Both the position numbers and the translations under genes were made by a program. The notes below the pieces were generated by a model. It saw nothing but the letters and a program-made list of their open reading frames with translations, had not been told where the DNA came from and did no database searches. Positions 1 through 64,000 of a stretch of DNA of 64,000 nt are shown one piece after another (the stretch's first letter is position 1; each line of letters begins with the position of its first letter). The stretch is from Tridacna crocea (Eukaryota > Mollusca > Bivalvia > Cardiida > Cardiidae): positions 60,810,962 to 60,874,961 of the forward strand of contig OX031062.1 in NCBI GenBank assembly GCA_943736015.1, written 5' to 3'.

Positions 1-59
1 TCTCTGAAGGCTTTTTTCTCAGGGTCGTGAAAACCTGGGATTGTTAGGAAAAGGGTTAA
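1..59 (+). mobile_element. TTAA-MITE-1, right end, cut by window edge
   Basis: Only the last 59 bases of a copy, ending AAAAGGGTTAA. Confidence 0.8.
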
Positions 60-481
60 ACTCTTTATCAAATGACAAAATTACAGACTGATCTAAATGA
101 AAGGCATTTGCAGATGACAAAAAAAAACATAACTAAAACATGAAATTTGTTTTGGAAAGACAAGAAATCATTGTGGCAAAAAAAGAAAATGCTGGTTACC
201 AGCATTTTCTCCTCCTCTCACAATGATTTCAAAATATTTCTTTCCCAGGTTGTTAAAAGTCCAAGCATTGTGTGTAAAATTACCAAATGACAAAATTTTT
301 GACCTGTCAAAATTGAAACCATTTGCAGATGACCAGATTAATTTTACTCAAAAATTGGAATTTGTTCTGGGAGGGTGAAAAACATTGTGAGAAAAGGAAT
401 TGGTTACCAGCATTTTCTCCTTTTCCCTTTTCAAGAGGCATCTTTTTCAGAGTCATGAAAACCAGGGATTGTTTGGGTTAA
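56..481 (+). mobile_element. TTAA-MITE-1 fused tandem pair
   Basis: Two copies in the same orientation are joined near 279 without an intervening TTAA: the right end of the first runs straight into ACCAAATGAC of the second. Both keep the central hairpin (second degraded). Confidence 0.8.
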
Positions 482-705
482 CCCTTTCCCAAAAAAGCCC
501 TGGTTTTTACGTGTCTGCAGTAAAAGTCTTTTGAAAACACTGTGGGAAAAGGAGAAATTGCTCATAAAGAGCAATTTCTCCTTTTCCCACATTGTTTTCT
601 TCCCTTTTTGAGAATTTTCTGCCATTTTCTCCAAATCTAAAATTGTCGCCTGCAAACTCTTTCGGTTTGGAAGGGTCCAAAATTTGTCATTTGGGAAAGG
701 GTTAA
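478..705 (-). mobile_element. TTAA-MITE-1, subfamily C
   Basis: Ends are TTAACCCTTTCCCAAA and TTTGGGAAAGGGTTAA. The hairpin tip reads GAAATTGCTC with AAGAGCAATTTC opposite. It shares its left TTAA with the preceding copy. Confidence 0.88.
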
Positions 706-1562
706 AGATTGTGAGGGATGGTGAAAATGCTGGCAAACCTTTCAGAAAGAAATCTCAGATTTGGCTCATGATAATTTGGACTAGTCAAACAATGTCATTT
801 GGTAATGAGTAAAACTAGAAAGTTCAACACTGTCTTTCCTGTTCGGACAAAATGTGAAACTTTCCTTTATCTCCACCTTGTAAACTTTTTACCAGCCATA
901 AATGTCCAAGACTTGTAGCATCATTGAACTATAGCTCACTAGTACAGATGTCCGTCCCCAAAGGAGATCTTACTTTTTGACTGGTTGCCTCTGGGTACAG
1001 AGACGATCAAGACAAAACCAGTTGAAAGTTCCGCACAGATTTTGTGCACAATTTTGAACTCTTATGATTTTTTTAGAGCACAAAACTAGGATTTAAACAT
1101 ACCTGTTGCTTGTGTATTTCATAATCTGTTGTTTGAAATGCAAATATTTTCAATTTAAATGCTAAAGATGAGAGAAAACCATGCATTTCATCTGTTACTT
1201 GGGTTATTTACATTCCCGAAAACACTCAAAATGGCTGCCACACACGATAAATTTCATCAGTGTTTTTTCGGAGATTTACATGTTAAAAACTACTTCTACA
1301 AGCTTTTTAGGTAATGAAGGGTTCAATAATTTGTCTTTGGTCATGTTAGTTACTTGAATTTAATTGCATTTCACTGCAATACAGATTAAACTGACAAAAC
1401 AGAAAGGCAGTATAGTGCTTTAATTTTGCAATTGGAAAATTTACAATAGACATGGCGACAGTACGGTGCACAAAAAAATGTCCAAATATGAAAAAAAAAA
1501 ATCACCTTAACATCTCATTATTGAGACTATACAGCTCACATGACTGAATTTTCCAGTAATAG

Positions 1563-1632
1563 GTATGAAAACATTGTAGGGAAAAGCTGGTTACAAGCAT
1601 TTTCTCCTCGTCCAACATTGTTTTCAAATTAA
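1563..1632 (+). mobile_element. TTAA-MITE-1 hairpin fragment
   Basis: Only the hairpin and a few flanking bases remain, abutting the TTAA of the next copy. Confidence 0.6.
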
Positions 1633-1856
1633 CCCATTACCACACAATCCCTACTTTTGATACCCCTGAGAAAGAAGCCTTTAGAAAACATTGTAGGAAA
1701 AGGAGAAAATGCTGGTAACCAGCATTTTCTCCTTTTCCCACAATGTTTTCTACCCTTTGCAAAACAAATTTCAGTTTGCAGTCACTTTTATTTTGTCGTC
1801 TGCAAATGCTTTCATTTTGGACAAATCTAAAATATTGTCATGTGGTAAAGAGTTAA
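1629..1856 (-). mobile_element. TTAA-MITE-1, complete
   Basis: TTAA at both ends. The hairpin around 1700-1750 is nearly perfect. Confidence 0.92.
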
Positions 1857-1877
1857 AACATTCTTCCTATGAAGTCA

Positions 1878-2081
1878 TTAACTCATTACCAAAATGAAAG
1901 CATTTGCAGATGACAACATATAAGTGATTAAAAATCTGAAATTTGTCTTGTGTAGAATAGAAAATAATATGGGAAAAGGAGAAAATGCTGGTTACCAGCA
2001 TTTTCTCCTTTTCCCACAATGTTTTCAAAAGGCTTCTTTCACAGCGTCGTAAAAACCAAGGACTGTATGGTAAAGGGTTAA
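1878..2081 (+). mobile_element. TTAA-MITE-1, short left arm
   Basis: TTAA at both ends, but about 25 bp of the left arm (the TTTTAGACTGG region) is missing. A further 27-bp end fragment follows. Confidence 0.88.
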
Positions 2082-2216
2082 GACAATGGATGTTTGGTAA
2101 AGGGTTCATTGCTTCTTTGCAGCATTGCCATATAAGGAAACACTATTGAGTAAGTTACTGTATAATCAAACTTGACTTTTCATGTCCATGAAGTTGTCTG
2201 ATTTATTGTATGGTGT

Positions 2217-2446
2217 TTAACTCATTACCAAATGACAATAATTTGGGCTTGTCCAAATTGAAAGCATTTGCAGACAACAAAATAAAAGTGACTGAAAATT
2301 TGGAATTTGTCTTGTGAAGGGTAGAAAACAATGTGGGAAAAAGGAGAAAATGCTGGTTACCAGCATTTTCTCCTTTTCCCACAATGTTTTCTTAAGGCTT
2401 CTTTCTCAGGGTCATCAAAAGTAGGGATTGTGTGGTAATGGGTTAA
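2217..2446 (+). mobile_element. TTAA-MITE-1, complete
   Basis: TTAACTCATTACC to GGTAATGGGTTAA with an intact hairpin. Confidence 0.92.
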
Positions 2447-2462
2447 AGCCACTTTTGAACAT

Positions 2463-2740
2463 CATTTCAGTTATATCACAGCAGTCAGTGCACCTATCCA
2501 TGCCTTCTTGGAGTATCTTATACCAGTTCTTTTGCACAATATTCTTAACAAGCCAACTGGCTGCTTTTCCACATACCCATCCTCAAAACAATGATCAGTA
2601 GTGAGAAAGAAATGAATATGGTCACAATGCATATCATTCATTCCTTGCGACAAATTGAATGAACGGGGACATGAGCAAGTGAACCCTGTTCTAAAGTCCT
2701 TTACCCTACTGACTGTACCATTGGAATAGGCTGCCTCTGA
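2463..2740 (-). mobile_element. SINE body fragment
   Basis: On the minus strand it carries the CAGCCAGTTGGCTTG...GGATAGGTGCACTG...ATATAACTGAAATGATGTT body shared with the SINEs at 49875 and 58420. No tRNA head is recognisable. Confidence 0.5.
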
Positions 2741-2749
2741 TGTGAATAA

Positions 2750-3228
2750 CTTTTGAAATAATTGATGGACAAGAATTGATTGCTGGTTACAAGCATCTGC
2801 CTGCTTTTCACAACCTATTTTCTACTTCAATAAAAAAAGAGGGCCATGAAGGCCTCTCATCTGACCCTTTTGACCAAACATATAATGACAAACATTTTCA
2901 CAAGTTGAGTATCGGACTGAAAACGTGACCCCCACAGTGTACACAAGCTTCATCAAGAATTAGCTCAACATAGCCCATTTTTTCAACTCTTTCTGGTTAT
3001 TTGGGCACTGTTGGGTATTTACAAACCATCGGTAGTTTTTGGGCACATTGCATAATTTTATATTATATATGAGCATAAAACACAAACAAATCATCCTCTT
3101 TTTCGAATGTCTGATCTGTCGTCTGCACAGCCTTTAAGTATCAACATTTTTACAAAATAATATAAAGATCAATGTAGATCTTTTTTTCAAAGTATGTGGC
3201 TAAAAGTATATGATTAACTCTCAATGCT
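2750..3228. other. Intron sequence, nothing recognised
   Basis: Intronic to the phosphatase gene's 3' part. AT-rich, with no repeat, exon signal or ORF of note. Confidence 0.5.
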
Positions 3229-3457
3229 TTAACCCATTACCAAACAACAATATTTTAGACTGGTCCAAATTGATAGCATTTGCAGGCAACAAAATAAAAG
3301 TGACTGGAAATTTCAAATTTGTTTTGTGGAGGGTAGAAAACATTGTGGGAAAAGGAGAAAATGCTGGTCACCAGCATTTTCTCCTTTTCCCACAATGTTT
3401 TCTACAGGCTTCTTTCTCAGGGTCGTTAAAAGTCGTGATTGTGTGGTAAAGAGTTAA
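3229..3457 (+). mobile_element. TTAA-MITE-1, complete
   Basis: Hairpin tip GGTCACC instead of GGTTACC: a change at the unpaired centre of the loop. Confidence 0.92.
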
Positions 3458-3938
3458 GTCAACAAAAAGCAGTCCTTTTCCATTTCAAAGTCATGTTTAC
3501 CAGATACAAACATGCCTAGAACACTCACAGAGCGTCTGCATTCTTCTAGCTACACTTGATTCTGCTTTCTAAGTAGTTCCAAAACACTCGACATAATTTT
3601 AATGGTATTGGGTATTTTCGAATCAGGAATCATGTTGCATATTTTCTTATGCAAAAATCATGATTGAGTCCTTCGTGTTTCCAACCAATACTGATTCATA
3701 TGGGTATTGACATATTTCTGACATAAGAAAATGATCACAAGAGCAACTTAGAAATATACATAAAGAGAAAAGTCTATCCCATTGCGTAGCGGAATAAAAT
3801 GGGTATGCAACACTACAAGTGAAAGTATTTTGTTGCAGCCAGAAATATACCACTATGTTTGCATTCACTTCGATAATTGATGGACTTTAAGGAATCACAC
3901 TTTTTGAAATTTGACCCCAAAACTGGAGGTTAACCCCT

Positions 3939-4113
3939 TTAACCCTTTCCCAAACAGTCCCTGGTTTTTACGGGTCAGGAATAGAAGCCTTTTCCCACAA
4001 TGTTTTCATCCCCATCACATAGAAAAATCATCTTTTTCGCAACTGTTAATTTGTCATCTGCAAAATGTTTTCAATTTGGTCTGGTCAAAATTTGCTGTTT
4101 GGGAATGGGTTAA
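3939..4113 (-). mobile_element. TTAA-MITE-1, subfamily D, deleted
   Basis: Subfamily D arms (CGGGTCAGGAATAGAAGCC on the left, AATTTGGTCTGGTC on the right). The left half of the hairpin is lost, leaving TTTTCCCACAATGTTTTC. Confidence 0.85.
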
Positions 4114-5280
4114 GAGTTTCATGATTAATATTTTTTTAAAAGTTTGAAGGTGTCTGAGTATACCCTCCATCATGTATGAAAACTCCAGACGTGTCAGAAA
4201 AATAATTCCACACGTTCACATTTAAGCTAGTTAATATTACATATATTTTAAGCATGCTAACGTCAAGTTTCCAAAATAAACGACAGGATACAGTAGGGTT
4301 TTCTAAATTTTCTAAGTTAAAACTGTTTTGAGCCTAATTAATTAAACAAATCCTTACCTGTCTGAATATACCCAACAATGCACTATAGCAAAAAAAAGTA
4401 TTGGACTGGTACTGTGGCATCTAGGACATATTGGGTATTTCATAAGTTTGACCCAGTAACCTAATTTTCGACCCTTCATGACCAGTTTTCAAAGTTATTC
4501 CAGATATCAACAAGACAAACAATCTGACAAACTTTCAAGAGTATACGACTGATGATGTGGCCTATACAGTGTTTTTCGAAGATTTGACTTACTGACCTAG
4601 TTCTCGATTCCACATGACCATTTTAAAACTAGTCCAAGATATCAAAACAAGTATTCTGACCAAGTTTCATCTTTCAAAGGGTAAAAAATCTGAGAAAGAG
4701 ATAATGCTGATCAACGTAACTTTCTATTTTTCTCACAATGCTTTCAGAAAGGAATTTCCTGATGACAGGGTCCAAAAAATTCACTTGTCCGCTCGTCCTT
4801 ACTAGTAAAAATCTGGTGAGGGCAAGTGGATTATCCTTCTTTGTCTAACTGTAGAACAAGTGCAAAATGTCAGGAGGACAAGAAAGAATTCTAAAATTTT
4901 TTGGACCCTGCATGAACAAAACTTAATGTTTTGTTTAAAATGGAAGCATTTCTAGATGACTTATTAATGTGTTTTAATCCTATAGCAAACCATCCTGTTT
5001 TCTAGATCCAATGATGGAAGAGGTTCTTTGAAATCACAATGGCAGAAGTAGTAAATACTAATATTCACCCTTTACCCATAACAGGGTATGCAATCCTAAC
5101 TAGAAAGGATTGCATACTCTATTATTGGTAAAGGGTTTCTGTAAAAGAGCTGCATCCTATCTTATGAACATGAAATTTCGCTACAAATGCATAGCTGAAA
5201 TAGAAACCACATCTGGCGGGATTTGAACGCATTTGCAGACGACAATTAAAAAACTAGAGGGCCTGTATCACTCTACTGGC
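4114..5280. other. Intron with MITE relics
   Basis: No gene. Weak relics of TTAA-MITE-1 arms can be read at about 4690-4775 (CTCACAATGCTTTC) and 5225-5253 (GCATTTGCAGACGACAA). Confidence 0.4.
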
Positions 5281-5284
5281 TTTT

Positions 5285-5352
5285 TAACCCTTTACCACAC
5301 AAATTGAAGTGTTCATGACCCTGAAAAAGTGGGCCTTTGAAAACAATGAACA
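5285..5352 (-). mobile_element. TTAA-MITE-1, left-end fragment
   Basis: TTAACCCTTTACCACACAAA, then GACCCTGAAAAAG, breaking off inside the hairpin. Confidence 0.6.
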
Positions 5353-6019
5353 CTCTCAGGCAATACAAGCTGGTTAATTCATTGGCATGAAAGGAAAAGT
5401 TCTTGGAAAAAAAAAAAGAATGATAGAAACTTTACTCTGAATTTAATATTCCACTCATGTGAGCATAACTATTAGCATCAAAATGAATCACTCTTCCTGA
5501 AAGCAGAATATTTTCTATCAAAAAACTTAAAATCTAGCACCAATCGTATATGACTGCAGTTTCATAATCAAGGGAGGTAAATAGTAACAAACTTTATCCT
5601 TTTATAAAAAGAGTTACATGTATTTCCCCTGATTAATGTTTTAATTGAAGAGACTATATTTTGAAGCTCATGTTAAACTTGTCATCCCTGGAATGGAGCC
5701 AATTTTAACCCCAGGCCTTTGATATGAAAAATTTGTTTAAGGTCCATTTGATAAAGCTACATGCCAGCAACCAGAGCGTTTGAATCAAATTCTTTTGAGA
5801 GATTCTGACAAGGACCAGGGTAGGATCATTTCTGTGAAGTTTCATCAAATTTGGAGGGGCAGTTTCAGAGAAAAAATTGTTTGAAATAAAAGTTAATGCA
5901 CACACGGACGGATGGACGCATGCACGACTGATGCCGGGCCATGACATAAGCTTGATGGCTTTTGGCCAGTGGAGCTACAAATACAATACCTAACAATTCT
6001 GCCATTTGAGCCATCTTTA
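5353..6019. other. Intron sequence with a short dispersed repeat
   Basis: 5750-5945 reads on the minus strand as a typical molluscan dispersed sequence with HPSV-like codons and purine-rich GGACGGATGGACGCATG. No exon is supported. Confidence 0.35.
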
Positions 6020-6189
6020 ATTTAAGGTCTTTCAATTTGCAACAGTCTAAAATTTTCTCGTTTGGAAAAGAGTTGAGCAGTGTTTCCCTAAGTATCTTTC
6101 CTCAGGATTACAAAACTTGCAAAAGACTGTAAAAGGGGAAAATGCTGGTAGACTATGTTTTTAAGACCAATCCTTTTATTTGAGCAACA

Positions 6190-6419
6190 TTGAACTCTTT
6201 CCCAAACGACAAAATTTTACACTGGTCCAAATTGAAAGCACTTGCAGACGACAAAATAAATGTAACTTAAAAATTGAAATTTGTTTCCAGTAGGGTAAAA
6301 AACACTGTGGGAAAAGGAGAAAATGCTGGTCACCAGTATTTTCTCCTTTTCCCACAATGTTTTCAAAAGGCTTCTATCTCAGGGTCATGAAAACCAGGGA
6401 TTGTTTGGTAAAGGGTTAA
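6190..6419 (+). mobile_element. TTAA-MITE-1, near-complete
   Basis: The left TTAA is mutated to TTGA and the right is intact. The left end has TTTCCCAAACGAC, mixing A and C subfamily features. Confidence 0.88.
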
Positions 6420-6879
6420 GCTGTTGTCTGTAAAATAATGCTTCAAATTTGGATATGTCTAAAAAATTGTCCTCAGTGAAGTGTTACTCTATGTAGATTC
6501 ACTACTGTTATCTTTGTAATTAGACTCCACATCATCTGCATGACTTGATATTGTGCAGCCACTTTAAACTTGTAATTTATAGCTGAATATTTGGCTTTTT
6601 TTGGTGAGTTATTTATAGATCTCCGATAAAGTTACCATGTTATAGGATGTTTACTCTGGAATCATGATTGTGTCCAGATATTTAACCTCTACCTCACTGT
6701 CATGACAAGACTGACAAGATAAGTTATAAGATAAACATATTTATTTTAACTTTGTTAAGAATGAGGCAAACATCGGAAAACCGAACGATGTCACAGAAAC
6801 AAAGTACTGAAAGTGACACGATAAAGCAGTAGATTTAGTTGGTTTTGTGTTTTACATCATTTCAGCATTATTTGGTTGT

Positions 6880-6989
6880 TTAATTCTTTACCAAACGGCA
6901 AAATTTTAGACTGGTCCAAATTAAAATAATATGCAGACCACAAAATAAACATAACTCAAAAATTTAAATTTGTGTCCAGTAGGGTAAGA
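6880..6989 (+). mobile_element. TTAA-MITE-1, left arm only
   Basis: Stops just before the hairpin, where a satellite-type sequence begins. Confidence 0.75.
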
Positions 6990-7600
6990 GGGAAAAAAAC
7001 TGGCCCCGACCCAGGGGTCACGAGTTCGAACAAAGGAACAAAGAAGGAAAACTTTAAAATTCTTCTTTTTTAAAACTGAAAAGCATAGGGCTTTGTTATT
7101 TTGTAAGTAGAGAGCCTGTTCTAAGTTTGTTAGTCCATCTGAGCACAACATCTTCAGTCATTTCAAAAAATTTGGTCACCTGGGTCATAAACTAGGTCTC
7201 AAGGTAAAATTACAGTAAAACCTTGTGGAAACTCTAGAGTCCACATATTTCCCTCAATTGGCTTGAAAATTGGTCAGAGTATTTGTCTTGATAACATCTA
7301 GGATGAGTCCAAAATTGGGTCACCTATGGTCATAATCTAGGTCACTAGGTCAAATTAAAGACATACATTGTGGGCACTCTAGAAGGCTACATTTCTTGCT
7401 CAACTGACTTAAGGATTGGTCAGAATGTTTGTCTTACTGAAATATTGGGTGAGTTTGGAATTGGGTAACCTGGGATAAACTGGGGTCATGAACTAGGTCA
7501 CTTAGTCAAATTTAAGAAATACCTTGTGGGCACTTTAGAGGCCACATTCACTGCTCAATTAACTTGAAAACTTGATTTTTTATATGAATTCCAAATTGGG
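6990..7600. repeat. Degenerate satellite units (about 166 and 150 bp types)
   Basis: 6990-7155 is one unit of the satellite found at 45.8-47.6 kb (ACCCAGGGGTCACGAGTT...CAAAGAAGGAAAACTTTAAA). 7157-7600 holds about three units of another repeat of about 150 bp, with GGTCATAATCTAGGTCAC-type words at about 7180, 7330 and 7480. Confidence 0.7.
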
Positions 7601-7763
7601 TCATGGTCCTCTTGTTTTGAAATTAATAATTCCACACACTGGCTTCCTTGACAAATGCCACATCAGCGTTCTCAAAGCTTTGATTTGGTAGGTTATGAGG
7701 CAACAATTCTCATGTATTAATCTTTTCCTGTCACAACCCTACAAGATTGACTGATCAGTAGGT

Positions 7764-7818
7764 TTTATGCTTTCAATTTGGACTGGTCTGCAATTTTGTC
7801 ATTTGGTAAAGAGTTAAC
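7764..7818 (-). mobile_element. TTAA-MITE-1, right-end fragment
   Basis: ATGCTTTCAATTTGGACTGG to GGTAAAGAGTTAA only. Confidence 0.65.
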
Positions 7819-7892
7819 GCATCTGCAAAAAGTATCAACCCATTTCAGGCTGTGACGTCAATGGAGGCTGACCTTGGTGAAAACTTTTTGCT

Positions 7893-8120
7893 TTAACTCT
7901 TTACCATGCAATCCCAACTTTTAACGACCCTGAGAAAGAAGCCTTTTGAAAACATGGTAGGAAAAGGAGAAAATGCTGGTAACCAGCATTTTCTCCTTTT
8001 CCCACAATGTTTTCTACCCTTCCCAAAACAAGTTCAATTTTTGAGCCATATCTATTTTGTCGTCTGCAATTGCTTTCTATTTGGACAAGTCTAAAAATTT
8101 GTTTTTTGGTACAGAGTTAA
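7893..8120 (-). mobile_element. TTAA-MITE-1, complete
   Basis: Its right TTAA (8117-8120) is also the left TTAA of the next copy, which lies in the opposite orientation. Confidence 0.92.
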
Positions 8121-8332
8121 CTCGTTACCAAATTACATTATTTCAGGCTAGTCCAAATCGAAAGCATTTGCAGACGACAAAATAAAAGTGACTGAAAATT
8201 TGAAATTTGTTTTGTGAAAGGTAGAAAACATTGTGGGAAAAGGTAACCAGCATTTTCTCCTTTCCAACAATTTTTTCTAAAGGCTTCTTTCCCAGGGTCA
8301 TCAAAAGTAGGGATTTTGTGGTAATGGGTTAA
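8117..8332 (+). mobile_element. TTAA-MITE-1, hairpin arm shortened
   Basis: The left hairpin arm has lost GAGAAAATGCTGG, so the stem is asymmetric. Confidence 0.9.
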
Positions 8333-8563
8333 GTAAATTTTCTGCATGTCGAAGAACATGTTTACCTCATGATTCAGTTTCATACAGAAAATGGATTATA
8401 CAGAGCTCGGCTTATATGTTGTGGGTACTCTTAACAAATGTCTCAATGAGAAACTTCTCAACTACCCACAATATAGGTTTGAACAAATTTACACTCACTC
8501 TTTGTCAGCCTTTGACAACCAGATACTCTCTCTTAATAAGTTTTCAAGAGTGACATGACTTAC

Positions 8564-8698
8564 TTTTCCCATTTCCACCACTTGGCACGCCATGGCAACG
8601 ACCTTGACACCTTTCTCCATGATCATCCTCCAGAAATCCCCAAGGGTGTGGGCAAGAGGTCCTTGACTTGCGATGTAGGAATCACGCCCATTGTGGCT
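8564..8698 (-). CDS. PTPN12-like phosphatase, coding exon 4 (residues 106-150)
   Basis: Exon of 135 nt, 45 codons, phase 0 on both sides, with a TTTATTTTAG acceptor and GTAAGT donor. It encodes SHNGRDSYIASQGPLAHTL, then GDFWRMIMEKGVKVVAMA and CQVVEMGK. The Q-G-P-L and D-F-W-R-M motifs form the core next to the active site, and MAC..xEMG is typical of the PEST group. The next expected segment (KCERYW) was not found between 1 and 8560, so the following exon lies outside the window. Confidence 0.95.
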
Positions 8699-11600
8699 CT
8701 AAAATAAACATTATTTTATTATTTACTGTACAATCCCAAGTTTTAATGACCCCCCTCTTCAAAAAGATCAAGTTCTATTGACTCCACCCCCCCCCCCAAA
8801 AAAAAAGGACCTATGAAAATAGTGTCAGAAAAAGACAAAATGCTTATGAAAAGGATTTTCTCTTTCATCCAAGATGTCTTCTATAATTTGAAAGCCAAAT
8901 TTCATAATTTCACCCACACTTGATTTGTTGTAAGCAGATGCTTCAAATTTGGACCAGAATAAAGTTTTCTTGTTTGGCACAGACTTAAACACAGTATCTC
9001 ATGCAGATGACTTACTTCATCTTGCAGCCCACCAAGTTCTGAAATATTGAGACAAATGGATAAATTGCTCATAAAGAGGAGTTTCTCCTTTGGCCTCATC
9101 TTTTCACATATTTCCATAATATTTAAAACATTACCAAACGACAAACTTTTAAGTTTGTCCAAATTGAAAGCATTTGTAGGCAACAAAACAAAAGTGACTG
9201 AAAATTTGAAATTTGTTTTGTGAAGCGTAAAAAACATTGTGGTAAAAGGAGAAAACGCTGGTTACCAGCATTTTCTCCTTTTCCTGCAATGTTTTCTAAA
9301 GGCTTCTTTCTTAGGGTCGTCAAAAGTAGGGACTGTGTGGTAATGGGTTAACCTTAAATGAAAATGTTCATCCAAATTTCACAAGCCCCTGAAAAAGAAG
9401 ACTTACAGCTACTGTGCATGACGGATGATGGAGCCACTACGTGTATAATGGCTACCCTTGAGCATGTCAAGCTAAGGTGAGCAAAAAACATTGTCACAAC
9501 TGAAGAAATAACTCATTTTTGAAACACACAAGAATGCTATCAAAGGCTTGATGTATCAGAGAGGGCTTCATTAACTCTTTACCATATGACAATATTTTAG
9601 ACTGGTCCAAATTCAAAGCTTTTGCAGATGACAAATGAATTGTGGCTTAAATAATTCATTTCATTTCTGATGGAATAGAAAACTTTGTGGGAAAAGGAGA
9701 AAATGCTGGTTATCATTTTCTTCTTTGCCCACAATGTTTTCAAAAACCTTTTCTTTTAGGGTCGTCAAAAGTCGCGTCTGTGTGGTAGAGTTAACCTTTA
9801 CCCCATAAGGCATTTCTATGGTATCTCTAACTGACCCTAAATAACAGCAAGGATGAAGCCGTTTCATATGTGTATATGACACCTTTTGATAGTGTAGAAA
9901 ACATTGTGGCAAAAGGTGAAATTGCTCGTCACCAGCAATTTCACCTCTTGCCACAATGTTTTCTGAAGGCTCCTACAAGCGATGCGTAGAAATGAGTATC
10001 TATGGAGTAAAGGGTTAAATGTTTGCATGAAGGAAAGAGCAACCAAAGAAAAATGTGGATGCTGAGGGCTATAAAAACATACTGTCTGCCATATAACTGT
10101 GACTAACTGTTGGGTGTAATAAGTAAACCTTGTTTTCTTCCAACCTTTTACCAAAATATCCCTTGTTTCAACAATCCTGAGGAAGATAGACATTAAAAAA
10201 CACTGTGAGATTTTCTCCTTTCCCCACAATGTCTTCTACCCTATAATTGACAAATCCCATCATTTCAGCCACTTTAACCCATTACCACACAATCCCTACT
10301 TTTGACGCCCCTGAGAAAGAAGCCTTTTGAAAACACTGTAGGAAAAGGAGAAAATGCTGGTAACCAGCATTTTCTCCTTTTTCCCACAGCGTTTTCTACC
10401 CTTCCCAGAACAAATTTCAATTTTTCAGTCACCTTTATTTTGTCGTCTGCAAATGCTTTCAATTTGAACCACTCCAAAATTTTGTTGTGTGGTAAAGGGT
10501 TAATTATTTTGTTGCTTGTGTAATGCTTTCTTTAGGCCCAAGGAGTAAAAAATTTTGAGTTTCGTTGTTTGGTAAAGGGTAAAAATGGTTTGTCCCTAAA
10601 TAGTTTTGTTGAGACAAACACAGACCTTATTTTATCATTTATTCCATATTTTACATGAAACTAACCTGATACTTCAAGTAAACAATTTGAGCTCTTTAGA
10701 AACAAACATTTTTTGACTGTTGACCTCTTATTTGATGGCCGTTTTGCAAAGAAAGAGGAAAAAGAAGCAATATGACAAAACATGGACACCAATTTCAAAC
10801 CAAATCTACATCTTACATATGAACTTTATATAGAACAGTCTACCAAAATATACCCCACTTCTGACAGCCTCTCCAAAGACTGCCTTTAACCCTTTACCAC
10901 AAAATGATGACTTTTATCATCTCTCAAAGAGAAGGCTTTTGAAAGCATTGTGGGAAAAGGATAAAATGCTGGTAACCAGCATTTTCTCCTTTTCCCACAA
11001 TGTTTTTATTCCCTTTCAAAGAAAATTCATTTCATATGAGCCACAATAAAACTGTCATCAGCAAAATGCTTTCAATTCAGACAGGTCTAAAATCTTGTCA
11101 AGTGGTAAAAGGTTAAAAGCAATGAGGGAACAGAAGTATTTGCTTGCTACAAGTGATTGCATCTTTCTCCTACCTCAATTTCTCTATCATTGAAAATTCT
11201 TTTCTTTGAACAAGATGTGAGCAGCATTCTGGGAAAAGGTGGCTTAATGCAGCTCTGTGATGCAACAAAACTGTTTTCAAACTAGTCCAGTCAGAATCAT
11301 TGGTTGCTATCCTTGGAAAGATTTCGTCCAAGCTGAGAATTGAACTTGTGACCCCCTGTATTATAAGCTCTGAACTTTACCCACCTCTTTTCCAGGCTCA
11401 GCAGCCAGAAAGTTTGGTATTTTATCTGTTATCTGTTAATTTTTACTGTTGAATCCCCTCAACCCTTTCCCAAACAAAAATTTTTAGACTCTTCCAATTC
11501 TAAAGACTTTGCAGACGCAAATTTTAGATTTGGAGAAAATGGCAGAAAGTTCTCAAAAAGGGTAGAAAACACTGTGGGAAAAGGAGAAATTGCATGCTAA

Positions 11601-14600
11601 GAGCAATTTCTCCTTTTCCCACAGTGTTTTCAAAAGACTTTTACTGCAGACACGTAAACCCCAGGGCTTGTTTGGGAAAGGGTGAATCCCCTTTACCACA
11701 CAATACTAAGTTTTAATGATCCTGAGGAAAAAAGGCTTTTGAAAACATGGGTGTATTCCTTTCGCCAAATTCTGGCACAATGTTCTGTGTTCTGGAATGC
11801 TGTTCTGCAGTGTGTGAAAGGAATATTTCAGAACACAGTACACTGTTCCAGAAGTATGTTATGAATGGAGCATGTTCAGAACATTATTCAAAACCATTTT
11901 GAAATGAAATTACATTAGCATAATGGCTGTTGCATAAGCTACTGTCATAGCTGTGTTAGTTAAGAAAATGTTGAGATGCAGAGAGAGGGTAGGGACAAGT
12001 CTACTATGCCCCTATTTAGGGTATTTATGTCATAAAAAAGAACAATTGCAAATTTTGCCATGACGAATCTTCTGTCTTTCAGCCATCTTGTATCACCTAG
12101 CAATCGATCAGCAGGTGAGCTACACCTCAATTGGATTAGAACAGTCAGAACATGTTCTGAAGAACACGGGACATTGTTCTGAAATAGTCCATTGACCTAG
12201 AACATGTTCGGAGTGGCGAAAGGAATTCGCCCTACGGGTAAAGGAGAAAATGGTAGTAACCATCATTATACATGTATCACGTAACATTTGACCCCCCTGC
12301 CCCCTTGGGTGACCTTCACTATAGCCCCTCATGTACAAAAAACTTTGCATGTTTTCATCTGTGAAATATATGATAATCCTGATTTTAACCCATTACCACA
12401 CAATTCCTACTTTTGACGCCCCTCAGAAAGAAGCCTTTAGAAAACATTGTGTGAAAAGAAGAAAATGCTGGTAACCAGCATTTTCTCCTTTTCACACAAT
12501 GTTTTCTACCCTTCACAAAACAAATTTCAAATTTTCAATCACTTTCATTTTGTCGTCTGCAAATGTTTTCAATTTGGACCAGTCTAAAATATTGTCGTTT
12601 GGTAATGGGTTAAACAACCTCAAGTAAGAAAGCTAATGAAAATGTTGTGAACAACAGAGAAAATGATAGTAACCACTTTCTGCCCTTTTATCCCTTTACT
12701 GCACAATGCCAACTTATAACAAACCTGAGAAAAATGCCTTTTGAAAACAATGTGGGAAAAGTTGAAAATGTTGGTTACCAGCATTTTCTCCTTTTCCCAC
12801 AATTTCTTTTTTATCCGATCGAAAAAAAAAAATGCACCATTTGAGCAACAATGAAATAATTGTCTGCAATGCTTACAATTTGGACAAAGAAAAATTTTGT
12901 TGTGTGGTGAAGGGTTAACCCTTTCCCAAATGACAAATTTTTAGACTGTAAATTCAAAGTGTTTGCAGATGACAATTTTGAATATGATGAGAATGGTGGA
13001 AAGTTTTCAGATAGGTATTTTCTAAAGACTTGTACTGCAGACACATGAAATCCAGGGCTTATTTGGGAAACAGTTAAAGTCAAACTCTGCCATTTGAATC
13101 CTATTTAATTTGCTGTCTACATAAATGTATGCTTTCAAGATGGAGTCAGGATTGTACAAGGAAAATATTGTTGCTTAGTAAAGCGCGATTTCAAGTGAAT
13201 GTGACCTTTGATTCTCTGCTTTGACCTTGATCTTGGACCATGATGTCAGAAACCTTAAAGCTTGTCACATTGTTTCATCAACACAGACTGTTAAAGGTGG
13301 GTATTTAGAATTTTTACATCTCACCAAATTAGTAAATTACTATCAGCCTCTTAAGGTATTTTTAGATTTTGCGCCAAAAATCAATAAAGCATTTTGGGAA
13401 TGTCAAGTCACTGGCACCTGACTCATAACGCTTAAATTCCATTACATAGCAACCATGTAATCATTCTTTTCCATAATGTCTTCTTCGGATGCTATGTTTG
13501 AAACTTCGTCTGTGTATTCCTGTATGTAAGTGAGCTAACTGATCATCAAAAAATAGAATGTGTCTCCCATTGGTGTCAACCTGGGCCGTAGTAAATCTCT
13601 AATTTCTCGTGTTGTTGGACGGTTTTCGAGTCCTGAGGTGCATGAATGAAAATTAAAAGGCTCTGGGAGTATAAGGATGATTTTTTTGCATTTTTGAAAA
13701 ATTTACATCCCAAAATCTGAAAGGCCACCTTTAAGTGTGACATTTAAAAATCAGAAATGGGGTACAGAGGGTATAGAACTGACAAGAAATTGCTTTCCGT
13801 CAGAGAGACAGAGAAATTGTTGGACAAACAGCCAAACAACCAGGACAGTAACATTTATAATAATGTTTCTTCTGCACATTAAGTCTTTACCACACAAGAC
13901 TTGTCAAGATTGAAAGCGTTTGCAGATGACAAAATTTTAATGCTACTCAAAAATTGAAATTTGTTTCGGGAATCTTAGAACATTTTGTGGGAAAAGGAGA
14001 AAATGCTGCTTACAAGCATTTTCTCCTTTTCCCATAATGTTTTCAAAAGGCCTCTTTCTCAGGGTCATCAAAAGTAGGGATTGTGTGGTAATGGGTTAAC
14101 AGAACATTTTTCAGTTTATTACCTGGACCCGTCCTTCACTCCTTTACCAGACAATCCCTACTTTTAACGACCCTGAAGAAGAAGCCTTTGGAATACATAG
14201 TGGTAAATGGAGAAAATGCTGGTAACCAGCATTTTCTCCTTTTCCCTTAATGTTTTCTACCCTTTCAAAAACATATCTAACATTTTCAGTAATTTTCATT
14301 CTGTCATTTGCAAATGCTTTCAATTTGGACCAGTGTAAAATTTTGTTGTTTAGTAAAGAGTTAAGACTTGGAAGGTTTGTCAGAGATATCTGGCACCATA
14401 CTGGGGAGTTTGAATCATTCTATGTATTCTTATCCATTATAGAAACCAAACCATCTTCATGATGGCCTCTGCATATTAACCCATTACCACACAATCCATA
14501 CTTTTGACGCTCCTGAGAAAGAAGCCTTTAGAAAGCATTGTGGGAAAAGGAGAAAATGCTGGTAACCAGCATTTTCTCCTTTTCCCACAATGTTTTCTAC

Positions 14601-17600
14601 CCTTCACAAAACAAATTTCAAATTTTCAGTCACTTTCATTTTGTTGTCTGCAAATGCTTTCACTTTGGACAAATCCTTACTATTGACGACCCTGAGAAAG
14701 AAGCCTTTAGAAAACATTGTTGGAAAAGGAGAAAATGCTGGTAAACAACATTTTCTCCTTTTCCCACAATGTTTTCTACCCTGCTGGAAACAAATTTCAA
14801 TTTTTGAGTTACGTTTATATAGTCGTCTGCAAACGCTTTCAATTTGGACAAGTCTAAAACTTTGTCGTTTTTTTTGGTAAAGAGTTAACCCATTACCATA
14901 CAAATCCGTTTTAACAACGCTCAAGAAAAAAGTGTTCTAAAACATTGCAAAAAACAGAGGAAATGCTTTACCAGCACTTTCTCCTTTTCCAATGTTTTTT
15001 TCAACCTTTTCAATTCATACATTCCATTATTGAATCCTTTACCACACGATCCTGAGCTTTAACCCTTATTCCCATAAGGCATTTCCATGGTATCTCTAAT
15101 TGACCCTAAATAACAGCAAGGATGAAGCCGTTTCTTATGTGTATATGACACCTTTTGATAGAATAGAAAACAGTGATAAAAGGTGAAATAGCTCGTCAAG
15201 AGCAATTTCACCTTTTGCCACAATGTTTTCCAAAGGCTCCTACAAGCAATGCGCAGAAATCTATGGAGTAAAGGGTTAATGACCCCCGACGGAGAAAATC
15301 TTCTGTAAACATTGTGGGGAAAAAAAAATAAGAAAATGCTTGTAACAAGTATTTTTCTTTTCCCACAATGTTTTCTACCCATTCAAAAACAAATTTCATA
15401 ATTTGAGCCACTTGTGATTTCTTGTCTGGAGATGCTACAAGTGTTTAAATTAATTTTTCAGAACAACAATCCATGAACATTGACAATCAGTCCTTTACAA
15501 GATGACAAATTTAACTCTTTTCCAAACAACAAATTTTTGGACTGGACCAAATTCAAAGCATCTGCAGAAAACAAAATCTTGTTAATACAATGACTTCTGA
15601 CTTTACACAGGGTAGAAAATAGCGTGGGAAAAGGAGAAAATGCTAGTTACCAGCATTTTCTCCTTTTTCCATAGTGATTTCTACCCTTCCTAAACCAAAT
15701 TTTGATTTTTTAGTCACCTTTAATTTGTCGTCTGCAAATGCTTTCAATTTGGACCAGTCTAAAATTTTCTTGTATGGTAAAGAGTTAAAAAAGCCTTTAA
15801 AAAAAAATTGTAGGTAACCGTCATTAATTTTCTCCTTTTCCATAATCTTTTATCGATAGGAAAAACAAATTTCAATTTTTGAGGCACTATAATTTCGTCG
15901 TCTGCAAGTGCTTTCAATTTGTAGCAGTCTATAATACTGCTGTTTGGTAAGAATTTAATCAAGTGGGTTTGTTTAATAAAGGATTGATATATCTATAAGT
16001 CTTTATTGGTACCTTCCTTCATGTAAAATTTCACACTTGAATAACGCGAATACTCAATTATAAAACTATCATATAATAAAACGAGGTACTTCTTTTGTAC
16101 TTCCCTTTTTCAATACATACAGTTATAGGTATAGGTTGCCTACGCAGCAGTTAACTCTTAACCCATTCCAAAATGACAAATTTTAGACTCTTCCAAACTG
16201 AAAGAGTTTGCAGACAACAATTTTAAATTTGATGAAAATCGTAGAAAATTCTCCTAAAGGGTAGAAAACACTGTGGGAAAAGGAGAAATTGCTCGTTACG
16301 AGCAATTTCTTCTTTTCCAACAGTGTTTTCAAAAGACTTGTACTGCAGAGACATAAAAACCAGGGATTGTTTGGGAAAGGGTTAATGCTCTTAACCACAG
16401 AAAATTTTAGACTGGTCCAATATGAAAGTATTTGCATACGACAAAATAAAGGTAGCTGAAAAATTGAAATTGGTTTGGGAAGGGTAGAAAACACTCTGGG
16501 AAAAGGAGAAAATGCTGGTTACCAGCATTTTCTTCTTTTCCCACCATGTTTTCAAAGGCTTCTTTCTCAAGGTCGTTTATAGTAGGAATTGTGTGGTAAA
16601 GAGTTAAAGCTCTTTCACTACCAAATAAATGGATTACACTTTTTAATGGCTACAAATATAATTCCAAGATGAGGAAACTGTTTTGTAATAATATAAAAGG
16701 AAGTAGTGGACATATGACCATATGACCAAATGATTACAATGAACATGTACATGTACTTTGGGATTTGGACTTTGATGTGAAAAAAAAATTATAGGAAAAA
16801 AGCCATTGCTTTTTGCCATATGGCTTCTTCTTACATGATTTCATTTTTTGCAATGGACCTTTCTTTAAACACCAGTTTAGCACGCACCCCCCCTTCCCTT
16901 TAGTAACATGGTGCATGTATATCGCTTGTCAAGCCTGACATGCTAACCAAAATATGGTGTCAAATACAAAGAGAAAGAGCATGTATTTCAGTTTTATTCT
17001 AGCTGATATTTCGCTCTAGGTTAATTACAACAATTTTTTCCTGAACTTTCTTATCAATTCCAACAGTGTTGGTTGTTTTGATAATCAAATAGACACGATC
17101 AAACTATTGCATGTCTATAACAAATTGTACTACACTTTTTTGCTTACATGACGCCCAATGCAGCGTTTTCATTGGCCGATAAGACGTTGGAACACCTATC
17201 AATCAAAATCAGCAGAAAGGTCAATTACCATGTAGCGAAAAAATATCTGATGGTAGTATGGGGTACAGTGACTCACCCTGATGAAATTGGCGTTGATATA
17301 ATCTGAACCTTCTTCCCCAGGAATTTCATTCAACTTTACCCGTGTCTTGTCAACTGGAAAAAAAAGCCAACAGACTTGCTTTAATAACAAAACAAATTCA
17401 GGCAAAATAATTGTCTATTTATCAACTAACACAGTTTTCGACAGTATTTCAGAGGAACAAAAGCCCCTTTTACCACAATGTTGTCAATAGCCATATCCCT
17501 ACATCAAGGGCTTAGAAGCTTATACTTATGAAGTATATGAATACATATATAACCCTTGTTACCTTAACTCTTTCCCAAACAAGCCCTGGTTTTTACGTGT

Positions 17601-20600
17601 CTGCAGTACAAGTCTTTAGAAAACACTGTGGGAAAAAGAGAAATTGCTCGTAACAAGCAATTTCTCCTTTTCCCAGTGTTTTCTAGCCTATCGGAAATCT
17701 TTCTGCCATTCTCAACAAATTCAAAATTGTCATCTGCAAACACTTTGAGTTTGGGACAGTCTAAAATTTGTCATTTGGGAAAGGCTGAATATTCTTACCA
17801 AGCAGACTGGTCTACAATTTTGTCAGTGAATTATTAATCTTCAACCCATTACCACAATCCCTACTGAGAAAGAAGCCCATAGAAAACATTGTGGAAAAAG
17901 GAGAAAATGCTGGTAACCAGCATTTTCTCCTTTTCCCACAATGTTTTCTACTCTTCACAAAACTATTTTCAAATTTTCAGTCACTTTTATTTTGTTGTCT
18001 GCAAATGCTTTCAATTTGGACAAACCTAAAATTTTGTCGTTTGGTAATGAGTTAAACCTTCTATCATACCACCATTTTCTCCTTTTTCCAAAGATGTTTT
18101 CTACCCTTTCATACATAAATAAACTTATTTAACCCTTTACCACACAGTCTTCAGTTTCAACGACCCTGACAGAGAAAATCTTTTGAAAGCATAGTGGAAA
18201 AAAAGGAAACGCTAGTATCATACACAAAACCTAACATGGAACAAAATGAAAGCACTTGCAGATGGAATATCAAGTGTTACTAAAAAGTTAAAAACATAAA
18301 ATCACTTTTTACAAAGGCTAGAAAACATAACAGGAAAAGCAGAAAATGCTGGTTACCAGTATTTTCTTCTTTTCCCAAAATGTTTTCAAATTGCCTTCTT
18401 CCTCAGGGTCGTTATAAGTCAGGATTGTGTGTAAAGTGTTAAACAATAATCCTGAAATTTGACTACCCGGAGGAAAAAAGCCTTTGAAAACAATACAAGC
18501 AAACAAGAAAATAATGGTAAGCAGCATTAATTTTCTTCTTTTCCCATATTGCTTTCTGCAAATGCTTTCCATTGGGACTTGTTTTCAATCTTTGTCTTTT
18601 GTTTTGTACAGTCAAAATTGTTTACCTGTTTGCCAAAATAAATATTAATGCCCAAACACCTTTCATATGGAGGAGGGGGGGGGGGGGGGGGCTTAATAGG
18701 AGCATAACTTTTATGTCTTCAATCATAAACAAGAGCGGCAAATTGTCGCAAGATACGCCCGTCTTACCCCAAGTTGTAAAGCTGGGGCATGCACCAGACA
18801 AAATTCAAGTATGAAAAACAACAAAGGACAATAACTCAAAAATTAAGCAAGCAAGAGTTGTGATTTCGGTGCACTGCACTCCCCCTTGATGAGATCTATC
18901 CACCAATGAAATTTCATAACCCTAGCTAGTATAGTTTTAGAGATATGCTTCGGACAAAAATCAAGTATGAAAAACGACAAAGGGCAATAACTCAAAAATT
19001 AAGCAATGATTCCTGTGCACTGCACTCCGTCTCAGTGAGATCTATCCACCCATGAAATTTCATAACCCTAGCTAGTATAGTTTTGGAGATATTCACCGGA
19101 CAAAATTCAAGTATAAAAAATGACAAAGGGCAATAACTGAAAAATTAAGAAAGCAAGAGTTATGATTCTTGTGCACTGCACTCCCCCTCAGTGAGATCTA
19201 TCCACCCATGAAATTTCATAACCCTAGCTACTATAGTTTTGGAGATATGCTCCGGACAAAATTCAAGTATGAAAAACAACAAAGGGCAATAACTCAAAAA
19301 TTAAGCAAGCAAGAGTTGTGATTTGTGTGCACTGCACCCCCCATCCATGAGATCTATCCACCCATGAAATTTCATAACCCTAGGTAGTATAGTATTGATG
19401 ATATGCTTCGGACAAAAATCAAGTATGAAAAACGACAAAGGGCAATAACTCAAAAATTAAGCAAGCAAGAGTTATGATTCCTGTGCACTGCACTCTGCGT
19501 CGGTGAGATCTATCCACCCATGAAATTTCATAACCCTAGCTAGTATAATTTTGGAGATATTCACCGGACAAAATTCAAGTATAAAAAACGACAAAGGGCA
19601 ATAACTCAAAAATTAAGCGAGCAAGAGTTATGATTCTTTTGCACTGCACTCCCCCTCAGTGAGATCTATCCACCCATGAAATTTCATAACCCTAGCTACT
19701 ATAGTTTTGGAGATATGCTCCGGACAAAATTCAAGTATGAAAAACAACAAAGGGCAATAACTCAAAAATTAAGCAAGCAAGAGTTATGATTCTTGTGCAC
19801 TGCACTCCCCCTGAATGAGATCTATCCACCCATGAAATTTCATAACCCTAGCTAGTATAGTTTTGGAGATATGCTCCGGACAAAATTCAAGTATGTAAAA
19901 CAAACAAAGGGCAATAACTCAAAAATTAAGTAAGCAAGAGTTATGATTCTTGTACACTGCACTCCCCCTCGATGAGATCTATCCACCCATGAAATTTCAT
20001 AACCCTAGCTAGTATAGTTTTGGAGATATGCTCCGGACAAAATTCAAGTATGAAAAACAACAAAGGGCAATAACTCAAAAATTAAGCGAGCAAGAGTTAT
20101 GATTCCTGTGCACTGCACTCCGCCTCGATGAGATCTATCCACCCATGAAATTTCATAACCCTAGCTTGTATAGTTTTGGAGATATGCTCCGGACAAAGAA
20201 CTGGACGCCGCCCGCCCGCCCGGACGCCCGCCCGCCCGCCCGCCCGCCCGCCACGGGTGATCCCATAATACGTCCCGTCTTCGACGGGCGTATAAAAACT
20301 GAAATAAAAATCTACAATCTAACAGATACTGACACCACAACTCTCTACCTGACAGACACATTTTCATGAACCCCAACTCTGGCAGACCAGCCCAATATAG
20401 CTCAGTAGGTAGAGCGTAGGACTCGTAAACACAATGTTTGGGGTCAGTACAGGTTGTGGGTTCAAATCCCCGACTGGCCAGCTAAAATTACTTATAGTCT
20501 TTCGAATGAGACATTAAACCGAGGTCCCGTGTGACGGTGCTATTCCCGGAGCACATTAAAGAACCAGGAAAAGCTCTTAGTAGTTTCGACCTGTATCCTT

Positions 20601-23600
20601 GCACTATCCCCCATAATAACTAACTTTCTTCTGGGGGCGTCGCTCAGATGGGCAACCAGTAGTGACAATAAATAAAAGGAATTAACACCCCCCCCTCATT
20701 TTTTTCAATTTCCAAATTTCCAGAATAAACACTGCTTAATCTTGGAACCCCATCTAAAAAGTCTGACTAAAGGTGAGTGCCAATGTCATTCTTGTGACAT
20801 CTTCATCAACGTACACAGACGTAAACAACTTGTTCAACCTTTGAAGTGTACCCTGAAGGAAAAGCCCTAACTATTTATTGTATCATAAGAAAACACTTGA
20901 AAGAATAGGTAAATCTATTTCTTTCCCTCTTTTCCATGCAAGCAACAAAATTTTAGACCCAATCATTTTGAAAGCCACTACAGACTACAAATTAAATGAG
21001 GGGCTTTTTCTTTGAAATGGTAGAAAACGATGTGGAAAGGAGAACACCCATGTAAAACTATGGCTTAAAGTTAAGGTTTTTTGACAAGGAGGTATTTAGT
21101 ACTTTTTTTTTCCAATATTCATTGAAAAGAAAAACTTTTATGGTTCATTTTCTTCCACAAGTTCTAATGTAACCTTTTTTCATTTTTCCCTATCACATGA
21201 TTTGGCTTACATGCCCTGTATGGAGAGTTTAAATCTTTACAAAACAATCCCGACTTTTAACGACTGAGAAAGAAGCTTAAAGAAACTAGAGCTGTCACTG
21301 AATGTGACTTAATATGCCTGCCAGCACTTTGATTTTGTACACAGACGGACAGACAGACACATGGACAGACAGGCTGATTCCAGTATGCCTCCGAAATTAA
21401 TTTTGTGGGGGTATAATTATTGTGGAAAAAGGAGAAAATGCTGGTTACCAGCATTTTCTCCTTTTCCCACAATATTTTCTACCCTATCAAATTTAGAAAT
21501 CATCATGAAACCAAGATTTAATTCCTTGTCTGCAGATGCTCCATTGCAGATTGCTCCAGCTCAAAAACTTCAAGTTGTTTGGTAGAATTAACTCATTACC
21601 TAAGGACAAAATTTTAGGTTTGACCAAATCGAAAGCATTTGTAGATGACAAGATAAAAGTGACTGAAAATTTGAATATTTGAATTTTGTTTTGTGAAGGG
21701 TAGAAAACATTGTGGGAAAAGGAGAAAATGCTGGTTACCAGCATTTTCTCCTTTTCCCACAATGCTTTCTAAAGGCTCCTTCCTCAGGGGCGTCAAAAGT
21801 AGGGATTGTGTGGTAATGGGCAAGACATATGGACATAAAGAATGACAGAAGGCAAAATGTAGTCCCCATCAATAGTATGTCGGGAGCTTTTATTGTATAA
21901 ATCTTTAAAAACCCATCATCTTAACCCTTCAACAAACAATCCTCTTTTAATGACTCTTATAAACATTGCCGGAAAATGAGAAAATGCTGGTGACCAGCAT
22001 TTTCTCTTTTTTCCCACAATGTGACATTTTCCAAGATTTCAAAGACATAAATCATCTTATTGATATTCAGGAAAGATAAAAAATAAAACACTGTATTTCA
22101 ACAAACTGGACTGAAAAGGTGATCTCGGATAACAAGGAAGATTTCTTCAACTTTAGATGATGCAAAATATATGATCTGTCTTACTGTCAGACACATTGGA
22201 TAACACCTTTATTTGACTTTGCTTAACTCTTTCCCGCACAATCCCTAGTTTTGACAACCCTGAGAGGCTGAGACAGAAGCCTTCAGAACACAGTGTGGGA
22301 AAAAGAGAAAATGCTGGTTACTCTGGTAACCAGCAATTTCTCCTTTTCCCACAATGTTTTCTACCCTCCTTGAAACAATTTTCAATGTTTGAGTTATGTT
22401 TTTTAGTCCTCTGCAAGTGCTTTCAATTCGGACCGGTATAAAATTTTGTTGTTTTGTAAAGGGTTAACCCTTTACCAGACGACAAATTTTAGCCTTGTCC
22501 AAATTCAGAGCATTGGCAGTCAACAATTTTAATGTGGCTCAAATAGAGCAATTTCTCTTTGGAAGGGAAGAAAACATTGTGGGAAAAGGAGAAAATGCTG
22601 GTTACCAGCATTTTCTCCTTTTCGCACAATATTTTCAAAAGGCTTCTTTCCCAGGGTTATTAAAAGTCGGCATTGTGTGGGATAGTGTTAAAATCCCTTT
22701 TACCACAATATAAATCTCATATAAAAGTAACTCACAAGGTAAAATATCTCTGTATCTATTTTTCTTTATGTTGCAGGGTTTCTTCCCTTCCTCAGCAGGG
22801 TATGTGTTTTGTTCTTTCATCCGTATTCCATGATCTCGTATTTTCTGAAATTAGAACAGAGGATAGGGTTGTCTGTGCATGTGTACTATAATACAGAAAT
22901 ACTTTACTTGCGTATTCCTCCTCCCCAGACTTTCCCCCCCCCCACCCCACCCCCCCATTTTCATGGTGTTTCTGAAAGTCCTAATGTGCAGAGCTTTACA
23001 CATTATCTCCTGGTGGATGGCATTCTATAAGTACTCATCTATCTAATATGGGCATCCTGGGTACAGAACCGAACCACTTTCCTACGCGACAACCGTTACT
23101 TTATATTTAAAGCTAAAATAAAGGTTTACTCAATAAAACGCTACCTCGTCTAATTCACTCAGCTATGATCAGCAGTTTAGCGAAATCTGGAGCTAAAACA
23201 GGTCTCATTTCTCCTCAAACGTATTGATAAAAGCTATTTTCTATATTGCTACTTTATAGAGCGTAATATTACAGTCAGCCCGCTTTTGGGGCTAGTCATG
23301 CCTCATATAAGACAGTCAAATCTTCGAAGAATATGACTTGCGCAGGCAAGGGAGCTTTACAAGCCCACCCGTTTGTACGAAAGGTATACATGTGCATGTA
23401 ATGAAGTACAGGGGGAAAAACATGTACAAAAAAGACAAAAAGGCGTATTGCAAAGTTATGACAATTTATTCTACTATATATCTTAACAAAATGCAGAAAC
23501 AATACAGACAAGTGCTCATGTAAATCATACACTATTGTAATTCTTATGAAGCATGGTGTCCCTAATCAACAAAAAAGTCTTGGTGTCAGATCCCTGTTCT

Positions 23601-26600
23601 CTGGTCTGGGAGGGAAAAAAGACTAATCCAGAAACATTCATAGGAAACAGAAGTGTCTAGATTAAAATAGCTTAACTGTATTTCAGGCCGAGCTCATACT
23701 TTCTGACCTAATTTGAACTTGCCCAAGACTTTACAAAGACAAACATTCGGACTATAAATGTGGCCTCTAGAGTGCACAGAAGGTCATTGATTGATGAATG
23801 CATGTTGGTTGGTTGGTTGTATTGGGGTTTAACCCATTACCACTCAATCCCTACTTTTGACGCCCCTGAGAAAGAAGCCTTTAGAAAACATTTTGGGAAA
23901 AGGAGAAAATGCTGGTAACCACAAAACAAACTTCAAATTTTCAGTCACTTTTATTTTGTTGTCTGCAAATGCCTTCAATTTGGATTGGACCAGTCTAAAA
24001 TAGTGTCGTTTGGTAATGGGTTAACACCACTTTAACAGCTAAGGTCATATCATGGCAGTCGGTGACGCACATGTGTTTCCTGGCTTTCTCATACCAGTAC
24101 TAACACTACTTTCTTTCCAAAGCCACCGACTACTTTTCTCACATGCTTCAGCAGAGGTGAGAAGCGAAAATACGCTGGAAAGAAAGTTCGCCTCAACCAG
24201 GTATCGAACTCACAACCACCAGGTCATGAGTCCAACACGCTCACCACTCAGCCACCCAGGCGGGCAATGAATGCATGACACACACCCGACACAGCACAAT
24301 CAGAAAAGCTTACCTTGCATACTTCATGGTCAGGTGAGCTAATAAGAGGGACAAACACACTTCAGACCGATTTAAAATAAATTTGAATCAGACAAAGTTT
24401 AAAATGTGATCCTTTTGAATGGACGTTATTTATTTTTCTGTTCAACAGTGCAAAATGTCAGAATCCCTCCAGCCTTGGCTGAAGACTGCATGTATTTGAG
24501 ATAAGCCAGTTCATAGCTGGAGATTATATCTATGAGGTTAAAACATCAATTGAGAAACAAGTTCTTACAGCTTATACTAGTCTCTCTCGATTTTGCTTCC
24601 TGAAAGCTAAACCAGTACTGGCGCCAATTGTGTGGGCCAATGAAAATTCCCAAAGTTGAGACCCGCTCCCATGTATCAAACCCAAAAAGACCTTATGGTT
24701 ACAAGGTCGATGCTCTACCATGGACACCACATATACCAAACAATATTTTAACTCTTTACCAAATGACAAAATTTTGGACAAGTCCAAATTGAAAGCATTT
24801 GCAGACGACAAAATAATTGTGAATCACAAGTTGAAGTTTGATTTGAAAATGGTAGAAAACATTGTGGGAGAAGGAGAAAATGCTAGTTACCAGCACTTTC
24901 TCCTTTTCCCATAATGATTTTAAAGGCTTTCTTTCATAGGGGTCGTTAAAAGTCGGGACTCAGTGGTAAGGAGTTAACAAGCCACAGAATCATGAGGCTG
25001 ACCATGTTCGCATTTTAGTCAAGGAAATAAAATCCCCTTTTGTACTACCTTAGTATCCTTGGCTTGCGAAGATGGAGGCTGATTTATCTTTTGATATGCT
25101 GGAAATTGATCAATAACAAACTTTATCAACCCAGGTCAGCCTGCGCAGACTGTGCAAGCTGACCTTATATAATTCGATTCTTTAAACCATTACCACACAG
25201 CAAAATTTTAGACCTATCCAAATTGAAAGCATTCTGCAGACAACAATATCAAAGTGGCTTAACTCTTTACCACACGACAAAATTTTAGACCGGTCCAAAT
25301 TGAAAGCATTTGCAAACGACAAAATAAAGGTGACTGAATAATTGAAATTAGATCTTGGAAGGGTAGAAAACACCGTGGGAAAAGGAGAAAATGCTGGTAA
25401 CCAGCATTTTCTCCTTTTCCTACAGTGTTTTCAAAAGGCTTCTTTCTCAGGGGCGTCAAAAGTAGGGATTGTGTGGTAAAGGGTTAAATGCTGCAATTTT
25501 GCTAGGATAGAGAAGAAAACTTTGTGGGAAAAGCAGAAAATTACCAGCATTTTCTCCTGTTCCCACAATGTTTTCAAAAGGCTTCTTCCTAAAGGTCAAC
25601 AGCAGTCGTCATTTTATGGTACAGGGTTAGGCAAATGCATTAAGCCATTACCACACAACCCAGACTTTTAGCGACCCTGTGAAAGAAGCCCATTTGAAAA
25701 AATTGTGGGAAAGGAGAAAATGCTGGTAACCAGCATTTTCTCCATTTCCCACAATGTTTTCTACTCTTCCCAATCCAAGTTTTATTTTCTTAGGTCACAT
25801 TTATTTTATCATCTGCAAATGCTTTCAATTTGGACCAGTCTAAAATTTTGTCGTTTGGTAAAGAGTTAAATTAACTCTTTACCACACAATCCCGACTTTT
25901 AACGACCCCCAGAAAGAAGCCTTTTGAAAACACTGTGGGAAAAGGAGAAAATGCTTTCCCACAATGTTCTCTACCCTTCCCATCCCAAATTTTAATTTTT
26001 CAGTCACCTTTATTTTGTCCTCTGCAAATGCTTTCAGTTTGGACTAGTCTAAAATTTTGTTGTTTGGAAAAGAGTTAAATTAACCTACTGTTCCACATAG
26101 CATAGCCAACATATATATAATATGTATCTTTAAAAATCCGCATCCCTACAGATGCACAATGGGTGTTTAGAGATGACACATAGCAACCCTTTCTGCAAGA
26201 CATCTACCTAGCAGAATCTGTTTAGCCCTCTACAATACAAGCTTTAAGAAAGCATTGTGGGAAAAGGAGAAAATGCTGATTAAAAGCATTTCTTCTTCCC
26301 TTTTCAAGACAAATTTTCTCTTTTGAACCACACTAAGTTGTTGTCTGCGAACATTGCAAATTAATTAATTTTGATGTCTGGAATGAGTTCAAAGCTGCTA
26401 GTCAAAGGTATGTGATAAGAAGGTGAAAATGTTGCAAATTAAAAGCTTTATTTAACTCTTTAACACACGAGAAAATTTTAGACTGGTCCAAATTGAAAGC
26501 ATTTGCAGACCACAGAATAAAGGTGACTGAACAATCGAAATTTGTTCTGGGAAGGGTAGAAAACACTGTGGGAAAAGGAGAAAATGCTGGTTACCAGCAT

Positions 26601-29600
26601 TTTCTCCTTTTCCCACAGTGTTTTCAAAAGGCTTCTTTCTCAGGGGCGTCAAAAATAGGGATTGTGTGGTAATGGGTTAATCAGAATACTGTATAATACA
26701 GAAAAACAATTTCAAAGCGACAGTGTAAATCAAAATCAGACTAAAAATCTCTGCAGACTGACAAAGCTATCATTTATCTTCCCTGTAACAGGAAACAGCT
26801 TAACTTTTTAACCACACAGGCCCAACTTTTAATGACCCTGTGGAAGAAGCCTTTTAAAAACATTGTGAGAAAAGAAGAAAATGCTGGTACCAGCATTTTC
26901 TCCTTTTCCCACAATGTTTTCTGCTCTTTCAAGGAAAAAAAAAAAAAGAGTTGTTTTTACTCCATTTAAATTTGTCTTCTGCAATTTAGACCGGCCCTCC
27001 ACTAGGACCCAGAAAGGTTCCCTATCGTAAAAATGACAGGAACTGGATGCTTTGGCACATCTTCGCAATGATCGGGAACCGTTCTTGGTGTTTCTTAAAG
27101 CCATCTGGAAATATTCTTAGTGTGTTGGGCCGATTCAGGATCAAAAAAGCTTCGGGATCCAAATTTCAAAAGTTTTAAAATTTGGACGCCGATCATTGAG
27201 TTCGGGGAAGTCTGTCGGGACCGTCGGCATCCCTTCAGCGATCATTCCGGACATTCTGAAACACATCGCGCATAATCCGGCAGCATTTGGCAAGGTTTCT
27301 TATTCAATCTGTCAGCCCGAGCAGTTCAGGAAAGATGACCAAATGCTTATAACTCGCCTATATATACCTCGGCTTTCACATCGCCAACATGTCGGCATTG
27401 ATTCTTAAATGCTTCTGTATGTTCTGCAAGTGAAGTGCAGCCATTCTGAGTGATCAGGAAACAATCAGTCAACAATCCTGGACCGATGGGCATTTTTCTA
27501 TACTGGATCTGCATACTTCGGTAAGATTTCGGTAAGATATCTGTATTAACCCTTTATTACACGGCAAAATTTCAGACCTACCCAAATTGAATGCATTTGA
27601 CAACAATTTTATAGTGGCTCAGATGATGCAATTTTTCTTTGATAGGAAAGAAAACTTCGTGGGAAAAGGAGAAATTGCTGCTTACCAGCATTTTCTCCTC
27701 TTCCTACAATGTTTTCAGAAGATTTTTTGTCTGTGTCATAAAAACCAGGGATTGTTTGGTAAACAGTTAAATTAAAAAGAAATTGACACAAAATATGTGA
27801 CAAGTATTAAATTAACCAAGAAATAAACACTTTACATTTTTTTATCAGAATCAGTTTGATTCAAACATACCTAGAGCAAGGGCCTCAGCTGTGGCTATGC
27901 GATGCCTCTTCCAAGATCATTCAAACATGACAATGATCTTGGTATAAGCAATTTCTCCTTTTCTGATATTTTTTTTCCAACTAAAACTTTAATACCACAA
28001 TTTTCTCCTTTTTTCCCCCACAATGCTTTTCAAAAGGTTCTTTCTCTTTCTTTCTTACTGAAAAGTAGGGATTGTGTGGTAATGGGTTTACATCTTTCCT
28101 CCTTGTCTCATATGTTTTTCCAAAGTTTTCAATTGAAGGGGGATAGAAATTTTATTTGTACAAAAATGGACAGAAAAGGTTGGCTTTTCACCCCTAGAGC
28201 ACCAAATGAAAACCTAGAAGATCATTTTGGTCTTAACCCTTTACTCCATAGATACTCATTTCTACGCATTGCATGTAGGAGTCTTTGGAAAACATTGTGT
28301 CAAAAGGCGAAATTGCTCGTGACGAGCAATTTCACCTTTCGTCACAATGTTTTCTATGCTATCAAAAGGTGTCATATACACATAAGAAACAGCTTCATCC
28401 TTGCTGTTACTAATCAATTAGAGATACCATAGAAATGCCTTATGGGGTAAAGGGTAAAGGGTTAAAACTTGACCCAAATACAATGTCACGATTTTGAGGT
28501 TGCTCTTGTCTAAAGTGTTTCAGCATAGCAAACAGTGTAGATGCATGTTTTGTGCGGCCTGATCTATACTGGCCAAAAAAGGCATCCATAGATGTGAAAG
28601 GCACTTTAACTCTTTACCAAACAATCATGAAAGAAGCCTATAGAAAACATTGTGGGAAAAGAAGAGAATGCTGATTACCAGCATCTTCTCCTTTCTTCCA
28701 CAATATTTTCTACCCTTTTATGTATCAGTCAGAAATCATCATATCAGCAAGATTTCATTTGTTGTCTGCAGATGCTTTGAGTTTGGTTCAGTCTGAAAAT
28801 TTGATGTTTGGTAAAGAGATAACTCTTTAGCTAACGACAAAATTTTTGGACTTGTCCAAATTGAGAGCATTATTATGCAGCCGATGAAATAAATGTGATT
28901 GAAAAAATTGAAGCTTGACTTTAGAAGAATAGAAAACATTGCGGGAAAAGGAGAAAATGCTGGTTACCTGCATTTTTTCCTTTTCCCACAATGTTTTCAG
29001 AAGGCTTCCTCTTCTGGGTTGTAAAAACCAGGAATTGTTTGGGAATGGGTTAAGAGTTAAAAGCGAAATTGTACAATCATAATTCTGGTAACGTTATTCA
29101 GCATCTTTGCTCCTTGTCTTACAATGTTTTTCCAAAGTTTTCCTAGGCAGAGAAATTTTTGTTTGTACACAAATGGACTGAAAAGGTTTAAGTTTAAAAT
29201 AGGAACTGTACATATCCTAGCTACATGTAACAATATTTAACTTCCTCATTCTTATTGTTCAACATAGCTTGTGACTATTAACCCTTTACCAAACAATCCA
29301 CATTTTTAAAAACCCTGAGGTGGGAGGCCCGCGGAAACTTTGAGGTAAAAGGGAGAGAATACTGGTAAGAAGCATATTCTCCTTTTCCCACAATATTTTC
29401 TGTCCCTTAAAGGCAAAATTTGTCTTTTTGATTTACATTTAACATGTTGTCTGCAAATGTTTCCTATGTGGACAAGTCTAAAAGTTTATCGCCTGGTAGA
29501 GAGTTAGTAAATGAATAATGTATTTTTGATTTGAAAGTAGACCCTTTCATAACTTCAAGACTCAATACAGCTTTGACCAAATATCCCTCACACAAATGGA

Positions 29601-32600
29601 CAGAATAGATTGATTATAAATCTGCATGTTCTGTACAGTCTGATCTTGATCTACACCTTAGAGGCACCTATACACACTTATTAACTGATAACACATAAAT
29701 ATACCAATATGCCAATATTATCTCTTTACCAAACAACATGATTTTAGACTAGTCCAAATTCATTTGTAGGAGAACATATAAATATGACTAAAGTATTGAA
29801 ATTTGTTTCTCGTAGAGGAGAAAATATTGTGGAAAAAGGAGAAAATGCTGGTTACCAGCAGTTCTTTCCTTTTTCCACAATTTTTTCAAAAGCTTTCTAT
29901 CTCAGAATTGTTAGTAGTTGGAATCATGTTGTAAAGAATTAACTCTTCACCAAACAACAAAATAGTAGACTAGCCATAATTGAAAGCATTTGCAGATGAT
30001 AAAATAAATGTGACTGTAAAAATTAAACTTGGTTTTGGGATGGGTATTACCCGGTAGAAAACATTGTGGGAAAAGGTTACCAGCATTTTCTCATTTTCCC
30101 ACAGTGTTTTCCAAAGGTTTCTTTCTCAGGGTAGCCAAAAGTCAGAATTGTGTGGTTATGGGATACAGGAGGAATATAAAACAGTATTAGTGTAGAGTAA
30201 AATAAAGTGTTGGCAAGTCAAAGGTTATCATGTCTTGACATGCATGCCCTTCACAAAGCACTTTGTTATTCATTCTGTTTCATTTTCAGCTCTCTCAGTG
30301 CCAAGCTCTGGTAAAAGGGGGCTTGATGCATCTCTGCTGTGCAGATACATACCATAAGCGTAGCCAGGGTTAAAAAATATATACGCACACCAATGACTTT
30401 CTGCTTGACACTCATATGACAGTATGACGTCACATGAGGCGTACCATGTATTATTAAGCATGGAATATTTCCCAGTTAGCATTGAATCATTTCAACTAAC
30501 CTAATTAGTTTTGAAAAGCCAAACGAAAAACAAAAAGTAGGAAACAAAATTATGTATATGATATTGTTATCAACAACTTCAGTTACGGATTTTCCTTATA
30601 TGCATGTGCGTATGTTGCATAATGGGCGCTATGTCCTTGCATACAATCAGTTTTTTCTTACAACCAACTTAATCTGAAAGTTGATTGGTCCTTAGGCATG
30701 CAAAAAAACTCAAAGATAACATAAGATTTTGTCCCATGTCAGTCAGCACAGACTGCACAGGTTGCCATGGGCCAATACTTTTAAAACAACAGATGCATTA
30801 AGCCCCCTTTTAACAGAGCATAGCTCATTTGACAAAGATTTCCGTAGGATAGGTTTTTAACTTAACTCTTTACCACACTGCAAAATTGTATACTGGTTCA
30901 AAGTGAAAGCATTTGCAGACCACAAAATAAATGTGACTGAAAATTTGAAAATTGTTTTGTGAAGGGTAGAAAACATTGTGGGAAAAGGAGAAAATGCTGG
31001 TTACTAGCATTTTCTCCTTTTCCTACAGTGTTTTCAAAAGGCTTCTTTCTCAGGGTCGTCAAAAGTAGGGATTGTGTGGTAATGGGTTAAAGGTGGGTAT
31101 TTAGAATTTTTACATCTCACCAAATTAAAAATTATTTATATCACTGAAATTCATATGATAAAATAATACAAATCATTAATAATTAAGACTCATAAAATTA
31201 AAAAAAAAAAAAATGATGGTATTCCCTTAAAAGGCTACGTAGCCTCTTAAGGTATTTTTAGATTTAGCGCCAAAAATCAATAAAGCATTGTGGGAATGCC
31301 AAGTGACTGGCACGTAACTCATAACACTTAATTATTTTCCATAATGTCTTCTTCAGGCGCTATGTTTGAAACTTCGTTTGTGTATTCCGGTATGTAAATG
31401 AGCGAACTGACCATCTAAAAATAGAACGTGTCTCTTGTCGGTGTCGACCTGGGCTGTAGTAAATCTCTAATTTCTCGTGTTGTTGGACGGTGTTCGACTA
31501 CCGGGGTTTTATGAATGAAAATTAAAAGGCTTTGGGAGTATAAGGATGATTTTTTGCATTTTTTGTGAAATTTTCGACCCAAAATCTGAAGGGCCACCTT
31601 TAAAGGCTTGACTTTACTAGTCTATTAACTCTTTACCAAACGACAAACTTTTAGAATTGTCCAATTTGAAAGCATTTGCAGACAACAACAAATGTCACTC
31701 AAAAAATGATATTTGTTTTGGGAAGGATGGAAAACATTTTGGGAAAAGGAAAAAATGCTGGTTACCAACATTCTCTCCTTTTCCCAAATTGTTTTCAATG
31801 GGCTATTTTCTAAAGGGTCATTACAAGTCGGGTTTGTGTGTTCAAGAGTTAAGTGGGGGTACAGTTTTCTTGTCTAATAGAACAGAAAATTAGACCCAAG
31901 TTTTGACAGATTTTCAGGAAAAGACCCTAATTTTTGTCATTATCTCCCACTAGATGGCATTCTATAAATACTCATCTATCTAATTTGGGCATCCTGGGTA
32001 GAGAACCGAACCACTTTCCTACGCGACAACTGTTACTTTGAATTTCAAACTTAAGTAATCATTTACTCAATAAAACACTACCTAGTGCAATTCACTCAGC
32101 TATGATCAGCAGTTTAGAGAAATCTGGAGCTAAAGCAGGTCTCATTTCTCCTCAAACGTATTGATAAAAGCTATTTTCTACACTGCTACATTATAGAGTG
32201 TAATATTACATTCTGCCCGCTTTTGGGGCTAATGATGTGTCATATAAGACAGTCGAATCTTCAAAGAATATGACATGCACAGACAACGTAATCTTTATCA
32301 CTGGACGGCTCACATATTCATGTTTCCTGAGCATCAACAGTATCATGCTAGGATTCTGTAGAGCCTTGCTCATGGACAATCTCAGCAAGCTGGGATTCAA
32401 CACATTACTAAAAGAGTGAAATTCCTGTTTTTTTTCACTGAAAAGATTAAAATTAATGGTATTTTGTGCCCCTTTCATAATTACATACCCCATATCATAA
32501 AACAATCCACACATATACCACCTACTAAGGAGTTTCCTGGATTTTGCCAGACTTGGGCCTTGCAGGACCTTGCCAAAAGACCCTCCCAAAAAAGAAAAAC

Positions 32601-35600
32601 ATTCGATTCAGCAGGTAAGGATTTAACTCTTTATAAAACCACAAAGTTTTAAACTGTTCCAAATTGAAACCATTTGCAGAGGAAAATTTCACTGTTACAC
32701 AAAAAAAGATTTTTTTTTCTTTTAAAGGTAAGAAAACAATGTGGGAAAGGAGAAAATGCTGGTTACCAGCATTTTCTCCTTTTCTCACTATGTTTTCAAA
32801 AGGTTTCCTCCTCTGGGTCATTCAACCTCTGGATTGTGTGGTAAAGGATTAAACCAAAGGCTTCTAGTTTACTATTCCAAATGACAAATTTTAGACATCT
32901 AAATTTGAAACACCAACAAATTTAACATTTATAACAAATTACATGTAGCTTAATTTCTACAGAAAACATTATTGGAAAAAGAGAAAATGCTGGTTATCAG
33001 CTTCTTTCCCTAACCCACAATGTTTTCAAGGGCCTTTACACTCAGCGTTGTTCAAACTATAGGGACTGTCTGCTATAGGGACAAACACAGACCCTAACTC
33101 CCGAACGGAAAAGGAATTGTTCCATAACCATACTTTTATATGTAACTACCTCTTAGTCTAAGATAACCAGCAACATGAACATCTACAACAGGATGTGGTT
33201 AGATCAGTTATCTCTGAAATACTTAAAAATTTGTTAAAGTGATGTGTAATCAATTAATCAATCTAACTGATACTATCTGATTCTCTCAATCTGTAATATA
33301 ATCAACTTTTAAATATGAATAACAGGACTTGTGTTGTTGATTTTTACTTGCAATCTAGAATTGTTACAATTTGAGCAAACTATTACATCTGCTGATTCTG
33401 TACCTACATCATCCTAGGATGCCTTATAGGAATTTTATTTCATGCAAAAAAGTCTGCCATTTTTTTCTTCTGAATACAGATCAATAACAGGACTAAAACA
33501 TTTATCTTTCAAAATAAACCTGAACAAAAGACTGCCTTTCCATCCAACTACATGGCTATCTATTGACATCAAATTATTAGTTTCATACCAATATGAATTC
33601 CTGGAAGTTGATTTTGCATGTAATGCTAACAAATTGCAGACAATATTGACAATTTGGTTTTCTTAGATATACATAAACATTGAGTTACTGATTTAATTTC
33701 ACACAGACGGGTGGCAAAAAAGGTGAACAACTAGTCTTGGAAAATCTATTGTTCAACAAACATGTCATGGCCAGTGCGACACAGAACTGATGAAGGGGTA
33801 GGACTAGCGTTTTAACTTTTATTTACAGTTATGATTCTCAAGTTTCAAACAAGGCTTGTTATGTAAGAACAAGGCTTAGGTATAGTAGCGATACTACAAA
33901 ATTGAAAGGGTTAAATGAATGATCCAAAAGAAATTAGGTCTGTTTCATGTTTTTTGAAGCTGATTTTGATTCCCCCATACTTTTCAGAAATCCCCCATAC
34001 TTTTCAGAAATCCCCCATACTTTTCAGAAATCCCCATACTTTTTAGAAATCTCTCCCCCCCCCTCTACTTTTTAGAAATCCCCCATACTTTTTAGAAATC
34101 CCCCATACTTTTAAGAAATCCCCCATACTTTTCAGAATGATGGGGGACAGTCCCCAACTGTTTTCAAATCATGGATCAGACACTGTGTTATCTTGATTTA
34201 ACCCATTACCACACATTCCCTTCTTCTGACAACCCTGAGAAAGAAGCCAGTGGAAAACACTGTGGGAAAAGGAGAAAATGCTGGTAACCAGCATTTTCTC
34301 CTTTTCCCACAATGTTTTCTACCCTTTACAAAACAAATTTAAAATTTTCAGTCACTTTTATTTTGTCCTCTGCAAATGCTTTCAATTTGGACTAGCCTAG
34401 AATTTTGTTGTTCGGTTACGAGGTAAGGGTTTTTCATGGGAAGAGAGAGCTATGATTATGGAGCGTGCTTTTACTAGGAGAAATACGGTAAGTGGTGTCT
34501 TATGCAGTTGCTGATTTCAACACGATTTCAGTCCAATCATGGTGACAGTTCACATATATCATGTACTTCCTGGATTTCAGTGGTACTGGGATGGTCCAAT
34601 CCCAAATATAATACCCTGTGGAACCAGTGAGGTTTACACTTGTGGCCTCCAAGTGACGTCATGTCCTCACCATAACAGCCCCCCCTTCCCCAAAATGATT
34701 GTGATGCATTTAACCCTTTCCCAAACAATCCCCCGTTTTTACGAGTCAGGAATAGAAGCCTTTTGAAAACATAGTGAGAAAAGGAGAAAATGCTGGTAAC
34801 CAGCATTTTCTCCTTTTCCCACAATGTTTTGCAGGCTACCATATAGAAAAACCATCTTTTTAGCAACTGTTAATTTGTCATTTGCAAAATGCTTTCAATT
34901 TGGTCTGGTCCAAAATTTGCTGTTTGGGAAAGGGTTAAAACAACCGGCATAACATTTGTACCCGTGTCAAACAAATGTAAGAGGTCATCAGTTCAAGACA
35001 ATTGATGCACAAAGCTCTAATACTAGTAATCAGTAAAAATAATTGTTGGCAAGTGCTGTTTTGTCCAGCTTAAAAAATGGCTGTACGTTAACACCAAACC
35101 AATGCACTGGCGATGTCCGTGCAACTGTTATCAGCTGAACAACTCTACCCTGCCTATCCTGAAAAATGGTTGTTGCTTTTTGAAGTGATTATGTTGGTGC
35201 TGATTCACAATGTAGCGGTCTTGGGTTTGAATCATAATGTACATTTGTTAGCCCCGTCACTTGAACTCCCAGTTTGTGAAAATCACTGCCAGAAGCTCCT
35301 GAGCAAGTCTCTCTCAGAGATAATTAATATAATCAACATTACTAATTATAAACTTTTACCACACAATGCCAACTTTCAGAATAGATTTGTCAAAATTCGA
35401 GGCAAATGCATCCTCGGATACCCTGGGGTCTCCCTATTTGCTACGCTACATCAACTCCTGGGACAATTAATTGAATTTCCCTCGCTTTACCGCTGGCCGA
35501 ATGCTGGCTTTTCATTGGTTCCATCATCATTTTGTGATGGGCGAGTGGACTGTACGCTATGACATTTCGTATCAATTTTCGGTGGCTGATTCAAAGTTTT

Positions 35601-36918
35601 ATTAGTCAATTGTCCCAGGGTCGATGTAGCGTAGCAAATAGGGAGACCACGGGGTTTCCGAGGATGAGGTAAATGCAAATGACAAAACAAATTAACCCTA
35701 AAAAAGCTACAACCTCTGCAGATCAGTGCTCAGACTCAAGCATCCTCATAGGCATCTCTGGTACTTTTCCAAAGTTCTTCAGTTGCTATTCTAATCAAAA
35801 TATGGACTGGATCTGTCCATCTGTAACCTGAACATGAAGCTCAAACTCTGCACTGAAAAAGCTGGCCAGAGTTTAATCTAAACATTACCTGACAGATTTT
35901 GCAAAGTAAGTTTTAATTCAGTTTGAATGTGTTCAGCTTTGTTTGATTTATTTCTCTTTCATTTTGTCGTGTTCCATTTCTTTCCGTTGCATTCCATTTT
36001 ATTAAATCAAGTTCATTTCTCTTCCATTTTGTTGTGTTCCATTTCTTTCCGCTGTGTTCCGTTTCATGGAATCAAGTTTCGATTCTTTTTGTAATTTATA
36101 GGAACCTTTCCAGATCAAATAATCAAAAGTAGAGCTCTAGCTAAAGTCATTATTGTACGTACACACAGAAAACCATTGACAAAATGCTGTTTCCTTAACC
36201 TTTACCAGACGACAAAAATTTAGCCCTGTTCAAATTGAAAGCATTTGCAGTCAACAATTTCAATTTGCCTCAAATGTACCTTCAGTCTGAAATTTGCTCT
36301 GTTGGTATTTTTGCTATTTTCTTTGCAGAGTAAAAAGGACAAAAATAGATCTAGCACTGGAGCAAACTTTCAGACTGAAGGTAGCTCAAATGGTGCAACT
36401 GATAGGGTAGAAAATATTGTGGGAAAAGGAGACCAGCATTTTCTCCTTTTCCCACAGTGTTTTCAAAAGGATTCTTTCCGTGGGTTGTCAGAAGTCGTCA
36501 CTGTGTGGGAAAGGGTTAAAAAGAACAAACGACATAAAAACATTGTAGATCTCGTACAGAACAGTAGCAGACGACAGTAGAGTCCAATAGTTAATCATGC
36601 AAACCCACTGTTTCAGCAAATTTGAACAGATCCAAGACATTATCATCAACAAATTCAGGACAGCAAAAATGGTTTTTTAAATGCGACTGCCATGGTCATT
36701 TTATTTAGAACAGAAACATTCAAAAGGTAAACCAATTAGATCTATAACCTGTATAAAACACCTTTTGAGACGACCCCTTGTCAACTTACCGCAAACTCAC
36801 GAGTAAATCCGTCCCCGGACGGATCATCCTCATTCCGAAGTTTTTCAACTCTATCAATAAATTTTTCAAGGCTTCTCTGAAGCTCGAGTGTCCTTTCGGT
36901 TCCATCCTGCATATCCAT
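8564..36918 (-). CDS. PTPN12/18/22-like non-receptor protein tyrosine phosphatase, 5' part (4 exons)
   Basis: Four minus-strand exons (36918-36790, 22844-22736, 17353-17277, 8698-8564) join in frame to 450 nt, 150 codons. They give the N-terminal helix and first third of a cytosolic phosphatase domain that removes phosphate from tyrosines. Family hallmarks read in order are KKNRYRDILPFDKTRVKL, SDYINANFI and IASQGPLAHTLGDFWRM, followed by MACQVVEMGK. From memory, human PTPN12 has the same blocks at the same spacing, including an N-terminus of matching length and a REF-like stretch before the KNRY block, so the PEST group is preferred over other PTP classes. Introns are 13.9, 5.4 and 8.6 kb and packed with MITEs. 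The WPD loop, the HCSAGxGRTG signature and the PEST tail are not in the window and should lie left of position 1. Which PEST paralogue it corresponds to cannot be decided here. Confidence 0.9.
8719..8990 (-). mobile_element. TTAA-MITE-1, strongly decayed
   Basis: Both arms can be followed (CAATCCCAAGTTTTAATGACC; GCTTCAAATTTGGACCAG), with a poly-C/poly-A insertion at about 8788-8806. It starts only about 20 bp from the acceptor of the exon at 8564-8698. Confidence 0.6.
9123..9351 (+). mobile_element. TTAA-MITE-1, complete
   Basis: TTAA at both ends. The hairpin tip is GAAAACGCTGG on the left against CCAGCATTTTC: one broken pair. Confidence 0.9.
9571..9794 (+). mobile_element. TTAA-MITE-1, complete
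   Basis: Shortened loop (GGTTATCATTTTC). The right TTAA is shared with the subfamily B copy that follows. Confidence 0.9.
9791..10018 (-). mobile_element. TTAA-MITE-1, subfamily B
   Basis: Left end TTAACCTTTACCCCATAAGG and right end TATGGAGTAAAGGGTTAA. The hairpin reads GGTGAAATTGCTCG...CAGCAATTTCACC, with both arms altered together relative to subfamily A. Confidence 0.88.
10143..10250 (-). mobile_element. TTAA-MITE-1, partial
   Basis: CAATCCTGAGGAAGATAG then half a hairpin (TTTTCTCCTTTCCCCACAATG). The right arm is absent. Confidence 0.6.
10274..10503 (-). mobile_element. TTAA-MITE-1, complete
   Basis: Intact TTAA ends. Hairpin base CACTGTAGG against CCACAGCG. Confidence 0.92.
10886..11116 (-). 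mobile_element. TTAA-MITE-1, complete
   Basis: TTAACCCTTTACCAC to GGTAAAAGGTTAA. Hairpin GGATAAAATGCTGG with one mismatch. Confidence 0.92.
11320..11390 (-). mobile_element. Possible SINE tRNA-like head
   Basis: The minus strand carries an internal-promoter-like CAAGTTCAATTC (B-box-like) after AGAGCTTATAATACAGG. No body was followed. Confidence 0.3.
11460..11682 (+). mobile_element. TTAA-MITE-1, subfamily C, flanked by a 10-bp repeat
   Basis: Ends CAACCCTTTCCCAAA and TTTGGGAAAGGG, but no TTAA. Instead TGAATCCCCT stands on both sides (11450-11459 and 11683-11692). Hairpin with CACTGTGGG/CCCACAGTG base pairs. Confidence 0.8.
11685..12262 (-). mobile_element. TTAA-MITE-1 remnant split by another transposon
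   Basis: CCCTTTACCACACAATACTA...GAAAACAT (to 11748) resumes at 12233 as TACGGGTAAAGGAGAAAATG and then fades. Confidence 0.7.
11749..12232. mobile_element. GGGYG fold-back MITE (484 bp)
   Basis: Terminal inverted repeats GGGTGTATTCCTTTCGCCA and TGGCGAAAGGAATTCGCCC (17 of 19 pair). The interior is rich in GTTCTG and CAGAAC words in both orientations, giving extra self-pairing. It lies inside a TTAA-MITE-1 hairpin. Target duplication is unclear (at most T or TA). Superfamily not assigned. Confidence 0.75.
12385..12613 (-). mobile_element. TTAA-MITE-1, complete
   Basis: TTAACCCATTACCAC to GGTAATGGGTTAA. Hairpin base has TGTGTGAAAAG with TTTTCACACAA: another paired change in both arms. Confidence 0.93.
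12688..12918 (-). mobile_element. TTAA-MITE-1, left end mutated
   Basis: Left TTAT, right TTAA shared with the next copy. Hairpin arm GTTGAAAATGTTGG is partly unpaired. Confidence 0.85.
12915..13077 (+). mobile_element. TTAA-MITE-1, subfamily C, hairpin deleted
   Basis: Both C arms and TTAA ends are kept, with no central palindrome. Confidence 0.85.
13291..13734. mobile_element. TTAA-MITE-2 (AGGTGG ends), 444 bp
   Basis: TTAA then AGGTGGGTATTTAGA at the left, and AAATCTGAAAGGCCACCT then TTAA at the right. AGGTGG/CCACCT form the short terminal inverted repeat. TTAA plus RRG-type ends suits Kolobok-like elements. A second copy is at 31087. Confidence 0.78.
13879..14099 (+). mobile_element. 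TTAA-MITE-1, near-complete
   Basis: Left arm slightly shortened (CACACAAGACTTGTC). Hairpin tip GCTTACAAGC. Confidence 0.88.
14137..14364 (-). mobile_element. TTAA-MITE-1, left end mutated
   Basis: Left CACT instead of TTAA, right TTAA. Hairpin base weakened (TAGTGGTAAATGG). Confidence 0.88.
14476..14888 (-). mobile_element. TTAA-MITE-1 dimer lacking inner ends
   Basis: One copy runs from TTAA to TTTGGACAAA and switches near 14675 into TCCTTACTATTGACGACC of a second copy, which continues to TTAA. Both hairpins are present and both inner termini are missing. Confidence 0.88.
14885..15030 (-). mobile_element. TTAA-MITE-1, truncated
   Basis: Left end and decayed hairpin only. Shares its TTAA with the dimer. 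Confidence 0.7.
15034..15440 (-). mobile_element. TTAA-MITE-1 host copy of a nested insertion
   Basis: CCTTTACCACACGATCCTGA...GCTTTAA is interrupted by the B copy and resumes TTAATGACCCCCGACGG. Right end decayed. Confidence 0.8.
15059..15279 (-). mobile_element. TTAA-MITE-1, subfamily B, nested
   Basis: Sits in the TTAA of the surrounding copy, which is duplicated at its two ends. Arms match the B copy at 9791. Confidence 0.88.
15511..15788. mobile_element. TTAA-MITE-1 with two identical-type arms (full palindrome)
   Basis: Left half carries the usual left arm (GACTGGACCAAATTCAAAGC). The right half carries the same arm inverted (GCTTTCAATTTGGACCAG, then TAAAATTTT) instead of the GACCCTGAGAAAG-type arm. 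The whole 278 bp can fold back. Confidence 0.88.
15785..15958 (-). mobile_element. TTAA-MITE-1, partial
   Basis: Left end missing. Shares TTAA with the palindromic copy. Hairpin decayed. Confidence 0.75.
16158..16385 (+). mobile_element. TTAA-MITE-1, subfamily C, complete
   Basis: Hairpin GGAGAAATTGCTCGTTACGA with CACTGTGGG base. The right TTAA is shared with the next copy. Confidence 0.92.
16382..16607 (+). mobile_element. TTAA-MITE-1, complete
   Basis: Left TIR partly lost (CTCTTAACCACAG), right end intact. Confidence 0.87.
17277..17353 (-). CDS. PTPN12-like phosphatase, coding exon 3 (residues 80-105)
   Basis: Exon of 77 nt between a TTTTTTTCCAG acceptor and a GTGAGT donor. It encodes FDKTRVKLNEIPGEEG followed by SDYINANFIR. 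The Asp and Arg after DILPF and the SDYINANFI strand are near-invariant in tyrosine phosphatases. It ends in phase 0 and joins directly to the next exon with the residue spacing expected for the family. Confidence 0.93.
17564..17788 (-). mobile_element. TTAA-MITE-1, subfamily C
   Basis: Left TTAACTCTTTCCCAAAC, right end CTGA in place of TTAA. Lies about 210 bp from the phosphatase exon at 17277-17353. Confidence 0.87.
17840..18055 (-). mobile_element. TTAA-MITE-1, short left arm
   Basis: Left arm lacks the TTTTGACGACCC stretch. Right end TTAA. A half-copy (18060-18128) follows. Confidence 0.85.
18129..18442. mobile_element. TTAA-MITE-1 half copy joined to a full copy
   Basis: A minus-type left arm (18129-18216) is followed by a plus copy (about 18225-18442), so GACCCTGA-type arms stand at both outer ends. 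Confidence 0.72.
18439..18611 (-). mobile_element. TTAA-MITE-1, decayed
   Basis: Arms and hairpin are traceable with many changes. Shares TTAA with the preceding unit. Confidence 0.6.
18731..20297 (+). mobile_element. Helitron-like element with 156-bp satellite array, copy 1
   Basis: Opens with AAGAGCGGCAAATTGTCGC and ATACGCCCGTC, then about nine tandem 156-bp units (repeat of CGGACAAAATTCAAGTATG every 156 bp), a GCCC-rich microsatellite (20207-20252), and ends in hairpin CCCGTCTTCGACGGG followed by GCGTAT. The opening ATACGCCCGTC pairs with the closing GACGGGCGTAT. The layout fits non-autonomous Helitron/Helentron elements with internal satellites, such as the bivalve pearl group. No Rep/helicase coding is present. 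Confidence 0.8.
18797..20191 (+). repeat. 156-bp satellite array, about 9 units
   Basis: Anchor word GACAAAA recurs at 18797, 18953, 19099, 19255, 19411, 19567, 19723, 19879, 20036 and 20192. One unit is 10 bp short. Units are about 90 per cent alike. Confidence 0.92.
20391..20685 (+). mobile_element. tRNA-derived SINE
   Basis: Head ATAGCTCAGTAGGTAGAGCG (A box) and TGTGGGTTCAAATCC (B box) resembles a tRNA with an extended anticodon region. The body has GAGACATTAAACCGAGGTCC, like the conserved central domain shared among animal SINEs. It ends in an AATAAATAAAAGGA tail. Confidence 0.85.
20925..21047 (+). mobile_element. TTAA-MITE-1, left half, decayed
   Basis: CAACAAAATTTTAGACCCAA to the first hairpin arm. 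Confidence 0.6.
21229..21601 (-). mobile_element. TTAA-MITE-1 interrupted by another repeat
   Basis: Left arm to about 21284 and hairpin plus right arm from about 21413. TTAA at both outer ends. Confidence 0.8.
21285..21412 (+). mobile_element. Dispersed TAGAGCTGTCAC element, short copy
   Basis: Begins TAGAGCTGTCACTGAATGTG and ends TTTTGTGGGGGTAT. A longer inverted copy is at 61178-61477, which has a terminal hairpin. Confidence 0.65.
21598..21833 (+). mobile_element. TTAA-MITE-1, right end mutated
   Basis: Left TTAA, right TGGTAATGGGCAAG. Hairpin perfect over the inner 25 pairs. Confidence 0.9.
21921..22023 (-). mobile_element. TTAA-MITE-1, left half plus hairpin
   Basis: TTAACCCTTCAACAAACAAT to CCCACAATG. 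The right arm is missing. Confidence 0.72.
22223..22467 (-). mobile_element. TTAA-MITE-1, enlarged loop
   Basis: Loop GGTTACTCTGGTAACC, a duplicated tip making a small inner palindrome. Right TTAA shared with the next copy. Confidence 0.9.
22464..22691 (+). mobile_element. TTAA-MITE-1, complete, beside an exon
   Basis: Opposite orientation to its neighbour. Its right TTAA ends 44 bp from the splice donor side of the phosphatase exon 22736-22844. Confidence 0.92.
22736..22844 (-). CDS. PTPN12-like phosphatase, coding exon 2 (residues 44-79)
   Basis: The acceptor reads CTAATTTCAG just above 22844 and the donor is GTGAGT below 22736. The 109 nt encode 36 codons plus one base, containing TYPAEEGKKPCNIKKNRY and then RDILP. 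The KNRYxDILP block opens the catalytic domain of the family. The one-base overhang is completed by the next exon to make the Phe of DILPF. A TTAA-MITE-1 copy ends only 44 bp beyond the donor. Confidence 0.92.
22929..22959. repeat. Poly-C/ACCCC tract
   Basis: A C-rich run with interspersed A. Confidence 0.7.
23001..23351 (+). mobile_element. 350-bp element with 10-bp target duplication, copy 1
   Basis: CATTATCTCC to CGCAGGCAAGG. Flanked by GAGCTTTACA on both sides (22991-23000 and 23352-23361). No ORF. Ends only weakly inverted (CATTATCTCC with CCTTGCCTGC). Confidence 0.85.
23806..24272 (-). mobile_element. tRNA-derived SINE split by a MITE
   Basis: On the minus strand the head reads GCCTGGGTGGCTGAGTGG (A box) and GAGTTCGATACC (B box). 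The tail is at 23806-23832 (TTGGTTGGTTGTATTGGGG). TTAA-MITE-1 occupies 23829-24024 at the TTAA near the tail. Confidence 0.8.
23829..24024 (-). mobile_element. TTAA-MITE-1 in a SINE, hairpin half lost
   Basis: Right hairpin arm is deleted (GGTAACCACAAAACAAAC). TTAA duplicated at both ends. Removing it restores a continuous SINE. Confidence 0.9.
24555..24728 (-). mobile_element. tRNA-derived SINE head
   Basis: Minus strand TCCATGGTAGAGCATCGACC (A box) and TTGGGTTTGATACATGGG (B box). The body is not clearly delimited. Confidence 0.65.
24748..24977 (+). mobile_element. TTAA-MITE-1, complete
   Basis: TTAACTCTTTACCAAATGAC to GGTAAGGAGTTAA. Hairpin has one mismatch at the tip. Confidence 0.92.
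25182..25630 (+). mobile_element. TTAA-MITE-1 carrying a nested copy
   Basis: TTAAACCATTACCACACAGC to ACAGGGTTAG. Its left arm is split at GTGGCTTAA by the copy at 25259-25487. Confidence 0.92.
25259..25487 (+). mobile_element. TTAA-MITE-1, nested, complete
   Basis: TTAA at both ends is the duplicated target in the host copy. Hairpin base CACCGTGGG/CCTACAGTG. Confidence 0.95.
25640..25869 (-). mobile_element. TTAA-MITE-1, complete
   Basis: Followed by TTAAATTAA, from which the next copy starts. Confidence 0.92.
25871..26078 (-). mobile_element. TTAA-MITE-1, half hairpin deleted
   Basis: AAAATGCTTTCCCACAATG: the tip and part of the right arm are lost. TTAAATTAA occurs at both sides of it. 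Confidence 0.88.
26224..26356 (-). mobile_element. TTAA-MITE-1, decayed
   Basis: AAGCATTGTGGGAAAAGGAG and a worn right arm (TTGTTGTCTGCGAA). Confidence 0.6.
26452..26680 (+). mobile_element. TTAA-MITE-1, complete
   Basis: Hairpin with CACTGTGGG and CCCACAGTG, a paired C-type change in an A-type copy. Confidence 0.93.
26800..26996 (-). mobile_element. TTAA-MITE-1, right end lost
   Basis: Stops at CTGCAATTTAGACCGG. A poly-A run interrupts the right arm. Confidence 0.75.
26997..27545. other. Unclassified sequence of higher GC
   Basis: Composition differs from the neighbours (CGGGATCC, TCGGGGAAGTCTGTCGGGAC, several CpG). An open frame at 27196-27408 matches no family I know. It may be part of an unrecognised element. 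Confidence 0.35.
27546..27770 (+). mobile_element. TTAA-MITE-1, complete
   Basis: TTAACCCTTTATTACACGGC to GGTAAACAGTTAA. Right arm has C-type CATAAAAACCAGGGATTG. Confidence 0.88.
27985..28089 (+). mobile_element. TTAA-MITE-1, right half
   Basis: From the right hairpin arm to GGTAATGGGTTTA, with a pyrimidine-rich expansion. Confidence 0.65.
28233..28465 (+). mobile_element. TTAA-MITE-1, subfamily B
   Basis: TTAACCCTTTACTCCATAG to CCTTATGGGGTAAAGGG, the GGTAAAG word being duplicated at the right end. Hairpin GGCGAAATTGCTCG/CGAGCAATTTCACC. Confidence 0.88.
28606..28823 (-). mobile_element. TTAA-MITE-1, right end mutated
   Basis: Left TTAA, right GATAA. Left arm shortened. Confidence 0.85.
28820..29053 (+). 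mobile_element. TTAA-MITE-1, complete
   Basis: Abuts the previous copy at ATAA. Right end GGGAATGGGTTAA. Confidence 0.88.
29278..29507 (-). mobile_element. TTAA-MITE-1, right end mutated
   Basis: Left TTAA, right TTAG. Hairpin tip GGTAAGAAGC worn. Confidence 0.85.
29718..29942 (+). mobile_element. TTAA-MITE-1, left end mutated
   Basis: Left TTAT, right TTAA shared with the next copy in the same orientation. Confidence 0.85.
29939..30167 (+). mobile_element. TTAA-MITE-1, hairpin arm shortened
   Basis: Left arm lacks GAGAAAATGCTG. Right end GGTTATGGGATA. Confidence 0.83.
30168..30861. other. Intron sequence, nothing firm
   Basis: Part of phosphatase intron 1. 30735-30790 (AGTCAGCACAGACTGCACAG) resembles dispersed molluscan repeats but is too short to place. 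Confidence 0.4.
30862..31090 (+). mobile_element. TTAA-MITE-1, complete
   Basis: Right TTAA (31087-31090) is also the left TTAA of TTAA-MITE-2. Confidence 0.93.
31087..31603. mobile_element. TTAA-MITE-2, second copy, 517 bp
   Basis: TTAA-AGGTGGGTATTTAGA to GGGCCACCT-TTAA. Longer than the copy at 13291 by an AT-rich internal stretch (31130-31225). Confidence 0.78.
31625..31852 (+). mobile_element. TTAA-MITE-1, complete
   Basis: TTAACTCTTTACCAAACGAC to TTCAAGAGTTAA. Hairpin worn at the base. Confidence 0.9.
31938..32288 (+). mobile_element. 350-bp element with 10-bp target duplication, copy 2
   Basis: Flanks TAATTTTTGT and TAATCTTTAT agree in 8 of 10 positions. 351 bp, ending CAGACAACG. Confidence 0.82.
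32623..32852 (+). mobile_element. TTAA-MITE-1, complete
   Basis: Left arm carries a T-run. TTAA at both ends. Confidence 0.9.
32870..33080 (+). mobile_element. TTAA-MITE-1, decayed
   Basis: CAAATGACAAATTTTAGACA, hairpin remnants around 32960-33030, no intact ends. Confidence 0.6.
33081..33970. other. Intron sequence, nothing recognised
   Basis: AT-rich phosphatase intron without repeats or exon signals I can support. Confidence 0.45.
33971..34137 (+). repeat. 20-bp minisatellite, about 8 units
   Basis: Unit TCCCCCATACTTTTCAGAAA, with TTTTTAGAAA variants in the middle units and a C-run at 34054-34065. Confidence 0.92.
34198..34427 (-). mobile_element. TTAA-MITE-1, right end mutated
   Basis: TTAACCCATTACCAC to GGTTACGAGGTAA. 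Hairpin strong. Confidence 0.9.
34710..34938 (-). mobile_element. TTAA-MITE-1, subfamily D, complete
   Basis: The full-length relative of the deleted copy at 3939: CGAGTCAGGAATAGAAGCC and AATTTGGTCTGGTCC arms around an A-type hairpin. Confidence 0.9.
35190..35300 (+). mobile_element. Possible SINE tRNA-like head
   Basis: CTTGGGTTTGAATCATAATG is B-box-like with a weak upstream A box. Confidence 0.3.
35410..35665. mobile_element. MULE-like MITE, 256 bp with TIRs of about 58 bp
   Basis: Left end ATCCTCGGATACCC, right end complement ATCCTCGGAAACCC. The inner part CTCCCTATTTGCTACGCTAC is identical in both. Flanks GAGGCAAATGC (35399-35409) and GAGGTAAATGC (35666-35676) give an 11-bp target duplication with one mismatch. 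Long TIRs with 9-11 bp duplications suit Mutator-like elements. Confidence 0.8.
35677..35930. other. Intron sequence, nothing recognised
   Basis: No repeats or exon signals seen. Confidence 0.4.
35942..36075 (+). repeat. Tandem duplication of about 64 bp
   Basis: TTCATTTTGTCGTGTTCC and TTCCATTTTGTTGTGTTCC head two similar units, each followed by ATTTCTTTCCG and ATCAAG. Confidence 0.75.
36195..36519 (+). mobile_element. TTAA-MITE-1 carrying a hAT-like insert
   Basis: TTAACCTTTACCAGACGAC to GGGAAAGGGTTAA. Left arm split at CTCAAATG. It is the last intact copy before the intergenic block. Confidence 0.9.
36277..36384. mobile_element. hAT-like mini-MITE, 108 bp
   Basis: Ends TACCTTCAGTCTGAAA and TTTCAGACTGAAGGTA are inverted (TIR about 22 bp). 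CTCAAATG stands on both sides (36269-36276 and 36385-36392), an 8-bp target duplication as made by hAT transposases. Confidence 0.82.
36790..36918 (-). CDS. PTPN12-like phosphatase, first coding exon (residues 1-43)
   Basis: The start ATG is the complement of 36916-36918. The exon encodes 43 residues beginning MDMQDGTERTLELQ and ending SGDGFTREFA, then a consensus donor GTAAGT (36789-36784), phase 0. A charged helix (LEKFIDRVEKLR) followed by an acidic turn and a basic-acidic-Phe pair matches the N-terminal helix of PTPN12. A second in-frame ATG two codons later could also serve as start. The 5' untranslated region and promoter must lie at higher coordinates. Confidence 0.88.
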
Positions 36919-37296
36919 ACCGAGAATTTACGAACTAACCACACACATGTCGAACTTTGTCAGTACACTACCTGGTTTAATAACAAGTTATCAAGGAAGT
37001 TTTGTATACATACTGGTCACGTGATTTATTTCTTGTTTCGTTTTGGATGAATGGCTTTTAAATCCATATATAGACATCAATGCATTCGGCCGAACTTCAG
37101 ATGGTATGGAGGACGGGTGATCGCCCTGTTGAGGAGGCAAACCAAAATAAAAATATATCAACAATATTCTCCAAAATTCCTAATTTATCTATAAATTAAG
37201 AATCTAGATCTACGTAGATTCAACTGGACTAGAATTTATGAATATGCATCAAGGATGCAGACTATATTTTCTGATTGTAATTTACTTTTTCTGGTA
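36919..37296 (-). promoter_or_regulatory. Presumed 5' UTR and promoter region of the phosphatase gene
   Basis: This lies directly upstream of the phosphatase start codon on the minus strand and is free of recognised repeats. It contains CACGTG (37018-37023) and an AT-rich ATATATAG word (37065-37072). No initiator, CpG cluster or upstream exon can be fixed by eye, so the assignment rests on position. Confidence 0.35.
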
Positions 37297-37606
37297 CATT
37301 ATCTCCCGCTAGGTGGCATTCTATAAATACTCATAAATCTATCTAATTTGGACATCCTGGGTACAGAACCGAAGCACTTTCCTTCACGACAACCGTTACT
37401 TTGAATTTAAAACTAAAATAAAAGTTTACTCAATAAAACGCTACCTCGTGCAATTCACTCAGCTATGATCAACAGTTTAGAGAAATCTGGAGCTAAAGCA
37501 GGTCTCATTTCTCTTCAAACGTATTGATAAAAGCTTTTTTCTACATTTCTACTTTATAGAGCGTAATATTACAGTCAGCCCGCTGTCGGGGCTAGTGATG
37601 CGTCAT
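37297..37606 (+). mobile_element. 350-bp element, copy 3, right end lost
   Basis: Starts CATTATCTCCCGC and breaks off after GATGCGTCATA. No target duplication, as expected for a truncated copy. Confidence 0.8.
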
Positions 37607-37847
37607 AATCACTGTGTTGTAAGCTGTACGGTACGAAATGTGTAGTCACTTCCAAGATGGCGGACTGTTTACATGGAGAAAGGTGGATGTCACATTTTAT
37701 CATCAATAACTTTTTTTCTTGAAACCTTCGAGTCATGATACTTATAATATATTGTGGGGGAATGATGTGGTAAGCCTCGGTACTTTATAGCAAAGAGCCA
37801 GTGCCATTATTCGATACGTTATATCGGCGTAAACATTGCCATTCGGT
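37607..37847. other. Intergenic sequence left of the large inverted repeat
   Basis: Contains CCAAGATGGCGG (about 37652), a YY1-like promoter word, but no supported transcript. Confidence 0.3.
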
Positions 37848-38140
37848 AAAATTTAAATTTGAAGTGAGGAACTTGCATCGTTTTTAGTTATAGAATGGAA
37901 AATAAGCCAATGCAGTGGATGAAGGTTGTTGTTTCTGTAGGTATTCATCATGCGCTTTCCAATGATAAGGGTAATTTTTGTGAAAAATGTCTAGAAAGAC
38001 CCGAAAACATGTGTTTTGTATATCGCTAATGCAGCGGTGTAGTCCACATCAACATATACACACACAGCGGTGTAGACACAATATTTTTTGAACGGTTTAG
38101 ACACAATTTAAAGCACAATGTATGTACGGTTTAGACACAA
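37848..38140. repeat. Large inverted repeat, outer arm, left
   Basis: AAAATTTAAATTTGAAGTGA to GTACGGTTTAGACACAA. Its reverse complement lies at 49049-49342 with few differences over about 290 bp. Confidence 0.9.
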
Positions 38141-41100
38141 TTGGCTTGGTCTTGAAATGAATGTATTCTTTTCTAAATATAATGTAACTTGGCGTTAATC
38201 CAGAATCCTGAAAATTGGCACCAATAGTTCGAGACAGTCTCCCTTTTCACCGACACCCACCAAAGGAATCGTCTGGAACCGACAAGGGATCATCGTGGAA
38301 CGAAGAGAGATAGTTGGGAACAAAAGAGTGCATCAAGAGATTATTTATGATATTATTTATGTAATAGTCAGTATTATATCACGAAAAAATAAATTATGAA
38401 ATTACTTATGAATGTTTGTGCAATTATAAATCAATTCCAGCATGCTGGCAGCCAAAATTTCAATCATTCACTTAGTATGATAATTACCATCCCGGACTTG
38501 CCAATCATTTTTATTTCGGAGTTGTTTGAAATACTTTCGCTGATTCGTATCTTGGTATTTGTTTGTTTAATATCTAGTTAAAGATACTCGTCTACAGCTG
38601 GTGAGCAGAAACGCTGTTTAATTTCAATAAAAAAATAGCATGGTACAGAAAATCGGTCAAGATTTGTGTATACAAGGATAAATTACTGGTCGAAATGTAT
38701 GGTGTTACTGAAAAAAAGAAACGCGGAGGTTTGTGTTTCTCTGGTTTTTTCGGTATCTGAACATTGATTGGAAGAGAACTGGCTGCCGATCGAAGCTGTA
38801 AACAATGGCGGTGCGTCACGGAAATTTACCGTTGCTTTACGCCTAGAGTCGAATACAGTGTAACTTGTATATAGGCTGCGACCTCCGTCTGAAAATTGAG
38901 GCTGCAACAGTGAAACCTTCATTTTCTTTTGTTTTCCTCAGTATACGCAGGTCAAATATAGTCAAGAGACAGAATGCATGATTATTATACGAATCTACCC
39001 GAGTAAATAACGGATATCGAAAATCTTCTATTCAAAAAACGGAAACGACGAGTCTGTTTAGATGGAAGGCCGCAACTCAGCAAAATGCATTTTCTATCGA
39101 TTGTAATCTAAGCAACCTTCTAACCATCAGGCGCAATATTTGGTATGAAGATATAAGAATGACTGTATTTTGATAAAATCGAAATGAGTTAAAATTGGCT
39201 TAAAATGAGTATAAGGGCCTTTTTACTTTCTGTGCCACTGTTCGATTAAAATATGACCGGTAGAGTAACAGGGGATGGACTGGAGTAAAATTTACGTAGC
39301 CTAATTGTTGTTTTTACCCCAAAAGGAAAAATCGTAAGATGGAATAGACGATTTGCCAATTAGATTTGATATAAGCGATATTTCCATTTTATCGTAAGCG
39401 GTGCACCAGACGTATCACGTGACACCGGAAAATCATAGCATTATTTCAATAACAAATGCAGTATTCCTGTTCGCAAATCCTTTAAATTTGGACAAATTCA
39501 TGACTGAAAATGAAGAGGCATAGCAAGAAATCTATGGAAATCAATTCTAACACAATTCAAACATATTTCATGATATTGCATTCGAAAAAAATAATCATAT
39601 ACAGACAAAATATGCATTTTATGAAATCGTATTGAAATAAAGGGCATGTAGAGACTAAGAATGGACTTACCCTCTGAAACCTGTATAAAATTCATAATCC
39701 TGACCATTAATGATCACTAAAGGGGTAAATTAATATGAATCAAAAGATTAGAAGAGTCAATTAATGTAACACGTGTGTGCTAATCTATAAGAAGCAAGTA
39801 CATTACAGCTATCCTAAAGGTCACCTACCCTGCAGTGCGGTACCGAGATCAAAGGAATACCGATTTAACCCTTCACCCATTTTTTTTTTTTTTTTTAGTT
39901 AGACTTCATTAGATACATATTTTTAAATACTCAAAATGAAGCTTGAAGAAGTTATGGAAGGTCTGAAATTTGTTCTGAAGCCATATTTCTTTTGTTCATG
40001 ATCTATAACATGAATTATTCGTCAATTGGTACATGCCTGAAAGTGCAACTAAAATGTTTGATAATAGTGCTTTAAAATCAGTAAATGGCCCGTCCCCGTC
40101 TTTCTGAAGACACTGGACAGATAATCAACCTTTTCTAGTAACCAACCTTTTCCCTTGCTATCCTTCCTAAAGAAAATTTCATTTTAAGCCACATTCAAAT
40201 TGTTTTCTGCAAAGGCTTTCAATTTGGGCAAGTCTCAAATTTTTGTTTCGTAAAGAGTTGGTGAAAGATTCAGTGTTGTAAAAAATGGGGTGTAGGGGGA
40301 TAACATCAATATATTAACTGCAGAAGACCGTTCCTATTTTTATGTCTGATTATTCAACCAATGTTTGCGAAGTTTGTAACGTACAGACTCGTCGTCCAGG
40401 AATCTGTGGTTTGATTTATTTAAACTATTAATGTGATAATTTTTCAAAAAAATCCTTCCAGTATCTGCTAAAAGACAGACACAGTCTACCAACACAAAAC
40501 TGGGACATCAAACATTTTGAATTTATAGCAAAAACCTTAATTTGAAATAACATTTTTTAAAAATCTGTATATTTGCATGTTTGCCATGTTCATGTCAACT
40601 ACCATATAAGTTAGCTATCGTAATAACAAAGTTTAATTCAAATTTCAAACCTTCCATTCCCTCTAGAAGAAAAGATGTTAGAGATTCATTTTTAGGAAGT
40701 GAATACGTGCTATACTTGTTTTCATTGAAAAGCTAGTAAAGGGTTAGCTGGGTGTTCGTTTGATCTCGGTATTTCACCGTCAAATTGGGTGATTTATATG
40801 AAAAGCTGCTGTGTTCTTTTTAGGCACCGACTAACTCACAAGTGTCATAATTAAGTGTTTGTCCCATTTAGTCTTACGTTGATCACTTGTAAAAGTTTGG
40901 AATTGTTAAAATCTGTGACGGAGGGTAAGTCTGTTCTAATTACTGTCGCTAAAAGATGCATTTTTCTGCCCGAACTTTTTTTTCAAATGCATTATTATGT
41001 AACCTAGGTTAACAGGTCCCACTTTAACGGTATATTTGCACTAATTTCTTTAGGAATGGAGGTTTTTTTTTAGTTAAACATTGTCTTACTAAATGAATTA

Positions 41101-41380
41101 TATGCCACTTCTAAAGCGGATAGTAATACCTCAAAACTTATTTCAAAGGAATATCTCGAGAAAAAAAAATCTCCCTATAGGGTAATGTAGATCTTGGATC
41201 AGACTGCACGTTCTTCCTAGTGTGATCTGAATCTATATTGTCCGCAAAAGGTCATTGAGTCGCGCTTGGCAGCCGAAGGGTTAATGCAGTCTGCATACAA
41301 AAAGCTCTATCAACACGCCCGGCAGGAGACAGCGCTTATGATACCGCTTTACTCTCTGAAGTCTACCGTAAAATTGACAC
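38141..41380. other. Intergenic sequence between left arms
   Basis: About 3.2 kb, no gene supported. One worn MITE relic (40130-40262) and a T-run (39881-39896) are seen. 38745-38960 is CG-richer (AATGGCGGTGCGTCACGG) and promoter-like, but with no recognisable exon. Confidence 0.4.
40130..40262 (-). mobile_element. TTAA-MITE-1 relic
   Basis: ATTTTAAGCCACATTC then GCTTTCAATTTGGGCAAGTC and GTAAAGAGTTGG: right arm only. Confidence 0.6.
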
Positions 41381-41816
41381 TATGGACCAACGTACAGTGT
41401 CGCAAATCGGAAGCTGCTGCTACTGTACGCCCCAAATCAGTTAGCTGCAGTAAACAAGTTTAACAAAACAGGCTAGCACGCGTAATCTAGCAAACAGAAA
41501 ATGATCGGGTGTTTTGCATTTGAAAGGTAAGAAGTTTTTCTACAAATACATACTGCGATTGGGTTCATAAACCGAGCGAGTTTTGTATAGGAAAGCTGCA
41601 TCACCAAGTTTTGTCGTTGGCGGCTGCCATGATCGCTAAACATTTGCTTTCTACTCCTTCGGGAAGATCGGAAACCATTTTCTGATACTGCATACAGATA
41701 AAGAAATCATTCAGCTTTGCGTATACATTTTTATGGTTGTATTTAGTGCCATATCCATTGAAATAATTCACTTTTTATCAAGGTACCATCAAAACGTTCA
41801 CTGTACGGCTAGCTGC
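41381..41816. repeat. Large inverted repeat, inner arm, left
   Basis: TATGGACCAACGTACAG to CTGTACGGCTAGCTGC, 436 bp. The reverse complement is at 47820-48256 (437 bp), about 95 per cent alike. Confidence 0.92.
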
Positions 41817-41990
41817 ATCTGTACGCAACGATTAGCTGCATTTCACAATAAAAAATGTGTACGCCTAGCTGCATTAATGCATCATAGTACTGAACAAAAA
41901 GGTTCAGCCCATATGGTAAAACACGTTTTTTTAGCTCGAAATTACATGTATATATGTCGTATGCCGGATCGGAATCTAGGCATATCCCGG

Positions 41991-42317
41991 GAATCTGCCT
42001 AGACCAAATTAGAATAATACTTTAGTGTAGACCAAAATAGATTTAGATTCTTTTCCAAATTTTCAATCATATTAATTCTTATGTGTTTACAATTGAGACG
42101 TATTTCTAATTGAAGCAATTTATTTGTTTTTCCCTCAATTGCTCCGTTTTCCTCGTTGCATTTTTTCCTCGAAAGTGCTAAACACTCAAAATTTAATCTT
42201 ACTCTGAATTTCTGATTAAACTTCTTTTATGTTGGAGTTTAAGTTGACTAAGATGGTTAATAAGTAGTCGCATTATATAAAACGAGAAAATATTCCGATT
42301 TGGTCTAGGCAGATTGT
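41991..42317. mobile_element. Candidate TIR element, 327 bp
   Basis: GAATCTGCCTAGACCAAATT at the left pairs with AATTTGG-like GATTTGGTCTAGGCAGATTG at the right. About 22 of 26 end bases match. Related TGCCTAGA words recur up to 42775. Confidence 0.5.
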
Positions 42318-42337
42318 GGAGCTGCCTAGCCTAACTG

Positions 42338-42687
42338 CATTATGTCCCGCTAGATGGCATTCTATAAATACTCATCTATCTAATTTGGGCATCCTGGATA
42401 CAGAGCCGAACCACTTTCCTACGCGAGAACCGTTACTTTGAATTTCAAAGGAAATAAACGTTTACTCAATAAAACGCTACCTCGTACAATTCACTCAGCT
42501 ATGATCAGCAGTTTAGAGAAATCTGGAGCTAAAACAGGTCTCATTTCTCCTCTAACTAACTGATAAAAGCTATTTTCTACATTGCTACTTTATAGAACGT
42601 AATATTACAGTCAGCTGGCTTTCGGGGCTAGTGATGCGTCATATAAGACAGTCGAATCTTCGAAGAATATGACATGCGCAGACAACG
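42338..42687 (+). mobile_element. 350-bp element with 10-bp target duplication, copy 4
   Basis: Perfect flanks AGCCTAACTG at 42328-42337 and 42688-42697. CATTATGTCCCGC to CGCAGACAACG. Confidence 0.88.
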
Positions 42688-42697
42688 AGCCTAACTG

Positions 42698-44870
42698 TTA
42701 AACTATTTTGGTATAGGCAAAATTCCAGTTTGGTCTAGATTTCGGATCTGCCTAGATTCCAGTTTGGACAGTGACATACATAAATATATAAATTCAAACA
42801 ATAGCAGGTAGGGCTTCAGGCTTGTTTCTTCAAGGCATTTCATGAATTACACAAATCCGGCTCCAGTGATAAATCCTTTTATTACATGGAAAACATCGCT
42901 GATATTATTTCTTGATTTAGGTCTAGTTCCTGTACAACAGATAGGTACAAAGTTTGCCATTTTTTGCAACCCCTAATCATTGATTTTAATTCACTGATAA
43001 ACATCAATGAATTATACAGTAATTTTTTTGCAGCTTTTCAACGAAATAAAGAATTCAGTTCGGGTTAAACGTAAAGTTTTCAGGTTTTCGTTCTTCACCT
43101 AAATTCACGATATTATCTCGCACATCCATCCTCAAGTCTTAAAGACGTTTATGACAAATTCTTCCAACGGACAGATTTTTTTTAAACTTTGCACATACAA
43201 AGCTCATCATGTGTCTTGCAAATCACAATGAGAAAAAAGGGGGGTCCCCGTGCTCGTTTCTGAGAAATTCGCTTTTGAAAAAGGTATATACAGTTCCAAA
43301 ATTCAGCATATACTAGATTTAACACACCTTCCTTTAATAGTCAATTAAACAAAAAAATTGCCAGAAGAATATACAAATATACATCACTTTAAAGTAAAAT
43401 AATTCAGTTTTGCACAAAAAATATATGAAAGCCTGGTTCTGAGCATGGTAAATGTACCAATATGCATTTTATATATAGACCATTGAGTTAAAAAGGGAGA
43501 TAATTTGATCGGGTTAAGGGTTAATTTTCAATAAAAACATACTTTCTAACGGACAGATTTTTTTTAAAAATTTCCACAATTATAGTACTTATAAATCTTG
43601 ACAATAAGAAAAAATAAAAATGGCACCTACCCGTGCTTCTTTCCCCAGGAAACAGGGATGAAGGTCACGTTGGACGTTAATTTTTTCTAGAAGCTCAGCA
43701 GACGTAGTGGGAAAGAAGAAATAGGTATACTCATGCTCATTAAAAGCGATTTCTCCTTTTCCCACATTAATTTTGGATCCTATACTCCTTCAAAAAATGA
43801 ACATAGCCTATATACCTCAAATTCATATCAAACCCTTCATTATCTACATGTTTTTTTTTTTATATAAATTTGCATACATGATTACGGCTCATAGAAATGA
43901 AAAAAAAAATGTCTCTAGAAAAAATGGGATAAAAGCTCGGCAGACATGATGGAAAAAGGAAAAATTATTCAGTAGAAGAAATTTCTCTTTTTCCCACAGT
44001 ATTTTTCAAAGAGGAAATAGCCATACTTCCAAAAATATGTATACTTCAACAGCTTCAATTTTCTGCCTGTTTCATTGTTTGCTGTGTAACTGGATTTTTT
44101 TTCCAGCTAGTTCTTTACCAGTCATATCATCCTTACACTGGCAGGCCAGTTTTGATGCTATCACCTTCATCCTGAAAGGATAGCATGACAACTGGCCTGC
44201 CATTGTCAGGAAAACGTCAGAAGCTGTATCATTTTCAGCGTTGGATGGCTGACATTGCGTAAAAAAAAATCTTTTTCCACGACAAATAAGCATTCGTTTT
44301 GATGAAAACTTCCCCTCTTTATTTCGACCATAGAATACCATGGCTAGTGCTACCGTGCTAGTACCATCCGTAGAATGTTCGGTCCGCTGTTACTATTGCC
44401 ATATGTGCGAAAAATACACAATAGCACTGATAGTTCTACTTTCTGTGAGAAATACACATGCGCAGTATGGATGGGCGTAAACATTTATACCAAACGTCGT
44501 TAAGTCTTTACCAAAGCATTTGCAGACGTTCAGTTGGTAACGTTTTCCTTTGAATTTATAAATCTCAGTGAAAACAGAAGTACTAGCTTAAAGGCAGCCG
44601 ATTCTTTTAATACATCTAACCTCTAAACGTGCTCAATACTGACTATGGATCGTTTATAGACGATGGTAGACCTATTCACGACCGCTTGATTTACCGAGTC
44701 TTTAAAGGGTGGAAATGGAACCTGGAAAAGTCGAATACGAACTTTATACATTCACCACTGCCAACCTCACATCTTCAGAGCTAGATCTATAATATGTCAT
44801 TTATTGGAACACTCTTAACCAAGATGTACACAATTCTCATTATAAGCTTAAAAAGCCTGTTTCACATCAG
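42698..44870. other. Intergenic sequence with hairpin relics
   Basis: No gene supported. 43690-43790 and 43920-44010 look like very old MITE hairpins (TTCTCCTTTTCCCACA). 44137-44202 is a small inverted repeat (TGGCAGGCCAGTT with AACTGGCCTGCCA). A worn left end lies at 44499-44529. Confidence 0.45.
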
Positions 44871-45791
44871 CCTTACGACAGCCATACGGGAACATAAATC
44901 ATAGGACTTCGCGCGGTTTCCGCAAGACTGTCTTACGAATTTGCAACACCGTAGACGTCGCAATTAAGCTGGTTATTCAACATGCTCATTTTCCTAGAGA
45001 TTTCTTTGCGATTTTTTGAGTTTGCACGGCAACTGTACGGTTGCCACACGGGAACCATACGGCTACCTTGAGACCATAGCACATCAATCAAACGGTATTA
45101 TAACTTGCGTTTGTCCTGCGAAGGCCGAAAGACGATCGCACGAACATCTTGCGGCTGCCTTGCGAATGCCTTGCATTTGGTGAAAGTCTGTCTGAAGACT
45201 ACTGCGGAACGTAGGAACAACGTAGAGATTCGCACAGCTGCCTCGCAAATGCCTTGCGAAAAGTTAGCGTCATCCGTCCTCTTTTAAAAAGTTTGTATGT
45301 CTTGTTCGTCATCAGTCGCTATCGAGATTTCAGGACGAGAAGGTCATGCAGAAACGAAGATCTCAGAATGGAAAGGGGTAGGTTCCGATTGCTGAACCCC
45401 CATTGAACCCGAGACATTCAAGGTACCACCAACCCAGGATTTAGATGAAGAAAGCACGTGCTTGTACAAGAATGACAAAATGCCCTTGGCATAAAATATT
45501 GTCGTCCCGGTCTTTATCTGCGAGTATCCTGTCCATTGTTTCAATGTGCAACCTATGTGCCGGGGTAGCATTGTGAATATATATATATATCCAATCGGAC
45601 AAGAGGAGATAATTCCTCCTCCTTATGGCGATCGCACGAACACCGTACAGCTGTCTTGCAAAATCGTGCTTGCCGTGCGGTGGTCGTAAGAAACTTGAAA
45701 ATTCTTACGGCAATCTTGCGGGTGCCTTGAGAATTTGTGCGGCAGCCTTAAGCTAACCGCACGACAGCCGTGCGAACTCGTCGCTTTGTTT
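44871..45791. repeat. Self-similar CG-rich word array, left part
   Basis: Words such as CTTGCGGCTGCCTTGCGAA, GCACGAACA, TACGGTTGCCACACGGG and CTTACGG recur at irregular 20-40 bp spacing in both orientations. It continues at 47581-47819 beyond an inserted element. Confidence 0.6.
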
Positions 45792-45997
45792 TTAGCTCAC
45801 CTTAGCACAAAGTGCTACAGGTGAGCTATTGTGATCGCCCTATGTCCGTCGTCCGTAGTCTATAGTCCGTCAACAATTTCTTTAAAAATCTTCTCCTCCT
45901 AAATACTGGGTTAATCTTCATGAAACTTGGCAGGAATGTTCTTTGGGTGAAGCTCTACCAAAATTGTTCAAAGAATTTAATTCCACCCATACCTCTG

Positions 45998-46011
45998 GTT
46001 GCCATGGCAAC
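45998..46011. promoter_or_regulatory. Perfect RFX X-box palindrome inside a repeat
   Basis: GTTGCCATGGCAAC is the canonical symmetric X-box bound by RFX factors, which drive ciliary genes. It lies about 4.8 kb upstream of the first coding exon of CFAP100, a ciliary gene, but within the first part of the satellite-bearing element at 45792. Binding and use are inference. Confidence 0.4.
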
Positions 46012-46140
46012 AAAAAGAAAAAAAAAATGAAATCTTTGAAAATCTTCTTCTCTGAAACTATAAGGCGTAGAGCTTTGATATTTGGTATGTAGTATCTCCT
46101 AATGGACCTCTATCAAGTTTGTTCAAATCATGCCCCTAGG

Positions 46141-47470
46141 GTCAAAACTGGCCCCTCCCCGGGGGATAACGAGTTTGAGCATAGGAACAAAGGAGGAAAA
46201 CTTTAAAAATCTTCTTCTCTGAAACTTGAAGGCGTAGAGCTTTGATATTTGGTATGTAGCATCTCCTAGTTGACCTCTACCAAGTTTGTTCAAATTATAT
46301 CCCTGGGGTCAAAACTGGCTCCATCCCAGGGGTCACAAGTTTGAGCAAAGGAACGAAGAAGGAAAAATTTAAAAATCTTCTCCTCTGAAACTTGAAGGCG
46401 TAGAGCTTTGACATTTAGTATGTGACATCTCCTAGTGGACCTCTGCCAAGTTTGTTCAAATTATGCCCCTGTGGTCAAAACTGGTCCCACCCCGGGTGTC
46501 ACAAGTTTGAGCATAGGAACAAAGAAGGAAAACTTTAAAAATCTTCTCCTCTGAAACTAGAAAGCGTAGAGCTTTGATATTTGGTCTGTTGGATCTCCTA
46601 GTGGACCTCCACCAATTTTATTCAAATGATGTCCCTGGGGTCAAAACTGGCGCCACCCCGGGGGTCACTAGTTTGAGCATAGGAACAAAGGAGAAAAACT
46701 TTTAAACTCTTCTTCTCTGAAACTAGATGACGTAGAGCTTTGATATTTGGTATGTGGCATCTCCTAGCGGACCTCTACCAAGTTTCTTTAAATCATGCCC
46801 GTGGGATCAAAACTGGCTCCGCCCCGGGGGTCACAAGTTCGAACATAGGTACAAAGAAAGAGAATTTTAAATTCTTCTTCTCTAAAACTAGAAGGCAAAG
46901 AGCTATGATATTTGGCATGTAGCAGTGAATCTCTACCAAGTTTGTTCCTATTATGCCCTTGGGGTCAAAACTGGCCCTGCCCCGGGGGGGGGGGTGTCAC
47001 AGGTTTGAACATACATGTAGCAACAAAGAAGGAAAACTTTAGAAATCTTCTCTGAAACTTGAAGGTGCAGAGCTTTGACATTTGGTATGCAGAATCTTCT
47101 AGTGGACCTCTACCAAGTTTGGTAATATGATGTCCCTGGCGTCAAAACTGGCCATACCCCGGAGGTCACAGGTTGGAACATATGAGCAAAGAAGGAAAAT
47201 TTTGAATTTATTTTTCTCTTAAACGGGAAGGTGTAGAGCTTTGATATTTGGGATGTAGCATGTTTGAGTGGACCTCTATCAAGTTTGTTCCAAGGATGCT
47301 GCTTTGGTTAAAACTGACCCAGCCCAGGGACCACAAGTTCGAAAATAGGACAAAGAAGGAAAATTTAAAATTCTTCTTTGAAACTGGCAGGTGTATAGCT
47401 TTGATATTTGATTGCCCTATGTCCGGCGTCTGTCGCCCATCAACAATTTCTTAAAACATCTTCTCCTACC
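46141..47470. repeat. 166-bp satellite array, about 8 units
   Basis: GTCAAAACTGG recurs at 46141, 46308, 46473, 46640, 46806, 46964, 47141 and 47308. Units include TAGAGCTTTGATATTTGG and GGAACAAAGAAGGAAAA. Confidence 0.9.
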
Positions 47471-47580
47471 CCACTGGGGCAATCTTGATGAAACTTGGCA
47501 GGGATGTTCCTTGGGTGAAGCTTTACCAAAGTTGCTCAAAGAATTGAATTTCAATCGTAAGCTATAGTGTAAGGTGAGCG

Positions 47581-47819
47581 TTCCAGGGCCAAGGTGTTTT
47601 TTCGTACGTTCAACCTGTGGACACCGTACAGTTCGTGAGTCAACTGTACGAACAACGTACGGAGATCGCTTTGAAAATTTGCAATATGTGCGACGGGTAC
47701 GAATAAATAGCGATCGTGTTTGCAGCGAAAATCGTAAGACGAAAAAATCTCACGGCTGAAGTGAGAGAGGCTTTACTAAGAAAATCGCAGCTAACCGAGC
47801 AGTACAAAAATTCGGGTTA
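47581..47819. repeat. Self-similar CG-rich word array, right part
   Basis: GTACGAACAACGTACGGAG, GCGACGGGTACG and ATCGTAAGACG words. Continuation of the array at 44871. Confidence 0.5.
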
Positions 47820-48256
47820 GCAGCTAGCCGTACAGTGAACATTTTGATGGTACCTTGATAAAAAGTGAAATATTTCAATGGATATGGCACTGAATACTAC
47901 CATATACATGTATACGCCAAGCTGAATGATTTCTTTATCTGTATGCAGTATCAGAAAATGGTTTCCGATCTTCCCGAAGGAGTAGAAAACAAAAGTTTAG
48001 CGATCATGGCAGCCGCCAACGACAAAATTTGGTGATGCAGCTTTCCTATACAAAAATCGCACGGTTTATGAACCTAATCGCAGTATGTATTTGTAGAAAA
48101 ACTTCTTACCTTTCAAATGCAAAACACCAAATCATTTTCTGTCTGCTAGATTACGCGTGCCAGCCTGTTTTGTTAAACTTGTTTACTGCAGCTAACTGAT
48201 TTGGGGCGTACAGTAGCAGCAGCTTCCGATTTGCGACACTGTACGTTGGTCCATAC
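47820..48256. repeat. Large inverted repeat, inner arm, right
   Basis: GCAGCTAGCCGTACAG to CGTTGGTCCATA. Partner of 41381-41816. Confidence 0.92.
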
Positions 48257-49048
48257 TGATTGATACAACAAGTTTTTTTTTGTGCGTGTCTTCGAAAAAG
48301 ATAACTGATAAAACTACCGACACGGCCGTTTTATGTGTTTTGTCTTATTTATCGCATTTAGGGTGTAATCCATTTAAAAAATATGACCCTTTCACTATTC
48401 GGGTATATACAAGATTGGGAAAGATTGTCCGGTGGAAAGGGAAGTAACTCGTGGTGACGCGTCAGTAACGGTATTTGGCAAATGGTGTATTCCGTGTGAT
48501 CGATATTCACAATTTTCATTTACCATTGTACAGTTTGATTTCATAATATACGGGCCATGGATTTATATTGATAAAATCGAATGTTACCCATTAAGATAAG
48601 TTATCTCATAAAGTTTTTTTTTTTAATCGTTTTTCGAATGTTCCTTTCGGCCTCGGACTACATCTGGTAGGTGAATAGGCAGACCCGTTCGCGAAGTACC
48701 AAAGAAATTTAAATTTCCCATATTTTGATAGAAAGACAGTCGATGATTAGTGAAACACTTTCAAAACATGAATTTTTCCCATTTGATATAAGTTTGTCTT
48801 TTAGAATATACAGGAGAGCAATAATATTGTATTTCCAAAAGCCCTGATGCTATTTTTGTTCCATGAAGTGTCGAACAACGCTTTCGAAATCTCCAAATGG
48901 GCATTGGTAGCACGCGAATGTCGTGCAACTGAAATATAAGATAGACAAAGTGTTTTTTTTTTAAAGCAGGTAAATGGTATGTAACACAAATATCAAAAGA
49001 CAAAGTCTTTCCAGTTCATATGTCTAGACCACAGATACTGTCAAATTT
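48257..49048. other. Intergenic sequence between right arms
   Basis: About 0.8 kb. No gene, and no clear similarity to the 3.2 kb between the left arms. Confidence 0.4.
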
Positions 49049-49342
49049 TATGTCTAAACCGTACAGAATATAAAGCTTATGTCTGTGTCTAAACCGTTCA
49101 GAAAACAACGTGTCTACACCGCTGTGTGTGTATATGTTGATGTGGACTACACCGCTGCATTAGCGATATACAAAACACATGTTTTTGGGTCTTTCTAGAC
49201 ATATTTCACAAAAATTACCCTTATCATTGGAAAGCGCATGATGAATACCTACAGAAACAACAATCTTCATCCACTGCATTGGCTTATTTTCCGTTCTATA
49301 ACTAAAAACGATGCAAGTTCCTCACTTCAAATTTAAATTTTA
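49049..49342. repeat. Large inverted repeat, outer arm, right
   Basis: TGTCTAAACCGTACAG to TTCAAATTTAAATTTT. Partner of 37848-38140. Confidence 0.9.
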
Positions 49343-49874
49343 AACTTTAAACGACATCTATTTTTTATTTTCCATTTTTCCTAAGAAGGAAAATTGTCTA
49401 GATCGACTACAAGAAAAGAAAAACGACCATTTTGTTGGGGTGAAATTTGTTTTGGTGAACCGCATTTGATACCTGAGACGGTCCACAAGAAATGTGTTTG
49501 ACACTTTCGGTTAATTATCTTTTAATTGCAAAATTGTCTTCAATATACTGCAAAAACTTAGCTGCTGTTGTCAGATGTATTAGATCTAAACCTAAATATA
49601 AAAAAGTCCTTTCTTAAATGATCCTGCATCGTACATAGGCTTTGTGGTATCAGAGATGTTATGTACACACCCTTTAAAAAGAAAACCCCCTTTACTAGAG
49701 GCGTGGCTGCAAACATCTTTGACAGTAGGCCTATAGACGAGTCTAGATCTCTAGAATTTTATTTTTAAAAAAAGGCGGGAGTCTACATCGACAGGTCAGT
49801 GATCAAAATGTGTAGGCCTACTTGAAGCCATAGATGATTTTTTTTTTATTTATTTATTCACATTTTTTCCCCTT
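49343..49874. other. Intergenic sequence, nothing recognised
   Basis: AT-rich. The right-hand edge runs into a T-rich stretch before the SINE. Confidence 0.4.
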
Positions 49875-50190
49875 GCTGCGTGGCAGTAAGCAGTAAGTTG
49901 CTCAGTCATTAGTGTGCAGGACTTGAGAACAGGGGGTTCAGGTTCGATCCCTGGCATGTTTAATTTCTTTCCAAGGATTGATGATAGTTGCGACATGATT
50001 CATGCCTCTCCCACAGTGCAGGGACTGCTGACCATTGCTTGATGATGGTTTTGAGGGAAAGCAGCCAGTGGTTTGGAAAGAAAATTGTGCGGAGTGCAAG
50101 TACAAAGAGACTCCAGTAACGCATGGATAGGTGCACTGGCCGCTGCCATAAAAAATGATATTGAAACGGCGTTAAGTACAATACAATTAA
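49875..50190 (+). mobile_element. tRNA-derived SINE, full length
   Basis: Head GTTGCTCAGTCATTAGTGTG (A-box region) and TTCAGGTTCGATCCCTGG (B box), body CAGCCAGTGGTTTGGAAAG and TGGATAGGTGCACTGG, tail GGCGTTAAGTACAATACAA. Confidence 0.82.
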
Positions 50191-50771
50191 TCGATCAATC
50201 TCTTGTTGCGTGTCGTCCTCTCATTGCCTTCCGGAAATAAATATCAGTGGTTTTAGTAGATTCTTTTAGTTATCTCCCTTGTTACTCTTGGTTCCCTTTT
50301 ATTGTACGGGAGAGAGAATAATATACTCTCGATGCAGGATATCATGTTCCTGTTGTCATTAGTAACATCAGCTCGTAAATAGATGGCTGACGATTTCCCA
50401 AACAACGACTTTGGACTGTAGACTATTTCCAAAAGTATGCTTATATCACAAAAATGATCCGCTAAATCAAAACCTTGCGAAGACTTCATAGTTTTCCTGT
50501 CATGAACAAATATTCAATGATATACCAGGTGCAAAGGATCGTTTATTTTTCTAACTCTACTTAAAAAGCTTTGACATTTTGCGTCCAAAGAGGCAAAACT
50601 GCCGAAAGCGTCGGTGGCCGTTTGCAGATCTAACGATGCGTTTTTATATTGAACGAAACTGATTTTTCATGAATGGCTAATCCGTAATCAATATTTAATT
50701 ACACAATTTTTTATTACACAAGGTTGAAGTTTTAAAAGGAAGCAAATGTTATGAATGTATTTTCATTTTAG
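50191..50771 (+). promoter_or_regulatory. Upstream region of the CFAP100 start exon
   Basis: The exon at 50772 starts with an acceptor, so this is probably intron or promoter-proximal sequence. No upstream exon, TATA or X-box was found within it. Confidence 0.3.
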
Positions 50772-50876
50772 ATTGCTGATTTCTGTGACATCTAAGAATA
50801 AACAAAATGGCTGATTCACCAACTCGATCAAATGCAGAATCTCCCAATGCTTCAGTGGCTTCTGGAAAGAAATCAA
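50772..50876 (+). CDS. CFAP100: CFAP100 exon with start codon (residues 1-23)
   Basis: The acceptor TTCATTTTAG ends at 50771. The first 35 nt are untranslated, with an in-frame TGA at 50786-50788, and the ATG at 50807 sits in AACAAAATGG. It encodes MADSPTRSNAESPNASVA and more, a Ser/Ala-rich disordered leader, and ends in phase 1 at a GTAAGA donor. Because it opens with an acceptor, at least one non-coding exon must lie upstream. It was not located. Confidence 0.85.
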
Positions 50877-53800
50877 GTAAGAAGATTTTTTCCTTTCTGT
50901 TTCCTAAACTCTTTACCAAACAACAATATTTTAAGCTTATCCAAATTGAAAGCATTTGCATATGACAAAATGAAAGTGACTGTAAATTTGAAATTTGTTT
51001 TGTAAGGAGTAGGAAGCATTGTGGGAAAAGGAGAAAATGCTGGTTACCAGCATTCTTTCTCCTTTTCCCTAAATGTTTTCTAAAGGCTTCTTTCTTAGGG
51101 TCGTCAAAAGTAGGGATTGTGTGGTAATGGGTTAACTGGTTTCAATTAATACTTCTATAAATTTTCAAAAGGTCAAAGGTGCCACCCTAATGTACTTCAT
51201 CTGTATTGACAAAATCTATATAATATTTACAGAGATTAGGTGAAGGTTTTTGTTTCCCTGTCATTGTGAAGTTGCCTCTCCTGATGGCAAAATCATTTTT
51301 ACTTCCTGCTATATGCATCCAGAATCAATATCATCTGATAGGATACAATGTGTTGGTTATAAAACAACCCGGTGTTTTAACATTCCTGTGACAGAAGCCT
51401 TTTCAAAATGTTATAGGAAAATACTGGTACCCAGCATTTTTCCCTTATGTCACAATGTTTTCTATTCTGTAAGAGAATCTCTCAACATTTGTATCATTCT
51501 CAATTTTTTGGTTAGCATGTACTATCAACTCTGAGTAGTCTGAAATTTGTCATTAGGGAATGGGTATAATGGGGATAAGTTAACAAGCAATAACAAGAAC
51601 TCATAACCTTCTGTAACAAATTTAAACTAAACATATCAAAGACATGTATGAAAGATATGGGTTATCAACGTAAATGAGGATTGACACGCTAAAGTATGTG
51701 AAAACCTAATGGTAGAAGCGAAGGTGAAATGGCTTATTAGAAGAGCTTACCCCTTTTATATCAATGGCTTCAAAATTAATCAGCTGCACAACAAGGGAAG
51801 CTGTATGTGGGATGTGGTTAGGTGGTAAAGAGAAAGCCTTTTATTTTGCTTTTTATAATTTGATCACAAAATGCTAAGCCTTTTACCAAACAAAAAAATT
51901 ATGGACTGGTCCAAATTGAAAGCATTTGCAGACGACAAAATAAATGTGACTGAAAAACTGAAATTAGTTTTGGGAAGGGTAGAAAACATTGTGGGAAAAG
52001 GAGAAAATGCTGGCTACCAGCATTTTCTCCTTTTCTCACAATGTTTTCAAAAGGCGTTTTTCTCATGGTCGTTAAAAGTCGGGATTGTGTGGTAGAGAGT
52101 TAAATACGGTACATCATGTTACAAGCCAAACCTTCACCATTAAACCACTTTTCACTACCGTAATGTTTTGATGGCCAGTATAGATCTCTATCAGGCTGCA
52201 TAAAACACAGAATGAAAATGCCTGTTTGGTTTATTTGACACTCAAAGAGTTAATTTTAGATTTACTAAACTCGTTACCAAATGACAAAATTTTAGATTGG
52301 TCCAAATGGAAAGCATTTGCAGATGAAAAATTAAATTTTGTTAAAATGCTGATTTCTTTTTTTCAATGGGTAGAAAACATTGTGGGAAAAGGAGAAAATG
52401 CTGGTTGCCCCAATGTTTTTTTCCCACAATGTTTTCAAAAGGCCTCTTTCCCAGGGTTGTTAAAAGTCGGGATTGTGTGGTAAAGAGTTAAATAATGAAG
52501 TTTCTTTGAGTTGTAATTCTGTGTACTTCATACCTACCTCTCTAAATACCATCAATATGTCATCTTTATTTATTTCATTTTTGCATTGATTGGATTATTG
52601 GCAGTATCACAACTTTTGTCTAGGGCAAGAGAACCAGTCCAGAGCTTCAGGCAGATCAGGAAGAGTTACATTCCCTAACTCAGCAAAATCAGACTCTGAG
52701 CACTCTCTTCTGTCAGGTAAACATAATTGTAAAGGTTATAGTCTGTTTACATATATCTGAACATTCTGGAAAAGAAAAATTGCATAAAGATAAGTTACAA
52801 ATCATCCTTGTAAAGTATTGATGATCAATATGCACCAGTTGGTGTTTAAGCCTTTACCAAACAATCCCTGGTTTTTACGTCCCTGAGATAGAAGCCTTTT
52901 GAAAACATTGCGGGAAAAGGAGAGAATGCTGGTAACCAGCATTTTCTCCTTTTCCCACAATGTGTTCTACTCTGATTGAAAATTTTTTCGATTTCTGAGT
53001 TACGTTTATTTTCTGTCTGCAAGTGCTTTCAATTTGGACCAGTATAAAATTTTGTCAATTGGTAAAGGGTTAAAACATAAAAATCCATGTAAAATTGTTA
53101 TGAAACATGTGCTGTAAGGTTTCAAAAATAAGTTGTCATAACCTGATATAATAGTTAGCATTTTGAACTGTTCACTGTCCTGGCTGTTGTGAAAAATACC
53201 AACAAGACACTATACAGATAGGAGATGACTTATTTAGCAAAGTAGAGCAAAATATACCAAACATACCTTTAACTGATCACCGAACGACAAAATAATAGAC
53301 TGGTCCAAACTGAAAGCATTTGCAGACAACAAAATGAATGTGACTCAACAATTAAAGTGCCTTTTGGGAGGGGTAGAAAACATTGTAGGAAATTGAGAAA
53401 ATGCTGGTTACCAGCATTTTCTCCATTTCCCACAATGTTTTCAAAAGCCTTCTTTCTCAGGGTCATTGAAAGTCGGGATTGTGTGGTAAAGAGTTAAGAG
53501 AATGATAAGTCTTTGCTTATTGACTAACAAACTTTCAAAAGCTGTCAGCTGCAGAGAAATTAATCAATATACCTCTATAGTTATGATTCAATTTCATACT
53601 TCCCGAAAGAAAGTAAGTGTCAGTTTAACCCATTACCAAACGACAATATTTTAGACTGGTCCAAATTGAAAGCATTTGCAGAAGTTTTGTGAAGGGTAGA
53701 AAATATTGTGGGAAAAGGAGAAAATGCTGGTTACCCGCATTTTCTCCTTTACCCACAATGTTTTCTAAAGGCTTCTTTCTTAGGGGCGTCAAAAGTAGGG

Positions 53801-56800
53801 ATTGTGTGGTAATGAATTAAGCATAATAAATGATCAAACGATGAACAATCCAGTGGGCTGGAGTTGGGTGGGATGGGATTGGATGGAATGGTTCAACAAA
53901 ATAAAAAGAAGGGTTGTGCATGCTATATGCTGAATAACTGTCATACATAGCGATAATATTTAATACATATTGTAAAAGATATAAATGTTGGAACATAAAG
54001 GATGTTCAAAACTTTTTTCCCTAGATGATATGAGCCAAGGACAGAATCCTTTTAAGATGCCCCCTGATAGTGATATCTTTCTGATGAGAGATAAAGAGCG
54101 ACAAAGAAAAAAACAGGTAAAAAGATTTTTTAGGCCATTTTCACCAGTTACTTTGAATTTGATTCTCATTTTGAATTTTGACATCAGTCATGTGGCTTGT
54201 TTTGAAATTTAGAACTAGATCTGACAGTAGAATAGTGGTGAATATATTCCTGGAATGAAATTTTTCCACACTTCTGTAGTATTTAACCCGTTACCTGATA
54301 TGCCAATTTGTGGCTCTTCCATTTCAGCAGCAAATAAAGATATGATGTCAAAAATATGGACAAATGAGGATACAAATATCTCATTGGAAAACATTGTAGG
54401 AAAAGGAGAAATTGCTCGTTTTGAGCAACTTTTCCTTTTCCCACAATGTTTTCAAAAGCTGTCTGTTGTTGATACGTCAAAATGAGTATCTATGGAGTAA
54501 AGGGTTAAAGATACCTCATCAGTCTGCTATTATTGTAAAATTTTGTGAACATAAGAATGTTCATCTCTTAATATCTGAACATTCCTGGATTTTCAATCAG
54601 ATCGAAATCTGTATTTTTTGTTATAAACATGTACCGGTAAAATCTATTGATTTTGAAGTAAAACTGATTTTCCATATTTTTGTATTAATCTTAGCACTAT
54701 TTATGTCAGAGGTTGAAAGAATCATAGATACCATCTTATGAGAAATTAGGCTGGAGGGGAAAGACCAGAAGGAAACAAAGAATAACCCATTACCACACAA
54801 TTCCGACTTTTGACGACCCTGCGAAAGAAGCCTACAGAAAACATTGTGAGAATAGGAGAAAATGCTGGTAACCAGCATTTTCTCCTTTTCCCACAATGTT
54901 TCCTACTCTTCACAAAACAAATTTCAAATTTCAGTCACTTTTATTATTTTTTGTCTGCAAATGCTATTAATTTGGACAAACCTAAAATTTTGTTGTTTGG
55001 TAAAGAGATAACATTTTTTCAATGATATTGAAAACATTGTTGGACAAGAAGCCATTCCCAAAAATGAAGCATTTCATGTTTACCATCATCTTTGCAGGAG
55101 AGACTGCGTCAGAGAGACCTCAAAGTCCATGAAAAGACCACATATGCTTCAAAAGTGAATTTTAAAACTGCAAAGATGATAAAACCGACAGACTCAGATG
55201 AAGAGAAAGAAGATGAAGACACAGATAAAGCAGTTGCAGTTAAAGATGATCCACAGTTCACTATAGCTGTAACAAGAGGTGAACTTTCAGATTTTTTAGT
55301 TGCTGAGTTTCTTACCACATACATGTACATGTCAGAGCTACAGACAGTGGAAGTACAGACAAACCTGTCACTTTTATTGATCAATGAGGGTCCATATTCA
55401 ATAACCATTCTTAAGAACATTCTTTGTCTAATTTTCAAAATTTTGTCCATGTTAAAGTAACATAACTTTTGATTGGCTAAACCATTTGGTTTAGCCAATC
55501 AGAGCTTCTGTTACTTTCACAGTCAGAAAATCTTGAAGAATAAGACAGAGAATGTTCTTAAGAATGGATGGTGAATACGGACACAGATTTTCTTTACCCT
55601 CTACTACATGGCAAAGTTTTATATTCGTCCATATTGAAGAAATTCTCAGAGAATAAGTCAAATGTTTTTTCCTAAAGGATGGTATTTATCCTTTAACACT
55701 TTATCACACAATCCCGACTTTTAACGACTCTGAGAAAGAAGGCTTTAGAAAACATTGTAGGAAAAGGAGAAAATGCTGGTAACCAGCATTTTCTCCTTTT
55801 CCCACAATGATTTCTACCCTTCCTAAAACAAATTTCAATGTTTTAACCACATTTATTTTGTCGTCTGCAAGTGCTTTTAGTTTGGGCAAGTCTAAAATTT
55901 TGTCGTTTGGTAAAGAGTTAATTGGTAGAAACATTGTAGGAAAAGGAGAAAATGCTGGTTACCAGCATTTTCTCCTTTTCCCAAAATATTTTCAAAAACC
56001 TTCTTTCTCAGGATCATTAAAACACAGGATTGTGTAGTAAAGAGTTAAGAGGCCAATCTTTCATTTCCTTCATGTGAAAAATAGGAAGTTAACCTATAGC
56101 AAACATTGGTCCAGAGCTTGCATGTTTCATTTATCCTGCATCTGATCACCCAATATAGGTTTGACTATGTACAAGATTATAAAATGCAATGCACAAAGCT
56201 TTTCTAAATCATACGCTGAGGGAACAATGCTTTTAAGAATCCAGAGATCAGTTTTAACCCATTACCACACAATACCTACTTTTGATGCCCCCGAGAAAGA
56301 AGCCTTTAGTCTAGAAAACATGTGGGAAAAGGAGAAAATGCTGGTAACCAGCATTTTCTCCTTTTCCAACAATGTTTTCTACCTTTTACAAAACAAATTT
56401 CAAATTTTCAGCCACTTTTATTTTGTCTTCTGCAAATGCTTTCGATTTGGACAAACCTAAAATTTTGTAGTTTGGTAATGAGATAAGAGAAAAAAAATAT
56501 TGGTTTCCAGAATTAGATGAAGTGTTACCTTTCACCCATCAACTTTACTGAAAACCATTTCAAGGAAACTGTTGTGATATGTCACAGAAGCACTGTTCAG
56601 GTGCTTTGCCAAAGTTTTCCTGTATTTGATTTTGAATGATAATTTTGACAGATACAATTATCTTATGCAATTTTTTTTATAACAAATATAAAGCCATTAA
56701 GACTTACTGACCATTACCAGTCATCTATCTGATTTCTTCTTAAATGAAAGGGGGAAAAAACTTGTGGATCAGAATCAAGCCCTAGCTCTTTACTACACAA

Positions 56801-59800
56801 TTCCGACTTTTAACAACCCTCAGAATGAAGCTTTCTGAAAACATTGTGGGAAAAGGAGAGAATGCTGATAACCCTTCCCAAAACAAATTTCAAAGTCTCA
56901 TGTCACTTTTATTTTGTTGTCTTCAAATGCTTCAATTTAGACCAGTCTAAAATTTTGTTGTTTGGTAAAGAGTTAATTTCCTTTGAAGCTCATTCTCTTC
57001 AATTAATTGACCTTGAACTTTTTTCTTTTTTACAGATCGTCATGTAGAGAAAGAATCTCTTGCAGAATATATTGCAAAGAAAAGAGAAATGTTTTTAGTA
57101 CAGGTACTAAGATTTCTTTCTTTCTCCAACCATCTCTCATTTTCACTTTCCCTGGTTATTTGTCTTTCACCTGACAAGAAAACGATAAACCCTTTGGCAA
57201 ACAAAGTCAAAATCCGAGGACCTTGAAGAACAAGGCTTTTAAAAACTGAGTGGGAAATGCAGATGTTGCTGTTATCTAGCATTTTATCCTTTAACACAAT
57301 TTTTCTAGTCTTACAAAGATAAGTTCTATCATTTGACCTAAATTTCATTTGTTCCCTGCAAATGTTTGTTATGGAATAGGCAATTAGAACAATACTGGTA
57401 TAAGAATGATAGTGAAAATATAGCATCTGGGTCGGTATTCACCAACCATTCTTAATAATATACTTAGTCTTATATTCTCCAAGGTTTTCTAAATTTGTAA
57501 GTGACACAACTTTTGATTGTATAAATCGAATGGTTTAGCCAATCAGAAGTTGTGTTACTTACAAATGTAGAATATTCTGGAGACTAAGACAGAGAACATT
57601 CTTACGAATGGTAAAAAAATACGGACCCAAATGTGTTTTTCCCTTCTCAAACAGTACTCATTAGGAGTAAAAAGAGATGAAACCCAGAAGTTAGAAGAAA
57701 TAGCACAAGCGGAAGAAAGAAAACTAGAACTTGCTGAACAGTATTTAGAGGAGGATGCGGCCATGTTCGATGAATTCCTCAAAGAAAATGATTCAAATTC
57801 TGCTGAAGCAATGAGAATGTAAGTTGTTCTTTTTCAAAAAGTAAGTTGCTTTTTGTATAAGAATGCTTTTGAACCCATTTTGACAAATAGAGATGGTCGA
57901 TTGTTGGTTTATCTATGCTGTAGTTATACTTACGTAACTGGGGTCTTCTAATCATAGTTAGCTGTGTGATTGGGGAAGTTAACTTGTTACCAAATGACAA
58001 AGTTTTAGACTGGTCAAAATCGAAAGCATTTGCAGACGACAAAATGGAAGTGATAAAAAATTTGTATTGGACTAGGTAGAAAAATTGTGGGAAAAGGAGA
58101 AAATGCTCGTTACCAGCATTTTCTCCTTTTCCCTCAATGTTTTCAAAAGGCTTCTTTGATAGGGTCATTAAAAGTTGCAATTGTGTGGTAAAGGGTTAAA
58201 GCTTTTCATGCCAAAGAAAAAAAGGAAAAAGTGCAGCAGATTTGTCGGATATGGAAAATCAAATTGAGGGAGCGTTTGTTACATGAATACATATAAAAAC
58301 ATTTTCAAAAAGAGTAATTGCTTATCAGATGTTCATTAGAAAGCATAAAAGGTAAAGTAACAGATTACAGGATAGTACAAAGTTGATGATAAATGTGCAT
58401 ATTAATTTGTAATTTAACAGTTTGTTGTATTATGTATCTGCCAGTGGCTTGGAAAGAAAATTGTGCGAAGTACTGGTAAAAGAGGCTCCAGGAAAGCAAG
58501 GATATGTGTACTGGCCCAAGCGATATAACTGAAATAATGTTGAAACAGCATTAACCCAGTACCAAATAAAGAAGTGATAAACAAGTCCGAATTGAAAGCA
58601 TTTGAAGACAAAAAAATGAATGTGACTCAGAAATCAAAAGTTGTACTGGAAAGAATACAAAACATAGTAGAACAAGAGCGGCAAATTGTCGCAAGATACG
58701 CCCGTCTTACCCCAAGTTGTAAAGGTGGGGCATGCACCGGACAAAATTCAAGTATGAAAAACAACAAAGGGCAATAACTCAAAAATAAAGTAAGCAAGAG
58801 TTGTGATTCCTGTGCACTGCACTCCCCATGGATGAGATCTATCCACCCATGAAATTTCATAACCCTAGCTACTATAGTTTTGGAGATATGCTCCGTACAA
58901 AAATTAAGTATGAAAAACGACAAGGGGGCAATAACTCAAAAATTAAGCAAGCAAGAGTTATGATTCTTATGCACTGCACACACCCTCGGTAAGATCTATC
59001 CAGCCATGAAATTTCATAACCCTAGCTAGTATAGTTTTGGAGATATGCTCCGGACATAATTCAAGTATGAAAAACAACAATGGGCAATAACTCAAAAATT
59101 CAGCAAGCAAGAGTTATGATTCCTGTGCACTGCACTCCCCGTCAATGAGATCTATCCACCCATAAAATTTCATAACCCTAGCTAGTATAGTTTTGGAGAT
59201 ATGCTCCGGACAAAATTCAAGTATGAAAAACGACAAAGGGCAATAACTCAAAAATTAAGCAAGCAAGAGTTATGATTCCTGTGCACTGCACTCCCCCTCG
59301 GTGAGATCTATCCACCCATGAAATTTCATAACCCTAGCTACTATAGTTTTGGAGATATGCTCCGGACAAAATTCAAGTATGAAAAACGACAAAGGGCAAT
59401 AACTCAAAAATTAAGCAAGCAAGAGTTATGATTCCTGTGCACTGCACTCCCTGTCAATGAGATCTATCCACCCATGAAATTTCATAACCCTAGCTAGTAT
59501 AGTTTTGGAGATATGCTCCGGACAAAATTCAAGTATGAAAAACAACAAAGGGCAATAACTCAAAAATTAAGCGAGCAAGAGTTATGATTCCTGTGCACTG
59601 CACTCCCCGTCAATGAGATCTATCCACCCATGAAATTTCATAACCCTAGCTAGTATAGTTTTGGAGATATGCTCCGGACAAAATTCAAGTATGAAAAACA
59701 ACAAAGGGCAATAACTCAAAAATTAAGCAAGCACGAGTTATGATTCCTGTGCACTGCACTCCCCCTTGATGAGATCTATCCACCCATGAAATTTCATAAC

Positions 59801-60910
59801 CCTAGCTAGTATAGTTTTGGAGATATGCTCCGGACAAAATTCAAGTATGAAAAACAACAAAGGGCAATAACTCAAAAATTAAGCAAGCAAGAGTTATGAT
59901 TCTTGTGCACTGCACTCCCCCTCGATGAGATGTATCCACCCATGAAATTTCATAACCCTAGCTAGTATAGTTTTGGAGATATGCTCCGGACAAAGAACTG
60001 GACGCCGCCCGGACGCCCGGACGCCCGCCCGCCCGCCACGGGTGATCCCATAATACGTCCCGTCTTCGACGGGCGTATAAAAAGGAGAAAATGCTGGTTA
60101 CCAGTATTTTCTGCTTATCTTACAATGTTTTCAAAAGGCTTCCTTCTCATTAAAAGTCATGATTGTGTGGTAAAGGGTTAAACACCATACAATACAATAC
60201 AACACATTATGTACTATATATTTGTTTTCTGTTTTATTTGTAAGAGCTGAAACTGAGACTAAAGCCAAGTTGGAAAAAGTAGCTGAAATCAAGAAAATCA
60301 ATGCACACATGATGACAATCAAGTCAGAAATATCGAAATATGAAGATACTCTTAAAGAATACCAGTTGTACAGACAGTTTTTGGAAAATCTCACACCAGC
60401 TGTAAGTAAACCTAGACCCTCTTGGCTCTTTACCAATCAATCTTGTGTTTAGCTCTTTACAAAATGACAAAATTTTAGATTGATCCAAATTGAAACCAGT
60501 TGCAGAGGACAAAATAAGCGCAACTCAAAAATTGAAATTTGTTTCCGGTAGGGTAGAAAACATTGTGGGAAAAGGAGAACATGCAATAATTGTTACCAGA
60601 CACCAGTATTTGCCTCATCATACAGTTCAGTTTCTGCAATGCTTAATGATTGATAAATTTTTGAAAAACTCCTGTGTAAATTCCCAAATTTAATTCTGTC
60701 ATCATCCAAAAACAGGAAATCAAAGACGACATGGATTCAAGGAAGAAAAAGAAGCGAGATGAGAGAAGGGCAGAGAGAGCCAAACAAAAAGCAGTTCAGA
60801 GGACCACATCTGACTTGGTGCCCCAAGAAAAAACAGAGACAAAAGGAAAAAGGAAAGGAGCAAAGGGACTGACAGATTTGGCTAAAAAGGGATCCGCTTC
60901 AAAGAGGTAG
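50772..60910 (+). CDS. CFAP100: CFAP100 (CCDC37/MIA1), cilia and flagella associated protein, 8 exons
   Basis: Eight plus-strand exons join in frame to 1020 nt, 339 codons plus stop. CFAP100 is an axonemal coiled-coil protein. In Chlamydomonas it is MIA1, which with MIA2/CFAP73 forms the complex that regulates inner-arm dynein f and beat waveform. Matches recalled from human CFAP100 are NPFKMPPDSDIFLMRDKE, the YASKV segment after a VHEK turn, a YIAKKREMFLVQ block, LEEDAAMFDEFLKEND and the helix ETKAKLEKVAEIKK. The DUF4200-type coiled coil covers about residues 150-275 and a Lys/Arg-rich tail follows. Human CFAP100 is about 610 residues with a second conserved half that is not in the window, so either the gene is shortened here or it splices on past 60906. 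All introns carry MITEs. Confidence 0.93.
50904..51135 (+). mobile_element. TTAA-MITE-1, left end mutated
   Basis: Begins only 27 bp after the donor of the first CFAP100 coding exon. Left CTAAACTC, right TTAA. The hairpin right arm has a CATTCTTTCTCC insertion. Confidence 0.88.
51364..51571 (-). mobile_element. TTAA-MITE-1, decayed
   Basis: ACAGAAGCCTTTTCAAAATG, worn hairpin, GTCATTAGGGAATGGGTATAA. Confidence 0.65.
51874..52103 (+). mobile_element. TTAA-MITE-1, left end mutated
   Basis: Left CTAAGCC, right TTAA. Hairpin complete with tip GGCTACC. Confidence 0.9.
52265..52491 (+). mobile_element. TTAA-MITE-1, tip of hairpin replaced
   Basis: GGTTGCCCCAATGTTTTTTTC replaces the usual inner stem. 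Base of stem kept. Confidence 0.85.
52624..52716 (+). CDS. CFAP100: CFAP100 coding exon 2 (residues 24-54)
   Basis: Exon of 93 nt between TTTTGTCTAG and GTAAAC. With the A carried over it reads RQENQSRASGRSGRVTF and then PNSAKSDSEHSLLS, a low-complexity basic/serine segment. Both junctions are phase 1. It has no strong family signature of its own and is accepted because the phases agree and it is the only open candidate in the interval. Confidence 0.72.
52846..53073 (-). mobile_element. TTAA-MITE-1, complete
   Basis: TTAAGCCTTTACCAAACAAT to GGTAAAGGGTTAA. Starts 129 bp after the CFAP100 exon 52624-52716. Confidence 0.92.
53279..53497 (+). mobile_element. TTAA-MITE-1, complete
   Basis: TTAACTGATCACCGAACGAC to GGTAAAGAGTTAA. 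Hairpin carries TTGAGAAAATG with CATTTTCTCCA. Confidence 0.92.
53625..53820 (+). mobile_element. TTAA-MITE-1, left arm deleted internally
   Basis: About 30 bp missing after GCATTTGCAG. TTAA at both ends. Confidence 0.9.
54025..54116 (+). CDS. CFAP100: CFAP100 coding exon 3 (residues 55-85)
   Basis: Exon of 92 nt after TTTTTTCCCTAG. It encodes DDMSQGQ and then NPFKMPPDSDIFLMRDKE with a basic end. The NPF...D.D.F.LRDxER block is the N-terminal signature of CFAP100. It ends in phase 0 at GTAAAA. Confidence 0.93.
54283..54508 (-). mobile_element. TTAA-MITE-1, B-type right end with C-type hairpin
   Basis: Right end GAGTATCTATGGAGTAAAGG as in B, stem GGAGAAATTGCTCG as in C, left end TTAACCCGTTACCTGATATG unlike either. 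A mosaic. Confidence 0.8.
54782..55012 (-). mobile_element. TTAA-MITE-1, end bases mutated
   Basis: AATAACCCATTACCAC to GGTAAAGAGATAA. Ends 85 bp before the CFAP100 exon at 55098. Confidence 0.88.
55098..55278 (+). CDS. CFAP100: CFAP100 coding exon 4 (residues 86-145)
   Basis: Exon of 181 nt after CATCTTTGCAG. It encodes ERLRQRDLKVHEKTTYASKV, an acidic DSDEEKEDEDTD stretch, and DPQFTIAVTR. The VHxKxTYxSKV motif matches the human protein. The donor is GTGAAC, phase 1. The frame stays open to 55458 if the donor is ignored, but that extension matches nothing and runs into a fold-back element. Confidence 0.92.
55388..55578. mobile_element. GGGTCNGTATTC fold-back MITE, copy 1
   Basis: Near-full palindrome of about 190 bp: GGTCCATATTCAATAACCAT at the left, AATGGATGGTGAATACGGA at the right, centre TTGGCTAAACCATTTGGTTTAGCCAA. 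Confidence 0.78.
55693..55921 (-). mobile_element. TTAA-MITE-1, complete
   Basis: TTAACACTTTATCACACAAT to GGTAAAGAGTTAA. Confidence 0.92.
55922..56048 (+). mobile_element. TTAA-MITE-1, hairpin and right arm only
   Basis: Follows the previous TTAA as TTGGTAGAAACATTGTAGG. Left arm absent. Confidence 0.85.
56254..56486 (-). mobile_element. TTAA-MITE-1, right end mutated
   Basis: Left TTAACCCATTACCAC. A CTAG insertion lies near the hairpin base. Right GATAA. Confidence 0.88.
56487..56782. other. CFAP100 intron, nothing recognised
   Basis: No repeat or exon signal seen. Confidence 0.4.
56783..56986 (-). mobile_element. TTAA-MITE-1, right hairpin arm lost
   Basis: GAGAATGCTGATAACCCTTCC joins the tip directly to the right arm. 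It ends 49 bp before the exon at 57036. Confidence 0.85.
57036..57103 (+). CDS. CFAP100: CFAP100 coding exon 5 (residues 146-168)
   Basis: Exon of 68 nt between TTTTTTACAG and GTACTA, phase 1 in and phase 0 out. It encodes DRHVEKESLAEY and IAKKREMFLVQ, aligning with the YIKQKRQMFLLQ block at the start of the DUF4200 coiled coil. Confidence 0.92.
57184..57372 (-). mobile_element. TTAA-MITE-1, decayed
   Basis: ATAAACCCTTTGGCAAACAA and a worn hairpin and right arm. Confidence 0.55.
57430..57629. mobile_element. GGGTCNGTATTC fold-back MITE, copy 2
   Basis: GGGTCGGTATTCACCAACC at the left and AAATACGGACCC at the right. Inner arms AGTGACACAACTTTTGATTG and CAGAAGTTGTGTTACTTAC. Ends 25 bp before CFAP100 exon 6. 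Confidence 0.8.
57655..57818 (+). CDS. CFAP100: CFAP100 coding exon 6 (residues 169-222)
   Basis: Exon of 164 nt after TTCTCAAACAG. It opens YSLGVKRDETQKLEEIAQ and contains LEEDAAMFDEFLKEND, the most conserved stretch of the protein. Heptad-like spacing indicates coiled coil. It ends phase 2 at a GTAAGT donor. A fold-back element ends about 25 bp before this exon, so the branch site probably lies in or at the edge of transposon sequence. Confidence 0.95.
57979..58199 (+). mobile_element. TTAA-MITE-1, near-complete
   Basis: TTAACTTGTTACCAAATGAC to GGTAAAGGGTTAA. Tip GCTCGTTACCAGC is a mismatch mixture of A and C types. Confidence 0.9.
58420..58554 (+). mobile_element. SINE 3' body, interrupted at its tail
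   Basis: GCCAGTGGCTTGGAAAG to GAAACAGCATTAA. The tail ACACCATACAATACAATAC resumes at 60182, after the MITE. Confidence 0.7.
58551..60181 (+). mobile_element. TTAA-MITE-1 holding a Helitron-like insert
   Basis: TTAACCCAGTACCAAATAAA to GGTAAAGGGTTAA. The left hairpin arm is interrupted at about 58673 and resumes at about 60081 as AAAGGAGAAAATGCTGG. Confidence 0.9.
58674..60080 (+). mobile_element. Helitron-like element with 156-bp satellite, copy 2
   Basis: Same start (AAGAGCGGCAAATTGTCGC) and same end (CCCGTCTTCGACGGGCGTAT) as the element at 18731, with about eight 156-bp units. Because it lies inside a known MITE, its borders can be fixed to within a few bases. Confidence 0.85.
60245..60401 (+). 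CDS. CFAP100: CFAP100 coding exon 7 (residues 223-275)
   Basis: Exon of 157 nt after TTTATTTGTAAG, donor GTAAGT, phase 2 in and phase 0 out. It encodes AETETKAKLEKVAEIKK, the segment MMTIKSEISKYEDTLKEY and RQFLENLTPA. Human CFAP100 has the same ETKAKIEK and IKSEISRFEDTLK blocks. A MITE ends 63 bp before it and another begins 46 bp after it. Confidence 0.95.
60448..60600 (+). mobile_element. TTAA-MITE-1, truncated in the hairpin
   Basis: TTAGCTCTTTACAAAATGAC to GGGAAAAGGAGAACATGC. It begins 46 bp after CFAP100 exon 7. Confidence 0.8.
60716..60910 (+). CDS. CFAP100: CFAP100 coding exon 8, basic tail and possible stop (residues 276-339)
   Basis: It begins after CATCCAAAAACAG with EIKDDMDSRKKKKRDERR and continues Lys/Arg-rich through GKRKGAKGLTDLAKKG to SASKR. 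The frame then meets TAG at 60908-60910. A weak donor GTAGCT overlaps this stop at 60907, so the exon may end at 60906 and splice on. The full-length family has a further conserved half, which favours splicing. Only the exon start and frame are firm. Confidence 0.85.
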   Translation, partial: EIKDDMDSRKKKKRDERRAERAKQKAVQRTTSDLVPQEKTETKGKRKGAKGLTDLAKKGSASKR

Positions 60911-62206
60911 CTATTGTTGTTTTTGTTTTGCATTTATAGAAATTTATTTGAAAAGCTGTAGTTACTTACAGTGGTGTATATCCATTTTTTATTGTATTGA
61001 TTTTTTGTGCTTTCCTTTTTTTCTCCAAAAGCAATATTGTAGCAAAGGGAAACATTGTAGCAACAGGAAAAATTGCTTATTCTGAGCAGTGTCTACCTGT
61101 AATTATTGCTGCTGCTGCTGAGTCTGTTTACATGTCAACCTGAATACATGTTGTTTGTTTCTTATTTAGCTAGACTGTTTTGATACCCCCACAAAACAAA
61201 TGTTTTGGGGGGTATTCTGGAATCAGCCCGTCTGTCTGTGTGTCAGTCTGAGTACAAAATACTAGTAATTTTGTGTCTCAAACTCCTCCTACAGTTTTCC
61301 TTCAATTATATTGAAACTTTGCACATATATCATATATTGAAAATTTGCAAGACACAATTTTCAAGAGTCAACTCTTCCTGGATGAGGAATTATCTCCCCT
61401 TGAACTTGACACTTTTTTTCTGTCAAAGTGCTGGTGGGGGTATTAAGTCACATTCAGTGACAGCTCTAGTTTAAACTTTCGTCACAATGCCTTATTAACA
61501 TTGAGAGTTCAGTAACTCTAGATGTTTTCTGTGTACAGTCTAGACTATGATGAGGCCACATAGAACATGCAATCAGACTACATACAATATGCAGTCTAAA
61601 CTTAGGTCTGCATTTTTTTCATATTTTCATGGCTTGTTCCATTGAAAACAACCTTTTAATTCCAAAGTGTGCAATATTAAGTATGGTTGATCAGAGATCC
61701 AATTCTATTCAGTTTCATATTAAAAATTGCAGAATTTTAATTTTGATACTCTTGAGCAGTTCCCTCATGGACAGAAAGCGAACAATTATATAAATTTTTC
61801 AAAGGTTAAAATAGCTATTTTTTCATCAGCTCTTAGCAGGCTAAATGTAATGGAGATTTTCAGTCAGAGGGAAAATATACAGCTTGTCAAGGCTTTTTTA
61901 GCAAATATCTCTCACAGACCATTAGACAGAGCAGATCCAGTAAATAAGACCACTGAATTAGACTGTACAAATGACAGTTTGTTATGTTGGATATAAATTG
62001 TCTACATTGTCTACCAAAGTAAGAAAAGTCATACTAGGTGTTCACAGACTTTGTATTTTTGGGAGACCAATAACCCCCCAGTCCAGGACATAATTTTTCT
62101 GTTTCTGTTATCAGACAAAAGTAAAAGACTAAGGACTTGATCAGCTGAGATGTTCTGTATTGATGCATCAGTTGGCAAGTCTTGAACTTTATGGACTATA
62201 AATTAA
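60911..62206 (+). other. Intron or 3' region of CFAP100
   Basis: Holds the inverted dispersed element (61178-61477) and a GCTGCTGCTGCTGAG run (61110-61124). An open frame of 89 codons at 61727-61996 has no family resemblance or flanking splice signals. No polyadenylation signal could be tied to the stop at 60908. Confidence 0.4.
61178..61477 (-). mobile_element. Dispersed TAGAGCTGTCAC element, long copy
   Basis: On the minus strand it runs from AAACTAGAGCTGTCACTG to a terminal hairpin (ATACCCCCCAAAACA...TTTTGTGGGGGTAT). Related to 21285-21412. Confidence 0.65.
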
Positions 62207-62435
62207 TTAATCCATTACCACACAATCCCTACTTTTGATGACCCTAAGAAAAAAGCCTTCAGAAAACATTGTGGGAAAAGGAGAAAATGCTGGTAACCAG
62301 CATTTTCTCCTTTTCCCACAATTTTTTATACCCTTTACAAAATATATTTCAAATTTTCAGTCACTTTTATTGTGTCGTCTGCAAATGCTTTCGTTTTGTG
62401 CAGACCTAAAATTTTGTCGTTTTGTAATGGGTTAA
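62207..62435 (-). mobile_element. TTAA-MITE-1, complete
   Basis: AATTAATTAATCCATTACC to GTAATGGGTTAA. Hairpin intact to the base. Confidence 0.92.
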
Positions 62436-62467
62436 TGCAGAACAGTGATAAGCACCGTTTCCATTTA

Positions 62468-62613
62468 TTGAGAAAAGAGGTTTTTGAAGATATGTTGAAG
62501 GAAGAAGAAAAAGCTGGAAACCAGCATTTTCTGTTTTTTTTTCAAAGTGTTTTCTACATTTGGAACCATTTGAGCGTCATCCAAATTGTCTGCAATTCTT
62601 TTGAATTTGGTTA
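62468..62613 (-). mobile_element. TTAA-MITE-1, decayed
   Basis: Inner hairpin AGCTGGAAACCAGC preserved, arms worn. Confidence 0.6.
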
Positions 62614-62842
62614 ACTCTTTACCAAACTACAAAATTTTAGACTTGTCCAAATTGAAAGCATTACAAGATGACAAATTGAATGTGGCCTAGATGATGGGAT
62701 TCGTCTCCTGAAAGAGTAGAAAACATTGTGGGAAAAGGAGCGAAATGCTGGTTACCAGCATTTTTCTCCTTTTCCCACAATGTTTTCATAAGCCTCCTCC
62801 TCCAATGTCATCAAAAGTCTGGATTGTGTAGTAAAGTTTTAA
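62611..62842 (+). mobile_element. TTAA-MITE-1, complete
   Basis: TTAACTCTTTACCAAACTAC to GTAAAGTTTTAA. Tip GGAGCGAAATGC has one extra base. Confidence 0.92.
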
Positions 62843-62867
62843 CTAAAATTTCATTGCCTGATGTTGA

Positions 62868-62990
62868 CTTACTCCTGTACCACACAATCCTCAGTTATGA
62901 CAACTCTGAGGCTGAAAACCTTCGAAAGCATTGTAGGAAAGGGAGACACTGTTGGTAATTATGATTTTCTTCCATTTGCACCGTGTTTAA
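62868..62990 (-). mobile_element. TTAA-MITE-1, left half, decayed
   Basis: CCTGTACCACACAATCCTCA, then GCATTGTAGGAAAGGGAG. Confidence 0.65.
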
Positions 62991-63113
62991 TAGTGTTTTT
63001 TCAGGACAAAGCTCATAATGACCCATTCATTTGTGTTACCCTTTTAGTGTTACTATGTCAAGTTATGTTGTAATTTGATAAAACATCAATTTTTAAAAAC
63101 CATTTTATGACAG

Positions 63114-63128
63114 AAGGGCAACAAAAAG
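63114..63128 (+). CDS. Candidate 15-nt CFAP100 micro-exon
   Basis: Between ATTTTATGACAG and a strong donor GTAAGTATC lie 15 nt. Joined in phase 2 to the exon ending at 60906 they read R-R-A-T-K and leave phase 2 again. Signal quality and phase fit, but 15 nt cannot be recognised by content, and the polypyrimidine tract is poor. Confidence 0.25.
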
Positions 63129-63642
63129 GTAAGTATCACGGAACCTTTTTCTGAAATAAGCCTTCTAGCTTTCCATACTTTCATTCATATTTATTATTTC
63201 ATTAATAATTGAAAAAATAGCATAAAGATATTTTTTTAAAAATATTCTAGTTTTGAAAAATGCCAAAAGAAGAAATAAAATCTGCAATACAAGAAGAAAC
63301 CATGTTCTTTTTTATATTTGTATTAGACTTTTACAAAACATTGCTATGTTTTTTTTTTAAAACCCTAAGAAAAGTAGGATTTTAAAAAGTTGTAAAAGAA
63401 AACAAATGCTTTTTACAAGTAATATTTCTCCTTTTTGCCGCAATGTTTTCAAAAATGGTCTGTCACATGCCGTAACAACTCTTTTGTAAAAGAAGGTAAT
63501 TGCAGTGCACATGATCCTTTTTTTTCTCTCCTTCATGACACTTGTGATGGGAAAAAATTTATAATGGGAGAAATGCACGGAAGGCGTTGGAAGCACATGC
63601 TCATGTTGACTGATTGATTGACTGAAAGAACAATTTACAAGA

Positions 63643-63706
63643 ATAAACCTTTACCAAACAATCACAACTTTTAATGACCCTCAAGAAAGCATTCAAAACC
63701 TTGTGG
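63643..63706 (-). mobile_element. TTAA-MITE-1, left-arm fragment
   Basis: AAACCTTTACCAAACAATCA, then TTTTAATGACCCTC. Stops at the minisatellite. Confidence 0.65.
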
Positions 63707-63713
63707 GGGGTCT

Positions 63714-63951
63714 AGGACATTTGCTACATGGACTTGTGCTCCCCGTACTTGTGCCCCCAGACTTTTGCCCCCGTAGGACACCTGCCACCTGGATGTTCCC
63801 CCCCTGGACATCTGCCAACCTAGGACAACCTCCCTCCAGACATCTGCCCCCTTAGGAAATCTGCCCCCTTAGGACATCTGCCCCCCAGACATGTGCCCCC
63901 AAACATCTGCCCCCTAAGGACATCTGCCCCCTGGACATCTGCCCCCTCAGT
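63714..63951 (+). repeat. Minisatellite of 17-19 bp units
   Basis: Units of the form TTAGGACATCTGCCCCC, about 13 imperfect copies, C-rich. The unit length is not a multiple of three, so no coding repeat. Confidence 0.88.
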
Positions 63952-64000
63952 TTGTTTACAACTTAGACATCAAGCTCCTTTAAGTGACAATCTCAAAAGG

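Follow-up and report, generated by a model that had tools for sequence, protein, structure and literature searches.

The DNA analysed here is a stretch of 64,000 nucleotides (hereafter, the window) from the bivalve Tridacna crocea (assembly GCA_943736015.1, contig OX031062.1, positions 60,810,962 to 60,874,961 of the forward strand), and all counts given below rest on this one assembly. A single family of MITEs accounts for 31% of its bases (19,948 bp), in the form of 111 non-overlapping copies and fragments detected by nhmmer with a profile HMM of the family, 57 of them in + and 54 in - orientation. The profile comprises 229 positions and was trained on 88 end-to-end copies, 50 of which come from the window; 66 of the 111 copies cover at least 200 of those positions. 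A first-pass annotation, made from the letters of the window, had recognised this dense family, although its figure of about 90 copies was slightly low. The common TTAA-flanked ends that it described are equally clear, as the end motif TTAACYCWTTACCA occurs 103 times in the window with at most one mismatch, against 0.22 matches expected from shuffles.

Across the genome, both 14-bp ends are found exact and 213-243 bp apart at 81,939 places, from which, assuming an independent decay of the two ends, we estimate about 560,000 copies in total. The element is therefore a MITE by its short and uniform length (the 229-position model), its 14-bp inverted ends and its high copy number. The outer TTAA letters are kept at 93-100% in the 88 copies, which had been chosen by their ends, and in five cases adjoining window copies have one TTAA in common (8117-8120, 12915-12918, 14885-14888, 22464-22467 and 29939-29942). 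In the copy sample, 11 duplicate loci were dropped (L004, L025-L029, L034, L040-L043), whereas the overlapping L003 and L005 were both kept, so that a few copies are doubled among the 231; L005 was dropped for the pair-22 distances given below. The main features of the window are as follows, with their basis in brackets.

1..63708, both strands: extent of the MITE family (nhmmer search with the profile HMM)
59..274, +: near-full MITE, matched A:T to T:A at pair 5
478..705, -: full-length MITE, subfamily C, cluster 2 (model and clustering)
1629..1856, -: full-length MITE, both ends exact (end matches and model)
1878..2081, +: internally deleted MITE, exact ends (end matches)
2217..2446, +: full-length MITE, main subfamily, exact ends, orientation reference for the other copies (end matches and model)
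3229..3457, +: full-length MITE, main subfamily, exact ends, perfect stem (end matches, stem and model)
3333..3405, +: perfect palindrome within the preceding MITE, 33 core pairs and 3 further pairs outside (stem and folding)
7893..8120, -: full-length MITE, TTAA 8117-8120 in common with the next copy
8117..8332, +: full-length MITE adjoining 7893..8120
9795..10018, +: full-length MITE, subfamily B, cluster 35, GGTGAAATTGCTCG stem (model and clustering)
10274..10503, -: full-length MITE, exact ends, C:G at pair 8 (end matches and model)
11461..11685, +: full-length MITE, subfamily C, cluster 2 (model and clustering)
12385..12613, -: full-length MITE, exact ends, stem 12440-12506 with a matched G:C to T:A at pair 13 that is absent from its cluster consensus
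15059..15279, +: full-length MITE, subfamily B, cluster 35 (model and clustering)
16158..16385, +: full-length MITE, subfamily C, cluster 2, GGAGAAATTGCTCG stem (model and clustering)
17564..17784, -: full-length MITE, subfamily C, cluster 2 (model and clustering)
22223..22467, -: full-length MITE, TTAA 22464-22467 in common with the next copy
22464..22691, +: full-length MITE adjoining 22223..22467
25259..25487, +: full-length MITE, C:G at pair 8 (model)
26452..26680, +: full-length MITE, CACTG/CAGTG at pair 8, perfect 33-pair stem 26559-26625 (stem and model)
28233..28457, -: full-length MITE, subfamily B, cluster 35 (model and clustering)
29718..29942, +: full-length MITE, TTAA 29939-29942 in common with the next copy
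29939..30162, +: full-length MITE adjoining 29718..29942
30862..31090, +: full-length MITE, both ends exact (end matches and model)
31625..31852, +: full-length MITE, matched G:C to T:A at pair 10
34710..34938, -: full-length MITE, TTAACCCTTTCCCA-ended type (end matches and model)
53269..53497, +: full-length MITE, matched A:T to T:A at pair 18
56254..56486, -: full-length MITE (end matches and model)
62207..62435, -: full-length MITE (end matches and model)

Ends in common with a resident piggyBac element

A TTAA target by itself does not settle the superfamily of a transposon; Kolobok and Sola3 are other superfamilies that use it. The ends of the family read CYCWTT, a sequence whose CCCTTT form opens with CC[C/T]T and whose CCCATT, CTCATT and CTCTTT forms deviate. 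CC[C/T]T behind TTAA is the terminal motif of piggyBac, as quoted in the available part of PMC2872659.

The genome holds 118 matches to PF13843, and a search confined to piggyBac located a candidate autonomous parent with the same ends. This element of 7.2 kb carries TTAACTCATTACCA at one end and an inverted copy with one mismatch at the other, and, compared with the 14-bp MITE end, one of its ends is exact and the other has one mismatch. At the three loci compared (C3, C15 and C5), its flanks differ and its copies are 99.6-99.9% identical. Its 486-aa ORF matches DDE_Tnp_1_7 (E 2.6e-88) and the transposase of piggyBat (5.8e-40), in an alignment that extends through the C-terminal Cys-rich part of the latter. 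Since these ends are also those of a piggyBac element whose near-identical copies occupy different sites, the piggyBac mobilisation suggested by the first-pass annotation is well supported, and the MITE is most likely a member of this superfamily moved by the predicted transposase of the 7.2-kb element. With the same 14-bp ends bounding such an element, and on the evidence of a search confined to piggyBac, mobilisation by Kolobok, Sola3 or another TTAA-using superfamily is very unlikely.

Beyond the ends, the 7.2-kb element and the MITE have little in common, and older MITE copies are nested inside the former. Its likeness to piggyBac and piggyBat (solved transposases 6x67 and 9c0f) consists of the TTAA target, short inverted ends starting with C and a DDE_Tnp_1_7 transposase, whereas its 7.2 kb and the nested older MITE copies set it apart. 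Other piggyBac groups were rejected as parents because their ends differ (both ends of two groups, L014-L019 with L023 and L021 with L022; one end each of L030 and L020/L035), the readable ones having a different sequence behind TTAACCC; this comparison took in the groups with readable ends, with L009-L012, L024, L036 and L038 outside it.

A related case is that of the CMITEs, piggyBac MITEs of about 100 bp from Acropora corals, estimated at 1,600 copies for A. millepora (PMC2872659, available part). According to the same part of that paper, CMITEs also have a TTAA duplication and piggyBac-like ends of 13-14 bp, their interior is better kept between families than their ends, with an internal core of about 75 bp kept across families, and one family has the ends but little of the interior in common with a resident piggyBac. 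The combination of ends and giant hairpin, which had been regarded as unusual for piggyBac MITEs, is thus not without precedent as far as a conserved internal core is concerned. However, the published 60-bp core consensus of CMITE, compared here by folding only, shows no strong fold (z -0.65), and arm covariation is not reported for CMITE in the available part of PMC2872659.

The palindrome and the founders of subfamilies

The palindrome occupies model columns 108-174 (67 nt) and consists of 33 pairs closed by a 1-nt loop, in good agreement with the stem of about 32 pairs and 1-nt loop noticed at first sight. Its position, described then as central, is instead off-centre, with 107 nt of the MITE on its left and 55 nt on its right. 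As DNA, the stretch 3333-3405 folds with -40.5 kcal/mol, compared with -6.4 +/- 2.0 for its shuffles.

The stem also looked like the best-kept part of worn copies, and against the family consensus it is so, with an identity of 91.0% for the stem, 88.4% for the ends, and 77.3% and 78.4% for the left and right flanks. As a slower decay of resident copies, however, the claim does not stand: the 73 copies of the main cluster show rare changes per site in 3.8% of the stem, 3.9% of the ends, 5.5% of the left flank and 4.0% of the right flank, and a stem protected after insertion was rejected on account of these similar rates. After insertion, the stem decays at about the rate of the flanks and mostly on one side of its pairs, and its better conservation against the family consensus arises mostly because the subfamily founders have it in common.

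The founders themselves follow a different pattern. The consensus of cluster 2 departs from the main one in three pairs, each altered on both sides, and in 43 of 134 flank sites; that of cluster 35 departs from it in four two-sided pairs, a one-sided pair and 78 of the 134 flank sites. Both clusters have changes at pairs 26 and 31, which leaves five distinct two-sided changes and a single one-sided change, versus 5 matched and 157 one-sided among the rare changes of the main cluster (Fisher p 1.4e-6). In both of these subfamilies, the two arms of the founding lineage changed jointly, against flanks that diverged freely.

The A, B and C stems reported from the letters, as well as the CATTG/CAATG versus CACTG/CAGTG pair, are all present, and covariation among the copies lies clearly above background. 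The stem alignment comprises 86 stems (the 88 of exactly 67 nt minus two L005 duplicates), and 83 distinct stems contain 58 two-sided cells, with 16.4 expected from shuffles and up to 26 in slid controls. In the copy sample with ten pairs set aside, the excess is weak (26 versus 19.2, reached in 50 of 1,000 permutations).

Matched changes in resident copies

Changes were counted genome-wide as exact matches inside an otherwise perfect 33-nt context. The change G:C to A:T is matched in 2,314 cases and one-sided in 13,290 at pair 20, and matched in 655 and one-sided in 9,066 at pair 19, while crossed doubles between non-partner positions of both pairs number 233 and 219. The resulting odds ratio of 29.7 (95% CI 24-36), which is free of effects of site rates and copy age, places the matched changes well above independent doubles. 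The two arms of a palindrome read alike on opposite strands, so that hot spots could coincide, but the crossed control excludes hot spots common to paired sites for pairs 19 and 20. At pair 22, the change G:C to T:A is matched in 91 copies, where about 5 would be expected, and one-sided in 1,603. With an effective number of 133,000 perfect stems, derived from the crossed doubles, matched changes stand 4- to 19-fold above independence genome-wide. The ratio differs among the three pairs (excess over one-sided of 14.9%, 5.5% and 5.4%), and arm correction is a minority process, as the 5 matched against 157 one-sided rare changes of the main cluster indicate.

Such matched copies might all be inherited, if selection for an intact hairpin acted on source copies and the scattered cases were relics of small or ancient subfamilies, without any resident correction. 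The almost exclusively two-sided founder consensuses are in line with this view, and so is a recurrent flank type (TTTTCCAGGAGCG) among the pair-20 matched copies, which is probably inherited. The matched pair-22 copies are also older than the one-sided ones (median flank divergence of 0.25 versus 0.17), although a greater age is equally expected if a second event is needed.

The flanks of the pair-22 copies speak against common descent. The sample consisted of 40 of the 91 matched copies, in list order and minus a tandem array on C4, and 20 of the 1,603 one-sided copies, in list order from C1 and skipping the close pair 6537940 and 6538073. All 60 were aligned, and 37 matched copies were compared, three having too little flank. 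Within this set, the nearest neighbour lies at a median distance of 0.252, versus 0.237 on average when it is sought among 39 random family copies; the matched copies are nearer to another matched copy in only 30% of comparisons and fall on several flank types, so that this test for hidden common descent revealed no clustering. The nearest sample copy has G:C at pair 22 in 25 of the 37, T:A in none, another change in 5 and a gap in 7, and for the seven copies at 9-13% divergence it is G:C in every case. A one-sided T or A is found in the nearest sample copy of 3 of the 37, among which there may be a slight inheritance of the change. Matched copies that are no closer mutually than to random ones point to repeated arm-to-arm rewriting in single copies, at least for the 37 compared by their flanks, and we consider inheritance alone unlikely.

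A further argument against it is a private palindrome. The 33-bp palindrome at C1:11657877-11657943 is perfect in spite of four matched changes and diverged flanks, and it occurs once: the 18-mer with three of these changes was found in both arms at no other place in the genome. Singly, the 18-mer exists at eight further places, always on the same strand; in the four that were read, the second arm is normal (L051) or truncated (L049, L050 and L052).

Nine of the 10 cases of the 18-mer are on one strand, which is odd, and all counts come from the one assembly, as would suit an artefact in which an arm was duplicated over its partner during base calling or polishing, or through fold-back reads. 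This explanation is very improbable, given that the 16 outer pairs of the 40 matched copies contain 85 one-sided changes along with 14 matched and 2 unmatched two-sided ones, so the arms are not simply mirrored, and that an artefact cannot produce the founder-level pairs. The very high density of copies would also place donors everywhere for an ectopic gene conversion that spread rare matched stems from copy to copy. However, T:A at pair 22 is found about once in 1,500 perfect stems, on their estimated number, and the common donor is the consensus stem, so that conversion between copies would erase T:A instead of spreading it, making this route more doubtful still. Some template-switch models predict inverted loops. 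Matched copies show no increase of these, as an A loop occurs in 7 of 40 of them, compared with 3 of 20 one-sided and 25 of 191 sample copies.

A proposed origin of the paired changes

The two readings of paired change offered by the first-pass annotation, a requirement of transposition or a hairpin-based correction, each find evidence, at different levels. We consider it probable that both apply to this piggyBac MITE, with its palindrome kept paired by two-sided change in founders and by arm-to-arm copying in resident copies. The element of about 229 bp would insert at TTAA through the transposase of the 7.2-kb element with the same 13-14-bp ends, and two processes would keep its near-perfect 67-nt palindrome paired. 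In the first, the lineages of new subfamilies would alter both arms jointly, with a palindrome that presumably aids transposition or amplification. In the second, proposed because matched changes recur on unrelated backgrounds, a one-arm mutation would at times be copied into the other arm to yield a new perfect pair, possibly by template switching at the replication fork or another hairpin-templated repair. Most one-sided changes would stay uncorrected, the stem decaying otherwise like neutral DNA. A bolder version, to which we give an even chance, is that the dispersed palindromes of this very numerous family record templated arm-to-arm correction in resident animal DNA at about 5% of mutated pairs or more, across different base changes, and that the palindrome is a portable amplification module, its fold kept by matched founder changes while the flanks are replaced, as if correction supplied and transposition selected new perfect hairpins.

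In quasipalindrome or template-switch mutation, an imperfect inverted repeat has one of its arms rewritten on the template of the second, so that compensatory changes appear in one step; the available parts of PMC8794818, PMC8604942, PMC7202029 and PMC3820800 deal with rRNA histories, yeast or E. coli. Here, in contrast, many thousands of copies are dispersed in an animal genome, and their flank background allows correction to be distinguished from inheritance. Bivalve transposons are the subject of PMC10294476, as far as its available part goes, and in the open-access literature searched nothing was recognised as this MITE family or as arm correction in a MITE. Coral CMITEs and template-switch mutation were already known; what is new is that the core is palindromic, the scale of the family, and that inheritance and correction are told apart.

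Paired change in a stem is usually taken as selection on structure. This family allows two sources to be separated, inheritance from source copies and arm rewriting in single copies, and it warns that covariation alone can stem from mutation. If true, it would become measurable how often hairpin-templated correction occurs in an animal germ line, with what spectrum and over what tract length, and the family would offer natural material for studying a DNA-copying process that is seldom observed in action. The data also suggest that the palindromic core may matter to the spread of piggyBac MITEs.

The fold could have been kept for other purposes than transposition, as a small-RNA or silencing precursor or as a protein binding site. 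The RNA fold of one full-length copy is indeed very strong (-90.8 kcal/mol, versus -48.9 +/- 4.5 in shuffles), but resident copies lose their pairing about as fast as their flanks change, and we find this proposal quite unlikely. Known structural RNAs were rejected as well, with no Rfam family at gathering score and no tRNA in the window, the former also counting against a small-RNA or binding role. Such a role in source copies alone is compatible with these counterpoints.

Copies and layout of the MITE family

All the ends, stem and subfamily-marking pairs described in the first-pass annotation are present in the window. With up to one mismatch, TTAACYCWTTACCA occurs there 103 times against 0.22 expected, and a profile HMM of 229 positions, built on 88 end-to-end MITE copies, gave 111 non-overlapping matches covering 19,948 bp, 66 of them near full length. 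After TTAA and a 14-bp end, the element runs through ~93 bp of left part to a 67-nt palindrome, then through ~41 bp of right part to the inverted end. The palindrome (model columns 108-174) has 33 pairs and a 1-nt loop, and the DNA fold of the copy at window positions 3333-3405 reaches -40.5 kcal/mol, far beyond shuffled sequences. At five places in the window adjoining copies have a single TTAA in common, as expected if the TTAA of one copy serves as the insertion site of the next.

Throughout the 1.05-Gb genome the exact 14-mer end has 214,387 forward and 214,593 reverse matches, against just 24 and 23 for the same 14-mer read backwards. Both exact ends lie 213-243 bp apart at 81,939 places (control, 0), from which we estimate, given independent decay of both ends, ~560,000 copies or ~12% of the genome. 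Model matches in three other 10-kb stretches, one picked for copy richness and two by round coordinates, amounted to 21, 2 and 9 copies. Other features of the window are:

5067-5136: imperfect palindrome differing in sequence from the MITE stem, with flanks ACCCTTTACC/GGTAAAGGGT
57487-57572: another imperfect palindrome differing from the MITE stem
18789-20197 and 58732-59994: a separate tandem array at each (92-94% matches), both apparently built on one 156-bp unit
36520-50900: few MITE matches, with dense regions on both sides and no closed ORF of at least 110 aa among the ORFs listed
46022-47410: tandem array, 166-bp unit, 8.4 copies, 79% matches

A piggyBac element with the same ends

A PF13843 profile search of the genome gave 118 matches. 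Three fetched loci (contigs C3, C15 and C5) have in common a 7.2-kb element, 99.6-99.9% identical among different flanks, which starts with TTAACTCATTACCA and ends with its inverted copy at one mismatch; against the 14-bp MITE end, the two carry 0 and 1 mismatches. Its 486-aa ORF matches DDE_Tnp_1_7 across the full profile, as well as the solved piggyBat and piggyBac transposases; upstream on the same strand, a plausible acidic exon was judged by eye. The element contains nested MITE copies, and its interior bears no likeness by eye to the MITE beyond the ends. This autonomous-type element, found by the genome check proposed earlier, gives good support to piggyBac mobilisation and to the assignment of the MITE to this superfamily; that it is the particular parent is likely, though not proven.

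Among other piggyBac groups with readable ends, the sequence behind TTAACCC differs from that of the MITE. Two such groups of 2.6-2.8 kb, each in several near-identical copies (loci L014-L019 with L023, and L021 with L022), have the ends TTAACCCTTTATATAC and TTAACCCTTGTCATGC. Transposase fragments, many with internal stops, cluster at C13:4481437-4612957 and C8:56710862-56757774 of the assembly (G000). The nearest known design is that of the coral CMITEs, whose reported features are piggyBac-type ends, TTAA and an interior stretch conserved from family to family (PMC2872659). Unlike the MITE palindrome, their core consensus published there does not fold strongly in our computation.

The stem in founders and in resident copies

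When 131 near-full copies were clustered on their flanks alone, the main cluster (n=73) differed from cluster 2 (subfamily C, n=8) by 0.29 in the flanks and 0.09 in the stem, and from cluster 35 (subfamily B, n=5) by 0.51 and 0.15. Relative to the main consensus, the only stem differences of cluster 2 are two-sided ones at pairs 8, 26 and 31, and the stem of cluster 35 has two-sided differences at pairs 14, 21, 26 and 31, plus a left-arm-only change at pair 13 in three of its five copies; clusters 9 and 10 show no stem change in this pair-by-pair comparison. Counting common pairs once, there are 5 two-sided founder changes and 1 one-sided, against 5 matched and 157 one-sided rare changes in the main cluster (Fisher p 1.4e-6), and therefore founders keep the fold. 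It may have been kept for transposition, or for another amplification step.

The stem had also been regarded as the best-kept part of worn copies. This holds family-wide (91% identity against 77-78% in the flanks), but not within the main cluster, where the per-site frequency of rare changes is 3.8% for the stem and 3.9% for the ends, with 5.5% in the left flank and 4.0% in the right. Since these rates are close, the high identity is mostly founder conservation, and slower stem decay is not supported as its cause.

The proposed covariation was borne out. In a 231-copy sample there are 127 matched double changes, while permuting the partners inside each pair type gives 42 +/- 6 (0/1,000 permutations); 52 against 31 +/- 4 remain without the five subfamily-marking pairs (0/1,000), and 26 against 19 without ten pairs (reached in 50/1,000). 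Under the named structure, 83 distinct stems yield 58 two-sided cells; shuffles give 16.4, and no slid control exceeds 26.

Matched changes: inheritance or rewriting between arms

Genome-wide counts were restricted to stems with pairs 18-33 otherwise perfect. The change G:C to A:T is matched in 2,314 copies and one-sided in 13,290 at pair 20, and in 655 and 9,066 at pair 19; crossed doubles, with pair 20 changed in one arm and pair 19 in the opposite arm, number 233 and 219. If the arms mutate independently, the products of matched and of crossed counts should be equal whatever the site rates and ages, and their ratio is 29.7 (95% CI 24-36). The rare G:C to T:A at pair 22 is matched in 91 copies (~5 expected) and one-sided in 1,603. 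Relative to one-sided copies, the matched excess is 14.9% at pair 20, 5.5% at pair 19 and 5.4% at pair 22. Four of the 91 stems lie in one tandem array (C4:49998261-49999815, spacing ~508 bp) that seems to include the MITE.

Matched copies could be inherited from a common source, or a mutation in one arm of a single copy would be rewritten into the other. Pair-20 matched copies on C1, among the matches listed, have many flank types, of which the recurring TTTTCCAGGAGCG is probably inherited. The pair-22 sample comprised 40 matched copies out of the 91, together with 20 one-sided ones. Median pairwise flank distance is 0.36 among matched copies and 0.33 among 40 random family copies; the median nearest-neighbour distance is 0.252 within the matched set, the mean to 39 random family copies is 0.237, and 291 of 300 random draws were at or below the observed value. 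In flank distances and nearest neighbours the matched copies do not look like one subfamily. The nearest sample copy has G:C at this pair in 25/37 cases, another change in 5/37, a gap in 7/37 and T:A in 0/37; no copy of the 231-copy sample has T:A there.

The 16 outer pairs of the 40 copies hold 14 further matched changes (2.3 expected from crossed partners) and 85 one-sided. One copy, at C1:11657877-11657943, combines diverged flanks with a perfect 33-bp palindrome that carries four matched changes. The 18-mer spanning the outer three of these has ten occurrences genome-wide: two in the copy itself and a single one at each of eight other places, nine of the ten on the same genome strand. This triple variant, CATAGCGGTA for CATTGTGGGA, is found in different MITE copies (L048-L052, on C1, C2, C3, C5 and C16), and among these in both arms in L048 only. 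Four of the eight other places were read: L051 has a normal partner arm, and L049, L050 and L052 a truncated one.

Flank scatter, outer excess and the C1 palindrome are as arm-to-arm rewriting within single copies predicts. Against it count the small matched share in the main cluster, a pair-20 ratio unlike those of pairs 19 and 22, three matched pair-22 copies whose nearest sample copy has a one-sided change at that pair, the lack of a loop-inversion signal in the pair-22 copies, and the origin of all counts in one assembly. Searches of an open-access library gave nothing that we recognised as arm correction within a MITE. Template switching is an established mutation process that makes and keeps hairpins (PMC8794818).
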